A stretch of DNA of 64,000 bases, taken from positions 2,307,658 through 2,371,657 of the forward strand of contig NZ_CP028897.1 in assembly GCF_003072645.1 (NCBI RefSeq). The letters are read 5' to 3'. The notes beneath the pieces are model-generated. The model was not told the DNA's origin, did no database searches, and saw only the letters and a program-made list of their open reading frames with translations. The translations under genes and the position numbers were made by a program. Below are positions 1 to 64,000 of this stretch, in pieces (positions within the stretch are counted from its first letter, which is position 1; each line of letters starts with the position of its first letter). This DNA comes from Dongshaea marina (GTDB lineage: Bacteria > Pseudomonadota > Gammaproteobacteria > Enterobacterales > Aeromonadaceae).

Positions 1-791
1 TCGCGAAAACGCAGTCCGCGCCGCAGGGTAAAACCGGTCGCCAGTACATCGATCAGCGCCAGCTGGGCAATCCGGGAGGCCATCGGCATATAGACATCGG
101 TATCTTCGGGAACATCCATCGCCAATACAAGGTTACAGACCTTAGCTAATGGAGAATCTTTCGCTGTGATACCGATCACAGTTGCATCATTTTCTCGCGC
201 CAGTTCGGCAATTTCGACCAGGGCCTTGGTACGGCCTGTGTGAGAGATGAGCACCACCACATGATCGGCGTCGGTGTTGATGCAGCTCATGCGCATCATC
301 ACGATATCGTCAAAGCAGGAAACCGGTACATTAAAGCGAAAAAATTTGTTCTGGGCATCGTGAGCGACCGAGGCGGAGGCGCCGAGTCCAAAAAAGGAGA
401 TGTGCTTGGCCTGGGTCAGAATATCCACCGCACGGTTGATCGCATTCGGATCCAGGCTATTTTTAGCTACGTCCAGGCAGGCGATAGTCGACTCAAAGAT
501 CTTTGCGGTATAGGCCTCGGCACTGTCGCTTTCATCCACGTTACGATTCACATAGGGGGTACCGTGAGCAAGGCTCTGGGCAAGGTGAAGCTTAAAGTCG
601 GGAAACCCCTTAGTATCCAGGCGGCGACAAAATCGATTGACGGTTGGCTCACTGACATCAGCCTGGCGGGCAAGGGTCGCGATGCTGGAATGGATAGCCG
701 TTTTAGGTGAGGCAAGAATCGCTTCCGCAACCTTGCGTTCCGATTTACTGAAAGACTCAAGAAATTTGGTGATTTTTTCCAACATATTCAT
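1..791 (-). CDS. hexR: HexR, RpiR-family transcriptional regulator (partial, C-terminus outside window)
   Basis: The minus-strand frame from the ATG at 791 runs off the window edge after about 263 residues. It has an N-terminal RpiR-type helix-turn-helix (SKSERKVAEAIL, SEPTVNRFCR) followed by a SIS sugar-phosphate-binding domain (FFGLGASASVAHDA, VVVLISHTGRTK, VPEDTDVYMPM). It closely follows the known HexR sequence, a repressor of Entner-Doudoroff and central carbon genes that responds to 2-keto-3-deoxy-6-phosphogluconate. The MNMLEK start matches the family start. It is divergent from glk, a known HexR target in several gammaproteobacteria, and a box-like site lies between them. Roughly the last 25 residues are missing. 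Confidence 0.95.
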   Translation of the reverse strand, partial: MNMLEKITKFLESFSKSERKVAEAILASPKTAIHSSIATLARQADVSEPTVNRFCRRLDTKGFPDFKLHLAQSLAHGTPYVNRNVDESDSAEAYTAKIFESTIACLDVAKNSLDPNAINRAVDILTQAKHISFFGLGASASVAHDAQNKFFRFNVPVSCFDDIVMMRMSCINTDADHVVVLISHTGRTKALVEIAELARENDATVIGITAKDSPLAKVCNLVLAMDVPEDTDVYMPMASRIAQLALIDVLATGFTLRRGLRFR

Positions 792-1158
792 GTTAACTGC
801 ACCTGACGAAAGCTTATCTGAAAAACGATATTTATCATTGAAACCTAAGGCATAACACGCCAAGGACTATACTTGAAAGGATTATTTAGCGGCAGCGACA
901 GATGAATAAAACATGACATATGTCTAAAATTTTCTTTCATTTTGCATTTAATCCCATCATTTTCAGGATACACCTTTCAAATGAAATAAAATTACAAACA
1001 ACCAAAAAGGTGATCTGGCGCACATTTTTAGGTTTCAAGCGAAACGCTAGTGTTACCGAGGGTAACAAGGCATGGTGTCGCTCAGCGCCCGGAGCTACAA
1101 TCTTGGCCAGCTTTATTTCGATATTCACTGTATGGAATCGTAAAGGAGAATCCATTCC
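792..1158. other. hexR-glk divergent intergenic region
   Basis: This 367-base stretch separates the two divergent starts and should hold both promoters. It is AT-rich, especially 900-1020. I see the HexR-like box at 982-996 and the glk ribosome-binding site AAGGAG just before 1159. No gene longer than a chance ORF is supported. Confidence 0.6.
982..996. promoter_or_regulatory. HexR-box-like operator
   Basis: TGAAATAAAATTACA matches the known HexR consensus TGTARTNNNATTACA at every fixed position except one (A for T at position 3). It lies between hexR and glk, where a HexR operator would be expected. That HexR binds it is inference. Confidence 0.6.
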
Positions 1159-2126
1159 ATGGAACAGCAAATTCTGGTTGGGGATATTGGCGGGACCAAT
1201 GTACGTTTGGCTCTCAGTGGTCGTGAAACTGGAGCTCTGTCAGAGATCCGAACTTATCTGTGTGCTGACTACCCAACACCTGCCGCCGTGCTTCAGGCCT
1301 ATGGTGAAGCGGTTGGCGGGCTGCCAAAAGAAGCTTGCCTGGCCATCGCCTGCCCGGTTCAGGGTGATCATATCAGTATGACCAACCACACCTGGGAGTT
1401 TTCGGTGGAGCAGACCCGCCAGATCCTGGGTTTGGAAAAGCTGAACTTCATCAATGATTACACGGCGCTTTCCATGTCGGTTCCGGTATTGGGAGACGAT
1501 GATAAGGTACAGCTAAGCAGTAAGGGTGAGGCTCAGCCCCATGGCCCGATCGCTATCTACGGCCCGGGAACTGGGTTGGGAGTTGCACACCTGGTGTGGA
1601 GTGGCGATAAGTGGTTAAGTATTCCGGGCGAGGGCGGACACTCAGATTTTGCGCCGCACAGTGAGCTTCAGGATAAGGTTCTTAAACAGCTGCGTAAACG
1701 CTTTGGCCATGTATCTCATGAGCGCATTCTTTCCGGCCCGGGCCTGGCGAATGTGTATGAAGCACTGTGCATGATTGAGGGCGTCGAAGCTGAAGTGCTC
1801 AAGCCTTCTCAGATCACAGAGCTGGGCCTGAGTGATCGCTGCCCCATCTGTAAGCGGACCCTGGAGATCTTCTGTGCGGTACTGGGAAGCTTTGGTGGAA
1901 ACCTGGCGCTGTCGATGGGACTTTTGGTGGCGTTTATATTGCAGGCGGCATTGTTCCGCGCTTTATCGACTTTGTTGAGAAGAGCCCGTTCCGAGAGTTC
2001 TTTGATAGTAAAGGACGCTTCAACGATTACCTGTCCGCGATCCCAACCTATGCGATCACGGCAGAGCATCCGGGGCTGATGGGGGCTTCGGCCTGGATGC
2101 GTCAGCAGCTGGGTTATAAGATCTAA
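1159..2126 (+). pseudogene. glk: Glucokinase, single-base frameshift near the 3' end
   Basis: ATP-dependent glucose phosphorylation to glucose-6-phosphate in the cytosol. The first frame carries the phosphate-binding GDIGGTN (residues 8-14), AIACPVQGD, TNHTW, YGPGTGLGVAHLV, the active-site PGEGGHSDFAP, LSGPGLANVY and the CPICKR region, ending at about residue 254 in FGGNLALSMG. It then leaves the family pattern. The next frame continues it exactly (GGVYIAGGIVPRF, then PGLMGASAWMRQ) to a TAA at 2124-2126. Adding one G to the GGG at about 1917-1919 restores a 322-residue protein, the usual Glk length. As written the product loses its last quarter and gains an unrelated tail. The start has AAGGAG upstream. 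Confidence 0.9.
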
Positions 2127-2142
2127 TCACGGCTCCTCTACG

Positions 2143-2167
2143 GTCCTGCAGCCCTGAGCTGCAGGAC
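2143..2167 (+). terminator. Hairpin downstream of glk
   Basis: The arms GTCCTGCAG and CTGCAGGAC form a perfect 9-bp stem with a 7-nt loop, 16 bases after the restored glk stop. There is no strong T run, so termination is plausible rather than certain. It could also serve the convergent MarR-family gene. Confidence 0.55.
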
Positions 2168-2188
2168 TGCATCTTCACTCTCTGCGCT

Positions 2189-2689
2189 TTATTTTTTCAT
2201 CGTTTCGGGCCCACGGCTTAGAGCTTCGATTTTATCCGGATCTGCCATTTCTGCTGAATCTAATCCTGTAGCGATTTTGCTGCAGAGCTGACTGAATAAC
2301 TCTCTTTCCTCCTCTGTGAGAGGATCCAGGAACCTCAGCCACAGCTGTTGATTGACAGCGATTTGCTCTTTGAGAAGAGGTGCCTTGGGATCGCTTAATG
2401 AGAGTAGTTGAGATCGCCTGTCATCTGGATCCTGAATTTTGGTGATGAGCCCTAGCTTGGCAAGTCGGCTCAGTGAGCGGGTCAGGCTCTGCTGTTCACA
2501 GCAGCATCTGTGGGCGAGCTGGCGTTTACTGATAGCGCGGTTTGCATCAGACATCTCAATCAAAATCATCCGGTCCACCAGGGTGAGTTTATGCTCCCGG
2601 GCTGAGAGCTGCTCGCGGCAGCGGTTGATGCCGGAGGTGATGGTTCGCCAGTTGTGGGAAAGTTTCAGGTAGTCGGTCATCTGCACCAT
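2189..2689 (-). CDS. MarR-family transcriptional regulator
   Basis: A 166-residue protein with a MarR winged-helix core: a helix-turn-helix (ISKRQLAHRCCCEQQSLTRSLSRLAKLGLI) followed by the wing motif DPDDRRSQLLSLSD typical of the family. MarR proteins are dimeric repressors or activators, often of a divergent gene and often ligand-responsive. Here the divergent neighbour is an M20 amidohydrolase, and a 25-bp palindrome lies in the gap. Regulation of that neighbour and of itself is therefore a sound inference. An internal ATG at 2680 is an alternative start. The helix-turn-helix is unusually cysteine-rich (RCCCEQ), which may hint at thiol or metal sensing, though nothing else supports this. 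Confidence 0.85.
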   Translation of the reverse strand: MVQMTDYLKLSHNWRTITSGINRCREQLSAREHKLTLVDRMILIEMSDANRAISKRQLAHRCCCEQQSLTRSLSRLAKLGLITKIQDPDDRRSQLLSLSDPKAPLLKEQIAVNQQLWLRFLDPLTEEERELFSQLCSKIATGLDSAEMADPDKIEALSRGPETMKK

Positions 2690-2830
2690 GGGTTATCAGG
2701 GTTTTCGGCCAGCCTATCACAAGCCGACCGCAACTTCAGGGGCGACAGGTTTAAACCTGAAGGAATAACGATCCTGAATCTGACGCTCAAAAGAGGATAG
2801 ACAAGTCATTGCCGTGCCGATAGACTGAAA

Positions 2831-2855
2831 ACATATGACGCAGTGCGTCATATGT
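2831..2855. promoter_or_regulatory. 25-bp palindromic operator between marR-type gene and amidohydrolase
   Basis: Two 12-bp arms, ACATATGACGCA and TGCGTCATATGT, are perfect inverted repeats around one central G. The site is about 140 bp upstream of the MarR gene start and about 107 bp upstream of the amidohydrolase start. A long symmetric site in a divergent MarR intergenic region is most simply the operator. Confidence 0.7.
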
Positions 2856-2961
2856 GGCGATATAACAATGACACAGATCTCAGGCATCATGCTCAAACTT
2901 TTCATCAGCGATGCCAGCTGCTCAGTGTTCATGTATGTCAGTAACCAGCTTAGGAAAAACT

Positions 2962-4215
2962 ATGGAACAGTCAGTCGAATTTATCGAAAACACCCTGGTG
3001 GATTTTTATAAAGATCTTCATCAGCATCCCGAGCTCTCGGGACAGGAGAGTCGAACCTCGGCCAGGATCGCGAGGGCCATGGAACAATTGGATTTTGAAG
3101 TGACTCGTCAGGTGGGTGGGCATGGCGTGGTTTCTCTTGTGAGAAATGGTGAGGGACCCGTGGTGCTGCTACGGGCGGATATGGATGCGCTGCCGATGAA
3201 GGAGCAGACCGGACTTACCTATCAATCCAGAGCAACAGCCGATGGAAGTGGCAGGACACAGGTGACAGATGTTGCTCATATGTGTGGCCATGATCTTCAT
3301 TGCAGCTGGTTGCTGGGAGCCGCCCATTCACTCATGTGTCAAAAAGAGTCCTGGCAGGGAACCCTGATGCTGGTCGCTCAACCTTCTGAAGAGCTTGGAA
3401 TCGGGGCTCGCGGGATGTTGCAAGACGGTCTTTATCAGCGCTTTGCCAGGCCGGATTATATCTTGGGGCAACACAGCTGGCATCTGCCTGTGGGGACCAT
3501 TGGCCACTGTGAAGGTCCTATGATGAGTGGAGCCACTCACCTAAAGGTGATCCTCCATGGTAAAGGGGGACATGGCTCCCAGCCTGAGCTGACAGTTGAT
3601 CCGATTGTGCTGGCGGCCCATATTATCGTGCGCCTCCAGGGTATTATCTCCCGGGAGATCCCGCCACAGCAGCAGGCGGTGTTGACGGTTGGTTATCTGC
3701 ATGCAGGTAGCAAGGCGAATATCATCCCGGATTCAGCGGAGTTCGCAGTGGATATTCGAGCTTATGATGATGGGATCAAGCAGCAGATTTGTGATGCGGT
3801 GCGACGAATCGTCCGGGCGGAGTGTGAGGCGAGTCGCACCCCCAGGGAGCCGGAATTTGAGGAGATGGTGAATCTTCCTGTGACCCGAAATACTCCGGGT
3901 CTACATAGCTTTGTTAAAGCCGCGCATCATCAGACATTTGGAGCTGAGCCGGTCAGAGATATCGAGCGGGTCACCGGCAGTGAAGATTTTGGTTACTACG
4001 GTGGTTTCACCCAGCAGCCCATTCCGAGCCTGTTCTGGTTTACCGGGATTGCCGGGCAGGCTCAGCTCGATCCGGATACCGGTTTGGGACGTTATGGCCC
4101 CCATAACCCGGGGTACGCCCCCGCCGAGAGCGATCTGCTGCAGGTTCTCCATCAGGGTTCACTGGCTATGAGCAGCGGCGCACTCGCCCTGCTGCAGCAG
4201 CACCCTTCGCTATGA
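2962..4215 (+). CDS. M20-family amidohydrolase (hippurate/aminoacyl hydrolase-like)
   Basis: A 417-residue di-metal peptidase of the M20 family, which removes acyl groups from N-acyl amino acids or related amides in the cytosol. Metal-ligand motifs are visible: LRADMDALP, the CGHDLH block, the catalytic pair in PSEELG, the later QHSW and the dimerisation-domain GKGGHGSQP. The C-terminal metal-ligand region is TGSEDFGYY plus GPHNPGY. I chose the ATG at 2962 because TTAGGAAAA precedes it and the family sequence begins there. The gene is divergent from the MarR-type regulator and ends 110 bp before cadB. The substrate cannot be read from the sequence. Confidence 0.85.
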   Translation: MEQSVEFIENTLVDFYKDLHQHPELSGQESRTSARIARAMEQLDFEVTRQVGGHGVVSLVRNGEGPVVLLRADMDALPMKEQTGLTYQSRATADGSGRTQVTDVAHMCGHDLHCSWLLGAAHSLMCQKESWQGTLMLVAQPSEELGIGARGMLQDGLYQRFARPDYILGQHSWHLPVGTIGHCEGPMMSGATHLKVILHGKGGHGSQPELTVDPIVLAAHIIVRLQGIISREIPPQQQAVLTVGYLHAGSKANIIPDSAEFAVDIRAYDDGIKQQICDAVRRIVRAECEASRTPREPEFEEMVNLPVTRNTPGLHSFVKAAHHQTFGAEPVRDIERVTGSEDFGYYGGFTQQPIPSLFWFTGIAGQAQLDPDTGLGRYGPHNPGYAPAESDLLQVLHQGSLAMSSGALALLQQHPSL

Positions 4216-4325
4216 CTTTCAGATGGCGTCTGTGGCTATAGTATCGAATGGCTGGTGACTCACTGTCCAATCACCGAACTCTCTTCTAGGCTTTAACTCG
4301 TGGATCATAGTTAAAGGGATTTAAT

Positions 4326-5639
4326 ATGAATTCTGCGAAGAAGATAGGACTCATCGCCTGTACCGGTGTGGTTGCGGGAAATATGATGGGAAGTGGTATC
4401 GCCCTGTTACCGGCTAATCTGGCTTCGATCGGTTCGGTGGCAATTTTTGGCTGGATCATTGCTCTGGTTGGAGCAATCTCGCTGGCCTATGTTTACTCGC
4501 GGCTGGCCACAAGGAACCCCCAGGAGGGGGGCCGATCGCCTATGCCGGAGAGGTCTCGCCCATTTTGGGTCATCAGACCGGTATCCTCTATTATCACGCG
4601 AACTGGATCGGTAATCTGGCGATCGGGATCACCGCAGTCTCTTATCTGTCGGTGTTTTTTCCTGAGCTTAACAACCCGGTTGCAGCCGGGATCGCGACGA
4701 TTGTAATTGTGTGGATTTTTACCTTCATCAACCTGATGGGGGCTCCTGGGTCAGTCGCCTGACGACCCTGGGCCTATTTCTGATCCTGATCCCGGTGATC
4801 TGCACCGCGGTTCTTGGTTGGGGCTGGTTTGATGCAGCGATCTACCGGGCGAATTGGAATGGAAGCGGCGGCACCGATATGCATGCCATCAGCAGTAGCA
4901 TTATCTTCTGTATGTGGGCTTTTATCGGGATCGAGTCTGCTGCCGTGAGTACCGGATTGGTTAATAACCCTAAGCGGACCGTACCTCTGGCAACTATGGG
5001 GGGACGATACTGGCCGGCGTCGTCTATATTCTGGCGACTCAGGTGATCGCCGGAATGTTTCCCAATGCCCAGATGGCGGCATCGGGGGCTCCCTTTTCTA
5101 TGAGTGCGACCACTATGTTTGGCTCCTGGGCTGCACCTGTGGTATCTGCCTTTACTGCGTTTGCCTGTTTGACCTCACTGGGCTCCTGGATGATGCTGGT
5201 GGGACAGGCCGGAGCCAGGGCTGCTCATGATGGAAACTTCCCCAAGGTGTACGGCGAGATAGACAGCAAGGGCGTTCCTAAAAAAGGATTGCTGCTCGCC
5301 TCTGTCAAGATGACGATCCTGATGGTGATCATCACTATGGTGAGCTCCGGGGGAGGAGGGCATGCCGCCGATCTGTTCGGGATCCTGACCAGCATCGCGG
5401 TGCTGCTGACCATGCTGCCCTATTTTTATTCGGCGCTGTGCCTTATTAAGATGGAGGGGGCAACCACTCGCAGCGTGTTGGCCCTGATCGCCTGTGTCTT
5501 CGCCTCGCTGTTTTGTCTGTATGCGCTGGCCACAGCAAACCAGCACGATCTGGCCGGAACCATAGTGGTCAGCCTGATTATTATGATGTTCTACTCCTAT
5601 AAGGTGGGACGTAAACAAGGTAACAGTGCGCAATCATAA
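4326..5639 (+). pseudogene. cadB: CadB lysine/cadaverine antiporter, three single-base frameshifts
   Basis: An inner-membrane APC-family antiporter that imports lysine and exports cadaverine, paired with CadA in acid resistance. The gene begins MNSAKKIGLIACTGVV, nearly identical to known CadB, but the frame breaks three times: at the G6 run 4526-4531 (needs G7), the G5 run 4738-4742 (needs G6) and the G6 run 4998-5003 (needs G7). Restoring one G at each gives continuous CadB sequence (PIAYAGE, then WVSRLTTLG, then TILAGVVYILATQ) of about 438 residues with 12 expected membrane segments. All losses are of the same kind and the rest is fully conserved, so an assembly error is likely. It precedes cadA, as in Escherichia. 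Confidence 0.9.
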
Positions 5640-5644
5640 AAATG

Positions 5645-5669
5645 AAGCCTGATCAGTAGACAGGCTTTT
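5645..5669 (+). terminator. Hairpin between cadB and cadA
   Basis: AAGCCTG and CAGGCTT form a 7-bp stem with a 9-nt loop, followed by two more T. It sits in the 73-bp cadB-cadA gap. It may partially terminate or protect transcript ends, setting the antiporter to decarboxylase ratio. Confidence 0.45.
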
Positions 5670-5712
5670 GACACCAAGTTCGGTCGCTTTTGTAAGTGAA
5701 AAGGAGTTTATT

Positions 5713-7848
5713 ATGAATATTATTGCCATCATGGAACACTTGGAGCCCTATTTTAAGGAGGAACCCCTCAACCAGCTCCACGATACCCTGACGGAGATGG
5801 ACTACCATGTGGTTTACCCGAGTGATCGCAATGATCTGCTGAAGCTGATTGAGAACAATGCCAGGATCGCTGGTGTGATCTTCGACTGGGATAACTATGG
5901 CCTGGATCTGTGCCGTGATGTGGGGGTTCTCAACGAGAAACTTCCTCTGTTCGCTTTTGCCAATTTAAGCTCAGCATTAGACATCGATCTTAGTGATCTG
6001 CGGCTGAATGTGAGCTTTTTTGAATATGCACTGGGAATGGCTGAAGATATAGCGCAAAAGATTGATCAGGCGGTTCTTGAGTATGTTGATGCCATTCTTC
6101 CCCCTTTGACCAAGGCGCTTTTCAAGTATGCCCATGAGGGGAAGTATACCTTCTGTACCCCCGGACACATGGGGGGAACCGCTTACCTTAAGAGTCCGGC
6201 TGGCAGTCTTTTTTATGATTTCTACGGCGCCAATACCATGCGCTCGGATATCTCAATCTCGGTTTCTGAGCTTGGGTCACTGCTGGATCATAGTGGCCCC
6301 CATAAAGAGGCGGAGGAGTATATTGCTCATACCTTTAACTCAGACCGTAGCTATATAGTGACCAACGGAACATCTACCGCCAATAAGATTGTTGGCATGT
6401 ACTCCTGTCCAGCCGGCTCAACGGTTCTGATCGATCGCAACTGCCATAAGTCACTGACCCATCTGATGATGATGAGCAATGTGATCCCCATCTATTTCAG
6501 ACCCACCCGCAATGCCTACGGGATCCTGGGAGGGATACCCCACAGTGAGTTCACCAAAGAGGTGATCCAAAAAAGAGTATCTGAGACCAAGGATGCCAGT
6601 TGGCCCTGTCATGCGGTGATCACCAACTCAACCTATGATGGCTTGTTATATAACACCGACAGTATTAAGAAAACCCTGGATGTGGCATCGATTCATTTCG
6701 ATTCTGCCTGGGTTCCCTATACCAACTTCCACCCCATCTATAAGGGGCGTTGTGGGATGAGTGGCGAGCGGGTAGAGGGCAAGGTGTTTTATGAGACCCA
6801 GTCGACTCACAAGCTGTTGGCGGCATTTTCCCAGGCATCGATGATCCATGTGAAGGGGGAGATCCATGAAGAGACCTTCAATGAAGCCTACATGATGCAT
6901 ACCTCAACCTCGCCTCATTATGGCATCGTGGCCTCCACAGAAACGGCGGCCGCCATGATGAAGGGAAATGCCGGGCGGCGTCTCATCTCCGACTCGGTGG
7001 AGCGGGCGATTCGTTTCAGAAAAGAGATCAAGAAGCTTGAGGCTGAGTCAGATAGCTGGTTCTTTGATGTCTGGCAGCCGGATGATATCGATGAGTTGGC
7101 TTGCTGGAACCTGGATCCAAAAGCTAAATGGCATGGATTCAAGGCGATGGACCAGGATCACATGTATCTGGATCCGATTAAGGTGACCCTGCTGACTCCT
7201 GGTCTCGACAAGGATGGCAAGCTGCAACCAACGGGGATCCCGGCCTCCATTGTTGCCAAGTACCTGGATCAGCATGGGATCATTGTGGAGAAGACCGGTC
7301 CCTATAATCTACTATTCCTGTTTAGTATCGGAATCGATAAAACCAAGGCACTGAGCCTGCTGCGCGGATTAACTGAGTTTAAGCGGGCTTATGATCTGAA
7401 CCTCAGGATCAAAAACATGTTGCCAAGCCTGTATGCCGAGAACCCTGAGTTCTATGAAAATATGCGAGTCCAGGAACTGGCGCAGGGGATCCATAAGCTG
7501 GTGTGTCAGCATGATCTACCGAAGCTGATGTTCAGCGCCTTTGAAGTGTTGCCTGAGATGGTGATGACGCCTCATGCGGCGTTCCAGGAGGAGCTTAAGG
7601 GCAATGTTGAAGAGTGCTATATGGATGAGATGGTCGGTAAGATCAATGCCAATATGATCCTGCCTTATCCTCCGGGAGTCCCTCTGGTGATGCCCGGTGA
7701 GATGATCACAGAAAAAAGCCGTCCGGTATTGGATTTCCTGGAGATGCTGTGTGAGATCGGTGCTCACTATCCGGGATTTGAGACCGATATCCATGGAGCC
7801 TATGCTCAATCCAATGGTCGCTATAGCGTGAAGGTGATTAAAAAATAG
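5713..7848 (+). CDS. cadA: CadA, inducible lysine decarboxylase
   Basis: A PLP-dependent cytosolic decarboxylase that converts lysine to cadaverine and CO2, consuming protons in acid stress. The 711-residue frame is full length (Escherichia CadA is 715) and similar throughout. It has an N-terminal wing domain (MNIIAIMEHLEPYFKEEP), the PLP fold with TPGHMGG, HFDSAWVPYTNF, the cofactor lysine in STHKLLAAFSQ, the AAMMKGNAG block and the C-terminal PYPPGVPLVMPGE. I chose the ATG at 5713 because it has AAGGAG upstream and matches the family start; an earlier in-frame start at 5668 would add 15 unrelated residues. It forms an operon with cadB and is followed by a strong terminator. No cadC activator lies within the window. 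Confidence 0.98.
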   Translation: MNIIAIMEHLEPYFKEEPLNQLHDTLTEMDYHVVYPSDRNDLLKLIENNARIAGVIFDWDNYGLDLCRDVGVLNEKLPLFAFANLSSALDIDLSDLRLNVSFFEYALGMAEDIAQKIDQAVLEYVDAILPPLTKALFKYAHEGKYTFCTPGHMGGTAYLKSPAGSLFYDFYGANTMRSDISISVSELGSLLDHSGPHKEAEEYIAHTFNSDRSYIVTNGTSTANKIVGMYSCPAGSTVLIDRNCHKSLTHLMMMSNVIPIYFRPTRNAYGILGGIPHSEFTKEVIQKRVSETKDASWPCHAVITNSTYDGLLYNTDSIKKTLDVASIHFDSAWVPYTNFHPIYKGRCGMSGERVEGKVFYETQSTHKLLAAFSQASMIHVKGEIHEETFNEAYMMHTSTSPHYGIVASTETAAAMMKGNAGRRLISDSVERAIRFRKEIKKLEAESDSWFFDVWQPDDIDELACWNLDPKAKWHGFKAMDQDHMYLDPIKVTLLTPGLDKDGKLQPTGIPASIVAKYLDQHGIIVEKTGPYNLLFLFSIGIDKTKALSLLRGLTEFKRAYDLNLRIKNMLPSLYAENPEFYENMRVQELAQGIHKLVCQHDLPKLMFSAFEVLPEMVMTPHAAFQEELKGNVEECYMDEMVGKINANMILPYPPGVPLVMPGEMITEKSRPVLDFLEMLCEIGAHYPGFETDIHGAYAQSNGRYSVKVIKK

Positions 7849-7867
7849 AGAAATTGTTTGGTTAAGA

Positions 7868-7894
7868 GACGGAGCCAGGCGCTCCGTCTTTTTT
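7868..7894 (+). terminator. Intrinsic terminator of cadBA
   Basis: GACGGAGC and GCTCCGTC form an 8-bp GC-rich stem with a 5-nt loop, followed directly by TTTTTT. It lies 20 bases after the cadA stop. Confidence 0.9.
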
Positions 7895-7901
7895 GGGGAG
7901 C

Positions 7902-9305
7902 CTAACTACACTCCGCAGAGAAGCTGCTGGTATCTGAAACTCCCAGCTTGAACGCAAGGGCCTTGGCAGTATTGAGCTCTTCGGCAGCCAGTTGCCTGCC
8001 TACCAGGGTAAGATTTTTGGAAGCCTCCTGACTACCACGCTGTGCTGCATTGGCGTACCAGGCATAGGCAAGCTTAAAGTCGATGGGGACGCCCAGACCC
8101 AAGGCATAGGCTTCACCCATTTTCAGCTGTGCGGGGAGATAGCCCTGCATCGCGGATTGGCGATACCAGTGCAGAGCCTGGAGTGGTTTACTGTCCGCAA
8201 ACAAGCTGCCGAGCTGATATTGGGCGAGGGGATTTCCCTGCTGAGCGGATTTTGTATACCAGTGACGGGCCTTGAGCGGATTTCGAGGAAGTAGCTTGCC
8301 CTGCTGATAGAGAATGGCGAGCTGATACTGTGCTGCGGCATCGCCTGAGTTCGCAGCCTTCTGGTACCACCTGAGGGCTTTAGAGAGGTGATCTTTTTGG
8401 GCTGAGTGTTTTAACAGGAGTTGTCCCAGCATGCACTGGGCGAAGCTCTCTCCCTGCCGGGCCGCTTGCTGATACCAGAAGACAGCCTTCCCTGAATCGA
8501 TTGGTACTCCCATGCCATTGGCATAGATAAAGCCAAGGTTGTGTTGGGCATTGATATCTCCCTGGCCGGCCGCTTTCTGATACCAGAGTATCGCCTTGCT
8601 AAAGTTACGCTCAACTCCCAGCCCCTTGTTATACATCAGCCCAAGGTTAAATTGAGCGTCTCTATCCCACTGCCTGGCGGCTTGCTCATACCATTTCGCC
8701 GCGGCTTGATGATCGCTGTGAGTTCTGCCGGAGCGATAGAGGGCTGCGAGTTTGGTTTGGGCCCGGGCCGAGCCCCACTGGGCTGCCCGTTCAAACCAGT
8801 GGCGCGCCTTTTTGCTATCGCGGGGGGTGCCGAGGCCCTTGGCAAACATGATGCCCAGGTTATACATGGCGCGATCGTATCCCCAGCCTGCAGACTTTTC
8901 AAACCACTGCAATGCTTTGGCGTCGTCTTGGATGACACCCTTACCCTGGAGATAGAACAGGCCGAGGTTAAGTTGCGCCAGCGGTTGATTTTTAAGGGCT
9001 GCCACTTGATACCAGTGTGCGGCAAGTTGATAGTTTTGCGGGTAACCGCGCCCGTTCTCATACATCAGCCCCAGCGCATACTCGGCGTTTGCTGATTGCT
9101 GCTGCGCGGCCTTGTGATACCAGTAAAAGGCCTGCTGGCTATCCTGAGCGACTCCCTTGCCCAGATCATAGGCGACGGCTCTTTGATACTGGGTATCTTG
9201 ATCCCCCAGCCAGGCCCGGATGAGTTGTTTAGGATCGTGTTGCTGATAGAGCCAGAATCCGGCACCACACAGCAGCAACAGCAGCACACAAAGAAGTAAT
9301 CGCAT
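7902..9305 (-). CDS. Sel1-repeat (SLR/TPR-like) protein
   Basis: A membrane-anchored or exported repeat protein of about 467 residues. After a hydrophobic N-terminus (MRLLLCVLLLLLCGAGF) it holds about a dozen Sel1-like repeats of about 36 residues, recognisable by recurring A.Y.LG..Y..G.G...D...A..WY..AA..G. These fold into alpha-solenoids and act as protein-protein scaffolds, often in envelope stress or secretion. I prefer the ATG at 9305, where the signal or anchor begins, over an upstream start at 9389 with unrelated sequence; there is no clear ribosome-binding site at either. It is convergent with cadBA and divergent from the sugar-binding pair. The specific role is unknown. Confidence 0.8.
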   Translation of the reverse strand: MRLLLCVLLLLLCGAGFWLYQQHDPKQLIRAWLGDQDTQYQRAVAYDLGKGVAQDSQQAFYWYHKAAQQQSANAEYALGLMYENGRGYPQNYQLAAHWYQVAALKNQPLAQLNLGLFYLQGKGVIQDDAKALQWFEKSAGWGYDRAMYNLGIMFAKGLGTPRDSKKARHWFERAAQWGSARAQTKLAALYRSGRTHSDHQAAAKWYEQAARQWDRDAQFNLGLMYNKGLGVERNFSKAILWYQKAAGQGDINAQHNLGFIYANGMGVPIDSGKAVFWYQQAARQGESFAQCMLGQLLLKHSAQKDHLSKALRWYQKAANSGDAAAQYQLAILYQQGKLLPRNPLKARHWYTKSAQQGNPLAQYQLGSLFADSKPLQALHWYRQSAMQGYLPAQLKMGEAYALGLGVPIDFKLAYAWYANAAQRGSQEASKNLTLVGRQLAAEELNTAKALAFKLGVSDTSSFSAECS

Positions 9306-9441
9306 GATCATAAGAGTAGCTAAGTATGGGGCGACTATAAGTGACTCATCTGGGTTAGACAAGCGCCAGAGCTGAAGGGACGGAGCCAAAAGAGCTGAGC
9401 TATAGTATAGAGAGTTTGAAGAGCCGGTGAAGGAAGCTCCT

Positions 9442-10607
9442 GTGGATCGCTTGTCTTTTAGCTGTTATCCATTACTTTGCAAGCCGCTACGGATCTTAAA
9501 GCGGGCGCTGCTTCCGCTGGCTCTGACTCTTGGGATCCTCGCTTGTGCCACGGCACAGCCTCTAAGAGTAACGCTTTTGAATCCAGATCCTCCCGGTGAT
9601 CCCTTCTGGGATCTGCTGGTCTCATTCATGCAGGCATCTGCTGATGACCTCGGCGTACAGCTAAAAATAATCAACTCTGAGCCCGGAAATCGATTCAAGA
9701 GCCTGCAGCTTGCCCGCCAGGAGCTTTCCGCTGTGGATAAACCCGATTATTTTGTCACACTGTTGCTCAACCGGGTTGCTCCCCTGATGATTGAGGAGGC
9801 CGAAAAAAGAGGGGTTAAGTTTTTCTCAGTCAATTCAGATCTTTCCCGGGACGAGAGAAAAAAGCTGGGTGAACCCAGGGAGCGTTACAAAAGCTGGATC
9901 GGCAAGATGTCTCCTGATGACAGCTATGCCGGGTATCTGTTAGGAAAGAAGTTAATCGAGAAAGCCCGCGAGAAAAATCTTACCGATAAACAGCATCAGA
10001 TCCAGATCATCGCGATTGCGGGGGAAGGGGGACTTCGGTTTCCGATGACAGGCTCGGCGGATTAAGACGTGCAGTGAGCGAATTCCCGGATGTCCGGTTA
10101 CAACAGGTTGCTTATACCGACTGGAGTCAGCAGATGTCGAGGCAGAAGGCTGCGGGATTGCTGCTTCGCTACCCTGAAACAACCATTGTTTGGGCAGCAA
10201 GTGACTTCATATCGCTTGGGGCCATCGACGCAATTGAGCAGCTGGGCAAGAGTCCGGGGATAGATATTCTGACCGGTGGTATCGACTGGACCGACAGAGG
10301 TCTGCAATCGGTTTACGAGAAGAGGATGACAGTCACAGTTGGAGGGCATTTCATGGAGGGTGCCTGGGCGCTGATCTTACTCCATGATTACCATCATGGG
10401 ATCGATTTTTCTGATTCCCATGGGGTTTGGCTCAAGACAAAAATGGAAGCGTTAACTTCAGACAATGTTCACCCTTATCTGCAGCAGTTTGGTACCCACA
10501 ATTGGAATCAGATCGACTTCAAACAGTTCTCAAAGTTTCATAATCCGCAGCTTACCCACTACCGGTTTGGTCTCAGTCATATCCTGAATGGACAGGGGGA
10601 GTCATGA
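9442..10607 (+). pseudogene. Periplasmic sugar-binding-like protein (type 1 fold), paralogue 1, frameshifted
   Basis: A type-1 periplasmic binding protein of the Peripla_BP_4/LacI-like fold. It has a signal peptide (LLPLALTLGILACATAQ) and the core motifs GDPFWDLLVSFMQ, KPDYFVTLLLNRV, KFFSVNSD, WIGKMSPDDSYAGYLLGKKL, DWSQQMSRQKA, IVWAASDFISLGAIDAI and ILTGGIDWTDRG. The frame breaks at the G5 run 10020-10024. With one G added, IAGGRGTS continues into the downstream frame and matches paralogue 2. The restored protein is about 388 residues. GTG at 9442 has GAAGGAAG upstream; GTG at 9427 is possible. Its stop overlaps the next gene's ATG, and no permease or ATPase gene is near. A role as a sensor partner is inference. 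Confidence 0.8.
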
Positions 10608-11760
10608 GAGCAACATGGACACTAATCAACAGAACATTGCTGGTGGCAACAGTACTCCTGTTCGCAGGATTCACAACTGGCATGACGAGCGCTAAAGAGC
10701 CCCTTAAAGTGACTTTTATCTCGCCCGTCGCTCAGGGGGATCCCTTTTGGGATGAACTGGTCTCTGTGATGCAGGCCTCTGCGGCAGATCTTGAGATCCG
10801 CCTGAAAGTGTTGCACTCAGATGCAGGGAATCGCCAGCTGCTGGAGCTAGCGCGCCGGGAGATCCGTACCGCAGATAAACCGGATTATTTAGTCAGCCTG
10901 CTGCTCAATCGGATCTCTGGTGTGATCATGGAGGAGGCCCGGCTGCAGGGGATCAAGTTTTTCTCTATCAACTCCGATGTGTCTGAGAGCGATACCCAAA
11001 TCATCGGCGAGCCCAGAGGGCGGTATGCAAACTGGATTGGTAAGATGTATCCCGATGATGAGTATGCGGGTTATATCCTGGCAAAGAGTCTGATTGCCCA
11101 GGCCCGGGAAAAGAAGCTTGCAGATCCTAAGGGTGAGCTTGAGATCATCGGGATTACCGGGGGGGTCGGAAACAGGGTGGCGGCAGCCAGGGGGCAGGGG
11201 CTACGGCGTGCGGTCGCTGAAACCTCTCATGCCCGATTGAATCGACTCGCAGATACAGACTGGAGTAAGGCTGAGTCATATAGGAAGTCGATGCAGTTGC
11301 TTGATCGCTACCCACAGACAAGTATCATCTGGAGCGCCAGTGATCTCATGTCCCTGGGAGCTGTCAAGGCGATCAAGGAGTTCCACAAATCTCTGGGCAC
11401 AGAGATCTTAACCGGTGGTATCGACTGGACGGCACAGGGGATCCGTGCTCTGCAGTCCAAGGTGATCTCAGGGACTGTGGGTGGCCATTTCATGGAGGGG
11501 GATGGGCTCTGGTTCTGATCTATGATTATCACCATGGCCGGGATTTTGCCGATGATCCCGGAACCATTATAAAAACCCGGATGTATCCACTCACCCGCTC
11601 TAACATCAATCGCTATATCCGGCTGTTTGGCCAAAGGGACTGGCAGCAGATCGATTTCAGGCAGTATTCAAAGGTACTTAATCCTCAGCTCAAAGCTTAT
11701 GACTTTTCTCTGGAGAAGCTTATCAGCCCCCGTCAGAAAGGGGAGGTTGCAGCTCAATGA
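10604..11760 (+). pseudogene. Periplasmic sugar-binding-like protein, paralogue 2, frameshifted
   Basis: A tandem paralogue of the preceding gene, sharing nearly every block: GDPFWDELVSVMQAS, KPDYLVSLLLNRIS, KFFSINSDVSES, WIGKMYPDDEYAGYIL, GITGGVGNRVAAARG, DRYPQTSIIWSASDLMSLGA and ILTGGIDWTAQG. The N-terminus is a signal peptide (LLVATVLLFAGFTTGM). The frame breaks at the G5 run 11497-11501, and one extra G gives GGWALVLIYDYHHG, which aligns with paralogue 1, and a stop at 11758-11760 (385 residues). ATGA overlap with paralogue 1 implies translational coupling. The ligand is unknown and no transport genes adjoin. Confidence 0.8.
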
Positions 11761-11778
11761 GTTAAGCTGCAAAACCTG

Positions 11779-13158
11779 TTAGTTATTACTGAGGTGGATT
11801 CGCATCAGGGCTCCCCCCAACTCGGAGTCCTCGATGGTGAGCGAGCCTGCATAACTGTCGATGATTTCATGGACCACTGCCATGCCTATCCCCTGTCCCG
11901 GGGAGGTATCGGCGCGAACCCCTCGCTGCAGCACCTTATCCCTTAACTCGACTGGGATCCCAGGTCCGTCATCCTCTATGATGATGAGCAGGTGATCGGT
12001 CTCCTGGCGGACTGTGATGCTGATCTGGGAGATGGCAAACTTGAAGGCGTTGTCCAGCAGGTTGCCGAAAAGCTCCATCAGATCATTGGGATCGCCGATA
12101 AAGGAGGTGTCATCTCCAAAGTGAGTCGTGACCTGCACCCGCTTATCGCGATAGACCTTTTCCAGGCTGGTCAAAAGCTTACTTACCAGGGGGATCACGT
12201 CGGTTTTATGATCCGAGAGACCCTGGCGCCCGGCAACGGCCCGCCTGAGTTGATAGAGAACGATCTGGTTCATCGCCATGATCTGCTCATCAAGCTGCTG
12301 AGTAGCCTCGGGGCTCAGCCCCTGTTCATGGGCGGTGATCCGAATCAGTGCCAGCCGGGTCTTCAGGCTATGGGCCAGATCATTCATCGCATTCTGATAG
12401 CGGGTTCGCTGTTGTCGTTCGTTTTGCAGCAATTTGTTTAAAGAGCTGGTCAGGGGTTGTAGCTCCAACTCATAATCTTCGCTGAGCAACTGGCGTTTTC
12501 CCTTACGGATCTCCCCAATCTGTCCGGTGATCCGGTTCAGAGAGCGCAGGCTCCAGCGGGTGGTGATGATCAGGAAAAACAGGACAAAGATATAGTGAGC
12601 TATGGTGCGGATAATCACCGTCTTCACATAGTTCATTACATCCTGATCAAAGGGTTTCTTGGATGTCAGTAGAATAAGATCATAGCTAAAACCCGGGAGC
12701 GGCGGATTATGCTGAAAGCGGGTGCGCAGGACAAAGTAACTATCACTGCCCGGCAGGTCGAGTACCGAGGTCGGGAAGGGAACATTGTCCGGTGCCGCCT
12801 GCATGCTCAACAGAGGACAAAGTTGGTTTTTATAGGATCTCAGTTCCGGGTTGTGGATATTACTCTCAACCAGCTCGGGCTGATCGCCGTAGTGACAGAC
12901 CAGAAGATCGACATCCTTCGGCAGATCGGGGTTTTTCAGCACCAGATCCAGATTGATCTGTGAAATATCGGACAAACCCTGCAGCGAGGTTTTGACCACC
13001 CGGGTCAGGGTTTGGGTCAGCTTATGGTTATAAGCCCGCTGCTGTGAGCTGATGTAGGCTCGGATCTGAAAAGATGCCAAGCCCATCATGATCAAAAAAA
13101 TCACGATAAATGAAGAAAGAAGCAGCTTAAAGTGGAGTGAGCGTGAGATCAGCTGCAT
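11779..13158 (-). CDS. phoQ: PhoQ-like sensor histidine kinase
   Basis: An inner-membrane sensor kinase of 459 residues. It has a first TM at about residues 10-30, a periplasmic sensor domain to about 175, a second TM (AHYIFVLFFLIITT), a HAMP-type linker, a dimerisation/phosphoacceptor helix (NDLAHSLKTRLALIR) and an ATPase domain with N box ELFGNLLDNAFKF, G1 EDDGPGIP and G2 GQGIGMAV. The H-box layout HSLKT is that of PhoQ, but the family proline after it is Arg here. The periplasmic domain has some acidic residues but diverges from enterobacterial PhoQ, so Mg sensing is not assured. It overlaps the response-regulator gene by 10 bases and is transcribed after it. Confidence 0.75.
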   Translation of the reverse strand: MQLISRSLHFKLLLSSFIVIFLIMMGLASFQIRAYISSQQRAYNHKLTQTLTRVVKTSLQGLSDISQINLDLVLKNPDLPKDVDLLVCHYGDQPELVESNIHNPELRSYKNQLCPLLSMQAAPDNVPFPTSVLDLPGSDSYFVLRTRFQHNPPLPGFSYDLILLTSKKPFDQDVMNYVKTVIIRTIAHYIFVLFFLIITTRWSLRSLNRITGQIGEIRKGKRQLLSEDYELELQPLTSSLNKLLQNERQQRTRYQNAMNDLAHSLKTRLALIRITAHEQGLSPEATQQLDEQIMAMNQIVLYQLRRAVAGRQGLSDHKTDVIPLVSKLLTSLEKVYRDKRVQVTTHFGDDTSFIGDPNDLMELFGNLLDNAFKFAISQISITVRQETDHLLIIIEDDGPGIPVELRDKVLQRGVRADTSPGQGIGMAVVHEIIDSYAGSLTIEDSELGGALMRIHLSNN

Positions 13159-13823
13159 GACAGGTTAAAAATATACCCCTGGCGGCGAATGGTTGAGATC
13201 GGATGGATAGTCCCCTGGGGATCAATTTTTTTACGTAGCCGGCTCATCATCACCTCAATGGTGTTGGGATCACCTTCGTTGTCACCATATAACTGATCCA
13301 GCAGCTGCTGTTTAGAAACCACCTGTTTGCTGTTGCGCATCAGGTATTCCAGGATCGAGTACTCGAATGAGGTTAGGGTAATAGTGTCTTCGTTCATCAA
13401 CAGGGTTTTACTGGAGAGATCCAGGGTATAGGGATCGGCGGTGACCTTAGGAGAGACAAAGCCACTGCTACGGCGCAGCAGTGCATTCATCCGGGCCTTG
13501 AGCTCCTCATGCTGGAACGGCTTGACCATATAGTCATCGGCACCAGCTTCCAGACCGTCGACCTTATCCTGCCAGTTGCTGCGAGCGGTGAGGATCAGGA
13601 TCGGAAAGCTGATTTTCTGGGCGCGCAGTTTCTTGATGAGGCTGATCCCATCACTATCAGGAAGGCCGAGATCGATGATAGCGATATCGATAGGATATTC
13701 ACTGGCGTAGTAAAGCGCCTCTTTACTGCGATCGGTTGTCAGTGTCTGATGACCTTGCTCACTCAGAACTGAGCTTAGGTGGTGGGCAAGTAACTGGTCG
13801 TCTTCAACAATGAGTATCTTCAT
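13149..13823 (-). CDS. phoP: PhoP-like OmpR-family response regulator
   Basis: A 224-residue response regulator with a receiver domain (acidic pair in VEDDQ, phosphoacceptor Asp51 in IIDLGLPDSDG, Lys in MVKPF) and a winged-helix DNA-binding domain (LTSFEYSILEYLM, IEVMMSRLRKKI, TIRRQGYIF). Blocks such as LTARSNWQDKV.GLEAGADDY follow PhoP closely. It is the first gene of a phoPQ-type operon. PhoP systems control envelope modification, Mg uptake and virulence functions, but the regulon here cannot be inferred from this window. No clear direct-repeat PhoP box is visible upstream. Confidence 0.8.
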   Translation of the reverse strand: MKILIVEDDQLLAHHLSSVLSEQGHQTLTTDRSKEALYYASEYPIDIAIIDLGLPDSDGISLIKKLRAQKISFPILILTARSNWQDKVDGLEAGADDYMVKPFQHEELKARMNALLRRSSGFVSPKVTADPYTLDLSSKTLLMNEDTITLTSFEYSILEYLMRNSKQVVSKQQLLDQLYGDNEGDPNTIEVMMSRLRKKIDPQGTIHPISTIRRQGYIFNLSCS

Positions 13824-13944
13824 GGTGCTTGGGTCGACTCCGGTGATCCTGAGATTAATGATAACAGTCTATTCATCAGGACTGAATCTGCGCTGAATCG
13901 TTTTTTTTGCACTAAAATTGAGAGGAGTAATCTTTCCCCCGGTT

Positions 13945-13978
13945 GGAGGTGGCATCCGTTCGGTTCACCTCCTTTTTT
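13945..13978 (+). terminator. Orphan intrinsic terminator (possible small RNA 3' end)
   Basis: GGAGGTG and CACCTCC form a 7-bp stem enclosing an inner CCGTTCGG mini-hairpin, followed by T6. It points rightward on the plus strand, yet no plus-strand gene lies upstream: phoP is minus and starts at 13823. It could end a short RNA initiated near a TAAAAT at about 13914. Confidence 0.6.
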
Positions 13979-14045
13979 AAGCCTGACTTTTAATCTCTAA
14001 TCCTACCCATGGCGCCTCGAAAAAGATAGAGGCTTGTTTTATCTT

Positions 14046-14076
14046 AATAAAAAGCCAGCCCGGCGGGGCTGGCTTT
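14046..14076 (-). terminator. Intrinsic terminator of rimO
   Basis: Read on the minus strand, the 11-bp arms AAAGCCAGCCC and GGGCTGGCTTT close over a 4-nt loop and continue into a TTTTTATT tract. It begins 14 bases beyond the rimO stop. Confidence 0.9.
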
Positions 14077-14089
14077 CGGGGGGGCATCG

Positions 14090-16696
<2,607 letters not shown>

Positions 16697-16711
16697 AGAG
16701 GCAGAGTAGTT

Positions 16712-19099
16712 ATGAAATTCAGCAAAAGCTGGTTACAGGAATGGGTGAAGCTGGACAAGACTGCCGATGAACTGGCAGAGCAGATCACCATGGCCGGTCT
16801 GGAAGTGGATGAAGTAGCCCCTGTCGCTGGTGAATTCTCAGGGGTGGTTGTCGGTGAGGTGGTTGAATGCGGTCAGCATCCGGACGCCGATAAGCTGCGA
16901 GTCACCAAGGTCAATGTCGGCGCTGAAGAGCTGCTGGATATTGTTTGCGGCGCATCAAACTGCCGCCTGGGTCTCAAGGTTGCGGTTGCCTGTGTGGGCG
17001 CGGTACTGCCAGGTAACTTTAAAATCAAGAAAGCCAAGTTGCGTGGCCGGCCCTCTTTCGGCATGCTCTGCTCCTACACCGAGCTTGGCATCGATGTCGA
17101 ATCCGATGGGATCATCGAGCTGCCCCAGGATGCGGCGATCGGTACCGATATTCGAGAGCTGTTGCAGCTTGATGATCAGGTGATTGATGTTGACCTGACC
17201 GCAAACCGTGGTGATTGTCTCTCCATTGCCGGGATCGCCCGAGAAGTGGCGGCCCTGAACCGCACCTCTGTGTGCGAGCCCGAGTTTAGCCCGGTTGCTC
17301 CGAGCCTGGATGATCGCATCGAGATCCAGCTGGCGGCCCCGGCTGCCTGTGCCCGCTACCAGGGACGAATCATTCGCAATATTAACCTCAATGCAGCAAC
17401 TCCACTGTGGATGCAGGAAAAACTGCGTCGCTGTGGGATCCGCTCCATCGATCCCGTGGTTGATGTGACCAACTATGTATTGCTTGAGTATGGTCAGCCG
17501 ATGCATGCCTTTGATCTCAATACCCTCAAGGGTGGGATCACGGTGCGTCAGGCCGAGGCGGCCGAAAAATTGGTGCTGCTGGATGGTAAAGAGATCACGC
17601 TTGAGCCGGATGTGCTGGTGATCGCCGATGATGAGCGTGCGGTGGCGATGGCCGGGATCTTCGGTGGTGAGGCGACCTCAGTAACCGAGTCTACCCGCGA
17701 CATCCTGCTGGAGTGTGCCTGGTTTAACCCGGATGCGATCCGCGGTCGTGCCCGTCGTTATGGCCTGCACACTGACTCCTCACATCGCTTTGAGCGTGGA
17801 GTGAATCCACAGCTGCAATCCCATGTGATGGAACGTGCAACCGAGCTGCTGGTGAGCATCTGCGGGGGTGAGGTCGCACCTGTCTGTGAAGCGGTCAGTG
17901 AGCAGCATATACCCCAGGCTCAGCCCATCGAGCTGCGCCGGGAAAAGCTCAATGCCCTGATCGGGTTTGAGTTCAAAGATGAAGATGTGGTCTCTATCCT
18001 CAACTGTCTGGGAATGCAGGTTGAGGCTCTTGAGCAGGGCTGGCGAGTCGTGGCTCCCGCCTGGCGTTTTGATATGGCGATTGAGCAGGATCTCATTGAA
18101 GAGGTTGCGCGCCTGTATGGCTACAATAACCTGCCTTCGGTCGCTCCGGCTGCTGATCTCAAAATGACGAATCATCGTGAAGCTGAGCTACCCCTGAGCC
18201 GCCTGCGGCAGCTGCTGGTGGACAGAGGCTATCAGGAAGCGATCACCTATAGCTTCGTTGACCCGAAACTGCAGCAAAAGCTATTCCCTGAGCAGGAGGC
18301 GCTGATCCTGCCGCATCCGATCTCCGAAGAGATGTCGGCGATGCGTCTGTCTCTGCTGCCGGGTCTGCTGGATGCGGCCCTGTATAACCAGAACCGTCAG
18401 CAATCACGGGTACGCCTGTTTGAATCGGGTCTGCGCTTTGTGCCGGATGCGGATGAAGCATTAGCTGTTAAACAGCAGCAGATGCTGAGCGTGCTGGTGA
18501 TGGGTTCAGTCAGTGATGAGCATTGGGATCTGCCTACTCGCGCGGTCGACTTTTTCGATCTCAAGGGCGATCTGGAGGCTTTAATTGATCTGACCGGCTA
18601 TGCCGATCGCTTCGAGTTCCGTGCCGTGACCCACAGTGCTCTGCACCCGGGGCAGTGTGCCGGGATCTTCCTGGACGAGCGTCAGGTTGGAGTCATCGGG
18701 ACTGTGCATCCGGCACAGCAAAAAGCCGTGGGTCTTAAGTCTAAGGCGGTCGTGTTTGAGATTGAGCTGGAGGCTTTGACGGAGCGTCTGGTCCCCGAGA
18801 TTGAGGCTGTTTCTAAATTCCCGGCAAACCGTCGCGATCTGGCGTTGATCGTTGATCGTGAGGTTGCAGCAGGAGATTTGTTACAAGCGATTAAAAAACT
18901 TGGTCAAAATCATATAGTTGGAATAAACTTATTTGATATATACCAGGGTCAGGGTGTTGCTGAGGATAAAAAGAGCGTAGCCATCGCTCTGACGCTTCAG
19001 GATCAGTCCCGGACGCTGGAGGAGCAAGAGATCGCTGAAACTATCGATTGCGTAGTGGAAGCACTCAAAGCGGAGTTCAATGCGACCTTGAGGGTTTAA
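16712..19099 (+). CDS. pheT: Phenylalanyl-tRNA synthetase beta subunit
   Basis: The 795-residue beta subunit matches the family length. Visible in order are [12 protein letters not shown], the tRNA-binding/EMAP-like domain (residues about 40-150, [17 protein letters not shown]), the B3/B4 editing domain (about 215-400, [18 protein letters not shown]), the B5 domain, the catalytic-like core and the C-terminal anticodon-binding domain ([19 protein letters not shown]). It edits mischarged Tyr-tRNA-Phe. It lies between pheS and ihfA in the conserved pheST-ihfA operon, with only 2 bases before ihfA. Confidence 0.97.
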
Positions 19100-19101
19100 C
19101 T

Positions 19102-19398
19102 ATGGCGCTGACCAAGGCCGATCTCGTAGAACATCTGTTCTGCCAGCTAAAAATTAGTAAGCGTGAAGCCAGGGAGTTGGTTGATGCTTTTTTCGAAGAG
19201 ATCCGTGAGGCTCTCGAAAATGGTGAGCAGGTCAAGCTTTCAGGATTTGGAAACTTTGATCTGCGAGACAAGACCCAACGACCTGGGCGCAATCCTAAAA
19301 CCGGGGAGGATATCCCCATTTCGGCTCGTCGAGTGGTAACATTTCGACCCGGTCAGAAGCTCAAATCCAGGGTAGAAGACAGCAAGCCTCAGGATTAG
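19102..19398 (+). CDS. ihfA: Integration host factor alpha subunit
   Basis: A 98-residue DNA-bending protein of the HU/IHF family that forms a heterodimer with IhfB. It has [12 protein letters not shown], the family core [17 protein letters not shown], the DNA-intercalating arm with [14 protein letters not shown] and the C-terminal [13 protein letters not shown]. Start ATG 19102 follows the pheT stop by 2 bases, so it is probably translated by coupling. It acts in recombination, replication and transcription architecture. A terminator follows. Confidence 0.97.
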
Positions 19399-19410
19399 CC
19401 TGAATCTTTT

Positions 19411-19440
19411 AAAAAGCCAGCAAAAGCTGGCTTTTTTATT
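19411..19440 (+). terminator. Intrinsic terminator of pheST-ihfA
   Basis: AAAAGCCAGC and GCTGGCTTTT flank an A-rich loop and are followed by further T, 13 bases after the ihfA stop. Confidence 0.9.
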
Positions 19441-19495
19441 GCCTGAAATTGGAGTAAATTCGAGATTATCAGGAGTAAAGAGGCTGTAGGATCGA

Positions 19496-20792
19496 ATGAA
19501 CCATGAGAGGCTGACCCCAGAAGAGCTTGAGGCGCTATTGTTTGAAGATGACAATGGTGTGGAGCAGATCGAGCCTGTGCAGTTTAACTGCCTGGATGAT
19601 GCCTCAATGAGCTGGGCTGAGCATCATTTTTCAGATACGCCTGAGCTGATGATCCGGCGCTGGCTCGATCCCGAGCAGTGGCTGGCCAGTCGCTTAAGCG
19701 GCGAGCATCTGATAGCCCTTCATTGCCAGCCTCTTCCCGAAGCGTTAGAGATTGGATTGAGGCAAGCTGTAGGAGGGGGGTATGGTCCGTAGCCTCTCCT
19801 GAGGTGCGAAGCCAGGTTGAGCAGGCAAGGCAGCGATTACTGGGGGCCTGGCATGAGTGGTTGGCTTGCCAGAGAGTCTTGTTGTTCGAAGATCATCCTT
19901 TTCAGGGCAAGATGTTGCTTCATCAACTCAAGCAGGTGGGGTTAAAGCAGTGTAGCTGGCAAAAAGGTGATCCCCGGGAGGTCGCAACCTGCGCCCGGGA
20001 GCCCTGGGATCTGATGATCTGTGATCTCTGGTTGGGTGGGGAGGATCTGTTGAGCTGTCTTGAGTCCTGGAAAGACAGTGAGACACGCGCTCCCTTATGG
20101 CTTCTCAGTGGCCAGGAGTCTCAGGTACTGCAAAGCATAGCCGATCTGTTGAGCCGCCAGGGCTGGCCTGTTGTCGCGGCGACCTCTAAACCTGTGGATG
20201 AACAGGGGATCAAGCGGGTTCTGCTTTTTCACTACCTGTCTCAAACCCTGCGCAGTCAAACACGCTTTATCCAGTCCGGGGGATCAGCAACTGGTATGGT
20301 GATGAGGAGGGGCGCTATCTTTTGAGCCTGGCTGAACAGAGCCTGGCTGAGAAGCTTTGTGAATCTTCGGATGGTTTAGTGTTTGTGCATCACAGACTGT
20401 TTCCACAGCAGCATTGGCCTGAGCTTCGGGATTGGCTTGCTGAGCTCTCTTTTGATCTTTCGCGCCTGGTGATTTTGCTCGATGACAGCTTCAGTCTGCA
20501 GCAGGATCTGGCGCTGTATGCCCTGGTGTTACAGGCACGTTTATCCGGGGTTCGCTTAGGGCTGATGGTTAATCACGGTGATCGATTGCCTTTTGCGCTG
20601 CTCGATACCCTGCCACTGGAATACCTGTTTCTGTCTGCGGTGGCGACTCGTAAACTCTCGACCCTTAACTCAGAGCCTCTTAAGCGCTTATTAGAGAGCG
20701 CCCTGCAACAGGGTATCGGTGTGTATGGCAGCGGTCGGGGAATCGAGTCCCGGCAGCTGGCGCAACAGTCTGGTCTGAGTGGGCAATGGTGA
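19496..20792 (+). pseudogene. Receiver plus degenerate EAL-like protein, two frameshifts
   Basis: With one G added at the G6 run 19775-19780 and one at the G5 run 20278-20282, the three consecutive frames join into one 432-residue protein. The N-terminal 100 or so residues match nothing I know. A receiver domain follows: acidic FEDH, phosphoacceptor Asp in MICDLWLGG, Lys in TSKPV. The C-terminal part keeps the spacing of an EAL domain (LVILLDD, GVRLGLMVNHG, LDTLPLEYLFLS, GIGVYGSGRGIESRQL), but the EAL motif, the DDFG pair and the catalytic Lys are lost. It is probably not a phosphodiesterase, and may act as a phospho-regulated c-di-GMP effector or adaptor. It stands alone after ihfA. Confidence 0.65.
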
Positions 20793-20806
20793 GTTTGTGG
20801 CTCTTT

Positions 20807-21414
20807 GTCCTTCGGACTGAGTATTTGTGCCTGTGGCACAATCGTCCGGCAGCGGATGCTGCACAAGGATGTGCGAATGCAGCGGAAGCCATGGATGGCG
20901 TAAGCTACCTACGGGTCAGGGGAACTGCTCACCCAGTTCCCCTAACAACCCCGAGGGTGCCCCTCGATTCGTGGAGATCCTGAAAATCACTTACTCCTTG
21001 AAGCTCAACATAGACACGCCGCATACCATCCATGATATGCCTAACCAGTTCGATATCCCTATCTCTCGCTCTGTCTCTCCGGGAGAGACTTCACCCCTGG
21101 CGTGGCTATGCACTCATGGCGTCCTGCCATTCGGCTTCACTCGCATTATGATTTTCAGGCGCGAATCAAAGGGGAAGTAACACCCGTGAGCAAGTGCCTA
21201 GGCAAACTATAAAACCACTATTTTTGTTTTCGAGGCACGATGCCGAGCACCGGAGCTTGATGGAGGGACCCATCACGCGAAGGGAGCTTTTGATTACTTT
21301 TGGCGGTTCAAAAGTAATGTGCTGCCGGCACCCCGGCATATCTGTGGCGAAGCCACAATATTAGCTGCATGCAATGCTATCAAGTTCGCTTTTGGTACAA
21401 AGCGAACCAGGATA
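20807..21414 (+). repeat. Modular non-coding repeat, copy 1
   Basis: The first of two tandem copies. Blocks in order: a TGTGCCTGTGGCACA hairpin followed by CGTCCGGC, a GC-rich block ending GGGTGCCCCTCGATTCG, GCGAATCAAAGGGGA, TATTTTTGTTTTCGAGGCA with GATGCCGA, a TACTTTTGGCGGTTCAAAAGTA inverted arm pair, and TTCGCTTTTGGTACAAAGCG near the end. Short ORFs inside have no coding signature. Similar intergenic elements occur in other marine gammaproteobacteria, from memory. Confidence 0.7.
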
Positions 21415-21415
21415 G

Positions 21416-21911
21416 TTTGACCTGCGGTCAGATTTTTGTGCCTGTGGCACAATTGTCCGGCCGCGGACTGCGGGTCAGGGGGACTGCTCACCCAGTCCCC
21501 TAACAACCCCGAGGGTGCCCCTCGATTCGCGTTGATCCTCAGAGCCACTGGTTTTATGAGATACGCAGAAACGAGCCATCCATGGCTCGACCCTGCTTTC
21601 AGGATATCCATATCCTTCAATCTCAAACACCAACGTGACCCTTCGGTGCGAATCAAAGGGGAGTTTAAACCCCGTTAGCGAGCTCCGAGGCGAACGATAA
21701 ACCCACTATTTTTGTTTTCGAGGCAGGATGCCGAACTGCGCAGCTCTGCGGAGGGACTCGCAGCGCGGAGCGAACTTTTGGTTACTTTTCTTGACAGAAA
21801 AGTGACTCGCCGGTCGGGCGATACCGACAATTGCCACATAGTGGCAAATAGCCATCCGCAGGATATATAAAAGTTCGTTATTGGTACAAAACGATCTGAA
21901 GAAAAAGGCTG
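21416..21911 (+). repeat. Modular non-coding repeat, copy 2
   Basis: The second copy has the same blocks in the same order with differing spacers: TTTGTGCCTGTGGCACAAT, GGGTGCCCCTCGATTCG, GCGAATCAAAGGGGA, TTTTTGTTTTCGAGGCAGGA, GGTTACTTTTCTTGACAG and CGTTATTGGTACAAAACGAT. It is about 110 bp shorter than copy 1, mainly in the spacer between the second and third blocks. It ends just before the pot operon terminator. Confidence 0.7.
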
Positions 21912-21932
21912 ATTGCACTGCAATCAGCCTTT
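21904..21932 (-). terminator. Intrinsic terminator of potABCD
   Basis: Read on the minus strand, AAAGGCTGATTGC pairs with GCAATCAGCCTTT over a 3-nt loop and leads into a T5 tract, 6 bases past the potD stop. Confidence 0.9.
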
Positions 21933-21938
21933 GGAGGG

Positions 21939-23062
21939 TTACTGGTTTGCTTTGAGAAGCTGCCAGTATTTCTGGTAGAGCTGGTTGGCCTTATCGCCAA
22001 CATCTTGCTGGAATTTGCCGTGCTCGATGACGCTTTCAGGCGGGTAGAGGGCCTGATTGTCGATCACCTTCATCAGCTGAGCAAAATACTGGTGTTGCTT
22101 GCCCTTTTTGTCATCCATGGTTTTTTGGTAGTTGACCTTGATGTATTCCATCATCGCCTTGTTCGGGATCGGCTCCCCAGATCATGGAGGATCTTGGCGG
22201 CAATGTCCGGGCGCAGGATGAAATTGATGAACTTGTAGGCTGCATCCACATGCTTGGCGTTCTTTGGAATGGCCAGAGTGTCACTCCAGAAGATCGCACC
22301 CTCTTTGGGGTAGATATATTTAAGATCCGGCATATCCTTGAGCGCTTTGAATGCAGAATCACTCCATAGCATTCCCAGGCCTACATCGCCTGAGAGATAG
22401 GGCATGCGTGGGGTGTCGGCATTAAACAGCAGAACGTTTGGCATCAGCTTTTTAAGGTATTCATAGGCCTGTTTGATCTCGGCGGGATCTTGACTGTTCG
22501 GATTAAGGCCCAGAACCATAAGCGCCATCTGGAATACTTCGCGGGGATCATCGGTCAGTAGCAGTTGGCCTTGCCACTTTGGATCCCAGAGTTGTTTCCA
22601 GCTGTCGATGTGAGTATCAGGCAGGATCTCAGGGTTGAGGCCGATGGCGGTACTGCCAAACACATAAGGAACACAGTATTGGTTGCCCGGATCATAGGGG
22701 CGATTGAGCACCTGAGACTCTAAATTTTTAAGATTTGGGATCTTGGCGTGATCCAACTTGTGCAGCATCCCCTGGGCGGCCATGCGCTGCACATAATAGG
22801 TTGAAGGGCCGATGAGATCGAAGCTCTCTTTAGCATCGCTTTTTTGCAGCAATTTGAGCTTGGAGAAAAGCGCTTCGTTCGAGTCAAAGGTGGAGACATG
22901 AACCTCAATTCCGGTCTCCTTGGTGAACTCCTGATAGACAGACTGCGGGATATAGTCTGCCCAGTTATAGATAGTCAGGACCTTGCTCTCTGCGGCATGT
23001 GCCAGGGATGCCAGAGAGCCCAAGAACACGAAGGCGAGTGTTCCGATCAGTTTTTTCATCAT
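21939..23062 (-). pseudogene. potD: PotD, spermidine/putrescine-binding protein, C-terminal frameshift
   Basis: The periplasmic polyamine-binding subunit. It has a signal peptide (LIGTLAFVFLGSLASLAHA), TIYNWADYIPQSVY and FTKETGIEV, and the polyamine-pocket features YYVQRM, WSDSAFKAL and GAIFWSDTLAIPK. The frame breaks near its end at the plus-strand C4 run 22175-22178. One more C (G on the coding strand) gives DLGEPIPNKAMM and continues to a stop at 21939, a 374-residue protein. As read, the last 70 or so residues are lost. It is last in the potABCD order of Escherichia, overlapping potC by 4 bases. Confidence 0.92.
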
Positions 23063-23826
23063 TTTTTGTCCTTTAACAGTAACTGTGCCAGCACCACCAG
23101 GAATAGTGATGCGACGAGTAACAGGGTCGCCAGAGCATTTACATCGGGCGATACCCCAATCTTAACCATGGAATAAATTCGAAGCGGCAGGATCTGATAA
23201 TCCGGGCCGGTCACGAAGGAGCTGATGATCACATCATCCAGTGACAGGGTAAAACTCAATAGCCAGCCTGCGGCCACCGCCGGGCGAGCCAGTGGGAAAA
23301 TGATTTTCCAAAAGGTGGTCCCCTCGGTGGCACCCAGATCCTTGGCGGCTTCCAGCATGTTCTTATCAAAACCATTGAGCCTGGAGTAGACGGTGACCAC
23401 CACAAAGGGCAGGCAGAAGGTGATATGGGCTGCCAGCAGAGACCAGAATCCTAAGGAGAAGCCAAGAGCCAGGAACAGGGTCAGCAGGGCAATTGCCATC
23501 ACGATATCCGGTGACATCATCACCACAAACAGCATGCCATTGACCATCGCCTTAGAGCGAAAACGGTAGCGGTATAGTGCGACCGAGGTCAGGGTGCCGA
23601 TGGCGGTCGCGGCTGTGGCACTGAGCAGGGCAATGGTGATCGAGTGACCCGCCGCGGTCAGCAGCGAGTCATTATTAAACAGCGCCTCATACCAGCGCAT
23701 CGAAAACCCCTGCCAGTGAAAGCCAAAGCGCGACTGGTTAAAGGAGTTTGCGATCAGCACGATGATCGGAATATACAGATAGGCGTATAGAACAAACAAG
23801 AAGCTGGACTTGAAGAGCTTAGTCAT
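23059..23826 (-). CDS. potC: PotC, polyamine ABC transporter permease
   Basis: A 255-residue inner-membrane permease subunit with six predicted TM segments and the binding-protein-dependent EAA motif (LEAAKDLGATEGTTFWKIIFPLA). The start IYIPIIVLIANSFN and HITFCLPFVVVTVYSR follow PotC closely. The ATG at 23826 is the family start; the longer in-frame extension to 23859 is unsupported. It overlaps potB by 8 bases and potD by 4. Confidence 0.95.
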   Translation of the reverse strand: MTKLFKSSFLFVLYAYLYIPIIVLIANSFNQSRFGFHWQGFSMRWYEALFNNDSLLTAAGHSITIALLSATAATAIGTLTSVALYRYRFRSKAMVNGMLFVVMMSPDIVMAIALLTLFLALGFSLGFWSLLAAHITFCLPFVVVTVYSRLNGFDKNMLEAAKDLGATEGTTFWKIIFPLARPAVAAGWLLSFTLSLDDVIISSFVTGPDYQILPLRIYSMVKIGVSPDVNALATLLLVASLFLVVLAQLLLKDKK

Positions 23827-24679
23827 GGAGTTCCACCTTCTTGTTGAGGAATTTACCAACCCGGTAATAGATAAAGACTAAGAGGGCCATCAGCAGGGTC
23901 AGCATCACACTCAGTGCTGAGCCAAAGGGCCAGTCGCGGGTATCCAGGAACTGGCTCTTTATCACATTACCGACCAGCAGGTTCTTAGCCCCTCCCAGCA
24001 GATCCGGAATGTAGAACATCCCCATCGCCGGAATAAAGACCAGTAGGCATCCGGCGATGATCCCGGGCATGGTCAGGGGAATGACAATTCGCCAGAAAGT
24101 TTGTAGCTTACCTGCACCCAGATCATGAGAAGCCTCCAACAGACGTTTATCGAGCTTCTCAATCGAGGAGTAGAGGGGAAGCACCATAAAGGGCAGCAGT
24201 ATATAGATGAGTCCGATGATGACCGCAGTTTCGGTATAGAGGATCCGGATCGGGTGATCGATGATCCCAAGGGACATCAGACTCCAGTTAAACAGGCCAC
24301 GCATTCCAAGAATGGTTTTAAGGGCATAGGCGCGGATCAGTGAATTGGTCCAGAAAGGTACGATCACCAAAAATAGAGCCAGGGGCTGCCAGCGCTTTGG
24401 CATCTGGGCAATGAAGTAGGCAAAGGGGTAGCCAATCAACAGGCAAATCCCGGTGGCGACACAAGCCATCTTCAGGGAGTGAAATACCACCTTTAGATAC
24501 AGAGGATCGAATAGCCTCAGGTAGCTGTCCAGACTAAAGGTATACTGGATCAGATTGACATCATCTCGTGTCAGGAAGCTGGTGACCAGGATCATCAGGT
24601 TAGGGACGAACACGAACACCGCCAGCCAGCCGACGATCAGGGTGATGGCAAAATTACGAAAGGTGTTAGTGTGCTTCAT
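23819..24679 (-). CDS. potB: PotB, polyamine ABC transporter permease
   Basis: A 286-residue permease partner of PotC. Its EAA loop is [24 protein letters not shown]-terminal [18 protein letters not shown] leads into a first TM. Other family blocks are [15 protein letters not shown] and [19 protein letters not shown]. The ATG at 24679 overlaps the end of potA by 14 bases, implying coupled translation. Confidence 0.95.
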
Positions 24680-25772
24680 AGGGCAGAACCACCTCCCAGC
24701 TATCGACCCAGGTGATTGAAACCTTCTGGCCCAGGCTATAATCGAAATCCGGATCGTCTTCGTCAAAGAATTCACTGATCATCAGCTGCTGACCCGATTC
24801 AAGCTCAACCACAGAGTCCAGGGTCGCACCCTTATAGTTGCGTTCGGTGATCTTCCCTACAATTCCCTCTGCCTGCTCGTTTTGCGCGATCTCCTCCATC
24901 CTGAGATCTTCGGGGCGCAACAGGACACAGATCTTATCGCCGACCTTAAAAGGCTCCTGAGTATGAACGATGCAGTTGCGCCCTTCGACTCTGGCTTTCC
25001 AGGTCTTATCATCGGTTTTTTCCAGCAGCTCACCATCCATGATGTTGCTCTCGCCAATGAAGCGGGCTACAAACAGGTTGTTAGGCGACTCATAGATATC
25101 GCGCGGGCTACCCTGCTGCTCAATGCGCCCGTCACGCATCACCACGATGCGGTCAGCCATCGACAGGGCTTCCTCCTGATCGTGGGTCACAAAGATAAAG
25201 GTGATCCCAAGCTGACGTTGCAGCCGCTTGAGCTCGATCTGCATCTGTTTACGCAGTTTATAATCCAGAGCGCTCAGGGATTCATCCAGCAGTAACACTC
25301 TGGGTTTGTTAACCACGGCACGGGCAATCGCAACGCGTTGTTGCTGGCCACCGGAGAGTTGGTGAGGCTTGCGCTGAGCCAGGTGATCGAGCTGCACCAT
25401 TTTCAGGGCCTCCATCACTCTGGGTTTTATCTCCGGCTTTGCAACCTTTTGCATCTTAAGACCAAAGGCAACATTGTCGAAGATGGTCATATGTGGGAAG
25501 AGGGCGTAGCTCTGAAAGACCGTATTGACATGGCGCTGCTCAGCTGGCTGCTCAGTAATAGTCTCGTTATCCAGGGTGATGGTGCCGGTATCGACCTGCT
25601 CTAAACCTGAGATCAAACGCAGTACCGTTGTTTTACCACAGCCGGACGGGCCAAGAATGGTGAGAAATTCACCATCATAAATTGTTAAATCAAGCTGTTT
25701 TACTACAGGCTTGCCGTCGAAGCTCTTGTTTACACCCTGGAGGGTGACGATGCTATTTTTCGCAGCGCTCAT
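24666..25772 (-). CDS. potA: PotA, polyamine ABC transporter ATPase
   Basis: A cytosolic ATPase that drives spermidine/putrescine uptake. It has Walker [11 protein letters not shown]-loop [10 protein letters not shown], signature LSGGQQQR, Walker [14 protein letters not shown]-loop VTHDQ and a C-terminal TOBE-type regulatory domain ([20 protein letters not shown]). I chose ATG 25772 (368 residues with GGAGA about 10 bases upstream); ATG 25799 is possible. It is first in the potABCD operon. Confidence 0.95.
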
Positions 25773-26159
25773 CAATAGCGGCTCTCCGTGTTGGACCATG
25801 AAAATAAGGATGGCGAATTTTAGTTGCCATCCTTGTGAAATTAAAGCGTTTTTTTACACTAGATCGCAGAAATTTTTCCATAGCCTTGTTGTTGTGGTGC
25901 TCCCCTGATTTTGAGCCCTGTCTCTCTTGTTGTTTATCATCAATTTTGCCCATAAATTGAGCACTTGGTTATGAGTTTAGCCTCTTGTCACCTTTATTTA
26001 GCAAGCCTCTCTATTTCCGTGATGGTGTGAGGTCTAAATGAGCCCTCCCTGGGTTGATTTTTAATCAGGGCTGATTTTTGTTAGTATGTCGAATTCTGAC
26101 GGAGCCTGTTGGCATTGAGCATGGAAGTCTGGCTTTTCGAGAAGGTGATATACGAGCAT
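25773..26159. other. Divergent region between potA and the Bax-like gene
   Basis: It holds a hairpin in the potA leader and the leader of the Bax-like gene (GAGAAGG upstream of 26160). The AT-rich middle (25835-26060) has no supported gene. Confidence 0.5.
25806..25834 (-). promoter_or_regulatory. Hairpin in the potA 5' leader
   Basis: AAGGATGGC and GCCATCCTT form a perfect 9-bp stem with an 11-nt loop. On the minus strand it lies 34 bases before the chosen potA ATG (25772) and about 6 before the alternative ATG (25799), followed by ATTTTC. It could be a translational or attenuation element. Polyamine response is speculation. Confidence 0.5.
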
Positions 26160-26957
26160 ATGAAACGACTTGTTTGTACTGGCGTCGCAGCCCTGATTCT
26201 GGCTGCTGGTTGTAGTCCCGTAACCAAAGAGCCCCAGAGTTCGATTCTGGCGACATCTGCCGATCAGCGTCCGGCTGTGGTAGAGCAGGATATAAAGGCG
26301 CCTGATTTTTCACAGATGGGATCAACTAAGCTTCGCAAGAAAGCTTTTTTTGATTTTTTGCGTCCTTTTTATCAGCAGATCTCCTCTCAGATCCTGGCCG
26401 AGCGCCAAAAGGTGATGATATTGCAGCAGCGCTTCGAACAGGGTGAACCCCTTGATGACTCTGAGCACCAATGGCTGGCACAGTTGGCGAGCCAGTATGG
26501 GTTACGCTCTGAGCCTCTGAGTCAGTCCCATTTTGATCAGATCCTCCTTCGGGTGGATACGCTGCCTGAGGCTCTGGTGTTGAGCCAGGCTGCAAATGAG
26601 AGCGGTTGGGGAACCTCTCGCTTTGCTCGCCAGGGAAATAACTATTTTGGCCAGTGGTGCTATAGCCAGGGCTGTGGACTGGTCCCCCTTCAGCGTAGCT
26701 CTGGGGCGATTCACGAGGTGAAGGTGTTTCCTTCCGCTTATGATTCGGTGAAGGCTTACTTCAGTAATGTGAATACCAATGCCGCATACAGAGATCTGCG
26801 AGCGATCCGTGCAAAGCTCAGAAGTGAAGGGAAGCCTCTCAATCCTCTGCAGCTGGCCGAGGGCCTGAATCATTACTCTGAGCGCGGCCAGGCCTATGTA
26901 GTCTCGATTCAACAGTTTATCGAGCAGAATCAATCCTACTGGCAAGTGACCGGTTAA
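26160..26957 (+). CDS. Bax-like glucosaminidase lipoprotein
   Basis: A 265-residue predicted outer-membrane or periplasmic lipoprotein with lipobox LAAGC (Cys about residue 19), followed by a low-complexity stretch and a Bax/FlgJ-type endo-beta-N-acetylglucosaminidase domain (about 120-260). The catalytic Glu region is AANESGWGTSRFARQGNNYFG, with substrate-site YSQGCG and FPSAYDSVKAYFSNVNTN. It would cleave peptidoglycan glycan strands. I chose ATG 26160 because the signal peptide starts there. It is monocistronic with a terminator. Confidence 0.85.
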   Translation: MKRLVCTGVAALILAAGCSPVTKEPQSSILATSADQRPAVVEQDIKAPDFSQMGSTKLRKKAFFDFLRPFYQQISSQILAERQKVMILQQRFEQGEPLDDSEHQWLAQLASQYGLRSEPLSQSHFDQILLRVDTLPEALVLSQAANESGWGTSRFARQGNNYFGQWCYSQGCGLVPLQRSSGAIHEVKVFPSAYDSVKAYFSNVNTNAAYRDLRAIRAKLRSEGKPLNPLQLAEGLNHYSERGQAYVVSIQQFIEQNQSYWQVTG

Positions 26958-26964
26958 ACTAAAG

Positions 26965-26987
26965 AGCCAGCGTAAGCTGGCTTTTTT
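26965..26987 (+). terminator. Intrinsic terminator of the Bax-like gene
   Basis: AGCCAGC, loop GTAA, GCTGGCT, then T5; 7 bases after the stop. Confidence 0.9.
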
Positions 26988-27283
26988 GTGTCTGCTATTT
27001 TCCTGCTCTGCGCTGCATCCGACCCGGCGCAGTCAAATATCTCCAAATACCATTAAACAATCTTCTGTTTGTGTCGAACTTGCAGTTCATCTATCGGCTG
27101 ATTGCTTATAGATCACACTTCATGTCAACCTGGCTTGCTCGGTTGCTTTGCATCTGCTTATTATCATTAGAGGTGAAGTGCTGTTGTATCGACTTCCTGA
27201 GGCCTAAGGAAAGGCGGGTCGCGCAGTAGTAGCTTGATGTTTAAGCATGAGCGGCTTACAGACCTGTAAAGGTATAAGCGTTT
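26988..27283. other. Leader of the first spore-coat-U gene
   Basis: This stretch carries no supported gene or clear operator. The ribosome-binding region before 27284 (TGTAAAGGTATAAGC) is moderate. It is the boundary between housekeeping-like sequence and the pilus cluster. Confidence 0.4.
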
Positions 27284-27733
27284 ATGAAAAAACTTGGATA
27301 TTTAGTGGTGGCATCCAGGCTGCTGGCTTTGTCGGTCATGGTGCCAGGCATCGCTCTGGCGGGATCTGCTCAGAGCACCCTGGAGGTTTCGGCCCGGGTG
27401 ATTGACTCATGCCTGATGGCAAGTCATCCGGTAAACATAGGGTCTCATAATGACTCACAGGGCGGGGTAAAGCTCAGGTGCACCGGAAGAACACCTCAAG
27501 TTGATGTGTCTATTTCGGCGGTGAAGATCATGCCGCTTCAGGATAAGAGAGTCGATATTACTTCCGAGGCCTATGAAGAGTTTCGCCAGGAGCGCTTGTT
27601 ATCAAAAAAGCTGCAACAATTGCCGCTGACCAGGGGGCAGGGAAGAGTTCTGGTGGACTCGGATATTCGAGCCAGATTACTTGAGGAAAAGCAGAGTGCA
27701 TATAGAGCCGTCAGGGTTAACCTTGAATATTAG
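27284..27733 (+). CDS. Spore-coat-U-type minor pilin (short, divergent)
   Basis: A 149-residue exported protein with signal peptide ending PGIALA. It keeps the spore-coat-U ends (STLEVSARVIDSCLMAS at the N-terminus, AVRVNLEY at the C-terminus), where the final strand is donated or accepted in pilus assembly. The middle diverges: two Cys are kept (DSC and LRCTG), but no GxYxPxDP-like block is evident. It is likely a minor or adaptor subunit of the adjacent Csu-type pilus, or a decaying copy. It is convergent with the next pilin gene, with only 6 bases between. Confidence 0.6.
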   Translation: MKKLGYLVVASRLLALSVMVPGIALAGSAQSTLEVSARVIDSCLMASHPVNIGSHNDSQGGVKLRCTGRTPQVDVSISAVKIMPLQDKRVDITSEAYEEFRQERLLSKKLQQLPLTRGQGRVLVDSDIRARLLEEKQSAYRAVRVNLEY

Positions 27734-27739
27734 GCGCAG

Positions 27740-28240
27740 TTAATAGCTGACTTCGACTCTCAGCGTCTGACTGTAACGGCCAGCAGGAACTCTCTGATCC
27801 GCAGGGATATGGCCGTTAAAGATAGCCTTGCCTACGCCCCTGTTATTGATGATGACTGAGTGCTCCGGGGTACTCCATGAGCGGCTTTGATGATCATGCA
27901 GGGAGTAGCGAAGGTGGTAGCTCCGCGCCTTAGAGTTATTGGCATGCATCTGAAAATATTGTTGTTGATGCGCCCCTGATATAGAGACTTTAACAGCTTG
28001 TCCCTCAAGGCCGGGGCAGGAGATACGCAGGGTGGCTTGCCCATCTTTGCCTGCCGGATCCTGTGGGTTGTAGTTGCCAAAACGTAGAAAGGCATCTGAG
28101 TTGATCCAGCAGCTTCTTTTCAGGGAGAGGCTGAGATTCATAATGCCCGAGCTATGGCAGGCAGCCAGGCAGGCATGGGCGTAACTTCCCAGCAAGATCA
28201 GGATGAGAGTCGGGAGTTGACTTAAGTATCTGTTGCTCAT
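27740..28240 (-). CDS. Spore-coat-U domain pilin subunit
   Basis: A 166-residue exported protein with signal peptide (LPTLILILLGSYAHACLA). Family features are GNYNPQDPAGKDGQATLRISC, SISGAHQQQYFQM and the C-terminal QRVPAGRYSQTLRVEVSY. I chose ATG 28240 (AGGA upstream). It is downstream of the pilin gene at 28254-28781 with a 13-base gap, so the two form a minus-strand pair facing away from the main operon. Confidence 0.8.
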   Translation of the reverse strand: MSNRYLSQLPTLILILLGSYAHACLAACHSSGIMNLSLSLKRSCWINSDAFLRFGNYNPQDPAGKDGQATLRISCPGLEGQAVKVSISGAHQQQYFQMHANNSKARSYHLRYSLHDHQSRSWSTPEHSVIINNRGVGKAIFNGHIPADQRVPAGRYSQTLRVEVSY

Positions 28241-28253
28241 ATTGATTTTCCTA

Positions 28254-28781
28254 TCAATAATGCACAAACACTCTCAGGGTTGTTTTGTATTGTCCTGCGG
28301 GCACGTATTGGTGGGCGATGATTTTGCCGTGTAATCTAATGTGGTTATTATCAAAGAATTTCAGGTTTATGTCTTGATCCTTTCCATCTTTAAAGATGAT
28401 TTTATTACCCCACCAGCCATGGTGAGTATAGAGCGAAAACTTTAGAGGGTTTTCACCGGGTGAGCCATTTTTATACATCTTGTATGTTGGCCTGCCACTG
28501 GGTGAGTCAGAAGAGATAGACAGCTCTGCAACTCTTGGCCAGAAGCCAACACAGTTAATGTCAATGCCAGTTACTGCTTTTGTTGGTTTGGTATCTTGGG
28601 GGTTATACCTTCCAAAGTTCATGTCCCCATCTACGGTGACTTTACAGCTTGAAACTACTGTCGCTGAAACATGTAGTTCTGCGTTGGCAGTATTTGACTC
28701 TTGCGCGATCGCAGGAGATGTGTTCAATAAGCATAATCCAACAGCGATGGTGGCTGCTCTAAAGGAGTTAGTTACATCCAT
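28254..28781 (-). CDS. Spore-coat-U domain pilin subunit
   Basis: A 175-residue exported protein with signal peptide (AATIAVGLCLLNTSPAIA) and typical SCPU pattern: ELHVSATVVSSCKVTVDG, MNFGRYNPQDTKPTKAV, INCVG, then KIIAHQYVPAGQYKTTLRVFVHY. SCPU pilins are polymerised by donor-strand complementation in archaic (Csu-type) pili. It is transcribed leftward, divergent from the main csu operon across an AT-rich 645-bp region. Confidence 0.85.
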   Translation of the reverse strand: MDVTNSFRAATIAVGLCLLNTSPAIAQESNTANAELHVSATVVSSCKVTVDGDMNFGRYNPQDTKPTKAVTGIDINCVGFWPRVAELSISSDSPSGRPTYKMYKNGSPGENPLKFSLYTHHGWWGNKIIFKDGKDQDINLKFFDNNHIRLHGKIIAHQYVPAGQYKTTLRVFVHY

Positions 28782-29426
28782 TGTTGAAACCTGTTGTTAA
28801 TCATATTTCCGTAGGCCTGATATGGCCAGCGTAGATGGGACTGCCCAAATTTAAATCGATGCATATATTACGTATAAAAAGACATAAATCAATAAAAATA
28901 GGATTATTGTTGAACATGAATTAGAGTTTTATTGCTGTGTTATACGATTAATAATTGTGCGTTCCGGAGTCTTTTCTTTATTTGGCAAAGGCTTAGCTAA
29001 GGATCCATTCGAATCATATTTGTTAAATTTATTATTTTAAGCTTGGTTAAATGAAGTTAGTTGGTTTTTTATTTTTCTATAATAATGATTAAAATCAAAA
29101 GGCGCTGGATTTATTTGGGTCTGATTGGCTAAAAATTTAATGTAAGCTCAGGCAAATGCCTTAGTTTTATTAAAAAAACCATGTAAAACATAATCATAAG
29201 GTGGTTTATGAAGGGGGCTCATCGATTTATTCCTATAGTCTTGTTGCAAAGATTTTTTTGCTCGGTATGATTCGCAGCGAAATATTGGTCTGGGTCATAT
29301 CGGTGCGTCAATAAATGGCGGAAGATTTGGTTGGACACTTTTTACTGTTAGCTCTTGTATAGGGCTTGGTATTTTTTATTACAAACTGTTGGTGTTTGTG
29401 ATTTTATTTTTAGCACGGAGTTATTT
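28782..29426. other. AT-rich divergent regulatory region of the pilus cluster
   Basis: 645 bases with no supported gene. It is visibly richer in A/T than the rest of the window and has many T and A runs. It must contain divergent promoters for the 28254-28781 pilin and for the main pilin at 29427. AT-rich curved sequence like this is a typical target of H-NS-type silencers. Confidence 0.5.
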
Positions 29427-29900
29427 ATGAAAATCAAAAATATTGCGCTGGCTATCTCTGCCGCAGCGGTTATGTCTGCTGGTTTTGTTGCTTCTGCGAA
29501 TGCAGCAGGTACTACGCATAATGAACTCGAGGTGAAAGCTGAAGTAGTCTCAAGCTGTAAGATTGATGCTGGTACTATTGATATGAAGCAGTACTCTCCA
29601 ACAGATCCACAAGTTTTCCCTGGGACAATGAAAATCTCGTGCGTTGGGACGAAACAAGTATCCGTATCAATTGATGCTAAGTCTGGTGCAATGACTAATA
29701 CCGATACCGGTGAGGTTATGACTTATCAACTGGCTGATGATAAAGGTATGGCAAACTCTTGGTTTGGTGGTACTCCACATGCTGTTGACATGACAAATGG
29801 TAGTGGGGATGCCCAGTTCTACGCTCAGGCTGATAAAGAACAATGGGGACTGTCTGCGGGTAATTATAGCCAATCTCTAACAGTGAATGTAAAATATTAA
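29427..29900 (+). CDS. Major spore-coat-U pilin (CsuA/B-like)
   Basis: A 157-residue protein with signal peptide (IALAISAAAVMSAGFVASANA) and mature sequence starting AGTTHNELEVKAEVVSSCKI. It contains MKQYSPTDPQVFPGTMKISC and a final SAGNYSQSLTVNVKY. Position as first gene of the operon, strong start and low codon bias toward AT suggest the major pilus subunit, as in Csu pili. I chose ATG 29427, where the signal peptide begins; CGGAG precedes it. Confidence 0.85.
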   Translation: MKIKNIALAISAAAVMSAGFVASANAAGTTHNELEVKAEVVSSCKIDAGTIDMKQYSPTDPQVFPGTMKISCVGTKQVSVSIDAKSGAMTNTDTGEVMTYQLADDKGMANSWFGGTPHAVDMTNGSGDAQFYAQADKEQWGLSAGNYSQSLTVNVKY

Positions 29901-29951
29901 TATTTAACATTCACTGTTGATAAATAGAAGCTCATTAGTTGGGTGATTGGT

Positions 29952-29976
29952 GGCCGATTTAATTATCGGCCTTTTT
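29952..29976 (+). terminator. Hairpin with T run between major pilin and chaperone genes
   Basis: GGCCGAT and ATCGGCC form a 7-bp stem over a 6-nt loop followed by TTTTT. Partial termination here would let the major pilin be made in excess over chaperone and usher. Confidence 0.75.
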
Positions 29977-30063
29977 ATATTTAGTTTAACCTGTGTGTAT
30001 TTAATTATATCTATAGGTTTAACATGTGAGAATGTTGTAATTTACTATTTGAGGGTGTTGAAT

Positions 30064-30804
30064 ATGCTTCGTTATATATATGCAATAACAGCAGGAATCT
30101 TTTGGCTAAATTGCACAGTAGCTCAGGCGGGCAGTTATGGTGTATCACCTACTTTAATTAAGCTACAAAATAGCCAACGTCAACAATCCCTATCAGTAAC
30201 CAATGTTGGTAATAAGCCAATAGCCCTCCAGGTCGCCGTGTATAAGTGGCAGATCGAGAATGGCAAGGACAAGCTTACTGCTGCTCCTGAGTTTTTCGCA
30301 TCCCCGGCCATGCTGCATGTGGCGCCGCAGACCACTCAAACGGTTCGCCTGGGCTATTTCTCCTATAACAGCACAAAACAGATTCAAACTTATCGGGTAT
30401 TGCTCAAGGAGCTGCCGGATCAGGTAAAACCAACTAAAGATGAAAAAAATAACAGCCAGGTGGTGATCTACACCGATACCTCGGTGCCTCTATATGTTTA
30501 TCCTAAAAATAAACCAATTTCTGACTACAGATGGAGCCAAAAGCTCACAGCAAAAGGGCTGCAACTTACCCTGAACAACGTTGGTGGTACAGTAGCCAAG
30601 GTTGCAGGTATTGAGCTGGGCAACAAGGCAACCCTGATTAAAGGTCAGAAAATACTTACAGCTACCAAGATAATCAAGACCTTTAAATATGTTTTGCCAG
30701 GTCAGACCCAAAGTTGGTTGGTTCCTGGTGCTAAGCAAGTCTTTAAGCTGCTTAGCCCTAAAATTGCGGGCGAGGATAAGCAGAGCATTGTTTCCATCCG
30801 TTAA
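30064..30804 (+). CDS. Pilus periplasmic chaperone (CsuC-like, FGS/archaic)
   Basis: A 246-residue periplasmic chaperone with signal peptide (IYAITAGIFWLNCTVAQA). It has a PapD-like domain 1 (YGVSPTLIKL, VTNVGNKPIALQVAVYKW, FFASPAMLHVAPQTTQTVRLGY, TYRVLLKELP), then domain 2 (GLQLTLNNVGGTVAKV). It donates a strand to pilins and delivers them to the usher. I chose ATG 30064 (GAGGG upstream); 39 extra upstream codons are not part of the signal. It is the second gene of the operon. Confidence 0.88.
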   Translation: MLRYIYAITAGIFWLNCTVAQAGSYGVSPTLIKLQNSQRQQSLSVTNVGNKPIALQVAVYKWQIENGKDKLTAAPEFFASPAMLHVAPQTTQTVRLGYFSYNSTKQIQTYRVLLKELPDQVKPTKDEKNNSQVVIYTDTSVPLYVYPKNKPISDYRWSQKLTAKGLQLTLNNVGGTVAKVAGIELGNKATLIKGQKILTATKIIKTFKYVLPGQTQSWLVPGAKQVFKLLSPKIAGEDKQSIVSIR

Positions 30805-30836
30805 GCCGAAAAGCAACTTCAAGCTTTTAAAAGTGT

Positions 30837-30859
30837 CAGCCCGGAGTATTTCCGGGCTG
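30837..30859 (+). terminator. Hairpin between chaperone and usher genes
   Basis: CAGCCCGG and CCGGGCTG, loop AGTATTT, followed by GCATTTTC. It lies in the 94-bp gap before the usher gene. The weak T tract suggests partial termination or RNA processing. Confidence 0.5.
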
Positions 30860-30898
30860 GCATTTTCGCGCTTGTGATTTGAGTGAGATTAAAGGGTG

Positions 30899-33300
30899 AT
30901 GGGTAAGCAGGGGATATTACTCAGCAGCTCACGAGGACTGGCGGCTGGCTGTAGCCTACTGTTACTGCCAGGGCTTAGCCACGCCTTCTCGCTGACTCCG
31001 CAGGATTGCCTAGAAATGCAGGCGCAACCCATGCTGGTTGATATCAAGCTTAACGGCCAGAGCAAGGCTCATGGCTTAAGTGGCAAGTTGGTGTGTATGC
31101 TGCCGGATCAACAAGTGCTGATAACGTATGAGGGGCTAAAGCAGCTCGGTGCTGTGAACCTCAAGCTTCTTCCGCATAAGCAATATCAACAAAAGAGTCT
31201 GATACAGTTTCCTTTGGGCAAGAAGCCTGGTTATACACTCAATAACCTCACCCAGGAGCTGATGCTCAACCTGCCGATTGCCAATCTTCCCAAGGGAAGT
31301 CTGGATGCCGGAGGGGATAGCTATGGCAAGGTGAGGCTGGATGAGACCCCGGGAGCCTACCTTAACTACAATCTGACCGGAACCAGTGGCAGTGATCAGG
31401 ATAGCACCACCAATCTTTATGCTACCCTTGGCCAGTTTGGAGGGCTCCCAGGACTGCGTAGTAGCAGCTTTGCCTATAACCATACTGCTGAGGATTCAGA
31501 GCTTATTCGCTACGATACAAGTTGGCGGCTGGATGATGCGAGCTCACTCATTACCCGGGAGTTTGGGGATACCACCACGGTTGCACCCACCTGGGGGGGA
31601 ATGCGCGCCTTGCCGGATACAAAATCTATAAAAACTATGATCTGAATCCTAAGTTTGTGACCTATCCTCTGCCATTTGTACTGGGGCAGGCGACTACCCC
31701 TACTTCGGTGCAGCTGACCCTGGATGGGGTGCCTATCAGCAATGGTTATAGCGTCAATCCAGGGGCTTTTCAGATCAATAATATCCCTGTGGTTAGCGGT
31801 AATGGCACGATTCAAGTCAAGCAAACAGATATTTACGGCAAAACCACCACCTATGCGATCCCCTATTTTGTCAATACCAGTCTACTCAAGGCGGGGCTAG
31901 ATTCTTATGACTTCGAGGCCGGGGTGCTGCGGGAGGATTATGGGACAAAAAGTTTTGACTATGGCCAGGCAGCAGTGGCTGGTTCTTATGGCTATGGGAT
32001 GAACTCGAAGTGGACCAGCCGTTTTCATGGGGAGCTTCTTTCTGAACAGCAAACCTTTGGTACAACCCAGCAGTTCCAATTGGGTCTTGGGATCGCCAGT
32101 TTAAGCAGTGCCCTGAGCCACAGCTCGTCGGGTGCCGGGATCCTGGGGCAGCTCGATTATCAGTACTCAAAGGGCGGATTTAGCGCCGGGGGCTACTACA
32201 AACTCACCTCAGATCATTTTACCCAGATTGGTGAGTTGGGCCAGAATATACTGTCCGCTCCTCGGCAGCTTGGTTTATCGATAGGTTATGGGGATGAGAG
32301 GCTTGGTAGCGTGAGTGGAGCCTATAGCTCTACGAGCTCGGGTGAGAGTTTCACAGCCAGCTACAGCAAATCGATAACCGAACAGCTGAGCCTTTCGCTG
32401 AGTCAGCAGCTGGACTTTGGCAATGTGAATAACTGGAATCTTGGTTTGTCGGTGAGCTGGAACTTTGCATCCAATGATAGCCTGAGCTTTGATTCAACCC
32501 GCTCCTCCTCGGATAATGACCTGAGCCAGCAGCAGAGCATGAGCTATTCCCACAGTAGTGGCGATCTCTATGGGCTTTCTTATAACCTGAGTGCTGTCCG
32601 AAACCAGCAGGAGCAGGAGGACTCACAGAACAAATATAATGGCTCGATGCAGCTGCCTACTTCTAAGGGGACTCTTTCAGGAATGTTTGCCACCCAGCAA
32701 AATAGCAATAGCTATTCGCTGAATTATTCCGGAGGACTGGTGTATATGGAAAAGCAGCTCTTTATTGCGCCGGAGATCTATGACAGTTTTGGGGTTGTGA
32801 GTACCGATGGGGTGGCTGGACTCCCCATCTACTCCAATAATCAGTTTCTTGGTAAAACTGACAGAAATGGCTATCTGCTGGCGCCCAACCTTCAGTCATT
32901 TTATCAAAATAGCATTGAGATCCAGCCCAATGATCTGCCGATGGATTACCGGGCCGATAGCTTTAAGAAAACTGTGGTATCCGGCTATAACTCGGGGAGC
33001 TTTATCGACTTTGGGGTACATAAAGAGCGGCAGGGCCTCATTACCCTCAAGCGTTCAGACAAAAAATCGATCCCGGCCAGTAGTTATGTTGAGTTAACCG
33101 GAGATGGTAGCTTTAAATCTCGTGGCAGTTATATGGGGATGGATGGGGTGCTTTATCTGTCTGAAATCAGCTCTAAGCAGAAAAAGCTAGAGGGTAGGGT
33201 ATCCCTTAAAAAAGGTAAGAGCTGCAAATTCTCAGTCAACCTGAAAAAATATAAAACGGATCTCTTTCGAGATGAGATCGCCTGTGAGGTGAGTCAATGA
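30899..33300 (+). pseudogene. Outer-membrane pilus usher (CsuD-like), single frameshift
   Basis: Fimbrial usher of about 800 residues, which forms the outer-membrane pore through which pilins are assembled. It has an export signal (GLAAGCSLLLLPGLSHA), an N-terminal region, then barrel, plug and C-terminal domains (YSFEAGVLREDYG-like strands, YMEKQLFIAPEIYDSFGVV, MDYRADSFKKTVVSGYNSG). The frame breaks at the G7 run 31593-31599. Adding one G converts TWGGMR to TWGGNARLAGYKIYKNYDLN and restores a full-length protein ending at 33300. Its stop overlaps the next ATG (ATGA). The start is ATG 30899 (GTG 30896 also possible). Confidence 0.88.
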
Positions 33301-33776
33301 AAACCCACTCCTGTGCCCTGATGGTATCTATGTTGCTCCTTGCCAGCAAAGCTTATGGATTAAGCTGTAACTGGCACAGTCCCGAGATACGATTTGGCAT
33401 GCCGGATATACTTCAGATAGAGAACTCAGGGCTAAGCTCATTGGGGCGTGCCTATATCAGCTGTGCGGGAGGTAAGCCGGGAGATAGGGTCTATTACTCG
33501 ATTCATTTAGGAAACAATGGCCGGCAGCTTCATCAACTGAAGACGCCTCAGGGACGGCTTGATTACTACCTGGCCAGAGTCAATCAGCCCACTGTCGCTA
33601 TTACGGCTCTTCGCGGAGTCATGATCTTGGATGGCAACGGTTATGGACGTTCCAGCTTTACCCCGTTGATTGCGGTGATCCCTAAGCAGCAGGTCAATGG
33701 GTTTGGTCATTACCAGGCGGCGCTTCCCTATACCCTTTATTATGGAATGGACCCGAAAGATCCAGATTTGCAGTAA
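33297..33776 (+). CDS. Spore-coat-U domain pilin (divergent)
   Basis: A 159-residue exported protein with short signal peptide (ALMVSMLLLASKAYG) and mature sequence LSCNWHSPEIRFGMPD. Cys residues in ISCAGG, RGVMILDGNGYGRSSFTPL and YQAALPYTLYYGMDP are spaced as in SCPU proteins, but the family GxYxPxDP and terminal Y motif are weak. Overlap with the usher gene (ATGA) places it in the csu-type operon. It could be a minor subunit or adaptor. Confidence 0.65.
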   Translation: MKTHSCALMVSMLLLASKAYGLSCNWHSPEIRFGMPDILQIENSGLSSLGRAYISCAGGKPGDRVYYSIHLGNNGRQLHQLKTPQGRLDYYLARVNQPTVAITALRGVMILDGNGYGRSSFTPLIAVIPKQQVNGFGHYQAALPYTLYYGMDPKDPDLQ

Positions 33777-33824
33777 AACAAATCGGTTATGAAAGGTTTT
33801 AATATCTCTTTACAGGATGTACTG

Positions 33825-34349
33825 ATGAAATATGCCGTATGCATGCTATTGGCTGTTTGCCTGACCGGTGTCTGTCAGGCAAACTCTGAGCTGAAAGGAC
33901 CGCAGGAGTATGTCAGCATCACACCTGCTTTAACCTTATCATCACCCCATTACTCAGCTGCTTTGCAGGTAAAGGCCAGGGTGGTAACCCTGTGTCTTAT
34001 TCGAGATAAGAAGTTTAAATTTCATGATTATGATCCTCTGTCGCACAGCGGTTCGCAGTTTAAGGGAGAGCTGCTGGTTCGCTGTATGGGGGATGCCCGC
34101 CTTAAGATCACATTAAGCCCCAAAGGAGGGGCTGATGAATTTGTGATGCGAGCCATTCAGGGGGGAGAGGAGCTGAACTATCAGCTTCTTAATAGTGCAG
34201 GGCAAAACTGGGTTCCGGGGCAGAGCTATCCAATAAAGCTCGATGATGGGAAGATCGGACGGATCCATTTAAATGGTGAGATCCCTCCCGGACAGTTTGT
34301 TCCGGACGGTATCTATCGCCAATACCTGTTGGCCAAGATCACTTTTTAG
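33825..34349 (+). CDS. Spore-coat-U domain pilin, probable tip or terminal subunit
   Basis: A 174-residue exported protein with signal peptide (AVCMLLAVCLTGVCQA), a longer N-terminal extension and the SCPU core (ALQVKARVVTLCLI, FHDYDPLSHSGSQFKGELLVRC, HLNGEIPPGQFVPDGIYRQYLLAKITF). In Csu pili the tip adhesin is the last gene, so tip placement is a reasonable but unproven guess. ATG 33825 has CAGGATG upstream and starts the signal peptide. Last gene of the cluster; convergent with ttcA. Confidence 0.75.
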   Translation: MKYAVCMLLAVCLTGVCQANSELKGPQEYVSITPALTLSSPHYSAALQVKARVVTLCLIRDKKFKFHDYDPLSHSGSQFKGELLVRCMGDARLKITLSPKGGADEFVMRAIQGGEELNYQLLNSAGQNWVPGQSYPIKLDDGKIGRIHLNGEIPPGQFVPDGIYRQYLLAKITF

Positions 34350-34353
34350 GCTA

Positions 34354-34376
34354 AGAAAAAGCCAGCTTGCGCTGGC
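34354..34376 (-). terminator. Terminator of ttcA (minus strand)
   Basis: GCCAGC and GCTGGC close over GCAA on the minus strand and continue into TTTTT, 8 bases past the ttcA stop. On the plus strand it may also stop the pilus operon. Confidence 0.8.
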
Positions 34377-34383
34377 CCTGTGT

Positions 34384-35295
34384 TCAGGATATCTCTTTTA
34401 TCATCAATTCAGAAGCTCCCTCAGGAACCTCATAGGAGGCAGGAGAGGGGAGTTCAACGGGATCAAAGGCGGTATCTCCACCTTCAACCAGAGGCTGATC
34501 TTTGCTGAGATCCTTAAAGTTGAAAAGGGAGTGATCCAGCATATGGCTTGGTGTGATGTTTTGCACTGCGCGGAACATGGTTTCAATCCGGCCCGGGTAG
34601 TTTTTATCCCAGTCTCTGAGCATCTTTTTGACTTCCTGACGCTGCAGGTTTTTCTGTGAGCCACACAGGTTACAAGGGATGATCGGGAACTCTTTGATCT
34701 CAGCATACCGCTCAAGATCCTGCTCCTTGCAGTAGGCCAGAGGGCGAATAACTATGTGCTCGCCATCATCGCTCATCAACTTGGGAGGCATAGACTTCAT
34801 CTTGCCTCCGAAGAACATGTTTAAGAACAGAGTCTCCAGAATATCATCCCTGTGGTGTCCCAGGGCTATCTTGGTGGCACCTATCTCTTTTGCGGTGCGA
34901 TATAGGATCCCGCGGCGCAGTCGTGAACACAGGGAGCAGGTGGTCTTTCCCGCTGGGATCTTGTCCTGGACAATCGAGTAGGTGTCTTCTTCAACGATTT
35001 TGAAAGGTACGCCGGTAGATTCAAGGTACGCAGGCAGGATATCTTCCGGGAATCCTGGCTGCTTCTGATCCAAATTGACCGCAAAGATCTCAAAGTTGAT
35101 GGGAGCATGCTGCTGCAGGTTTCTCAGGATATCCAGCATACCATAGCTGTCTTTACCGCCAGACAGGCATACCATCACCCGATCACCCTCTTCAATCATA
35201 TTAAAGTCAGCGATCGCTTCACCGACATGACGGCGCAGGCGTTTCTGGAGTTTGTTGAAGTTGTACTTCTGCTTTGCGTTGAGATCCTGTTGCAT
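34384..35295 (-). CDS. ttcA: TtcA, tRNA 2-thiocytidine biosynthesis protein
   Basis: Adds sulfur to C32 of certain tRNAs. 303 residues with the PP-loop ATPase motif SGGKDS, the CSLC and CNLC cysteine pairs that hold the [4Fe-4S] cluster, and family blocks [13 protein letters not shown] and [17 protein letters not shown]. It stands alone with its own promoter and terminator. Next to uspE and fnr, as in related genomes. Confidence 0.97.
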
Positions 35296-35330
35296 TACTC
35301 GATTATCACAGCCAAAAAATTAAGATGGCT

Positions 35331-35358
35331 ATTATAGCCGTGTTCCCCCTCTGAGCAA
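35331..35358 (-). promoter_or_regulatory. Sigma-70-type promoter of ttcA
   Basis: On the minus strand TTGCTC is followed after 16 bases by a perfect TATAAT, about 36 bases upstream of the ttcA ATG. The -35 is weak (3 of 6). Confidence 0.55.
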
Positions 35359-35383
35359 GGGGGATTCGGCCGATAAGGCAGGT

Positions 35384-36307
35384 TCAGGAGTTTGTTTGGG
35401 GGGCAAGCTTGAGCACCAGTAGATCGCAATCGATTCGATCGACGACATGCTCCGCGGTATTTCCGACAATGGCTGCGGCCCAGCCGGTTCGCCCCTGGCA
35501 CCCTAGGACGACAAGCTCGGCATCCAGATTGCTGGCAAGCTCAGGGATCACCTCTTCGGGCAGGCCCTCTTCAACATGGGTTTGCGAAAGTGGTAGCTGG
35601 TATTTCTGGGCATGCTGCTGCATCTCTTTGAGATGGAGTGCTTTCACATCCTCTGTGTATTGCTGGGGCTCTATCTGGGGAAGCTCTGTCATCATATGCA
35701 TCGGCATGCCTGGATAAGCATTGACCAGGTGAGGTGTCGCCTCCAGAGTTTGAGCCAGGGAGAGGGTCAATTCAGTGATCTGCTGATTGAGCTCCTGATG
35801 AAAAGGTTCGTGACTGCCGCAGTGGATCGCTGCAAGAATGGCTCCCTGTTTGGGCCAGTCATGCTCTTTCACTAACAGGACGGGGCAGGGGGACTCTCGA
35901 AGCAGGTGCCAGTCGGTTGGGGTAAAAATAAATTTTTGCAGCAGTGAGTGCTGGTGAGTGTTTTTCAGAACCAGATCATGCTGATCGTCATTTACTTCCT
36001 GGATGATCGCTTCAAAGGGGCGGTAATGCCAGACGACCTTGACCTCATACTGGGTTTTGTCGATGGGAAGAGGCTCCAGCAGATCAGCAAGCCAGCAGCT
36101 ACGTTGCTCAATCACCTGCTGACGCATCTGTTCATGTTCATCCGCTGAGATCAGGGAAGTGATCTCATAGGAAAAATCATAAATGGGCAGAAAAAACTTG
36201 AAGCGGATCCCCGGTAACAATGATGCAAGTTTGACCGCCCTGTGTAGCGCTGGCTGATCGTCCATAAATGGGTCGATAACCACAAGAATGTTTTTATATT
36301 CTTCCAT
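35384..36307 (-). CDS. uspE: UspE, tandem universal stress protein
   Basis: A 307-residue cytosolic protein with two Usp domains (residues about 1-150 and 155-305). The second has the ATP-binding-type GCQGRTGWAAAIVGNTAEHVV and VLKLAP. It starts MEEYKNILVVIDPFMDDQPA, as in family members, with a GGAAGGAAA site upstream of 36307. It is conserved next to fnr, sitting downstream of it on the same strand. Confidence 0.93.
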   Translation of the reverse strand: MEEYKNILVVIDPFMDDQPALHRAVKLASLLPGIRFKFFLPIYDFSYEITSLISADEHEQMRQQVIEQRSCWLADLLEPLPIDKTQYEVKVVWHYRPFEAIIQEVNDDQHDLVLKNTHQHSLLQKFIFTPTDWHLLRESPCPVLLVKEHDWPKQGAILAAIHCGSHEPFHQELNQQITELTLSLAQTLEATPHLVNAYPGMPMHMMTELPQIEPQQYTEDVKALHLKEMQQHAQKYQLPLSQTHVEEGLPEEVIPELASNLDAELVVLGCQGRTGWAAAIVGNTAEHVVDRIDCDLLVLKLAPQTNS

Positions 36308-36350
36308 ATCGATTTCCTTCCCTGAATCGCAATTACTTATTGGTCTGTGC

Positions 36351-37115
36351 CTATGGTGTATTGGGATCAAAACGACGAGAGGCACCGGCAAGAATAGCCA
36401 GTTGCTCCGGCTCGAGGATCGTGATGTACTTCCCCTTTACTGTAATCATCTCGCTCTTTTGGAAGCGCCCCAGTAAACGACTGATGGTTTCGACCGTGAG
36501 ACCCAGATAATTACCTATATCTCCACGGGTCATGGTGAGGCGAAACTCCCGGGAGGAAAATCCTCGCTGGGCAAAGCGCATCGAGAGATTAAACAGAAAA
36601 GCCGCAAGACGTTCCTCGGCATTCTTTTTGCTCAGTAGCAGGATCATCTCTTGATCATAAACAATCTTATTGCTCATCAGGCGCATCAGTTGCTGGCGCA
36701 GCTTAGGCATTTTACCCGAGAGCTCATCCAGAACTTCGTAAGGGATCTCACATACCATGGAGGTCTCAAGGGCCTGGGCAAAACTTGGGTGGCGATGATC
36801 ATTGATCGCATCGAAACCTACCAGATCGCCCGCCAGGTGAAAAGCGGTGATCTGTTCATCACCCTGCTCGGTGATGGTGTAACTCTTGATACTTCCAGAG
36901 CGGATGGCAAACAGAGATTTAAGCTCGTCACCAGCTTTGAATAGCTCTGCGCCTTTTTGGATGGGCTTTTTACGCTCGATAATATGATCGAGAAGATCGA
37001 GCTCATTTTCATTGAGGGTAAATGGAATGCACAACTGACTGATGCTGCAATCCTGGCATCGGATTGGGCAGCCTCCGGATTGAATGCGTCTGCCAGTTTT
37101 TTTTTCTTGAGTCAT
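36351..37115 (-). CDS. fnr: FNR (EtrA), anaerobic regulator with [4Fe-4S] cluster
   Basis: Oxygen-sensing Crp-family regulator of 254 residues. The four cluster ligands are at the same residue numbers as in Escherichia FNR: Cys20, Cys23, Cys29 and Cys122. The cNMP-like beta-roll, dimer helix and C-terminal helix-turn-helix ([15 protein letters not shown]) follow. It represses and activates genes for anaerobic respiration. A perfect FNR site lies 16 bases upstream of its ATG, suggesting autoregulation. Confidence 0.97.
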
Positions 37116-37131
37116 CTGCTTCGACAGCCTT

Positions 37132-37145
37132 TTGATTTATATCAA
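37132..37145 (-). promoter_or_regulatory. FNR binding site upstream of fnr
   Basis: TTGATTTATATCAA matches the FNR consensus TTGATnnnnATCAA at every position. It lies 16-30 bases before the fnr start codon, close to where repression of its own transcription would occur. Confidence 0.8.
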
Positions 37146-37175
37146 TATCTTATCACTATTCTTTTGAATTTGTGT

Positions 37176-37201
37176 AGCACTCCTCCAATCGGAGGAGTGC
37201 T
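37176..37201. terminator. 11-bp inverted repeat between fnr and rne
   Basis: AGCACTCCTCC and GGAGGAGTGCT are perfect arms over a 4-nt loop (AATC), 30 bases beyond the rne stop. No T run follows on either strand, so it may be an RNA-stability or processing hairpin for the rne 3' end, or a rho-assisted stop. Confidence 0.5.
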
Positions 37202-37230
37202 TGCAAGTTCATGATCTAAACCGGCTTAGT

Positions 37231-40200
37231 TTAGGCTTGGTTTTGTGGGCTGACGGGCTGGCTGGAAGCATACTCCCGGGCCAGGCTTGAGCCTGCGGCT
37301 CGACCGACATTATCGATGGCTGGGCGTAGCTCCTCGGCATATTCAGTGATATTCCATGGTGCTTCGCGAACCGGAAGCGACTCACAAGGAACATGAGTTG
37401 CAACCGCGTTAACCATCAGTGAGCGCACTATGATCCCGGACTGGGTCACAGTATCCTGGAGTGGCTGTGCATCAGCTTTCTGCTCTGGTGCTTTCCGGGC
37501 AGGCTCTGAGCTCTCCGGAGCTGGCTGCTGACTCTCTGGCTGCTGAGCCTGAGCTACTTCAGCTGGTTCTGGTTGTTGCACCGGCGCAGCTTCAGTGATG
37601 ACTGGAGTCTGCTCAACCTGCTCAACCTGCTCAACCTGCTCAACCTGCTCAACCTGCTCAGTTTTAACCTGAGCTGTTTGGGAAGCCTGTGGTGCAGATT
37701 CTTGTGCAGGCACGGCTTGCTCAGCTGGCAGCTGCTCAGTGTTCACACTCTGTGCTACGATTTCCTGAACCTCTGGCTTAGACTGCTCCTGGGTAGCAAA
37801 TGGTTGCTGCTCTTCAGTAGCTGGTTTCTCCTGTGCTACCTCTGAATCCTCCACTTTTTGGCGGCGTGCTTCTTCATTGATCCGCTTGCGACGCTGAGCA
37901 TGGGATACCTGATGGCGCGGCGTGCGACGGCTACGACGAGGCTCTGCATCCTGGCCATTTTCTGCCTGTGTGTTGGCAGCGACCTGGGCAGGCTTACTCT
38001 GCTGTTGAGCCTGCTGCGTTTCAACGGCTTCCTTGTTGATTTCTGTCGCTTTAGAAGAGGTCTCCTGGGCAGGCTTAGCGCTGCGTGGTGACTGGTTCGT
38101 CTCCTGTTGTGCCCGGTTCTCCCGAGTTTCGTTGTTGCGTGGCTGGCGTGCTTGACGCTGTGGTCTGCTGCTCTTCTCCTGTACCTGAGCTTCAGACTCA
38201 AGGGCTGGCGTTGACTGGGCCGCAACCTCGGTTTCTACCGCTTGCTCAATCCGCACCTTCTTGCGAAGGTTCCGGCGTTGTCTGCGTTCAGCAACCTGTT
38301 GCTGCTTTTCCTGTTGCTTCTCTTGCTGTTTTTGAGCCGGAGTCGCTGCTGTATCCTGAGTCCGCTCTGCGTCACGGTTTGTATTGCGTGCCGGGCGGCG
38401 GTTTTTCGCCTGAGTTTGAGGACGCTCACGATTGGTACGTTGTGGTTTGTCCTGGGTTTTTTCCTGGGATTGACCTTGCTGGCGATTGGCTGCACGATCC
38501 CGGCCGGGCTTGCTTTCGGAGCGGCGATCGCGCCGACGATTGCTGTTGCGGTTTGTGCTTTCGGAGCGGCGAGACTGGTTACTGCTGCTGTGGTTAGCCG
38601 CAGGCTTCTCTTCAGCCGCAGGTGCAGGAGCTGCTTCTGCCTTGAACAGGCTGGCAATCGCCGAACCAATACGGGCCAGCAGCCCTGGTTGAGCCTGCTT
38701 TACAGGTTGAGCTGATGGTGCTGGTTTGGCTGCCGGAGCACTCATCCCCTGTAGAACCGGTTGCTCACTCTTGAGAGCCTGAGCCTGTTTCGGCGTGTAC
38801 TGCTTGAGCTCAACTTCACTCTTCATGGCATAGCTGGAGCTTTCGAGCTCTTCGCCATTGCGAACTCGGGTCAGCTCGAAGTGAGGTGTATCAAAATGCT
38901 CGTGAGGGATGATGTAGATATCAACCTTGTAGCGCTTCTCCAGCTTACTGATGGCCTGACGTTTTTCGTTGAGCAGGTAGGCGGCAACGTTTACCGGAAC
39001 CTGAGCATTGACCTGCTGGGTATTATCCTTGATGGACTCCTCTTCGATGAGGCGCAGGATAGACAGAGCCAAAGACTCGTTATCACGAATACGGCCACGA
39101 CCCTGACAGCGAGGGCAGAGGTGAGTGGAGGTTTCCCCCAGAGAGGGGCGCAGACGCTGGCGGGACATCTCCATCAGGCCGAAACGGGAGATCCGACCCA
39201 GCTGGATGCGAGCTCGATCCTGGCGAACCGCCTCGCGCAGGCGATTTTCAACTTCACGCTGGTGACGGACCGGGGTCATATCGATAAAGTCGATAACGAT
39301 CAGGCCACCCAGATCTCGCAGACGCAGCTGACGAGCGATCTCCTCGGCGGCTTCCAGGTTGGTTTGGAATGCGGTTTCTTCGATATCGCCGCCCTTGGTG
39401 GCACGGGCGGAGTTAATATCGATAGAGGTCAGAGCTTCGGTTGGATCGATGACGATACTACCACCGGATGGCAGTTGTACCTCTCGCTGAAAGGCTGACT
39501 CGATCTGGCTCTCGATCTGGAAGTGACTAAACAGTGGGATCTCACCATTGTAGCGCTTGACCTTCTGCAGAGCGTCCGGGCGAACCAGCTCGATGTGCTT
39601 GGTCGCACGATCAAACACCTTCTGGTTGTCGACCAGGATCTCTCCGATATCGCGGCGCAGGTAATCCCGAATCGCGCGAACGATGACGTTGCTCTCCTGA
39701 TGGATCAGAAACGGTGCAGGCTGGCTCTCCGAAGCTTGCTTAATCGCATTCCAGTGGTTCAGCAGGATGTTGAGATCCCAGGCGAGTTCATCGGAGGATT
39801 TGCCCACACCTGCGGTACGGACAATCAGCCCCATCCCTTCGGGAAGCTTGAGCTGACTCAGAGCTTTTTTAAGCTCTGTGCGCTCTTCACCTTCGATGCG
39901 TCGGGAGATTCCACCGGCTCTGGGATTGTTTGGCATCAGCACCAGGTAACTACCCGCAAGACTGATAAAGGTAGTCAGGGCCGCGCCTTTGGTGCCGCGC
40001 TCCTCTTTATCAATCTGGATAATCACTTCCTGGTTTTCTTTGATCACATCCTTGATGTTGATGCGACCACGGGGAGTAAAGTTTTCTGGAAAGTAGCTGC
40101 GGGCAATCTCTTTTAGAGGCAGGAAACCGTGGCGTTCGGCGCCATAGTCGACAAAAGCGGCTTCCAGGCTGGGCTCAATACGGGTGATTTTCCCCTTATA

Positions 40201-40323
40201 GATGTTCGCTTTTTTCTGCTCGTGTCCCGGGCTTTCAATATCCAGGTCGTATAATTTTTGCCCATCAACCAGGGCGACTCGCAACTCCTCTTCCTGAGTT
40301 GCATTGATTAGCATTCTTTTCAT
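37231..40323 (-). CDS. rne: RNase E
   Basis: Essential endoribonuclease and degradosome scaffold of 1030 residues. The conserved N-terminal half (to about 500) has the S1 domain ([27 protein letters not shown]), RNase-H-like part, DNase-I-like [13 protein letters not shown] and the zinc-link CPRCQGRG. The rest is a long low-complexity, Arg/Gln/Glu-rich disordered tail with RNA-binding Arg clusters (NRRRDRRSE) and repeated EQV blocks. The C-terminus has a short recognisable motif ([15 protein letters not shown]). It starts 373 bases from divergent rluC, as in Escherichia where the rne leader mediates autoregulation. Confidence 0.97.
37612..37656 (-). repeat. 9-bp tandem repeat in the rne tail
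   Basis: Five head-to-tail copies of CTCAACCTG encode repeated EQV on the minus strand. In-frame 9-mers can expand or contract without loss of frame. Confidence 0.9.
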
Positions 40324-40696
40324 CGATAACTCGTGTTGTTATGTAACGATTGTGTCAATAATCACGGTGTTATTGAATGCAGGCCCCGGGTTTAATCAGC
40401 GGAGCCTCACGGCTGCTTTGGGGTGGGGCGCTGTTGTTGTATGCATTCACGACACCTGACTTTTATGGTGTTTCATTTGGAGAATAGTTCTCCGAGCGAG
40501 AATTAACCTGCTTTTTTTATGGGCTCCCGGTCTGTTTTTACCGGTTTCGTTTCTTTTTTGAGCCATTTGGATTCGTTATTCTGCAACAGGCTGGAAAATC
40601 TCAGAAAATCCGGCGCATTATCCCATTAGTTGGCCGAATTTCGCAAGCCGCTATTTTTCCAGACACCAACTATAACTCATGCTAGAATTTCACGCC
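40324..40696 (-). other. rne-rluC divergent leader region
   Basis: This 373-bp region should hold both promoters and a long rne 5' UTR. Escherichia rne has a 361-nt leader with hairpins that sense RNase E activity; the similar length here suggests the same. I did not identify individual hairpins with certainty. No gene is supported. Confidence 0.5.
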
Positions 40697-41656
40697 ATGA
40701 ATGAAGTAAATCAAACGGTCCGCCTGCTCGCAATTGATGCTGAGAACGAGGGGCAGCGGATTGATAATTTTTTAGTCACTCAGCTCAAAGGGGTTCCAAA
40801 GAGCCGCATCTACCGCATCCTGAGAAAAGGGGAGGTCCGGGTCAATAAGAAACGGGTCAAACCTGTGTATCGTCTGTGTGCCGGAGATGAGGTCAGGATC
40901 CCACCGATTCGTGTTGCAGAAAAAGATGAGTCGATTCAGCCCTCATCCCATTGGGACTGGGTACAAAATCTGCAAAAATGCATCCTGTATGAAGATGATC
41001 ACCTGCTGGTGATCAATAAACCTTCTGGCATGGCGGTCCATGGCGGAAGCGGAGTGAATGCCGGGGTGATTGAGGGGCTACGGGCATTGCGTCCGGAGGC
41101 TCGCTTTCTGGAGCTGGTGCACAGACTGGACCGGGATACTTCCGGATGTCTGCTGGTTGCGAAAAAGCGCAGTGCCCTGCGCCACCTGCATGAGCAGTTG
41201 CGTGATAAGACAGTGACCAAAAAATATTGGGCGCTGGTTCGCGGTCGCTGGCAGTCGGATAAGAAGGTGGTGAATGCGCCACTTCGCAAGAATGTTCTTA
41301 AATCTGGCGAGCGTATGGTCCGGGTCGATGCGGAAGGTAAGCCTTCCCAGACCCGCTTTAAAATTTTGCAAAACTACCAGGAGGCTACTCTGGTTGAGGC
41401 ATTTCCTGTGACCGGACGGACTCACCAGATCCGGGTGCATGCCCTGAGCCAGGGACACCCCATCGCCGGTGATATGAAGTATGGTGATGAAGGCTTTGAT
41501 ATTCGAATGAAGCGTAAGGGGCTGGAAAGACTATTTCTGCACGCGCATCAGCTGATTTTTACTCATCCCAACAGTGGTGAAAAGCTGGAAGTGATTGCAC
41601 CTCTTGAGGAAAGTCTCGAACAACTCCTGGCACAGCTGGTAAAGGTAAAACACTAA
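40697..41656 (+). CDS. rluC: RluC, 23S rRNA pseudouridine synthase
   Basis: Makes pseudouridine at three sites of 23S rRNA. It has an N-terminal S4 domain ([37 protein letters not shown]) and the RluA-family catalytic block [21 protein letters not shown]. The chosen start at 40697 gives 319 residues, the same as Escherichia RluC; ATG 40679 is 6 codons earlier and equally lacks a strong ribosome-binding site. The TAATG overlap of 1 base couples it to the HAD gene. Confidence 0.95.
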
Positions 41657-42297
41657 TGCGTTATAAGCTGGTTATTTTTGATTGGGATGGCACCCTGATG
41701 GATTCGCTGGAGCGGATCGTTTCTTCGATGCGTCATGCTGCAAAGAAAACCGGTTTACCCCTGCCTCAGCCCGCAGCGGTTCGCGATATCATAGGGCTCA
41801 GCTTTGAGTCCGCACTGCCTAAACTATTTGGTGATGACTGGCAGTTACATGCCCCCGATTTTATCGAACACTATCGATCCTTCTATCAGGAGATTGATGA
41901 GACGCCATCTCCTCTCTATCCGGGTGCTGATTTGGTGGTGCAGGGGCTTTATCAGCAGGGATACCAGCTTGCAATCTCAACGGGGAAAGGACACAGGGGG
42001 TTGAGCCGGGTCCTGAAATCCTCAGGGCTTGAACATTACTTTCATGCTACCCGGGGAGCTGATCAGGCACGCTCAAAACCCGACCCCCTGATGCTTGAGC
42101 AGATCTTGCAGGAGCTTGATCTGACTGTAAGTGATGCCGTCATGGTCGGGGATTCCCGATATGATATGGCAATGGCTGAGGCGATCGGTATGGACAGGAT
42201 CGCGGTTACCTATGGGGTCCATGGTCCCGAGGAGCTGGATTCTCATCAGCCTGTCGCCTATCTCAATGATATCAGGGAGTTACCTGGCTATCTGTAG
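41656..42297 (+). CDS. HAD-superfamily (subfamily IA) phosphatase
   Basis: A 213-residue phosphatase of the phosphoglycolate-phosphatase-like type. Motifs: DWDGTLMDS (nucleophile Asp), STGKG (motif II), KPDP (motif III), GDSRYDMAMA (motif IV). Overlaps rluC by one base. In other gammaproteobacteria an HAD protein is often linked to rluC. Substrate unknown. Confidence 0.85.
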   Translation: MRYKLVIFDWDGTLMDSLERIVSSMRHAAKKTGLPLPQPAAVRDIIGLSFESALPKLFGDDWQLHAPDFIEHYRSFYQEIDETPSPLYPGADLVVQGLYQQGYQLAISTGKGHRGLSRVLKSSGLEHYFHATRGADQARSKPDPLMLEQILQELDLTVSDAVMVGDSRYDMAMAEAIGMDRIAVTYGVHGPEELDSHQPVAYLNDIRELPGYL

Positions 42298-42472
42298 GGT
42301 GGTAGTGCTTGTTCACCTTACATAAACCTTCTTGTGGCCTTTTAGTTTTTTAGTGATGGAGCAAGCTTGCCCGGTGTTACCAAAGTTGCAACGATAGGGA
42401 GCTGATCCGTCTGTTTATGGTATACTGCTCACCCTTTGAACAATTATCTGTTTTTCCCCGTAAAGGGTCAGC

Positions 42473-42892
42473 TTATCTGATGGGCTTGAGCTCCAAACGC
42501 AACCACTCAAGTGCTGCGCTCTCGCAGGTGAAATACTCTATTTTGCGCTGGGACTCTTTAACTTTCTCCCCGTAGTGGCTCACGATCGCTTTCTGTATGT
42601 TAGTGCTTGGCAAGAAGGCTTCGCGGTATAAACCGATTTTTACCAGCTCCTGCACGGTCCAGTCAAAATACTCAGTGACATCAGGAGTGCATAGCTCCCA
42701 TTTGCGGGCATCACTCAGCATCCCCCATCGAGAGCCCTCCAAATGCTCTTTATGAATATCACACTGCTTATTAAACCACTGTGTTGCTGCTTCAAGGTTC
42801 CACGAACCAAAACCTCGTCCGATAATAATCCCCTCAGAAATATAGGACAGGTCAAATTCATAGGTCCCGTGCGCATTTTTTTGGTAGTCCAT
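42473..42892 (-). CDS. Small STAS/SpoIIAA-like protein of unknown function
   Basis: A 139-residue protein, with no signal peptide or membrane segment. The pattern of a beta-alpha SpoIIAA-like fold is suggested by SWNLEAATQWFNKQC, MLSDARKWELCTPDVTEYFDWTVQELVKIGLY and FTCESAALEWLRLE. Proteins of this kind occur near chemotaxis or stress genes, but none lies here. I do not recognise it. It is convergent with the HAD gene and starts the accessory block before the solute-binding protein. Confidence 0.6.
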   Translation of the reverse strand: MDYQKNAHGTYEFDLSYISEGIIIGRGFGSWNLEAATQWFNKQCDIHKEHLEGSRWGMLSDARKWELCTPDVTEYFDWTVQELVKIGLYREAFLPSTNIQKAIVSHYGEKVKESQRKIEYFTCESAALEWLRLELKPIR

Positions 42893-43072
42893 AATCAGCC
42901 CCTGTTAGCAAACAATGAACAGTTGAAATCACTTTTATCTATTCAAAGTTAATCAGATGTCACGACCAATGCAAAACCGCTGGGCTGCAATCGAATAGCT
43001 ACCTGACAAGTTTCCTCTTGGTGAGGACCCCTCAGCTTTCGTCTAAACTTACAGCAACACAGGCTAGAGGGC

Positions 43073-43849
43073 ATGATCTTGAGTCAACTGCTGCGATTAT
43101 TCATCCTACTGCTCCTGGTCGGAGCGCCGTTAACTTATGCAAAACCTGTTGTGAAGGCTTGCGGCCACCATGACTATGCTCCCTGGAATTGGCGAGTCGG
43201 TGATCAGATTGTCGGTGCCTGTGCCGAGGTAACTAAGACGCTTTTTGAAAAACTCGGAGTCACGGTCGATTTGAGTTACCAGGGGAACTGGCAGCAGTGT
43301 CAGAGCAAAATCAAAACCGGAGAGGTTGATGTAAACATCTGCTCTTTTATTAACAGTGAACGCCAGCAATACTCTCGCTTTATTCAGACTCCGATGGGTT
43401 ACAACGAGAATGCAGCCTTTGTAAATCAGAAGGTCCCCTTCAAATTTTCCAGATGGAGTGATTTTGATGGTCATACGGTCGGTATGGTGCAGGGAGTTAG
43501 TATTGGGCAGAAGTTTGATGATTTTCTAAGACAACACACCAAGGTTGTACGGGTGACAGATTACCGTAAGGCATTTGAGTTTCTGGCGGCCAAGCGTGTC
43601 GACTTTGTGCCGGTTGGGCGGTACAGCGGTTATGCGATGATCAAGGCTTTTAAGCTTGAAAAACAGCTTACCGATCTTCCCAAGTCAATCCTGACCGGCA
43701 AGCTTTATATCTCTATGTCTAACAAATCAAAATATTTGCATCTGCTTCCTGAGGTAGAAAAGCAGATCCAGAAACCCGGCTATTACCCCTGGCTTTCTGA
43801 GCTGCTGCAAAAGTATGCTGACGAGTATGGGGATCAGTTTGCGGAGTAG
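43073..43849 (+). CDS. Periplasmic family-3 solute-binding protein
   Basis: A 258-residue exported protein with signal peptide (LLRLFILLLLVGAPLTYA). It has the SBP_bac_3 fold: KACGHHDYAPWNW, GACAEVTKTLFEKLG, DVNICSFINSERQQYSRF, GHTVGMVQGVSIGQKFDD and FVPVGRYSGYAM. Family members bind amino acids or act as sensory ectodomains. No permease or ATPase gene adjoins, so it may be a free-standing sensor or a partner of a remote transporter. Start ATG 43073. Confidence 0.75.
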   Translation: MILSQLLRLFILLLLVGAPLTYAKPVVKACGHHDYAPWNWRVGDQIVGACAEVTKTLFEKLGVTVDLSYQGNWQQCQSKIKTGEVDVNICSFINSERQQYSRFIQTPMGYNENAAFVNQKVPFKFSRWSDFDGHTVGMVQGVSIGQKFDDFLRQHTKVVRVTDYRKAFEFLAAKRVDFVPVGRYSGYAMIKAFKLEKQLTDLPKSILTGKLYISMSNKSKYLHLLPEVEKQIQKPGYYPWLSELLQKYADEYGDQFAE

Positions 43850-43926
43850 TCCCAAAAACTTAGCCGGCGTATTCAAGATCAAGGGCTGGCTCATTTCTTT
43901 GAGGCTTACATCATTCATCAGTTGGT

Positions 43927-46173
43927 TTAGCTGGTCGGACATTCACTGATCTCTGTGGTGGTGTTGCCTGCGTCATCCTGGGTTGTATTGATACAGGTTC
44001 CCTGGTCTTTCTTTTGAGTATTTTGCTTGTCATTGCTTTTAGATAAAACCGATCTTTTTTCCCGGTTTTGTACGATCAGCTTATCTTGTGAATACAGCTC
44101 AAAACTTGGGTCCACAGGGGGAGGCTCGATGCCAAGATCAATGTAGGGATCGATAAATTGCTCTAATCCGCCACTGTTGGAGTTAAGATTACTGCGATCG
44201 GGGGCTCGCACGATAAGCCGCTTTGCAGTGATATTCGATGAGATATAGCTGATCCCTGTGAAATTACTGTAGGTGAGACCTTCTCCGTCTCTGAGCTCGA
44301 AGAGAACGGTCCCCTCACCGGCATCGATTATAGTGGCGACCGAGATCAAGGCGGGATAGGGGCTACGTTCTTCATCAATAACTCCGCTTGCTAACCTGTC
44401 ATTTGCGATCAGTGTGAGATCACCACCATCCGTGATAATTTCACCGGTTATGAGCTGAATGGCATTACCCGATTGAAATGTTAGTGAAGCTTTTACTGGA
44501 TTCGGGTTATTTACAACAATGTTGCCAGTGAAGCCTATATAGTCGCTGGCTTGTAGAGTAACAGAGACCCCCTGGTTCAGCAGGTTTTGAATATCGAGAT
44601 CCAGGATGCTGATTGACTGGTTACCCGGGTCATCTTGGTAACTGTAGTGTCCCGATGAGGGAAAAAGGATATCACTGGGGAATGCACTAATATCGATGGT
44701 TTCGGGATCCAGCAGCAGGGTCCCACCTGAACCCGGAGTTACGCGACTTAACCCAGCATCAAGCAATTTGTTGGCCGAGGATATTTCAACAAAGCCTCCT
44801 TTCATGCCTTGAGTATCAATGGATCCGAGCTGGGTCGTGTGTTGATCGGACCAGATCACCACGGCGCCACCGGAACCCGCAGATGCGGATGCATCGATTC
44901 GGCTTGCATCATTGATGAAGGTGTTGCTGGCATTTTTTAGGGCGGGCCTATCTGCAAACTGGCTTCGAAACTCAGAGTGGCGATCATTAGCAGGTGCTGG
45001 CTTTCCACCCTGAAAACTGCCACCGATCCGGATCTTACCACCTTGGGTGTGACCGGAAGCATTCAGGGTTGAACTCAGTAAACTTACAGAGTCAGCGCTA
45101 AGGTCTATCTCACCGCCTTGTGCTCTGTCACCCTTAGCCTGGTAGTTGGCTGAAGTCCGAAGCTCTTGGGTTGCATCTACCCGGATACTCCCACCACTGG
45201 CACCATCTGCATTGAGGGTGCCGCCCATGGCTACAGACTGCCCATGAACAGAGATATTTCCTCCACTGGTTTCTCGTACTCCAGCGACATCCAGAGTGCC
45301 ACCATTACTGATGTTGCCGCCTTCAAGGATTATTCTGCCATCTTGGAGGCTCAGACTGTGGGCCTGGATGATTCCTGAGTTATTAACAGCTCCCGTCATC
45401 AGCTCACGGGTAGTATCAGTGCTGAGCATAACGAAGCCACCTTCAGCCTGAATTAACCCTTTATTGTCAATAAGGGTATTGAGCCTTGCTTTGTCTACTT
45501 TTAGTTTGGCCAAACCATCTCCATAAAAATCCAGAGTGAGAGCGTCAGCAGCGCCAAGCAAAATACTGTTTTGATCTGCCCTTAGCTGACCCTCGTTACG
45601 GACAATCGGGGAGAGCAGGGCGATATGGCCTGATTTAGCTGTGATCGTTCCCTGGTTGAGTAGCTCGGCAGAAGGGTTGGTTGCTTTGAATTGATAACGC
45701 CCCTCTAAAAAAGCCTGATCACTAATATTGAGAGTTGAAGCGGTGATGGCACCTACATTGACCTGGCTGTGTGGACCAAACAGGATCCCGGAGGGGTTTA
45801 TTAGCATGACATGACCATTGGCATTCAGTCGCCCGAGTATTTGAGAGGGGCTTTGCCCTGTCACCCGGTTGAGAGCGACGCTGCCTGAGCCTGGCTGCTT
45901 AAAGGTGACCGAGGCATCCTGACCGATATTAAAGCTCTGCCAATTGGTGATAAGCTTATCGCTGTGCTGATGGATGGCCATGGCAGATCCCTGTTGAGTG
46001 ATCTGGGCAGAGCCAAATTTTACATCCGAGCCTGAGGGCAGAGCAGGGGATGCTGCTGAGGAAGTAGCAAACGCTATATTTAGGATCACAAAGAGGTAAG
46101 CCACCACCCTTCGGCGTGGTATAGCGATTGTGGTACAAGTATGAAGGTCACCATTCATAGCACGACCACACAT
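43927..46173 (-). CDS. Filamentous-haemagglutinin-type exoprotein (TpsA-like), paralogue A
   Basis: A 748-residue protein. It has a signal peptide (VVAYLFVILNIAFATSSA), a TPS secretion domain (residues about 45-260: ITNWQSFNIGQDASVTFKQ, NRVTGQSPSQILGRLNANG, LINPSGILFGPHSQVNVGAI), then beta-helix-like repeats (GGNISNGGTLDVAG, GGEIDLSADSVSLL) and a tail with FIDPYIDLGIEPP and TTTEISECPTS. TPS proteins are secreted by a partner TpsB barrel, which is not found here. It is shorter than most FHA proteins. It lies downstream of paralogue B on the same strand, 106 bp away. Confidence 0.85.
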   Translation of the reverse strand: MCGRAMNGDLHTCTTIAIPRRRVVAYLFVILNIAFATSSAASPALPSGSDVKFGSAQITQQGSAMAIHQHSDKLITNWQSFNIGQDASVTFKQPGSGSVALNRVTGQSPSQILGRLNANGHVMLINPSGILFGPHSQVNVGAITASTLNISDQAFLEGRYQFKATNPSAELLNQGTITAKSGHIALLSPIVRNEGQLRADQNSILLGAADALTLDFYGDGLAKLKVDKARLNTLIDNKGLIQAEGGFVMLSTDTTRELMTGAVNNSGIIQAHSLSLQDGRIILEGGNISNGGTLDVAGVRETSGGNISVHGQSVAMGGTLNADGASGGSIRVDATQELRTSANYQAKGDRAQGGEIDLSADSVSLLSSTLNASGHTQGGKIRIGGSFQGGKPAPANDRHSEFRSQFADRPALKNASNTFINDASRIDASASAGSGGAVVIWSDQHTTQLGSIDTQGMKGGFVEISSANKLLDAGLSRVTPGSGGTLLLDPETIDISAFPSDILFPSSGHYSYQDDPGNQSISILDLDIQNLLNQGVSVTLQASDYIGFTGNIVVNNPNPVKASLTFQSGNAIQLITGEIITDGGDLTLIANDRLASGVIDEERSPYPALISVATIIDAGEGTVLFELRDGEGLTYSNFTGISYISSNITAKRLIVRAPDRSNLNSNSGGLEQFIDPYIDLGIEPPPVDPSFELYSQDKLIVQNREKRSVLSKSNDKQNTQKKDQGTCINTTQDDAGNTTTEISECPTS

Positions 46174-46279
46174 TTACCTTGGGAGGAGCCTGTTGGTGTC
46201 ACAGTATCTCTTATGAACTACAGCTACACCTTTAATTTAAGCAGATCCGGTTTAAGTTACCGAGCTTATAGGGTTTGAT

Positions 46280-48550
46280 TTAGCTCGTTGGGCACGCACC
46301 GATCTCGGTAGTGGTATTTCCGGTATTATCCTCTTTGGTGCGGATGCATGTTTCATCTTTCTTTTGTCTTTTAGCTTCTGTTGATTTGCTTACACGGATA
46401 CTTTCAAACGAGTCTTCGTTGTGGTGTTTGAGGAGATACTCGTTTTGAGAGTGCTGCTCAAAATTGAGGTCTATATGAGGAGGCTCAATCCCTAAATCGA
46501 TATAGGGATCGATAAATGTATCAGGTACATCTGGCTCTTGCTCATCTGGCGGAGTTATTACTGTAATCGAATTTGCGATGATACTTTGTCTATCAATGAT
46601 TATGCTGCCGAAATCATTAGAGCTAAGGCCTTCCCCAGTACGGAGTTCAAAATATACGTTACCAGTTCCAGCATTGAGTGTTACGAAGCCTCCTTCCATT
46701 AAAATGATTGCCGTAAGGTGAGACTCCTTATCTGAGTCGATCACGCCACTGGTTGCATGATCGTTTGCAATAAAAGTGAGATCTCCATTATCTGAGTTGA
46801 TGCTCGCATCTATGATAATTCCGCCACCTGAATGCAGAGATAAGTTGCCCCCATCTCCATAGGGGTTATCTACATTGATGGGAGCATTCACTGTGATATT
46901 GTTACTGGCTTGTAGAATCACATCGGAGCCGCTGGCAAGCAGGGTCTGCAGCTCAATATTGTCTATCTTGCTATTCTGGCCTGAGTCTTCCGCATAACCG
47001 TATAACCCTGATTGTGGATTTGCGTTGTTACTGTTAGGAAAAAGACCGATCTCTATCTCTTTAGGATCCAATAGTAATGTCCCGCTGGGGCCAGGCATGA
47101 GCCGACTGAATTCTACATGTTGTAACTCTCTGGCAGAGGATATCTCGATAAAGCCTCCTTTCATGCCCTGAGTATCAATCGACCCCAGTTGAGTTGTTCG
47201 TTGATTAGACCAGATCACTACAGCACCACCCGAGCCATTAGATGCGGATGCATCGATTCGGCTTTCATCATTGATGAAGGTGTTGCTGGCATTTTGCAGG
47301 GGTGGGCTATCGGAAAATAACGCGCGAAACTCAGGGTGAAGATCATTGGCAGGTACAGGCTTTCCACCCTGAAAACTGCCGCCGATCCGGATCTTACCGC
47401 CTTGGGTGTGACCGGAAGCATCCAGGGTTGAATTCAGTAAACTTACAGAATCAGCGCTGAGGTCTATCTCACCGCCTTGTGCTCTGTCACCCTTAGCCTG
47501 GTAGTTGGCTGAAGTCCGAAGCTCTTGGGTTGCATCTACCCGGATACTTCCACCGCTGGCTCCATAGGCACTGAGGGTGCCGCCTGTGGTTACAGACTGC
47601 CCATGAACAGAGATATTTCCTCCACTTGACCCAACTGCTCCTGCGACATTCAGAGTGCCACTGTTACTGATATTGCCGCCTTCAAGGATTATTCTGCCAT
47701 CTTGGAGGCTCAGGCTGCGAGCCTGGATGATTCCTGAGTTATTGACAGCTCCGGTCATCAGCTCACGGGTTGTATCAGTGCTGAGCATAACCAAGCCACC
47801 ATCGGCGCTGATGACTCCTCGATTTTCAATCAGGCTATCAAGTTTTGCCTTGTCTACTTTTAGTTTGGCTAAGCCATCCCCATAAAAATCCAGGGTGAGA
47901 GCGTCAGCAGCGCCAAGCAAAATACTGTTTTGATCTGCCCTTAGTTGACCCTCGTTACGCACAATCGGGGAGAGCAGGGCGATATGGCCTGAGTGAGCGG
48001 TGATTACTCCCTGGTTGAGTAGCTCGGCAGAGGGATTGGTTGTTTTGAATTGATAACGCCCCTCTAAAAAAGCCTGATCACTAATATTGAGAGCTGAGGC
48101 GGTGATGGCACCTACATTGACCTGGCTGTGTGGACCAAACAGGATCCCGGAGGGGTTTATTAGCATGACATGACCATTGGCATTCAGTCGCCCGAGTATT
48201 TGAGAGGGGCTTTGCCCTGTCACCCGGTTGAGAGCAACGCTGCCTGAGCCTGGCTGTTTAAAGGTGACCGAGGCATCCTGACCGATACTAAAGCTCTGCC
48301 AATTAGTGATGAGCTTATCGCTGTGCTGATGGATGGTCATGGCTGACTCTTGTTGACCGATCTGAACCGTCCCCTGGATGACCTGAGGTTGTGCCGGAAG
48401 AGTCGTGGTCGGGACGGATGATGCAAGGGCGGATGCCGGGAAGAGGCACAATAGCAATACTAGTATTAAATTGCAGAAAGGCCTGGCAGAGCCTTCATCA
48501 GGAGTGAGGCTCTGAGGGAGATAAATTTGAAGATGACCATTGCGCCCCAT
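46280..48550 (-). CDS. Filamentous-haemagglutinin-type exoprotein (TpsA-like), paralogue B
   Basis: A 756-residue paralogue of the preceding protein. The TPS domain (ITNWQSFSIGQDASVTFKQ and on) and the region to about residue 470 are nearly identical to paralogue A, also at the DNA level over about 200 bases (48100-48310 against 45750-45960). The next 200 residues diverge, then the tail is again shared (FIDPYIDLGIEPPHID, TTTEIGACPTS). N-terminal signal region LILVLLLCLFPASALA. Probably transcribed first of the pair. The pattern fits duplication followed by diversification of the surface-exposed middle. Confidence 0.85.
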   Translation of the reverse strand: MGRNGHLQIYLPQSLTPDEGSARPFCNLILVLLLCLFPASALASSVPTTTLPAQPQVIQGTVQIGQQESAMTIHQHSDKLITNWQSFSIGQDASVTFKQPGSGSVALNRVTGQSPSQILGRLNANGHVMLINPSGILFGPHSQVNVGAITASALNISDQAFLEGRYQFKTTNPSAELLNQGVITAHSGHIALLSPIVRNEGQLRADQNSILLGAADALTLDFYGDGLAKLKVDKAKLDSLIENRGVISADGGLVMLSTDTTRELMTGAVNNSGIIQARSLSLQDGRIILEGGNISNSGTLNVAGAVGSSGGNISVHGQSVTTGGTLSAYGASGGSIRVDATQELRTSANYQAKGDRAQGGEIDLSADSVSLLNSTLDASGHTQGGKIRIGGSFQGGKPVPANDLHPEFRALFSDSPPLQNASNTFINDESRIDASASNGSGGAVVIWSNQRTTQLGSIDTQGMKGGFIEISSARELQHVEFSRLMPGPSGTLLLDPKEIEIGLFPNSNNANPQSGLYGYAEDSGQNSKIDNIELQTLLASGSDVILQASNNITVNAPINVDNPYGDGGNLSLHSGGGIIIDASINSDNGDLTFIANDHATSGVIDSDKESHLTAIILMEGGFVTLNAGTGNVYFELRTGEGLSSNDFGSIIIDRQSIIANSITVITPPDEQEPDVPDTFIDPYIDLGIEPPHIDLNFEQHSQNEYLLKHHNEDSFESIRVSKSTEAKRQKKDETCIRTKEDNTGNTTTEIGACPTS

Positions 48551-48634
48551 AACCAGCCTTTATTTTGACACCTTTGTTAATTACAGCATAAAAAGAGCCA
48601 GTTTATGGGGGATGAGGTATTTAGCTTCAGCCGT

Positions 48635-49231
48635 TTACAGTCTGCTGGTGGAAAGCAGAGGATCAAGGCCTTCCTTTTCTAAGAGTTCTCGCAGTGCAAT
48701 GAGCGGCAGGCCGGTGAGGGCATTAGGATCACGACCCTCCATGGCATCAAACAGCAGGATCCCTGCCGCCTCATTTTTAAAGCTTCCGGCACAATCGAAA
48801 GGCTGATCCAGATCCAGATAAGCCTCTATCTGAGCCAAGCTGAGCTCTCTGAAATGAACCTTAAAGGGTTCGACATGGGAGTGCAGCTTTTTTGTGTTGC
48901 TATTATAGAGGGCGATGCCGGTCAGAAATGTCACTGCCCGGCCGCTGGCCAGTCGCAGTTGCTCAATCGCTTTATCTCGTGTGTGAGGTTTTCCCAGGAT
49001 CTCGTTATCAATAGAGCAGACCTGATCACTGCCGATAATCAGTGCATTCGGATATTGCTCGCCAAGCGCTATGGCTTTAGCGATGGCCAGGCGCTCAACC
49101 AGAGCTGTAGCATCTTCTCCCGGTAACTCGGTTTCATCGATATTGGGGGCAACGGTAACAAAGGGCAGGTTTAATCTCTGCAGCAGGGATTTACGGTAAG
49201 GAGAGGTTGAAGCGAGGATGATTTGGTTCAT
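48635..49231 (-). CDS. maf: Maf-like nucleotide pyrophosphatase (YceF)
   Basis: A 198-residue house-cleaning nucleoside-triphosphate pyrophosphatase, in YceF of Escherichia specific for m7GTP. Family blocks: ASTSPYRKSLLQRL, ETELPGEDA, IIGSDQVCSID, GKPHTRDKAIEQL, GRDPNALTGLPL. Divergent from yceD; the same order as in Escherichia, but not next to rluC because of the accessory block. Confidence 0.93.
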   Translation of the reverse strand: MNQIILASTSPYRKSLLQRLNLPFVTVAPNIDETELPGEDATALVERLAIAKAIALGEQYPNALIIGSDQVCSIDNEILGKPHTRDKAIEQLRLASGRAVTFLTGIALYNSNTKKLHSHVEPFKVHFRELSLAQIEAYLDLDQPFDCAGSFKNEAAGILLFDAMEGRDPNALTGLPLIALRELLEKEGLDPLLSTSRL

Positions 49232-49355
49232 GCTGATCCTATTTAGAGCAAAGTGATGAAATTTTAAGTGAAATAGCCAGTTGAGGCGATATTTTTATGG
49301 GGAGAGACAGTTTTCTTTTGACTATCTTCGGCATCATAGATATCATGCGCGCCCT

Positions 49356-49877
49356 ATGCAAAAGCTGAAATTGCCGAATAAAATTAACCCGTCCCGCTGC
49401 GCTTCCCGAGAAGCAGTCTATGAGGCTGTGATCGAAAAAGAGCAGTTGGAACGGCTTGATGCTTCGTCACAGGGCATCCAAAGTGATGTCTCTGTGAAGC
49501 TGACCTTTGAAGTGGGGCAATCGCGACGCCCCTTGATCCGGGTTGATGCGAATACCCAGGTCATGCTTCAATGTCAGCGCTGTGGTGGTTCCTTCAGTCA
49601 TCCAATTGAAATTGCTGATGGCTGTTACCAGGTGGTTCGCGACTTGTCGCAAGAGCTGCCCGAAGGATATGAACCGGTTGAAACAGATGAGGATGGTGAG
49701 CTGGATATTTTCCAGTTGATCGAGGATGAACTCATTCTTTTGCTGCCGCTGTCTCCGATGCATGATGATGCCGACTGCCCGATGGCTGATGCGTCTATGA
49801 GTTGGGGAGAGATAGCAGAAGAGGAGGAGCGACCCAATCCATTTTCTGTTTTAGAACGATTGAAACGTAATAACTGA
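49356..49877 (+). CDS. yceD: YceD, DUF177 protein linked to 23S rRNA accumulation
   Basis: A 173-residue conserved protein of unknown mechanism; orthologues in plants and bacteria are needed for normal 23S rRNA. It has the CxRC motif (QCQRCGG) with a further Cys and the C-terminal [11 protein letters not shown]. The start at ATG 49356 gives [14 protein letters not shown] as in Escherichia; upstream in-frame codons are unrelated. It is followed by rpmF. Confidence 0.93.
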
Positions 49878-49897
49878 TCTTAGGAGAGTTAGGGGCA

Positions 49898-50071
49898 ATG
49901 GCCGTACAACAGAATCGTAAAACACGTTCCAAGCGTGGCATGCGTCGTTCTCATGATGCACTGAGCGCACCAGCTGCGCTATCAGTTGACCAGACTTCTG
50001 GTGAGCTGCACCGTCGTCACCATGTGACAGCTGACGGCTTCTATCGCGGTAAAAAGGTTATCAGCAAGTAA
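49898..50071 (+). CDS. rpmF: 50S ribosomal protein L32
   Basis: A 57-residue protein, too short for most ORF lists. It begins [20 protein letters not shown] and ends [11 protein letters not shown], the L32 family pattern. TAGGAGAG upstream is a strong ribosome-binding site. It lies between yceD and plsX, the usual order. Confidence 0.97.
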
Positions 50072-50080
50072 GGGCGACCT

Positions 50081-51106
50081 TTGGCTGATCTAACCATCGC
50101 GTTAGATGCAATGGGGGGCGACCATGGCCCTCGGATCACAGTGCCTGCCGTAAGGGAGGCGCTGTTTTCCTGTTCTGAGCTTCATATCATCCTTGTCGGC
50201 CCTCAGGCTGAACTACTCCCGTATCTCTCTCAGTGTGGTCTGGACCAACATCCCAGGATCTCTGTGCACCACTGTAGTGAAGTGGTTCCCATGGATGCCA
50301 AGCCTGCTGTAGCATTGCGTGCATTCAAAGATTCATCGATGCGCAGAGCCCTGGAGCTGGTCAGAGATAAATTGGCGGATGCCTGTGTGAGTGCAGGAAA
50401 TACGGGGGCGTTGATGGCGATGGCTAAGCATATTTTGCGGCCATTGTCCGGGGTTAATCGTCCGGCGCTGATTAAGCCACTGCCTCAGGTGGCAGGGCAA
50501 ACCTTTTTGCTGGATCTTGGGGCGAATGTGGATTGTGATGCAGGTACTCTGTTTCAGTTTGCGCTGATGGGGAGTGCCTTAGCCAATACGGCGGGGCTCC
50601 GACAACCAAAGATAGCCCTGTTAAACATAGGTGAAGAGGCTAACAAGGGCACGGAAGCGGTTCGCTCCTGTGCGAAACGCTTGAGCGCCTGCTCTCAGGT
50701 GAACTATGTTGGTTACCTGGAAGCCAGTGCCCTGTTTAGTGGCAAGGCGGATGTGGTAGTTTGTGATGGATTTGTTGGCAATGTGGCACTGAAGAGCTGT
50801 GAGGGCACGGCACGTTTCATGTTGCAGATGGGGTTGGCCAGGTCAAAAGGTGGGCTGTTTGATCGTCTTTTGAGCCGCTGGTGGAAAAAGCGTTTGATTT
50901 TGTCCTCAATGAGTCTGAACCCCGACCAGTATAATGGCGCAAGTCTGTTAGGATTGCGCGGCATTGTGGTGAAAAGTCATGGAAGTGCCGGACAAGAGGC
51001 CTTCAGTCATGCCATTCATCAGGCAGCTGCTGAAGTAAAGGGGCAGCTCACAACAAAAATAATGGACAGATTGAATACTGTCCTTCTCGACGACGGGCGC
51101 AGTTGA
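50081..51106 (+). CDS. plsX: PlsX, phosphate acyltransferase
   Basis: Converts acyl-ACP to acyl-phosphate for phospholipid synthesis. 341 residues with DAMGGDHGP near the N-terminus, GNTGALMAMAK, LDLGANVDCD, NIGEEANKG and a GIVVKSHGSA block. It starts with TTG at 50081, 9 bases after rpmF. First of the fab cluster. Confidence 0.95.
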   Translation: MADLTIALDAMGGDHGPRITVPAVREALFSCSELHIILVGPQAELLPYLSQCGLDQHPRISVHHCSEVVPMDAKPAVALRAFKDSSMRRALELVRDKLADACVSAGNTGALMAMAKHILRPLSGVNRPALIKPLPQVAGQTFLLDLGANVDCDAGTLFQFALMGSALANTAGLRQPKIALLNIGEEANKGTEAVRSCAKRLSACSQVNYVGYLEASALFSGKADVVVCDGFVGNVALKSCEGTARFMLQMGLARSKGGLFDRLLSRWWKKRLILSSMSLNPDQYNGASLLGLRGIVVKSHGSAGQEAFSHAIHQAAAEVKGQLTTKIMDRLNTVLLDDGRS

Positions 51107-51112
51107 TCATCT

Positions 51113-52072
51113 ATGTATACAAAAATTTTAGGTACTGGTAGTTATCTTCCAGATCAGATCCGTACCAATGCTGATTTAGAGAAGATGGTTGAGACCAGTG
51201 ATGAGTGGATCGTGGAGCGGACCGGGATCCGTGAGCGTCGCATCGCTTCACAGGATGAGAGTGTCGTAACCATGGCACACCAGGCTTCTCTCAAGGCTCT
51301 TGAGATGGCAGGTGTGAGTGTGGATGAGATAGATCTCATCATTGTGGCAACTACGAGCGCACCCAATGCTTTCCCATCTGCAGCCTGTGAGCTCCAAGAG
51401 CGACTGGGTATTGCCGGATGTGGCGCTTTCGATGTAGGTGCTGCCTGCGCGGGTTTCACCTATGCATTGAGTGTGGCTGACCAATTTGTTCGTACCGGAT
51501 ACTCGAAGCGAGTGCTGGTGGTTGGGGCGGATGTTCTGGCACAGACCTGTGATCCAACCGATCGAGGCACCATCATCCTGTTTGGTGATGGTGCAGGAGC
51601 AGTGGTGCTTGGGCCGAGTGAAGAGCCTGGGATCCTGTCGACTCACCTTCAGTCTGACGGGCGTTATGGCGATCTTCTGAAACTGCCGAACGCACCTCGG
51701 GGTAAGGTTGGGTCTCCTAATAGCTGTTACCTCTCCATGAGAGGCAACGAAGTATTCAAACATGCGGTTCTGGGATTAAGCAAGATAGTCACACAGACCC
51801 TTGCTGCCAACCAGATAGACAAATCGGAATTGGACTGGTTGATACCGCATCAGGCGAATTACCGCATTATCAAGGCGACTGCCAAGAAGCTCGCAATGTC
51901 TGAAGATCAGGTGATCCTGACACTGGCGAAGCATGGTAATACCTCGGCAGCCTCGGTGCCGATCGCTCTGGATACCGGTGTTCGTGATGGCCGGATTGAA
52001 CGGGGCCAGCTGCTGCTGCTTGAAGCGTTTGGTGGTGGGTTTACCTGTGGTTCGGCTTTGGTTCGTTTTTAA
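51113..52072 (+). CDS. fabH: FabH, beta-ketoacyl-ACP synthase III
   Basis: Starts fatty-acid synthesis by condensing acetyl-CoA with malonyl-ACP. 319 residues with the catalytic triad: Cys112 (GAACAGF), His in IPHQANYRI and Asn in KHGNTSAAS. Six bases after plsX. Confidence 0.97.
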
Positions 52073-52084
52073 AGGAGCAGACGA

Positions 52085-53023
52085 ATGACTCAATTTGCAA
52101 TGGTGTTCCCCGGACAGGGATCACAGACAGTTGGCATGCTGGCAGAGCTTGCCGAAAACTATGATGTTGTTAAACAGACTTTCGCCGAGGCGAGTGAGGC
52201 TCTGGGTTATGATCTTTGGGCCCTGGTACAAAATGGCCCGGTCGAGGAGCTGAACAAGACTTTTCAGACCCAGCCGGCGCTGTTGACCGCTTCGGTTGCC
52301 ATCTGGCGGGCCTGGCTGCAGCAGGGTGGGGCCAAGCCTCAACTGATGGCGGGTCACAGTTTGGGTGAATATTCTGCACTTGTGTGTGCCGGTGTTCTGG
52401 ATTTTCAGGATGCGGTGAAGCTGGTTGAACTGCGTGGTAAGGCGATGCAGGAAGCTGTACCGGCCGGAACCGGAGCAATGGCGGCGATCATCGGTCTGGA
52501 TGATGCGACCATCATCGCCAACTGTGACAAAGCCTCCCAGGGGGATGTGGTTTCTGCGGTAAACTTTAACTCGCCGGGTCAGGTAGTGATCGCAGGCTCC
52601 AAAGAGGCTGTTGAGCGTGCATCTGCCCTGATGAAAGAATCTGGTGCCAAGCGCGTGATGCCGTTGCCAGTCAGTGTTCCATCTCACTGTGCCCTGATGG
52701 AGCCTGCGGCGAAGAAGCTGGCCGATGCTTTGGTCCATGTGGAGCTAAAGCAGCCACAAATTGCTGTGATCAATAACGTGGATGTAGCTCAGCCAAGTTC
52801 ACCCGAGGCGATTCGTGATGCCCTGGTGCGCCAGCTGCATAGCCCGGTTCGCTGGAGTGAGACGGTTCAGGCGATGGCGGATGCCGGTGTTGAGACTCAG
52901 GTTGAGATGGGACCGGGTAAGGTACTGTCTGGTCTGGTTCGCCGGATCAACAAACAGTTAAGTGCATTGGTTGCCAATGAGAGTACCGGCTTGTCTGACG
53001 CGATTGAAAAGACAGGCCAATAA
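52085..53023 (+). CDS. fabD: FabD, malonyl-CoA:ACP transacylase
   Basis: Loads malonyl onto ACP. 312 residues with FPGQGSQ, the nucleophile Ser92 in GHSLGEYSAL, and the distal His in VPSHCALM. Eleven bases after fabH. Confidence 0.97.
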   Translation: MTQFAMVFPGQGSQTVGMLAELAENYDVVKQTFAEASEALGYDLWALVQNGPVEELNKTFQTQPALLTASVAIWRAWLQQGGAKPQLMAGHSLGEYSALVCAGVLDFQDAVKLVELRGKAMQEAVPAGTGAMAAIIGLDDATIIANCDKASQGDVVSAVNFNSPGQVVIAGSKEAVERASALMKESGAKRVMPLPVSVPSHCALMEPAAKKLADALVHVELKQPQIAVINNVDVAQPSSPEAIRDALVRQLHSPVRWSETVQAMADAGVETQVEMGPGKVLSGLVRRINKQLSALVANESTGLSDAIEKTGQ

Positions 53024-53034
53024 GAGGAATGATG

Positions 53035-53769
53035 ATGAATTTTCAAGATAAAGTCGTGCTGGTAACCGGCGCAAGTCGTGGAATTGGCCGTGCTATTGCC
53101 GAAGCATTTGCAAATGCAGGGGCTACCGTGATCGGGACTGCGACCAGTGAGCGTGGTGCCGAGGCGATCTCGTCTTATCTGGCGGATAAGGGTTGTGGTC
53201 TGGTTCTGAATGTGACCAGTCAGGAGTCAGTTGACGCCCTGTATGCGACCATCAGCGAGCGCTATGGCAGCGTTGATGTACTGATCAATAATGCAGGGAT
53301 CACCAAAGATAACCTGATGATGCGGATGAAAGAGGAGGAGTGGTGCTCTGTCATCGATACCAACCTGACCTCTTTGTATCGTCTGTGTAAGCCGGTTCTG
53401 CGTGGCATGATGAAAAAGCGCTGTGGCCGGATCATTAGCATCGGCTCTGTGGTTGGTGGCATGGGTAATGCCGGGCAGGCAAACTATGCAGCGGCTAAAG
53501 CTGGACTGGTTGGTTTCACCAAGTCGCTGGCTCGTGAAGTTGCTTCCCGCGGTATTACTGTGAATGCGATCGCCCCCGGTTTTATCAGCACCGATATGAC
53601 AGAGGCGATGACAGACGAGCGCAAGGCTCAAATGACGGCGCAGATCCCGGCAAACCGTCTTGGTACCGTGGATAATATTGCCCAGCCGGTTCTGTTTTTA
53701 GCTTCAGAAGGTGCCGACTACATCACGGGTGAGACCTTGCATGTCAATGGTGGCATGTATATGATCTAA
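53035..53769 (+). CDS. fabG: FabG, 3-ketoacyl-ACP reductase
   Basis: NADPH-dependent reduction in the fatty-acid cycle. 244 residues with GASRGIGR, NNAGITKDNLMM, catalytic Ser/Tyr/Lys (SIGSVVG, YAAAKAG). Three ATGs are in a row; ATG 53035 has AGAGGA about 6 bases upstream and gives the usual 244 residues. Confidence 0.97.
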   Translation: MNFQDKVVLVTGASRGIGRAIAEAFANAGATVIGTATSERGAEAISSYLADKGCGLVLNVTSQESVDALYATISERYGSVDVLINNAGITKDNLMMRMKEEEWCSVIDTNLTSLYRLCKPVLRGMMKKRCGRIISIGSVVGGMGNAGQANYAAAKAGLVGFTKSLAREVASRGITVNAIAPGFISTDMTEAMTDERKAQMTAQIPANRLGTVDNIAQPVLFLASEGADYITGETLHVNGGMYMI

Positions 53770-53922
53770 CCCTTGTGGTTATTGAACTTGGTCAGGCTAG
53801 GAATTGTTCATTCGGAACAAATTTTTGGTTTGACCCTCATTGAAGGGCTTGCAAACTTCAATGAAATGAATACACTACTGCAACGAACGCAATATGCGAA
53901 AATCTAAAGGAAAAATCAGGTC

Positions 53923-54159
53923 ATGAGTAACATCGAAGAACGCGTTAAGAAGATCATCGTAGAACAACTGGGAGTGAAAGAGGAAGAAGTTAAATCTGAA
54001 GCTTCATTTGTTGATGATCTGGGTGCAGACTCTCTGGATACTGTTGAGCTGGTTATGGCTCTGGAAGAAGAGTTTGACACTGAGATTCCTGACGAGGAAG
54101 CAGAAAAGATCACTACTGTTCAGGCTGCTATTGACTACGTCAACGCAAACCAGGACTAA
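53923..54159 (+). CDS. acpP: Acyl carrier protein
   Basis: A 78-residue acidic carrier whose Ser37 in [10 protein letters not shown] receives phosphopantetheine. Sequence is almost invariant in the family. It is followed by a terminator-like hairpin before fabF. Confidence 0.98.
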
Positions 54160-54171
54160 TCCCTTTTCTAA

Positions 54172-54203
54172 CCAGGGTGAACTTGTTCACCCTGGCTCTT
54201 TTT
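54172..54203 (+). terminator. Terminator or attenuator between acpP and fabF
   Basis: CCAGGGTGAAC and GTTCACCCTGG form an 11-bp near-continuous stem with T run (CTTTTTT) after it. Read-through is likely needed for fabF. Confidence 0.85.
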
Positions 54204-54240
54204 TATTCTATCTATCCCCACTCCTTTCGGAGGCTATTAA

Positions 54241-55479
54241 GTGTCAAAACGCAGAGTTGTTGTGACCGGCCTTGGAATGCTGTCCCCCGTTGGTAATACT
54301 GCAGAGTCATCCTGGCAGGCTGTGCTGGAAGGCCGTAGTGGTATTAGCGAAATTGAGCATTTCGACGCGAGCGGTTTCCCGGTAAAATTTGCTGGTATGG
54401 TTGATGGGTTCAATGCCGAAGATTACGGTATTACCCGCAAAGATCAACGTAAAATGGATCTCTTTATTCAGTACGGTATTGCGGCCGGCCTGATGGCTTT
54501 GGAAGACTCCGGCCTTGAGATCACCGATGAGAACGCCAAACGAGTTGGTGTTGCTGTGGGTTCAGGGATCGGCGGTCTGGGACTGATCGAACACCACCAC
54601 AGCGCGCTGGTTAAAGGTGGTCCGCGTAAGATTGGTCCTTTCTTTGTTCCATCGACCATCATCAACATGGCGGCAGGTCACCTGTCGATCGTGAAGGGGC
54701 TGCGAGGCCCGAATATCGCGGTTTCAACCGCTTGTACCACGGGTACTCACTGTATCGGTATGGCTGCTCGTATGATCGCTTATGGCGACGCCGATGCGAT
54801 GTTGGCCGGTGGTGCCGAGAAGGCATCAACTGAACTGGGTATTGGTGGTTTTGCTGCGGCAAAGGCACTGTCGACCCGCAATGATGAGCCGCAGAAGGCA
54901 AGCCGCCCCTGGGATAAAGACCGTGATGGTTTTGTTCTGGGCGATGGTGCTGGCGTGATGCTGCTTGAAGAGTATGAGCACGCTAAGGCGCGTGGCGCGA
55001 CCATCTATGCCGAGCTGGTTGGCTTTGGCATGAGTGGTGATGCCTACCATATCACTACTCCAAGTGGTCTTGGTGCACGTGATGCAATGGAAAATGCGAT
55101 CAACGATGCAGGCATCTGTGTTGAGCAGGTCGGCTATGTGAATGCCCATGGTACCTCGACGCCAGCCGGCGATATGGCAGAGCTTCAAGAGGTGAAGAAC
55201 CTGTTCGGTGAGCATGCGAAAAATGGCATGATGGTCAGCTCGACTAAGTCGATGACAGGCCACCTTCTGGGGGCTGCTGGCGCGATTGAAGCGATCTTCA
55301 CTGTGCAGGCCCTGCGCGATCAGATTGCACCACCAACCATCAATCTGGATAACCCAGAAGAGGGTTGTGATGTGGATCTGGTTCCTCATACCGCTAAGAA
55401 AGGGGAGTTCGAGTACGCACTCTCTAACTCTTTCGGTTTTGGTGGGACCAATGGGACACTGATCTTTAAGCGAGCCTGA
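54241..55479 (+). CDS. fabF: FabF, beta-ketoacyl-ACP synthase II
   Basis: Elongation condensing enzyme. 412 residues, GTG start, with catalytic Cys in STACTTGTH and the two His ([22 protein letters not shown]). It has a strong terminator after it. Confidence 0.97.
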
Positions 55480-55500
55480 TTGGTCAGAACCTCGTTGTAA

Positions 55501-55535
55501 AAAGCCTGATATGGAAAATATCAGGCTTTTTTTTT
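55501..55535 (+). terminator. Intrinsic terminator of fabF
   Basis: AGCCTGATAT and ATATCAGGCT, 5-nt loop, followed by T9. 21 bases after the fabF stop. Confidence 0.95.
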
Positions 55536-55713
55536 GCTGCTCTACACCAGAGGCGATCATTGTGCTGAGTTTTGTCACACCCGAGAGCCAATAGAGTATT
55601 GAGATCTGAGAGTTGGTGTTATCTTGAGTCGCTGTTTTGATGATGCACCTGCCATGGGTGGCTTTAATCGGCAGAACACTACACTCGGAGCTATTGCATA
55701 GGGAGGAGAATAG

Positions 55714-56506
55714 GGTGAGTTGTGAATTATCTGCGAGTGATCGTGGACTCCTGTATGGCGATGGGATATTTACCACCATCTGTTTTAAGGGAGGGGCTTT
55801 ACAGCTCTGGCCCTATCATCTTGAGCGTTTGCAGCAGGGCTGTCGACGACTATCGATCCCTGAGCCCGGGGAAGAGGAGCTGCTTGCACAGCTTGAGCCT
55901 TTTCTCAGCGCCGGAGAGGATCGGGTCGTTAAGATTATCATTACCCGGGGTACAGGAGGGCGGGGCTATTCAATGCCCAGTGAAGCATCACCCAGCGTAT
56001 TGATCAGTGAGCATCCTCTGCCTGGCCATTATTCTCAGTGGCGTCAGCATGGGATCCGTCTGGGGGTATGTCGGCAGCATCTCGGCCATCAGCCAATGCT
56101 GGCAGGCCTTAAAACCCTCAACCGCCTTGAGCAGGTGCTGCTTAAAAAAGAGCTCGATGACTCCGGCTTCGATGAGGCACTGGTACTGGATCTGGATGCC
56201 AAGGTGACCGAGGCCGTATCTGCCAATATTTTTTGGCGTCACCAGGGACAGATCTATACCCCAAACCTTGAGCTTTCTGGAGTTTGTGGGGTGATGCGTC
56301 GCTGGGTGATAGAGCTCTGTGAAAAATATGGGCGCAAGGTTCGAGAGGTTCGCGCCTGCGTTGAGGAGCTTGCTGCAGCAGATGAGATCTGGCTGACCAA
56401 TGCGCTCCTCGGAATTGCACCGGTCCGCGAATTTACTAAGCGAAGCTATGTTGACTGGTCGGTCAGTCGTTGGTTACAGGAGCAGCCATGCGTCGCGCTA
56501 ACCTGA
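55714..56506 (+). CDS. pabC: PabC, aminodeoxychorismate lyase
   Basis: PLP enzyme of folate synthesis that releases p-aminobenzoate. Fold-type-IV transaminase with SDRGLLYGDGIF, the Lys in LKTLNRLEQVLLKK and TEAVSANIFW. GTG 55714 has GGGAGGAG upstream and gives 263 residues. An ATG at 55640 adds 25 residues but no NG-type first strand is evident there, so the first strand may be atypical. Overlaps mltG by 19 bases. Confidence 0.9.
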
Positions 56507-57498
56507 TTAAGATCATTGTTTTGGTTGTCGTGTTGGGAGCTGCGGCAGGTGTTGGTTATGTGGGGCATCAGATTGCGCGAGTCGAGCAGCCGGGAGTCGT
56601 GACTCAATCACAGCTTTTTACCGTCTCCCGGGGGGAGTCTGCGCGCTCGGTGGCCCGGCGTCTACTTGCCGATAAGCCAGGGATCTCCCCTTTTTGGCAG
56701 GAGCTGTGGCTACGCTTTCATCCGGGATTATGGGCGATCCGGGCCGGGACTTACCAGCTGGATGCTGGCTGGAGTCTTCCTCAGGCGTTAGATTGGCTGG
56801 TTAATGGCTCACAATATCAGTTTCGGCTGACTTTTATTGAGGGTAGCGAGCTCTCTGAATGGCTCAAACAGCTGCAGGGAGCCTCCCATCTTGAACATCC
56901 ACAACCTGCCCTGACGGCTCCTGCGATCGTCAAGGCTTTGGGGGCGAGTCATACTAATCTTGAGGGTCTGTTGCTCCCAGATACCTACCTGTATGTTGAT
57001 GGGGAGACGGAGCTGGATATTCTCCGCCAGGCTTATACCCAGATGCAGCAGTTCTTGCAAAGTAGCTGGGCAGATCGCAGTTCCGGGTTACCCTATAAAA
57101 CCCCTTATCAGGCACTGATCATGGCCTCGATGATTGAAAAAGAGACCGGGGCTAGCCAGGAACGTTCGCTGATCGCCTCGGTGTTTGTCAATCGCCTGAG
57201 ACGAAATATGCGTCTTCAGTCTGATCCAACGGTGATCTATGCCCTGGGGAATAGTTACGATGGTCGTTTGTCACGGCGTGACTTGCGGGTAGCAAGCCCC
57301 TACAATACCTACCGGGTGCGAGGGTTGCCTCCAACTCCGATCGCCATGCCCGGACGGGCCTCCATTTTGGCGGCCTTGCATCCGGCAAAGAGCGCCTATC
57401 TCTATTTTGTGGCAAAGGGGGATGGGACACACTATTTTTCTAAGACCCTGGCCGAGCATAATCGGGCGGTACGTCGTTACATTCTGAATCGAAAATGA
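56488..57498 (+). CDS. mltG: MltG, endolytic murein transglycosylase
   Basis: Inner-membrane enzyme that ends nascent glycan strands. 336 residues: one N-terminal TM (IIVLVVVLGAAAGVGYVG), LysM-like part (QLFTVSRGESARSVARRLL), YceG domain with EGLLLPDTY and catalytic Glu in SMIEKETG, and YNTYRVRGLPPTPI. The start at ATG 56488 lies within the end of pabC. Confidence 0.95.
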   Translation: MRRANLIKIIVLVVVLGAAAGVGYVGHQIARVEQPGVVTQSQLFTVSRGESARSVARRLLADKPGISPFWQELWLRFHPGLWAIRAGTYQLDAGWSLPQALDWLVNGSQYQFRLTFIEGSELSEWLKQLQGASHLEHPQPALTAPAIVKALGASHTNLEGLLLPDTYLYVDGETELDILRQAYTQMQQFLQSSWADRSSGLPYKTPYQALIMASMIEKETGASQERSLIASVFVNRLRRNMRLQSDPTVIYALGNSYDGRLSRRDLRVASPYNTYRVRGLPPTPIAMPGRASILAALHPAKSAYLYFVAKGDGTHYFSKTLAEHNRAVRRYILNRK

Positions 57499-58118
57499 AA
57501 GCAAAATTTATTGTAGTTGAAGGCCTGGAAGGGGCCGGTAAGAGTAGCCTGATGCCTGCGGTGGTGAACTGGTTAGAGCAAAGGCTCAAGGTGCGGGTGA
57601 TCACGACCCGGGAGCCCGGAGGAACCAAAATTGCGGAGCAGTTGCGCTCAATTATCAAGCATGGGATAGAGGAGGAGCACTTAAGCCCCATGGGTGAGGT
57701 ACTGCTTCTCTATGCCGCACGATTGCAGCTGATCGAGCAGGTGATCAAACCTGCCCTGGAGCAGGAGATCTGGGTGGTTGGTGATCGCCATGATTTCTCG
57801 ACTCTGGCTTACCAGGGAGCCGGGCGCTCACTGCCTTTTGATCAGTTGAAGCAGGTGCGCGATGTAACCCTCGGGGATTTTCGACCCGATCTGACCCTTT
57901 ACCTGGATCTGGATCCAGAACTCGGGATGCAGCGGGCGCGTAGTCGCGGAGAGCTGGACCGGATTGAGCGTCAGCATATCGATTTCTTTCATCGGGCCCG
58001 GGCCCGCTATCAGCAGCTCGTCGCTGAGGAGCCTAAGGCTGTGACCATAGATGCCTCACAGACTCCGGAGCAGGTCCAACAGTCGGTGCTGTCGGTGTTG
58101 GAGCAGAAATTTTGCTGA
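57495..58118 (+). CDS. tmk: Thymidylate kinase
   Basis: Phosphorylates dTMP. 207 residues, P-loop GLEGAGKSS, DRHDFSTLAYQGAGR and LDLDPELGMQRARSRG. ATGA overlap with mltG. Confidence 0.96.
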   Translation: MKAKFIVVEGLEGAGKSSLMPAVVNWLEQRLKVRVITTREPGGTKIAEQLRSIIKHGIEEEHLSPMGEVLLLYAARLQLIEQVIKPALEQEIWVVGDRHDFSTLAYQGAGRSLPFDQLKQVRDVTLGDFRPDLTLYLDLDPELGMQRARSRGELDRIERQHIDFFHRARARYQQLVAEEPKAVTIDASQTPEQVQQSVLSVLEQKFC

Positions 58119-59086
58119 GTTATCCCTGGCTGGAAGAGCCCTGGCAGCAGCTATTGACTCAGAAGAACAACCAGCGCTTCCCCCATGCACTGCTGTTACA
58201 GGCTCCGGATGGAATGGCGCACCAGGAGCTGCTTAAGCAGTTAGCAAAGCTGCTGCTGTGTGAGGCTCCAACTCCTCAGGGGTATTGTGGTCAGTGTCAC
58301 TCTTGCCGCTTGTTTGAGGCGGGTAATCATCCGGATCTGTTGCAACTTGAGCCTGAAACTAAAACCATAGGGGTGGATGTGATCCGGGTTTTAGGCGAGC
58401 GCTTTGCCAAGCGTCCAACCCTTGGGAGGGCTCAGGTCGCACTCATTGAGTCCGCCGGGCGGCTCACCGAGAATGCGGCTAATGCCCTGTTGAAAACCCT
58501 CGAAGAGCCGGTTTCGGATAGCTACCTGTTTTTACATTGTCAGAGCCGGGATCAGCTATTGCCGACCATTACCAGCCGCTGTTATCAGCAGATCCTGACG
58601 GCCCCGGCGGAAGCCATAACCCAGAAGTGGCTTGCACAGAGGCTGCAGCACCCTCCTTCCATGACTGAGCTGCGTCTTAATCAGGGGCTGCCACTTCGAG
58701 TGCTTAGATTTTGTGAAAAGCAGGGTGGGGAGGAGCGCAAGCTGATAGAGGCGATTGGCAAACTTGCTGACTCACCGCAGCAGGTGATGGTTATTCGGGA
58801 TCTCATTGCCGAGGAGTTTGAAGAGCGTCTCAATTGGTTGCTCTATTTCATTCAGGATCTTCAGCGTTACCTGCTGGGTTGCTCCAGCGAGAGCTGGGTG
58901 TGGCAGCAAGCCAAAGCATCGGTTGAAAGCCTGGGGAAACGGTCGTCACTGGCAAAGGTTCAGCGCCACTATCATGGGCTGCTTGAGCTTAAAAGGCAGG
59001 CGAGGCCCGGTACCCTGGTTAATCCAAAGTTGCAGCTTATGTCCTGGCTCAGTCTGTTTTATGAGGATTGCTGCTCGAGACGCTGA
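58112..59086 (+). CDS. holB: DNA polymerase III delta-prime subunit
   Basis: Clamp-loader component. 324 residues with the zinc motif CGQCHSC, ESAGRLTENAANALLKTLEEP and SRDQLLPTITSRC. TTG start overlaps tmk by 7 bases. Conserved tmk-holB order. Confidence 0.95.
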   Translation: MLSYPWLEEPWQQLLTQKNNQRFPHALLLQAPDGMAHQELLKQLAKLLLCEAPTPQGYCGQCHSCRLFEAGNHPDLLQLEPETKTIGVDVIRVLGERFAKRPTLGRAQVALIESAGRLTENAANALLKTLEEPVSDSYLFLHCQSRDQLLPTITSRCYQQILTAPAEAITQKWLAQRLQHPPSMTELRLNQGLPLRVLRFCEKQGGEERKLIEAIGKLADSPQQVMVIRDLIAEEFEERLNWLLYFIQDLQRYLLGCSSESWVWQQAKASVESLGKRSSLAKVQRHYHGLLELKRQARPGTLVNPKLQLMSWLSLFYEDCCSRR

Positions 59087-59177
59087 TTCTCTACGGCTCT
59101 GTGCCGGGGTAACCACTTAGAATTCAGCAGTTAATTGGTCTACCTTGATAAAGGGAGAGTAGTCGCAGGCAAGGGCT

Positions 59178-59600
59178 ATGGACAGCGATTCTAAAACATG
59201 TTTAACCCTGAACATTCCGATCGTTGACCGGCAACATCAATGGTTGTTTGAGCTGATTGAAGAGCTGGGACAGATGAAGCCATCCGGAACAAGTAAGCGA
59301 AAAGTGGCTATCATACTCTCAAAGCTGCTTGATTACTCCCATTATCACTTCGAGACGGAGGAGAAGCTGTTCCGGCTCAATGAATATCCGGTTGCCGAGG
59401 AACACCTGGAGGATCATGAGCACTTTGTGTTTACTTTTAATAAGCTCAGAAAGGAGTTTGATAAGGCAGAAGATAATCAGCCGGAGACAGAGGCGGAGCT
59501 TATCATCAAAATCCACCGCTACCTGCTGAGATGGTGGACACATCATATTCTAGAAAAAGACAGCCAGTATGTTGATTTTATTAAGAATACTGAGATCTAG
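59178..59600 (+). CDS. Bacteriohaemerythrin
   Basis: A 140-residue di-iron oxygen-binding protein. The metal ligands of a haemerythrin domain are seen in order: His in RQHQWLFELI, H..E in HYHFETEEKLF, H in EEHLEDHEHF and H/D in WWTHHILEKD. Such proteins bind O2 or NO in low-oxygen growth. It lies between holB and tatD, normally adjacent in Escherichia. Confidence 0.88.
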   Translation: MDSDSKTCLTLNIPIVDRQHQWLFELIEELGQMKPSGTSKRKVAIILSKLLDYSHYHFETEEKLFRLNEYPVAEEHLEDHEHFVFTFNKLRKEFDKAEDNQPETEAELIIKIHRYLLRWWTHHILEKDSQYVDFIKNTEI

Positions 59601-60048
59601 CCGATTGCTTTAGTTGGTTTGTCACTTACCCGGATATTATTTTATGACAGGCATCCCCCTGTATGCTCGATGCCATTGCTTTCGCTACGTCACGAGGCAG
59701 CAACGGCGATGCTGGCGATGGGTCTAAATGCTCCCCGAACAACCTCCTTCGATATAAAACCTATATAGGCCCTCGTGCTTGTTATCCATGACGCGGTTCA
59801 TACCTATCAAGCATGGGGGTCGTTCAGCCAGGATCTCACTGCAGCAACGGCTTCACATAAAGCACATCCGTCCTCCCCTGAGATCTTCAATCCAACAGCT
59901 TACGTTCGCATTATCTGCAGATGAGCTTTTCACCGCCTTAACTCCAGTTAGAAAGTGGGCTGTGATTGCTATAAGATGCTTAGTCATGATTTGAAGTTAT
60001 GAGCAGCGATAAATGAGCTGCGGTTATTCATTTTACCAGGAGTGTTAG
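59601..60048. other. Non-coding or decayed region between the haemerythrin gene and tatD
   Basis: 448 bases with only short chance ORFs on either strand, none with family similarity that I recognise. It may hold a gene remnant. In some related bacteria pilZ lies between holB and tatD, but no PilZ motif is seen. The AGGAG before GTG 60049 belongs to tatD. Confidence 0.4.
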
Positions 60049-60843
60049 GTGTTACTCGTTGATTCACATTGTCATCTCGATCGCCTTCTTTATTGTGACG
60101 AGCTTCCCTCACTGGAAGCGGCCCTTAAGCAAGCCAGCCAGCGCGGAGTTGGATTGTTCCTCAGTGTCGGCGTGACATTGGATGGTTTTGCCGAAATGAT
60201 TAAGCTGGTTGAGCCCTATCCATCTGTGCATGCATCCTGCGGCGTTCATCCCCTGAGTATCGCCGATGGGGTCGATATGGCGCAGTTACGTGAATATGCG
60301 GCGCACCCTAAGGTGGTGGCGATCGGCGAGACCGGCCTTGATTATTACTATGCGCAGAACCAGGCGGAGCAGCAACAAGCATTTGCCGGGCAGATTGAGC
60401 TGGCGGCTGAGCTGGCCAAACCCCTTATCATCCACTCCCGGGATGCCAATGCCGATACCATAGCTCTGCTCAAGGCCCATGGTGGTGAAAAAGCGGGGGG
60501 AGTGATCCACTGCTTTACCGGCGATCAGGCGATGGCTGAGCAGGCCCTGGAGCTTGGGTTTTATATTTCGTTTTCCGGGATCATCAGCTTTAATAGTGCC
60601 CAGGCGCTACGAGATGTGGCGGCTAGCATTCCACTGGAGAGATTACTGGTTGAGACTGACTCACCCTATCTGGCTCCCGTGCCATATCGGGGGCAGAGTA
60701 ACCGCCCCGCTTACACCCGGGTGGTGGCAGAGAAGCTTGCCGAGCTCAAGGGGATCGGCCTCGAAGAGTTGGCTGAGATCACCACCAATAACTATCTGAA
60801 ACTGTTTTCGATCCGGGATCCACAGCCCTTTGTTGTCGATTGA
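60049..60843 (+). CDS. ycfH: TatD-family metal-dependent hydrolase (YcfH-like)
   Basis: A 264-residue TIM-barrel phosphoesterase/DNase with metal-ligand motifs DSHCHLD, GETGLDYYY, IHSRDA, HCFTGD and ETDSPYL. GTG start with CCAGGAG upstream. It follows holB in order with the Escherichia ycfH. Confidence 0.93.
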   Translation: MLLVDSHCHLDRLLYCDELPSLEAALKQASQRGVGLFLSVGVTLDGFAEMIKLVEPYPSVHASCGVHPLSIADGVDMAQLREYAAHPKVVAIGETGLDYYYAQNQAEQQQAFAGQIELAAELAKPLIIHSRDANADTIALLKAHGGEKAGGVIHCFTGDQAMAEQALELGFYISFSGIISFNSAQALRDVAASIPLERLLVETDSPYLAPVPYRGQSNRPAYTRVVAEKLAELKGIGLEELAEITTNNYLKLFSIRDPQPFVVD

Positions 60844-61002
60844 ACCGGTAGCAGGAGGTACCTCCGTGGTTGATTTGTGAACCTGTGATCCACGGCAGTT
60901 TTTTCGCTGGGTGAAGAAACACTTTGTTACTTTTCTATGTTAGAATCGCACCACGTCTGCGATGTAATAATGCGGATTAGAAAAAACAAAGGGAATTAGA
61001 AA

Positions 61003-61194
61003 ATGAAATTTTGTACTGACAACGGCCCAGTTGATATTGAACCTCAAGAGATCACTCAATGCTCCTCCATCGCAGGAGGCGCGCGGACCATGGTGGAGTA
61101 TCACGACAGTGAACAAAACCTGTGCCGGGTGGTGGTTAATGAAAACCCTAACCAAATGCGTATGACTATGATGGCTTCGCCACAGAAGCTATAA
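61003..61194 (+). CDS. 63-residue protein of unknown function
   Basis: A small cytosolic-looking protein with three Cys (FCTDN, TQCSS, NLCRV) and a Met-rich C-terminus (NQMRMTMMASP). It has a clear 5' leader and is followed by a hairpin, so it is probably a real gene. No known family recognised. Confidence 0.6.
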   Translation: MKFCTDNGPVDIEPQEITQCSSIAGGARTMVEYHDSEQNLCRVVVNENPNQMRMTMMASPQKL

Positions 61195-61202
61195 GGTCAA
61201 AT

Positions 61203-61227
61203 GGCACAACCTCACTTAGGTTGTGCC
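61203..61227 (+). terminator. Hairpin after the 63-residue gene
   Basis: GGCACAACCT and AGGTTGTGCC form a perfect 10-bp stem with 5-nt loop CACTT. No immediate T tract. Confidence 0.65.
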
Positions 61228-61411
61228 TGCTCCCTCCTTCTCCTTCTTTATTTTATCCAAGCCATTTCGCTGGTTTATTGCTCGCCTGTCTCTCCTTGTT
61301 CCATTATTTAATGGGGAACATAGCTAATTTTCACCCGTTGTCGGGTATCATGATCTGATGCAGGGAGTCGGATGGATAATCCTCCACAAGGACTGATTAA
61401 TGTGAGGTTCA

Positions 61412-63091
61412 ATGTTTTTAGAGCAGGTTGACGTAGTTGGTTTTCGGGGTATCAGCCGTTTAAGCCTCAAGATGAGTTCAACGACCGTTTTGATCGGTGA
61501 AAATGCCTGGGGTAAGAGTAGTTTTCTGGATCTCTTGTGCCGGATCCTGGGTCAGGATTCCGGGCTCTATCAATTCAGTGAGTCCGATTTTCATCAGCCC
61601 TGGGAGGATGAGCTGGAGTCGGCCAGTCATCTGCATGTAGTGCTCACCTTCAGAGAGCGACGCAGCGGCAGCAGTCAATCCAAACGCCTGGAGCACTTTA
61701 AGCCGGTCTGGTGTGAGAGCCGGCGCCGCGATAAATACCAGCGGATCTACTATAGGCTCTCGGCAGAGCACAGTGGGCGGGGAGTCTCCACCGAACACAG
61801 TTTTTTGGATCGCCATGGCCACTCAATTGAACTGGAAAACAGCCAGCAGCTATTGCTGGATCTGGTGGCGATGAACCCGGTGATCCGCATTCGCGATGCC
61901 CGGGCGAACCGTGAGCTGGGAGAGACCGAGCTGGAGTGCAGTCCTGAGAGTCAGGAGGACGGCTCGACCCACTCTCTGGAGCTGCGTTTGGAGCAGTTGA
62001 CCCACAAGCTCAGTGAGATGCCGCAACAGCTCTCCGAGAGCGAGGTCCGTGATGGAATGCATGCGATCCGTTGCCTGCTTGAGCACTACTTCCTTTCTTT
62101 TGGTCAGCGTCATCAGCCCCAGCGGCGCGCCCGGGATATCGCGATCAAGCCGGTATCGATGCAGGGGCTGAGTAACCTGACCGATCTGGTGCGCGGCACC
62201 GACAATCGCCACGCCAGGCTTGCTTTGATGGGAGTGGTAGGCACCCTTCTCACCGAGGGACGTACCCGGATGCTGCGTCCGGATGTACGGCCGATTTTGA
62301 TCGTAGAAGATCCTGAGAGCCGCTTACATCCAACTTTGTTGGCGCTGGCCTGGGGGCTGGTGGAACAGCTACCGGCTCAGAAACTGGTGACCACCAACTC
62401 GCTGGATCTGCTGGCATCCATTCCCCTTAATCAGATCCGCCGCCTGGTGCGCCATCAGCATAAGATTGAGGTTTATCGGCTGGGCAATGAGTTTTACTCG
62501 GCCGAGGATCTGCGCAAGATCGCTTTTCATCTGCGACTGAATCGTCCGGGCTCTTTGTTTGCCCGCTGCTGGCTGCTGGTGGAGGGGGAGACTGAGCTAT
62601 GGTTACTCTCAGAGTTAGCGCGGGTGTGTGGCTATAGCCTGCGCGCCGAAGGTGTGCGGATCATTGAGTTTGCCCAGTGTGGGATCAAGCCACTCATTAA
62701 GCTTGCCCGGGATTTTGGGGTGGAGTGGCATCTTTTGACCGATGGCGACGAGGCTGGCCTCAAGTACGCGAATACGGTGCAGATCCGTCTGGAAGGGGAG
62801 CGGGAGAAGGATCGGCTGACTGTGTTGCCGGCACGGGATATTGAGCATTTTCTGTATAAGAACGGCTTTGAAGAGGTCTACCGAAAAGCGGCGGGCTCTG
62901 CGGGTAAGCGCAACATGCCGCAGCGACGGATCATCGAGAAGGCTATCTCCCGCTACAGCAAGCCGGGGATGGCGCTGTCGATCCTGGAGGCGATAGAGGC
63001 GCAACCTGAGTCTAGTATTGAAAAGATCCCATTGTTATTCCGCCAGCTATTTGCCCGGGTGATTAGCCTGGCAAGAAGGCAAGCGGGTTAA
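61412..63091 (+). CDS. ybjD: YbjD-like OLD-family ATPase with Toprim domain
   Basis: A 559-residue protein. It has an N-terminal ABC-type ATPase (GFRGISRLSLKM, Walker A GENAWGKSSF, LLIVEDPESRLHPTL as Walker B) and a C-terminal Toprim-type nuclease part (LLVEGETELWLL, LTDGDEAGLKYA). The match to Escherichia YbjD is strong throughout. OLD-family nucleases act on DNA, sometimes in phage defence, but YbjD itself is a widespread core gene of unknown role. It stands alone, with no defence partners next to it. Confidence 0.93.
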   Translation: MFLEQVDVVGFRGISRLSLKMSSTTVLIGENAWGKSSFLDLLCRILGQDSGLYQFSESDFHQPWEDELESASHLHVVLTFRERRSGSSQSKRLEHFKPVWCESRRRDKYQRIYYRLSAEHSGRGVSTEHSFLDRHGHSIELENSQQLLLDLVAMNPVIRIRDARANRELGETELECSPESQEDGSTHSLELRLEQLTHKLSEMPQQLSESEVRDGMHAIRCLLEHYFLSFGQRHQPQRRARDIAIKPVSMQGLSNLTDLVRGTDNRHARLALMGVVGTLLTEGRTRMLRPDVRPILIVEDPESRLHPTLLALAWGLVEQLPAQKLVTTNSLDLLASIPLNQIRRLVRHQHKIEVYRLGNEFYSAEDLRKIAFHLRLNRPGSLFARCWLLVEGETELWLLSELARVCGYSLRAEGVRIIEFAQCGIKPLIKLARDFGVEWHLLTDGDEAGLKYANTVQIRLEGEREKDRLTVLPARDIEHFLYKNGFEEVYRKAAGSAGKRNMPQRRIIEKAISRYSKPGMALSILEAIEAQPESSIEKIPLLFRQLFARVISLARRQAG

Positions 63092-63158
63092 ATTCAATAT
63101 TATGCCATCATACCTATTGTTTAAACTTCAGTTAAAAACCTGTCTACAGGAGTAAAGC

Positions 63159-63871
63159 GTGCTTGAGAATTTCTATCAGCCCATAGCCCTCATCTTCTCC
63201 CTGATGGGCTCCGGGGCGCTGCTGATCTTATGGGTGATTATCCGCAAGGCAGAGCTTTGCCCAGGCCAGTATGGGCGGATCCTTGAGAAGCTTTTTTCGG
63301 TATGGGTATTACAGCTTTGTGGAGCTTTGTTTGGTTTGAGTGGGGAGTTAATCCCTGGGCATTGGGCTGCCTGTGTGCAAGTGGCTTAGTGGGGATAGGC
63401 TTAAGCTTTTTTCTCTCCAGGGGCCGGGCTTCTCAGAGCATGATAGATCGAACCCTGATGATTTGTGGCTTTCTGAGTTTGATTGGGATCGTAATCCTGT
63501 TAGTGGTAACACAGCTTTGGATGGGAATTCTTGTATTGCTACTGTGTGGCGGCGCTTTTGCCCATCAGCTTTTGCTTAAGGCGGGGCACCGGCTGAACGC
63601 TTTTGATCTCATCTTGCCTCTGTCTGGTCTTGTCCTTGGGATCATCATCTTGATCTCTTTGCTGGGAACTATCCTGCTTGGTAAACAACTGCTATCCGTT
63701 TCTGAGCAGCTTGAACTCTTGGTTCGTAGCCTGTTTTTGATGGCGGCTCTGCTGGTGTGGTGCGCACCTCTATTGCTACAGAAAAAAGCGGCCCCAACCC
63801 TGCTGGGGATTGTCTGTGTGTTGCTGCTTATCTCTGAGTCGACCGGTTTGCATCTGCTGTTGCAAAGTTAA
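63159..63871 (+). pseudogene. Multi-TM protein, weakly DmsC-like, single frameshift
   Basis: The first frame gives an N-terminus with two TM segments and stops at 63389. The other frame continues from about 63345 with further hydrophobic segments to 63871. Adding one G at the G4 run 63342-63345 joins the two into a 237-residue protein with about eight TM segments. Pattern and C-terminus (LLISESTGLHLLLQ) are weakly like the DmsC membrane anchor of DMSO reductase. This is uncertain. Confidence 0.45.
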
Positions 63872-63935
63872 GCTGTCAGTGACATTGGCTACGAGATACA
63901 AGCCGTTGGACTTTTCATTACAAGGAGGGCTCGCT

Positions 63936-63971
63936 ATGCTGTGGGCCCGTATCACTTCTTTAAAAGAGTAA
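63936..63971 (+). CDS. Possible 11-residue leader ORF
   Basis: MLWARITSLKE with a good AAGGAGGG site, just upstream of the last start in the window. Could be a leader peptide, or chance. Confidence 0.3.
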   Translation: MLWARITSLKE

Positions 63972-63981
63972 GCACTCAAAA

Positions 63982-64000
63982 ATGACTTCCAGGCGATCTC
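63982..64000 (+). CDS. Start of a possible Tat-exported protein (partial)
   Basis: ATG at 63982 reads MTSRRS to the window edge, with a twin-arginine SRRS like a Tat signal. Seven codons only, so it is a guess. Following a DmsC-like gene, a molybdoenzyme is possible. Confidence 0.25.

Follow-up and report, generated by a model that had tools for sequence, protein, structure and literature searches.

Frame changes in eight genes of the window

The window considered here, a 64 kb stretch of DNA, spans positions 2307658-2371657 of the 5.03 Mb chromosome in a 5.11 Mb assembly of two contigs. A first-pass annotation had proposed that eight of its genes are interrupted by eleven single-base losses, all in coding-strand G runs. 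No congener was present among the 75 genomes searched in the family, and there was therefore no near relative for a base-by-base comparison. The window was compared with homologous proteins in all six reading frames. From the two-frame alignments we dropped rows scoring under 35 bits, the antisense rows, of which three came from the window and four from the random stretches described below, and one row with a shift of -10 (L112). A reference-free coding model was also applied to the window (64 kb) and to the random stretches, 20 segments of 20 kb drawn at random from the assembly (400 kb), with 20 stretches (400 kb) of one complete relative as the comparison sample. Start/stop overlaps of adjacent genes were filtered from the model events, which removed 21 of 68 events in the assembly under study and 11 of 24 in the relative.

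A one-base frame change was found at all eleven sites, through homologues or the coding model, and ten of the changes fit the run to which they had been assigned; the terminal one lies about 30-38 bases upstream of its assigned run. The coding model alone called 7 of the 11 sites, rendered three further ones as the end and start of adjacent coding stretches, and did not resolve the site at 63342.

The first of these genes, glk (glucokinase; 1159..2123, plus strand), occupies two frames with the change at about 1917-1920, where the run is now G3 (1917). In 16 alignments, homologues pass from one frame to another at 1918 (net shift -1), the coding model places the change at 1960, and the first fragment matches positions 1-251 of the 314 of Pfam PF02685. 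The cadB-like amino-acid permease gene (4326..5639, plus strand) is divided into four frame pieces, with changes at about 4521-4532, 4738-4741 and 5001-5004 and runs of G6, G5 and G6 at 4526, 4738 and 4998, respectively. Two-frame homologue matches with a shift of -1 were obtained at 4521, 4739 and 5002 (47, 47 and 19 alignments), the coding model changes frame at 4531, 4749 and 4982, and the three fragments scanned all carry Pfam amino-acid permease matches. The cadA gene is a single open frame of 726 codons.

Two paralogous genes for periplasmic sugar-binding proteins are each split into two frames on the plus strand. In the first (9427..10607; change at about 10017-10047), which contains G5 at 10020 and a further G5 at 10027, one relative places the break between 9933 and 10032, the neighbouring paralogue gives one match at 9505-10047 and another, in a different frame, at 10017-10364, and the second fragment matches Pfam PF13407. 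In the second (10604..11757; change at about 11497-11505; G5 at 11497; Pfam PF13407), one relative puts the break at about 11500 and the coding model at 11505.

The receiver-domain protein gene (19496..20789, plus strand), so named for a Pfam response regulator receiver match under its cut-off (E 0.0011), comprises three frame pieces, with changes near 19775-19804 (G6 at 19775) and within 20241-20415 (G5 at 20278). At the second site all nine relatives give a two-frame match, with boundaries spread over 20241-20415, and the coding model changes at 20282. At the first site the upstream-frame match is weak (20-28 bits) in seven of the nine relatives and the downstream frame begins at 19726, ahead of the assigned run, in four; the coding model changes frame at 19789/19804.

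On the minus strand, the gene for a potD-like solute-binding protein (21942..23062; Pfam PF13416) is in two frames, with the change between 22175, where the run is now C4, and about 22070. The switch was seen with all 11 reference loci, its limits being 22175 on one side and 22067-22076 on the other. The corresponding coding-model event (22177) was removed by the overlap filter, and the site was counted through homologues only. Elsewhere on this strand, a pair of open frames shares about 110 bases (24666-24775), with a coding-model call of a one-base gain at 24670; this is probably a matter of start-codon choice.

The fimbrial usher gene (30896..33300, plus strand; G7 at 31593) is in two frames that change between 31534 and 31657: one relative puts the break between 31534 and 31606, and the coding stretches end at 31642 and start at 31657. 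Its second fragment matches Pfam PF00577 together with a sub-threshold PapC_C, and the Pfam scan gave no domain in the first. Finally, the terminal membrane protein gene (63159..63871, plus strand) gives a two-frame match in all nine relatives. Its upstream frame stops at 63311 or 63314, and its downstream frame begins at 63308 (five relatives), 63338 (three) or 63356 (one); the alignments of five relatives put the change near 63304-63311, away from the G4 at 63342. The window also holds an intact gene (61412-63091) with DUF2813 and OLD-like TOPRIM domains; proteins of this kind can be linked to phage defence.

One-base losses across the assembly

The coding model called 31 one-base losses in the 400 kb of random stretches, against 8 in the 400 kb of the complete relative (p = 0.0003). 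The window, with 6 losses in 64 kb, does not differ in rate from the random stretches (p = 0.38), and confinement of the phenomenon to the window was accordingly rejected. Extrapolated, this rate would amount to approximately 400 one-base-loss calls genome-wide, about 100 of which are expected from the background rate of the relative. Of the 31 losses, 22 have a G or C run of at least 4 no more than 15 bases away, our definition of a run-associated loss, compared with 20.8% of random coding positions (p = 3e-9); the remaining 9 have no nearby run. Nine sites in the random stretches were confirmed by homologues, all with a shift of -1, eight of them at G runs (one just GGG) and one at a C run. 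A minus-strand gene in a further stretch (L113), broken twice at G runs (at about 7216 and 7512), presumably encodes MetH; for the greater part of its length it matches a 1201-residue protein of the relative at about 68-73%.

One reading of these data is that the mutations are real and the genes lost in the strain, perhaps through a mismatch-repair mutator or relaxed selection. The frame changes do stand in the deposited sequence, and homopolymers are natural slip sites, but the asymmetry of the calls argues against it. Over 464 kb, losses outnumber gains by 37 to 10 (9 of the gains fall in the random stretches and 1 in the window; the relative has 5), although the 10 gains also indicate that not every call represents a homopolymer loss. 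Moreover, no loss was called at A/T runs of at least 5 (0 of 31, with 8.1% expected), a deficit that is not significant alone (p = 0.17; p = 0.07 over the 37 losses), whereas a mutator should slip at A/T runs too, and coding A/T runs of at least 5 are commoner than G/C runs of at least 5 (888 vs 618).

Ribosomal RNA copies and essential genes

We aligned the full-length rRNA copies, five of 16S and six of 23S, and recorded one-base indels; substitutions between copies are present and were not counted. Indels affect six columns of the 16S alignment, each in a G run, and five of the 23S alignment, of which four lie in G runs, for a total of 11. The run is short in a single copy at seven of the ten G-run columns, in two copies at one, in three at another and in four of five at the last, which may instead reflect a single insertion. 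The sole indel column outside a G run is column 146 of the 23S alignment, where a T run is one base longer in two of the six copies. Four of the seven private gaps, more than in any other aligned copy, sit in one 16S copy (L157, 3200-4735), which could be a single decayed copy or may be located in a low-coverage stretch; it would in any case mislead taxonomy. One rRNA gap falls within the 16S motif GACGGGGGCC, a universal primer region. Comparing rRNA copies is a rapid check that works from the assembly itself, with no need of reads.

Two conserved clusters were also searched with Escherichia coli protein queries, and 34 of the 37 genes found are in one frame, with ftsI, murF and zapD each split into two adjacent frames. 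All three are among the 20 genes that the dcw stretch (L213+L214, G000:C1:408001-448000) yielded, against none of the 17 in the rpsB-accA stretch (L215, L216); of the queries, 3 of 23 went unmatched in the dcw stretch and 2 of 19 in the dnaE stretch. Two-frame flags for lpxD, lpxA, murC, murD and murE proved to be cross-matches between paralogues and were discarded. In E. coli, both ftsI and murF are essential genes, and the remaining ftsI-like matches in the genome are paralogues of 27-28% identity. At the ftsI break a C5 adjoins a G5, so that the affected run cannot be named.

That ftsI, murF and rRNA copies are all hit makes genuine mutation very unlikely. The same applies to the simultaneous loss of polyamine uptake, glucokinase, pilus and lysine/cadaverine exchange, which the first-pass annotation had considered in case the breaks were real: identical slips occur genome-wide, in rRNA and in both of these genes.

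Preference for coding-strand G runs

All eleven breaks had been attributed to G runs on the coding strand, a bias that would point to strand-specific biology. Most of it dissolves into composition, since runs of at least 4 in the coding strands sampled number 1635 for G and 955 for C (1.7 times as many G), and 5 of the 22 run-associated losses in the random stretches lie at C runs. The 17 G and 5 C losses of these stretches do not depart significantly from the run counts (p = 0.12 against runs of at least 4; 0.17 against at least 5), while the window and random stretches together give 21 G and 5 C (p = 0.04 and 0.07, respectively). In the rRNA copies, 15 of 194 G-run copies and none of 57 C-run copies are short (p = 0.03, or 0.07 if the doubtful column is an insertion). 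By gene strand, 17 of the losses in the random stretches fall in plus-strand and 14 in minus-strand genes, but the excess of coding-strand G over C has p values of 0.03 to 0.17 depending on the set, in comparisons that did not pair G runs individually by length. What survives of the proposed bias is thus a modest, borderline excess, unexplained but weak, and the case for strand-specific biology is weakened by both the run counts and the losses at C runs.

Origin of the frame breaks

We conclude that the eleven breaks are almost certainly consensus errors, produced by uncorrected under-calling of G/C homopolymers, and not biology. The assembly would count some G/C homopolymers one base short throughout the genome, in the absence of correction with accurate short reads, and each missing base would shift the frame of a gene or leave a one-base gap in an rRNA. 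Under-calling of short G/C runs would explain the type of the lesions, their place, their spread and their indifference to function. Homopolymer under-calling had been suggested for the window from the outset, and it is borne out by the genome-wide occurrence of the losses, by rRNA copies differing in one-base G-run gaps and by ftsI and murF being broken alike. The runs would presumably be of full length in the DNA of the cell, and the data would have come from a long-read technology of the PacBio kind. Some observations do not fall in line: the residual coding-strand G excess and the strand trend in rRNA, restricted to G runs, are not predicted by symmetric read errors, and the losses away from any run, the T-run column of 23S and the model gains also speak against under-calling as the source of every call.

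An even less probable alternative is recoding, in which whole proteins are made from short runs through ribosomal frameshifting or through slippage of the polymerase on G runs. A cell with short runs could then live although ftsI and murF are broken, and the borderline G excess in the transcript sense would suit this idea. However, the rRNA gaps are untranslated, which excludes ribosomal recoding or frameshifting as the sole cause; many runs of equal length lie in intact frames, the longer run is present in other copies of the same rRNA, and the frames are intact in relatives. Nor are the split frames conserved, as far as programmed frameshifting is concerned: the potD relatives listed have one open frame without stops, mostly of about 350-400 codons (one of them, G009, consists of three adjacent matches), and the nine relatives used for the terminal protein are single open frames. 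It is scarcely plausible, too, that the short runs are real and that RNA polymerase in this lineage routinely inserts an extra G at G runs; if true, mRNAs and rRNAs would both be restored, with the same borderline excess as the sole hint. Least probable of all is phase variation, also raised by the first-pass annotation, in which the G tracts are contingency loci switching expression: the usher and transporters are plausible targets elsewhere, but phase-variable tracts are long, usually of eight bases or more, whereas the runs here have just 3 to 7, three breaks fall within cadB alone, and rRNA, ftsI and murF are affected.

Given homopolymer under-calling, conclusions about absent genes, pseudogene counts or metabolic gaps should be drawn from this assembly only with the support of reads.

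Comparison with known assembly artefacts

Homopolymer-length errors of this kind have been described for several sequencing platforms. Ion Torrent assemblies resemble the present one in that errors in homopolymer length create false pseudogenes and many frameshifted proteins (PMC7604302); they would fit less well with the restriction to G/C runs and with the two-contig assembly seen here. Nanopore-only assemblies likewise show mainly false deletions in homopolymers and fragmented genes (PMC12007338, PMC8812927). In the nanopore assembly for which the base composition of errors is given, A/T errors exceed G/C errors (PMC12007338), whereas no losses were called at A/T runs here, and a technology of the PacBio kind therefore fits better. 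Assemblies built from PacBio data only (HGAP/Quiver) are contiguous, with mainly single-base deletions at G/C runs and genes broken as a consequence (PMC4832174, PMC4888979, PMC5064100). Among the PacBio/Quiver examples, one retained 205 residual indels, almost all of them in homopolymers of G or C (PMC4832174), another 561 single-base deletions (PMC4888979), and in a third five G/C runs within coding regions were short (PMC5064100). The present assembly differs from these, as far as they are described, in that its losses reach runs of three and four, and its platform is one that we infer; in the type of error, the broken genes and the contiguity, it is like them.

Follow-up and report, generated by a model that had tools for sequence, protein, structure and literature searches.

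The occurrence of two adjacent tpsA-like genes in Dongshaea marina raises the question of how their products, with no transporter gene alongside, could reach the cell surface, and of what purpose is served by the cysteine-containing tail on which both proteins end. The window considered throughout is the whole 64,000-nucleotide stretch of contig NZ_CP028897.1 that was analysed. The genes, here called B and A, lie head to tail on the same strand with a gap of 106 bp, and both reading frames are intact:

46280..48550, minus strand: tpsA gene B, 756 aa, upstream member of the pair (open reading frame plus PF05860, E 2.2e-40)
43927..46173, minus strand: tpsA gene A, 748 aa, downstream member of the pair (open reading frame plus PF05860, E 3.5e-42)
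47648..48397, minus strand: TPS secretion domain of B, residues 52-301 (PF05860)
45289..46041, minus strand: TPS secretion domain of A, residues 45-295 (PF05860)

PF05860, the N-terminal TPS domain that marks TpsA proteins, scored above its cut-off in both, and the TpsA-like character that the earlier note had assigned to the tandem pair was thus borne out: A and B are TPS-domain exoproteins of the TpsA family, 69% identical overall. Scans for promoters and terminators at the pair gave signal no greater than in shuffled sequence, and no simple-sequence repeat hinting at phase variation was found there. The pair is carried on a 6.3-kb insertion (window 42298-48634) between a HAD-phosphatase gene and maf, which also holds two other genes:

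43073-43849: lone SBP_bac_3 solute-binding protein gene
42473-42892: DUF7793-like gene

Apart from this insertion, the block rluC-HAD-maf-yceD-plsX is conserved. The maf gene was present in seven of eight other genomes searched and lay next to rluC and/or the HAD gene in six of those seven, with yceD and plsX on the opposite side (within the stretch retrieved). Homologues of B at E<=1e-10 were found in none of the 36 other same-family genomes searched.

Identity between A and B is unevenly distributed, reaching 88% over B residues 82-480 as against 42% over residues 481-672. Four-fold degenerate sites differ at 28 of 172 positions within residues 90-437 and at 63 of 88 outside, and a two-boundary change-point in these sites gave a log-likelihood gain of 39.4, compared with at most 11.9 in 200 shuffles. 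The dS between the genes (Nei-Gojobori) is 0.13 over residues 90-231 and 0.26 over residues 263-437, and is near or beyond saturation elsewhere, on both sides of the stretch. The stretch is not slow to mutate, because A and B each differ from a third TpsA of the genome at about 0.6 of its four-fold sites. Since protein constraint alone is insufficient to explain the contrast in four-fold sites and dS, homogenisation of residues ~90-437 by gene conversion, at which the earlier note had guessed for the N-terminal part, is well supported. The tract and the diverged domain beyond it are placed as follows:

47240..48283, minus strand: gene-conversion tract in B, residues ~90-437 (four-fold-site change-point, dS 0.13-0.26)
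44881..45924, minus strand: gene-conversion tract in A, residues ~84-431 (four-fold-site change-point and dS)
46556..46981, minus strand: second, diverged beta domain of B, residues ~524-665 (AlphaFold model)
44206..44613, minus strand: second, diverged beta domain of A, residues ~521-656 (AlphaFold model)

The divergence of the middle, also remarked on previously, is real but is nothing special: the domain is homologous in A and B and has diverged as paralogues ordinarily do, with saturated dS. It stands out only against an N-terminal part that underwent homogenisation recently. The middle is the diversified domain and probably contacts ligand.

AlphaFold models of A and B (22-sequence alignments; mean pLDDT 77-78, pTM 0.79) contain a confidently modelled beta-helix between residues ~50 and ~500 and a small second beta domain at ~520-665, followed by a disordered linker. 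Between the two C-terminal cysteines a hairpin is modelled with low confidence (pLDDT about 45-53), its strands falling at residues 734-740/746-752 in B and 727-732/738-743 in A. By sequence, the closest solved proteins are EtpA (2e-70), HxuA and HMW1. The same three were recovered by fold search at E 1e-12 to 1e-20, with hemolysin A at 1e-3 and the FHA secretion domain at 6.5e-3, so that by both measures the TPS domain of A and B is closer to HMW1, HxuA and EtpA than to FHA or hemolysin. Membership of the FHA subfamily was not supported, given an FHA fold match of only E=6.5e-3 and the presence of a C-terminal cysteine pair, which A and B share with the HMW subfamily.

The tail itself is conserved in blocks rather than nearly identical throughout, so that the conserved cysteine-containing ending described at the outset holds in part:

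46478..46516, minus strand: FIDPYIDLGIEPP motif of B, residues 679-691
44119..44157, minus strand: FIDPYIDLGIEPP motif of A, residues 673-685
46283..46348, minus strand: C-terminal Cys-pair tail of B, residues 735-756, with C735 and C753
43930..43995, minus strand: C-terminal Cys-pair tail of A, residues 727-748, with C727 and C745

All 13 residues of FIDPYIDLGIEPP are the same in A and B, with six of the 13 codons differing synonymously. Both proteins end in C-x17-CPTS, and 15 of their last 22 residues are identical, nine of these 15 being encoded by different codons. Outside the signal peptide, the cysteines of these tails are the only ones in either protein. Because the protein sequence is conserved while synonymous sites are saturated, the tail is held by purifying selection; the same saturation led to the rejection of gene conversion as the source of its similarity. 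The earlier note had called the tail unexplained, which no longer holds, as the literature recognises HMW-type TpsA proteins by just such an anchor, a pair of cysteines at the C-terminus. Its accompanying suggestion of a role in anchoring, or in contact with a shared partner, is supported by the match to this published anchor type.

The search of databases for the tail that had been proposed, a scan of 84,980 species' genomes with an alignment of A, B and the third TpsA, returned 21 related loci, none with the A/B tail and only one (L030) with any terminal cysteine pair. Among B-like TpsAs elsewhere, terminal cysteine pairs occur sporadically, in about 8 of 33 complete C-termini (from C-x4-C to C-x45-C), and again none carries the A/B tail. 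In a TPS-domain survey of 395 genomes of the order, the top matches were mostly FHA-type and mostly without detectable similarity to B. B-like TpsAs of one family (f20; G078, G055; L114, L115) have cysteines 46 residues apart, the last of them penultimate, and tails that resemble one another, possibly another anchor variant; the two genomes carry many TpsAs. Clusters of short TpsAs (about 750-1,000 aa) were also indicated by search matches in a second family of the order (f27; G367, G307, G187, G234; L079-L083), and their similarity to A and B is not clear.

No TpsB gene was found among the genes of the window, as the earlier note had stated. The partner is unlinked rather than missing: with the thresholds applied, the 5.11 Mb assembly (two contigs) has three TPS-domain proteins, no more, and a single TpsB, encoded at C1:1431131, ~0.92 Mb from A and B, with POTRA_2 and ShlB domains. 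This TpsB and the third, giant TpsA are located as follows:

genome C1:1430400-1432500 (L001 793-2487): tpsB locus, standing alone with no adjoining TpsA
L006 6716-19001 plus L010 3-1859: giant TpsA, about 4,400 aa, with ESPR signal, FG-GAP_2 and YDG repeats

The giant contains a segment 40% identical to B residues 515-665 and ends in ...FIPPYPQQ...C-x15-C-NSK, that is, with an F-I-x-P-Y motif before its cysteine pair. With a B-like segment and an equivalent tail in the giant, A and B look like the same protein without its two repeat arrays. Signal peptide aside, each of the three TpsAs has just two cysteines, a pair at its very C-terminus with the final cysteine at position -4, spaced C-x17-C-PTS in A and B and C-x15-C-NSK in the giant.

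Co-variation of similarity suggests that the sole TpsB would be the partner of A and B. Across 16 loci with adjacent TpsA and TpsB genes, which are not fully independent, the more a TpsA resembles B, the more its neighbouring TpsB tends to resemble that of this genome (Spearman 0.70, p=0.003, n=16). Chitinimonas sp. BJB300 comes nearest in both respects (TpsA 52%, TpsB 49%, the latter a contig-edge fragment), and FHA-type TpsBs are mostly only 22-26% identical to the TpsB found here.

The state of the tpsB gene nevertheless raises the possibility that A and B are the TpsA remnants of a decaying system, in which an inactive TpsB leaves them unexported and degraded in the periplasm. In the assembly, tpsB is frameshifted near residue ~530, towards its C-terminus, close to a C5 run; the giant tpsA is split by two frameshifts, one of them near a G6 run; and no TpsA has an adjoining TpsB. 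However, a proper final barrel strand ending in F is kept in the adjacent frame after the C5 run, and both A and B have uninterrupted frames, with tails under purifying selection. M20-peptidase and GltS-like genes near the giant tpsA are likewise split, and because these metabolic neighbours are affected too, assembly indels are the likelier cause of the frameshifts in both tps genes. Decay of the system is therefore considered unlikely.

The reading favoured here, which we regard as probable, is that A and B are HMW-subfamily, surface-anchored TpsA adhesins (type Vb secretion) that share one unlinked TpsB. After Sec export, the N-terminal TPS domain would dock on the POTRA domains of the sole TpsB, and the chain would thread through the barrel and fold outside into a right-handed beta-helix with the small second beta domain. 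The last ~85 residues would stay behind. Of these, the FIDPYIDLGIEPP segment and the disordered linker would run through the barrel, and the final 22, looped by the C-x17-C disulfide, would make a periplasmic knot by which complete release is prevented and the protein is retained at the surface. As TpsB has no cysteine before the frameshift nor in its alternative-frame C-terminus, both cysteines of a tail disulfide would have to come from the same TpsA chain. The genome encodes two DsbB-family proteins. For A and B, outer-membrane secretion and adhesion, like disulfide formation, tail topology and surface anchoring, are thus predicted from sequence and from the behaviour of related proteins.

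These relatives offer a counterpart for most of the scheme. The defining trait of the HMW subfamily is a C-terminal disulfide through which the TpsA is retained in its TpsB (PMC4873976; PMC5422565; PMC13192263). HMW1 and HMW2 of Haemophilus influenzae diverge most in their binding domain (36% identity), have a C-terminal anchor and are thought to exchange binding domains by gene conversion (PMC8262952, PMC4849778). Like A and B, they are paralogues with a conserved N-terminal secretion part, a cysteine-bearing C-terminal anchor (predicted in A and B) and gene conversion, and the A/B conversion tract covers much the same part of the protein as the HMW1 propiece does (residues 69-441; PMC8262952). 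They are about twice as large, however, and occupy two separate loci with their own B and C genes, whereas A and B are in tandem with no linked tpsB or glycosyltransferase gene; the HMW1C-type glycosyltransferase profile PF18254 had no match in the genome, control genomes being equally silent. HxuA of H. influenzae (884 aa) is likewise a beta-helix with a disordered C-terminal tail and one cysteine pair, whose presumed role is to fasten HxuA in its TpsB (PMC4873976). Its loop is C-x5-C followed by 23 residues (PMC4873976), compared with C-x17-C followed by three in A and B, and no haem-receptor gene adjoins the pair. EtpA of enterotoxigenic E. coli, the nearest solved relative by sequence and fold, is about twice as long (1564-residue chain) and has its own operon, etpBAC; a linked B gene of the hmw/etp operon type is absent at A and B. 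Export of more than one TpsA by one TpsB is known from FhaB and FhaS with the single FhaC of Bordetella (PMC5422565), although these are FHA-type and the TpsB considered here, ~0.9 Mb away, is unlinked to any TpsA.

The same comparisons could be taken to mean that A and B are released rather than anchored, the tail being a folding or maturation element whose cysteine pair merely stabilises an extracellular C-terminal hairpin. A cysteine pair is missing from most of the proteins closest in the TPS domain (Burkholderia, Pseudomonas, Chitinimonas), the disulfide loop is longer than that of HxuA, and EtpA is called a secreted adhesin in the title of entry 8vbb. Set against this are the lack of any further cysteine in about 700 residues of A and B or about 4,400 of the giant, the equal distance of the pair from the C-terminus in all three proteins, and the literature that ties a C-terminal cysteine pair to anchoring (PMC4873976, PMC5422565, PMC13192263), and release seems distinctly improbable. 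Least probable is that the tail is a periplasmic retention module cut by the LapG homologue of the genome, as in CdrA of Pseudomonas aeruginosa, a repeat-rich TpsA like the giant whose C-terminal cysteine hook is held in its TpsB (PMC7616799) and which is freed by LapG cleavage (PMC7616799, PMC5422565): a LapG-family protease is indeed encoded, but no LapG-like di-alanine motif was found in A, B or the C-terminal part of the giant, and the gene adjoins a TolC-family gene as in type I adhesin systems, which suggests a separate LapA-like adhesin system.

L048 1324-2037: LapG-family (Peptidase_C93) gene, adjoining a TolC-family gene

Anchoring through one unlinked TpsB accounts for an apparently orphan exoprotein gene pair by a known principle. 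Every striking feature of A and B has a described counterpart, and the pair is ordinary but informative; unusual are the unlinked partner, the long disulfide loop, the F-I-x-P-Y motif and the tandem arrangement. The long loop and F-I-x-P-Y together provide a sequence handle for a TpsA anchor variant beyond Haemophilus and its relatives. A more speculative and rather doubtful extension is that the three TpsAs, two mini and one giant, share the TpsB through a distinct anchor class (an F-I-x-P-Y plug, then a C-x15-17-C disulfide hairpin ending four residues from the C-terminus) and compete for its pore, in which case the mix of TpsAs on the surface would be set by pore occupancy. D. marina would then present a natural case of one transporter with three substrates all expected to stay plugged in the pore, and A, B and the giant a direct test ground for the idea that a TpsA lodged in the pore shuts out other substrates.
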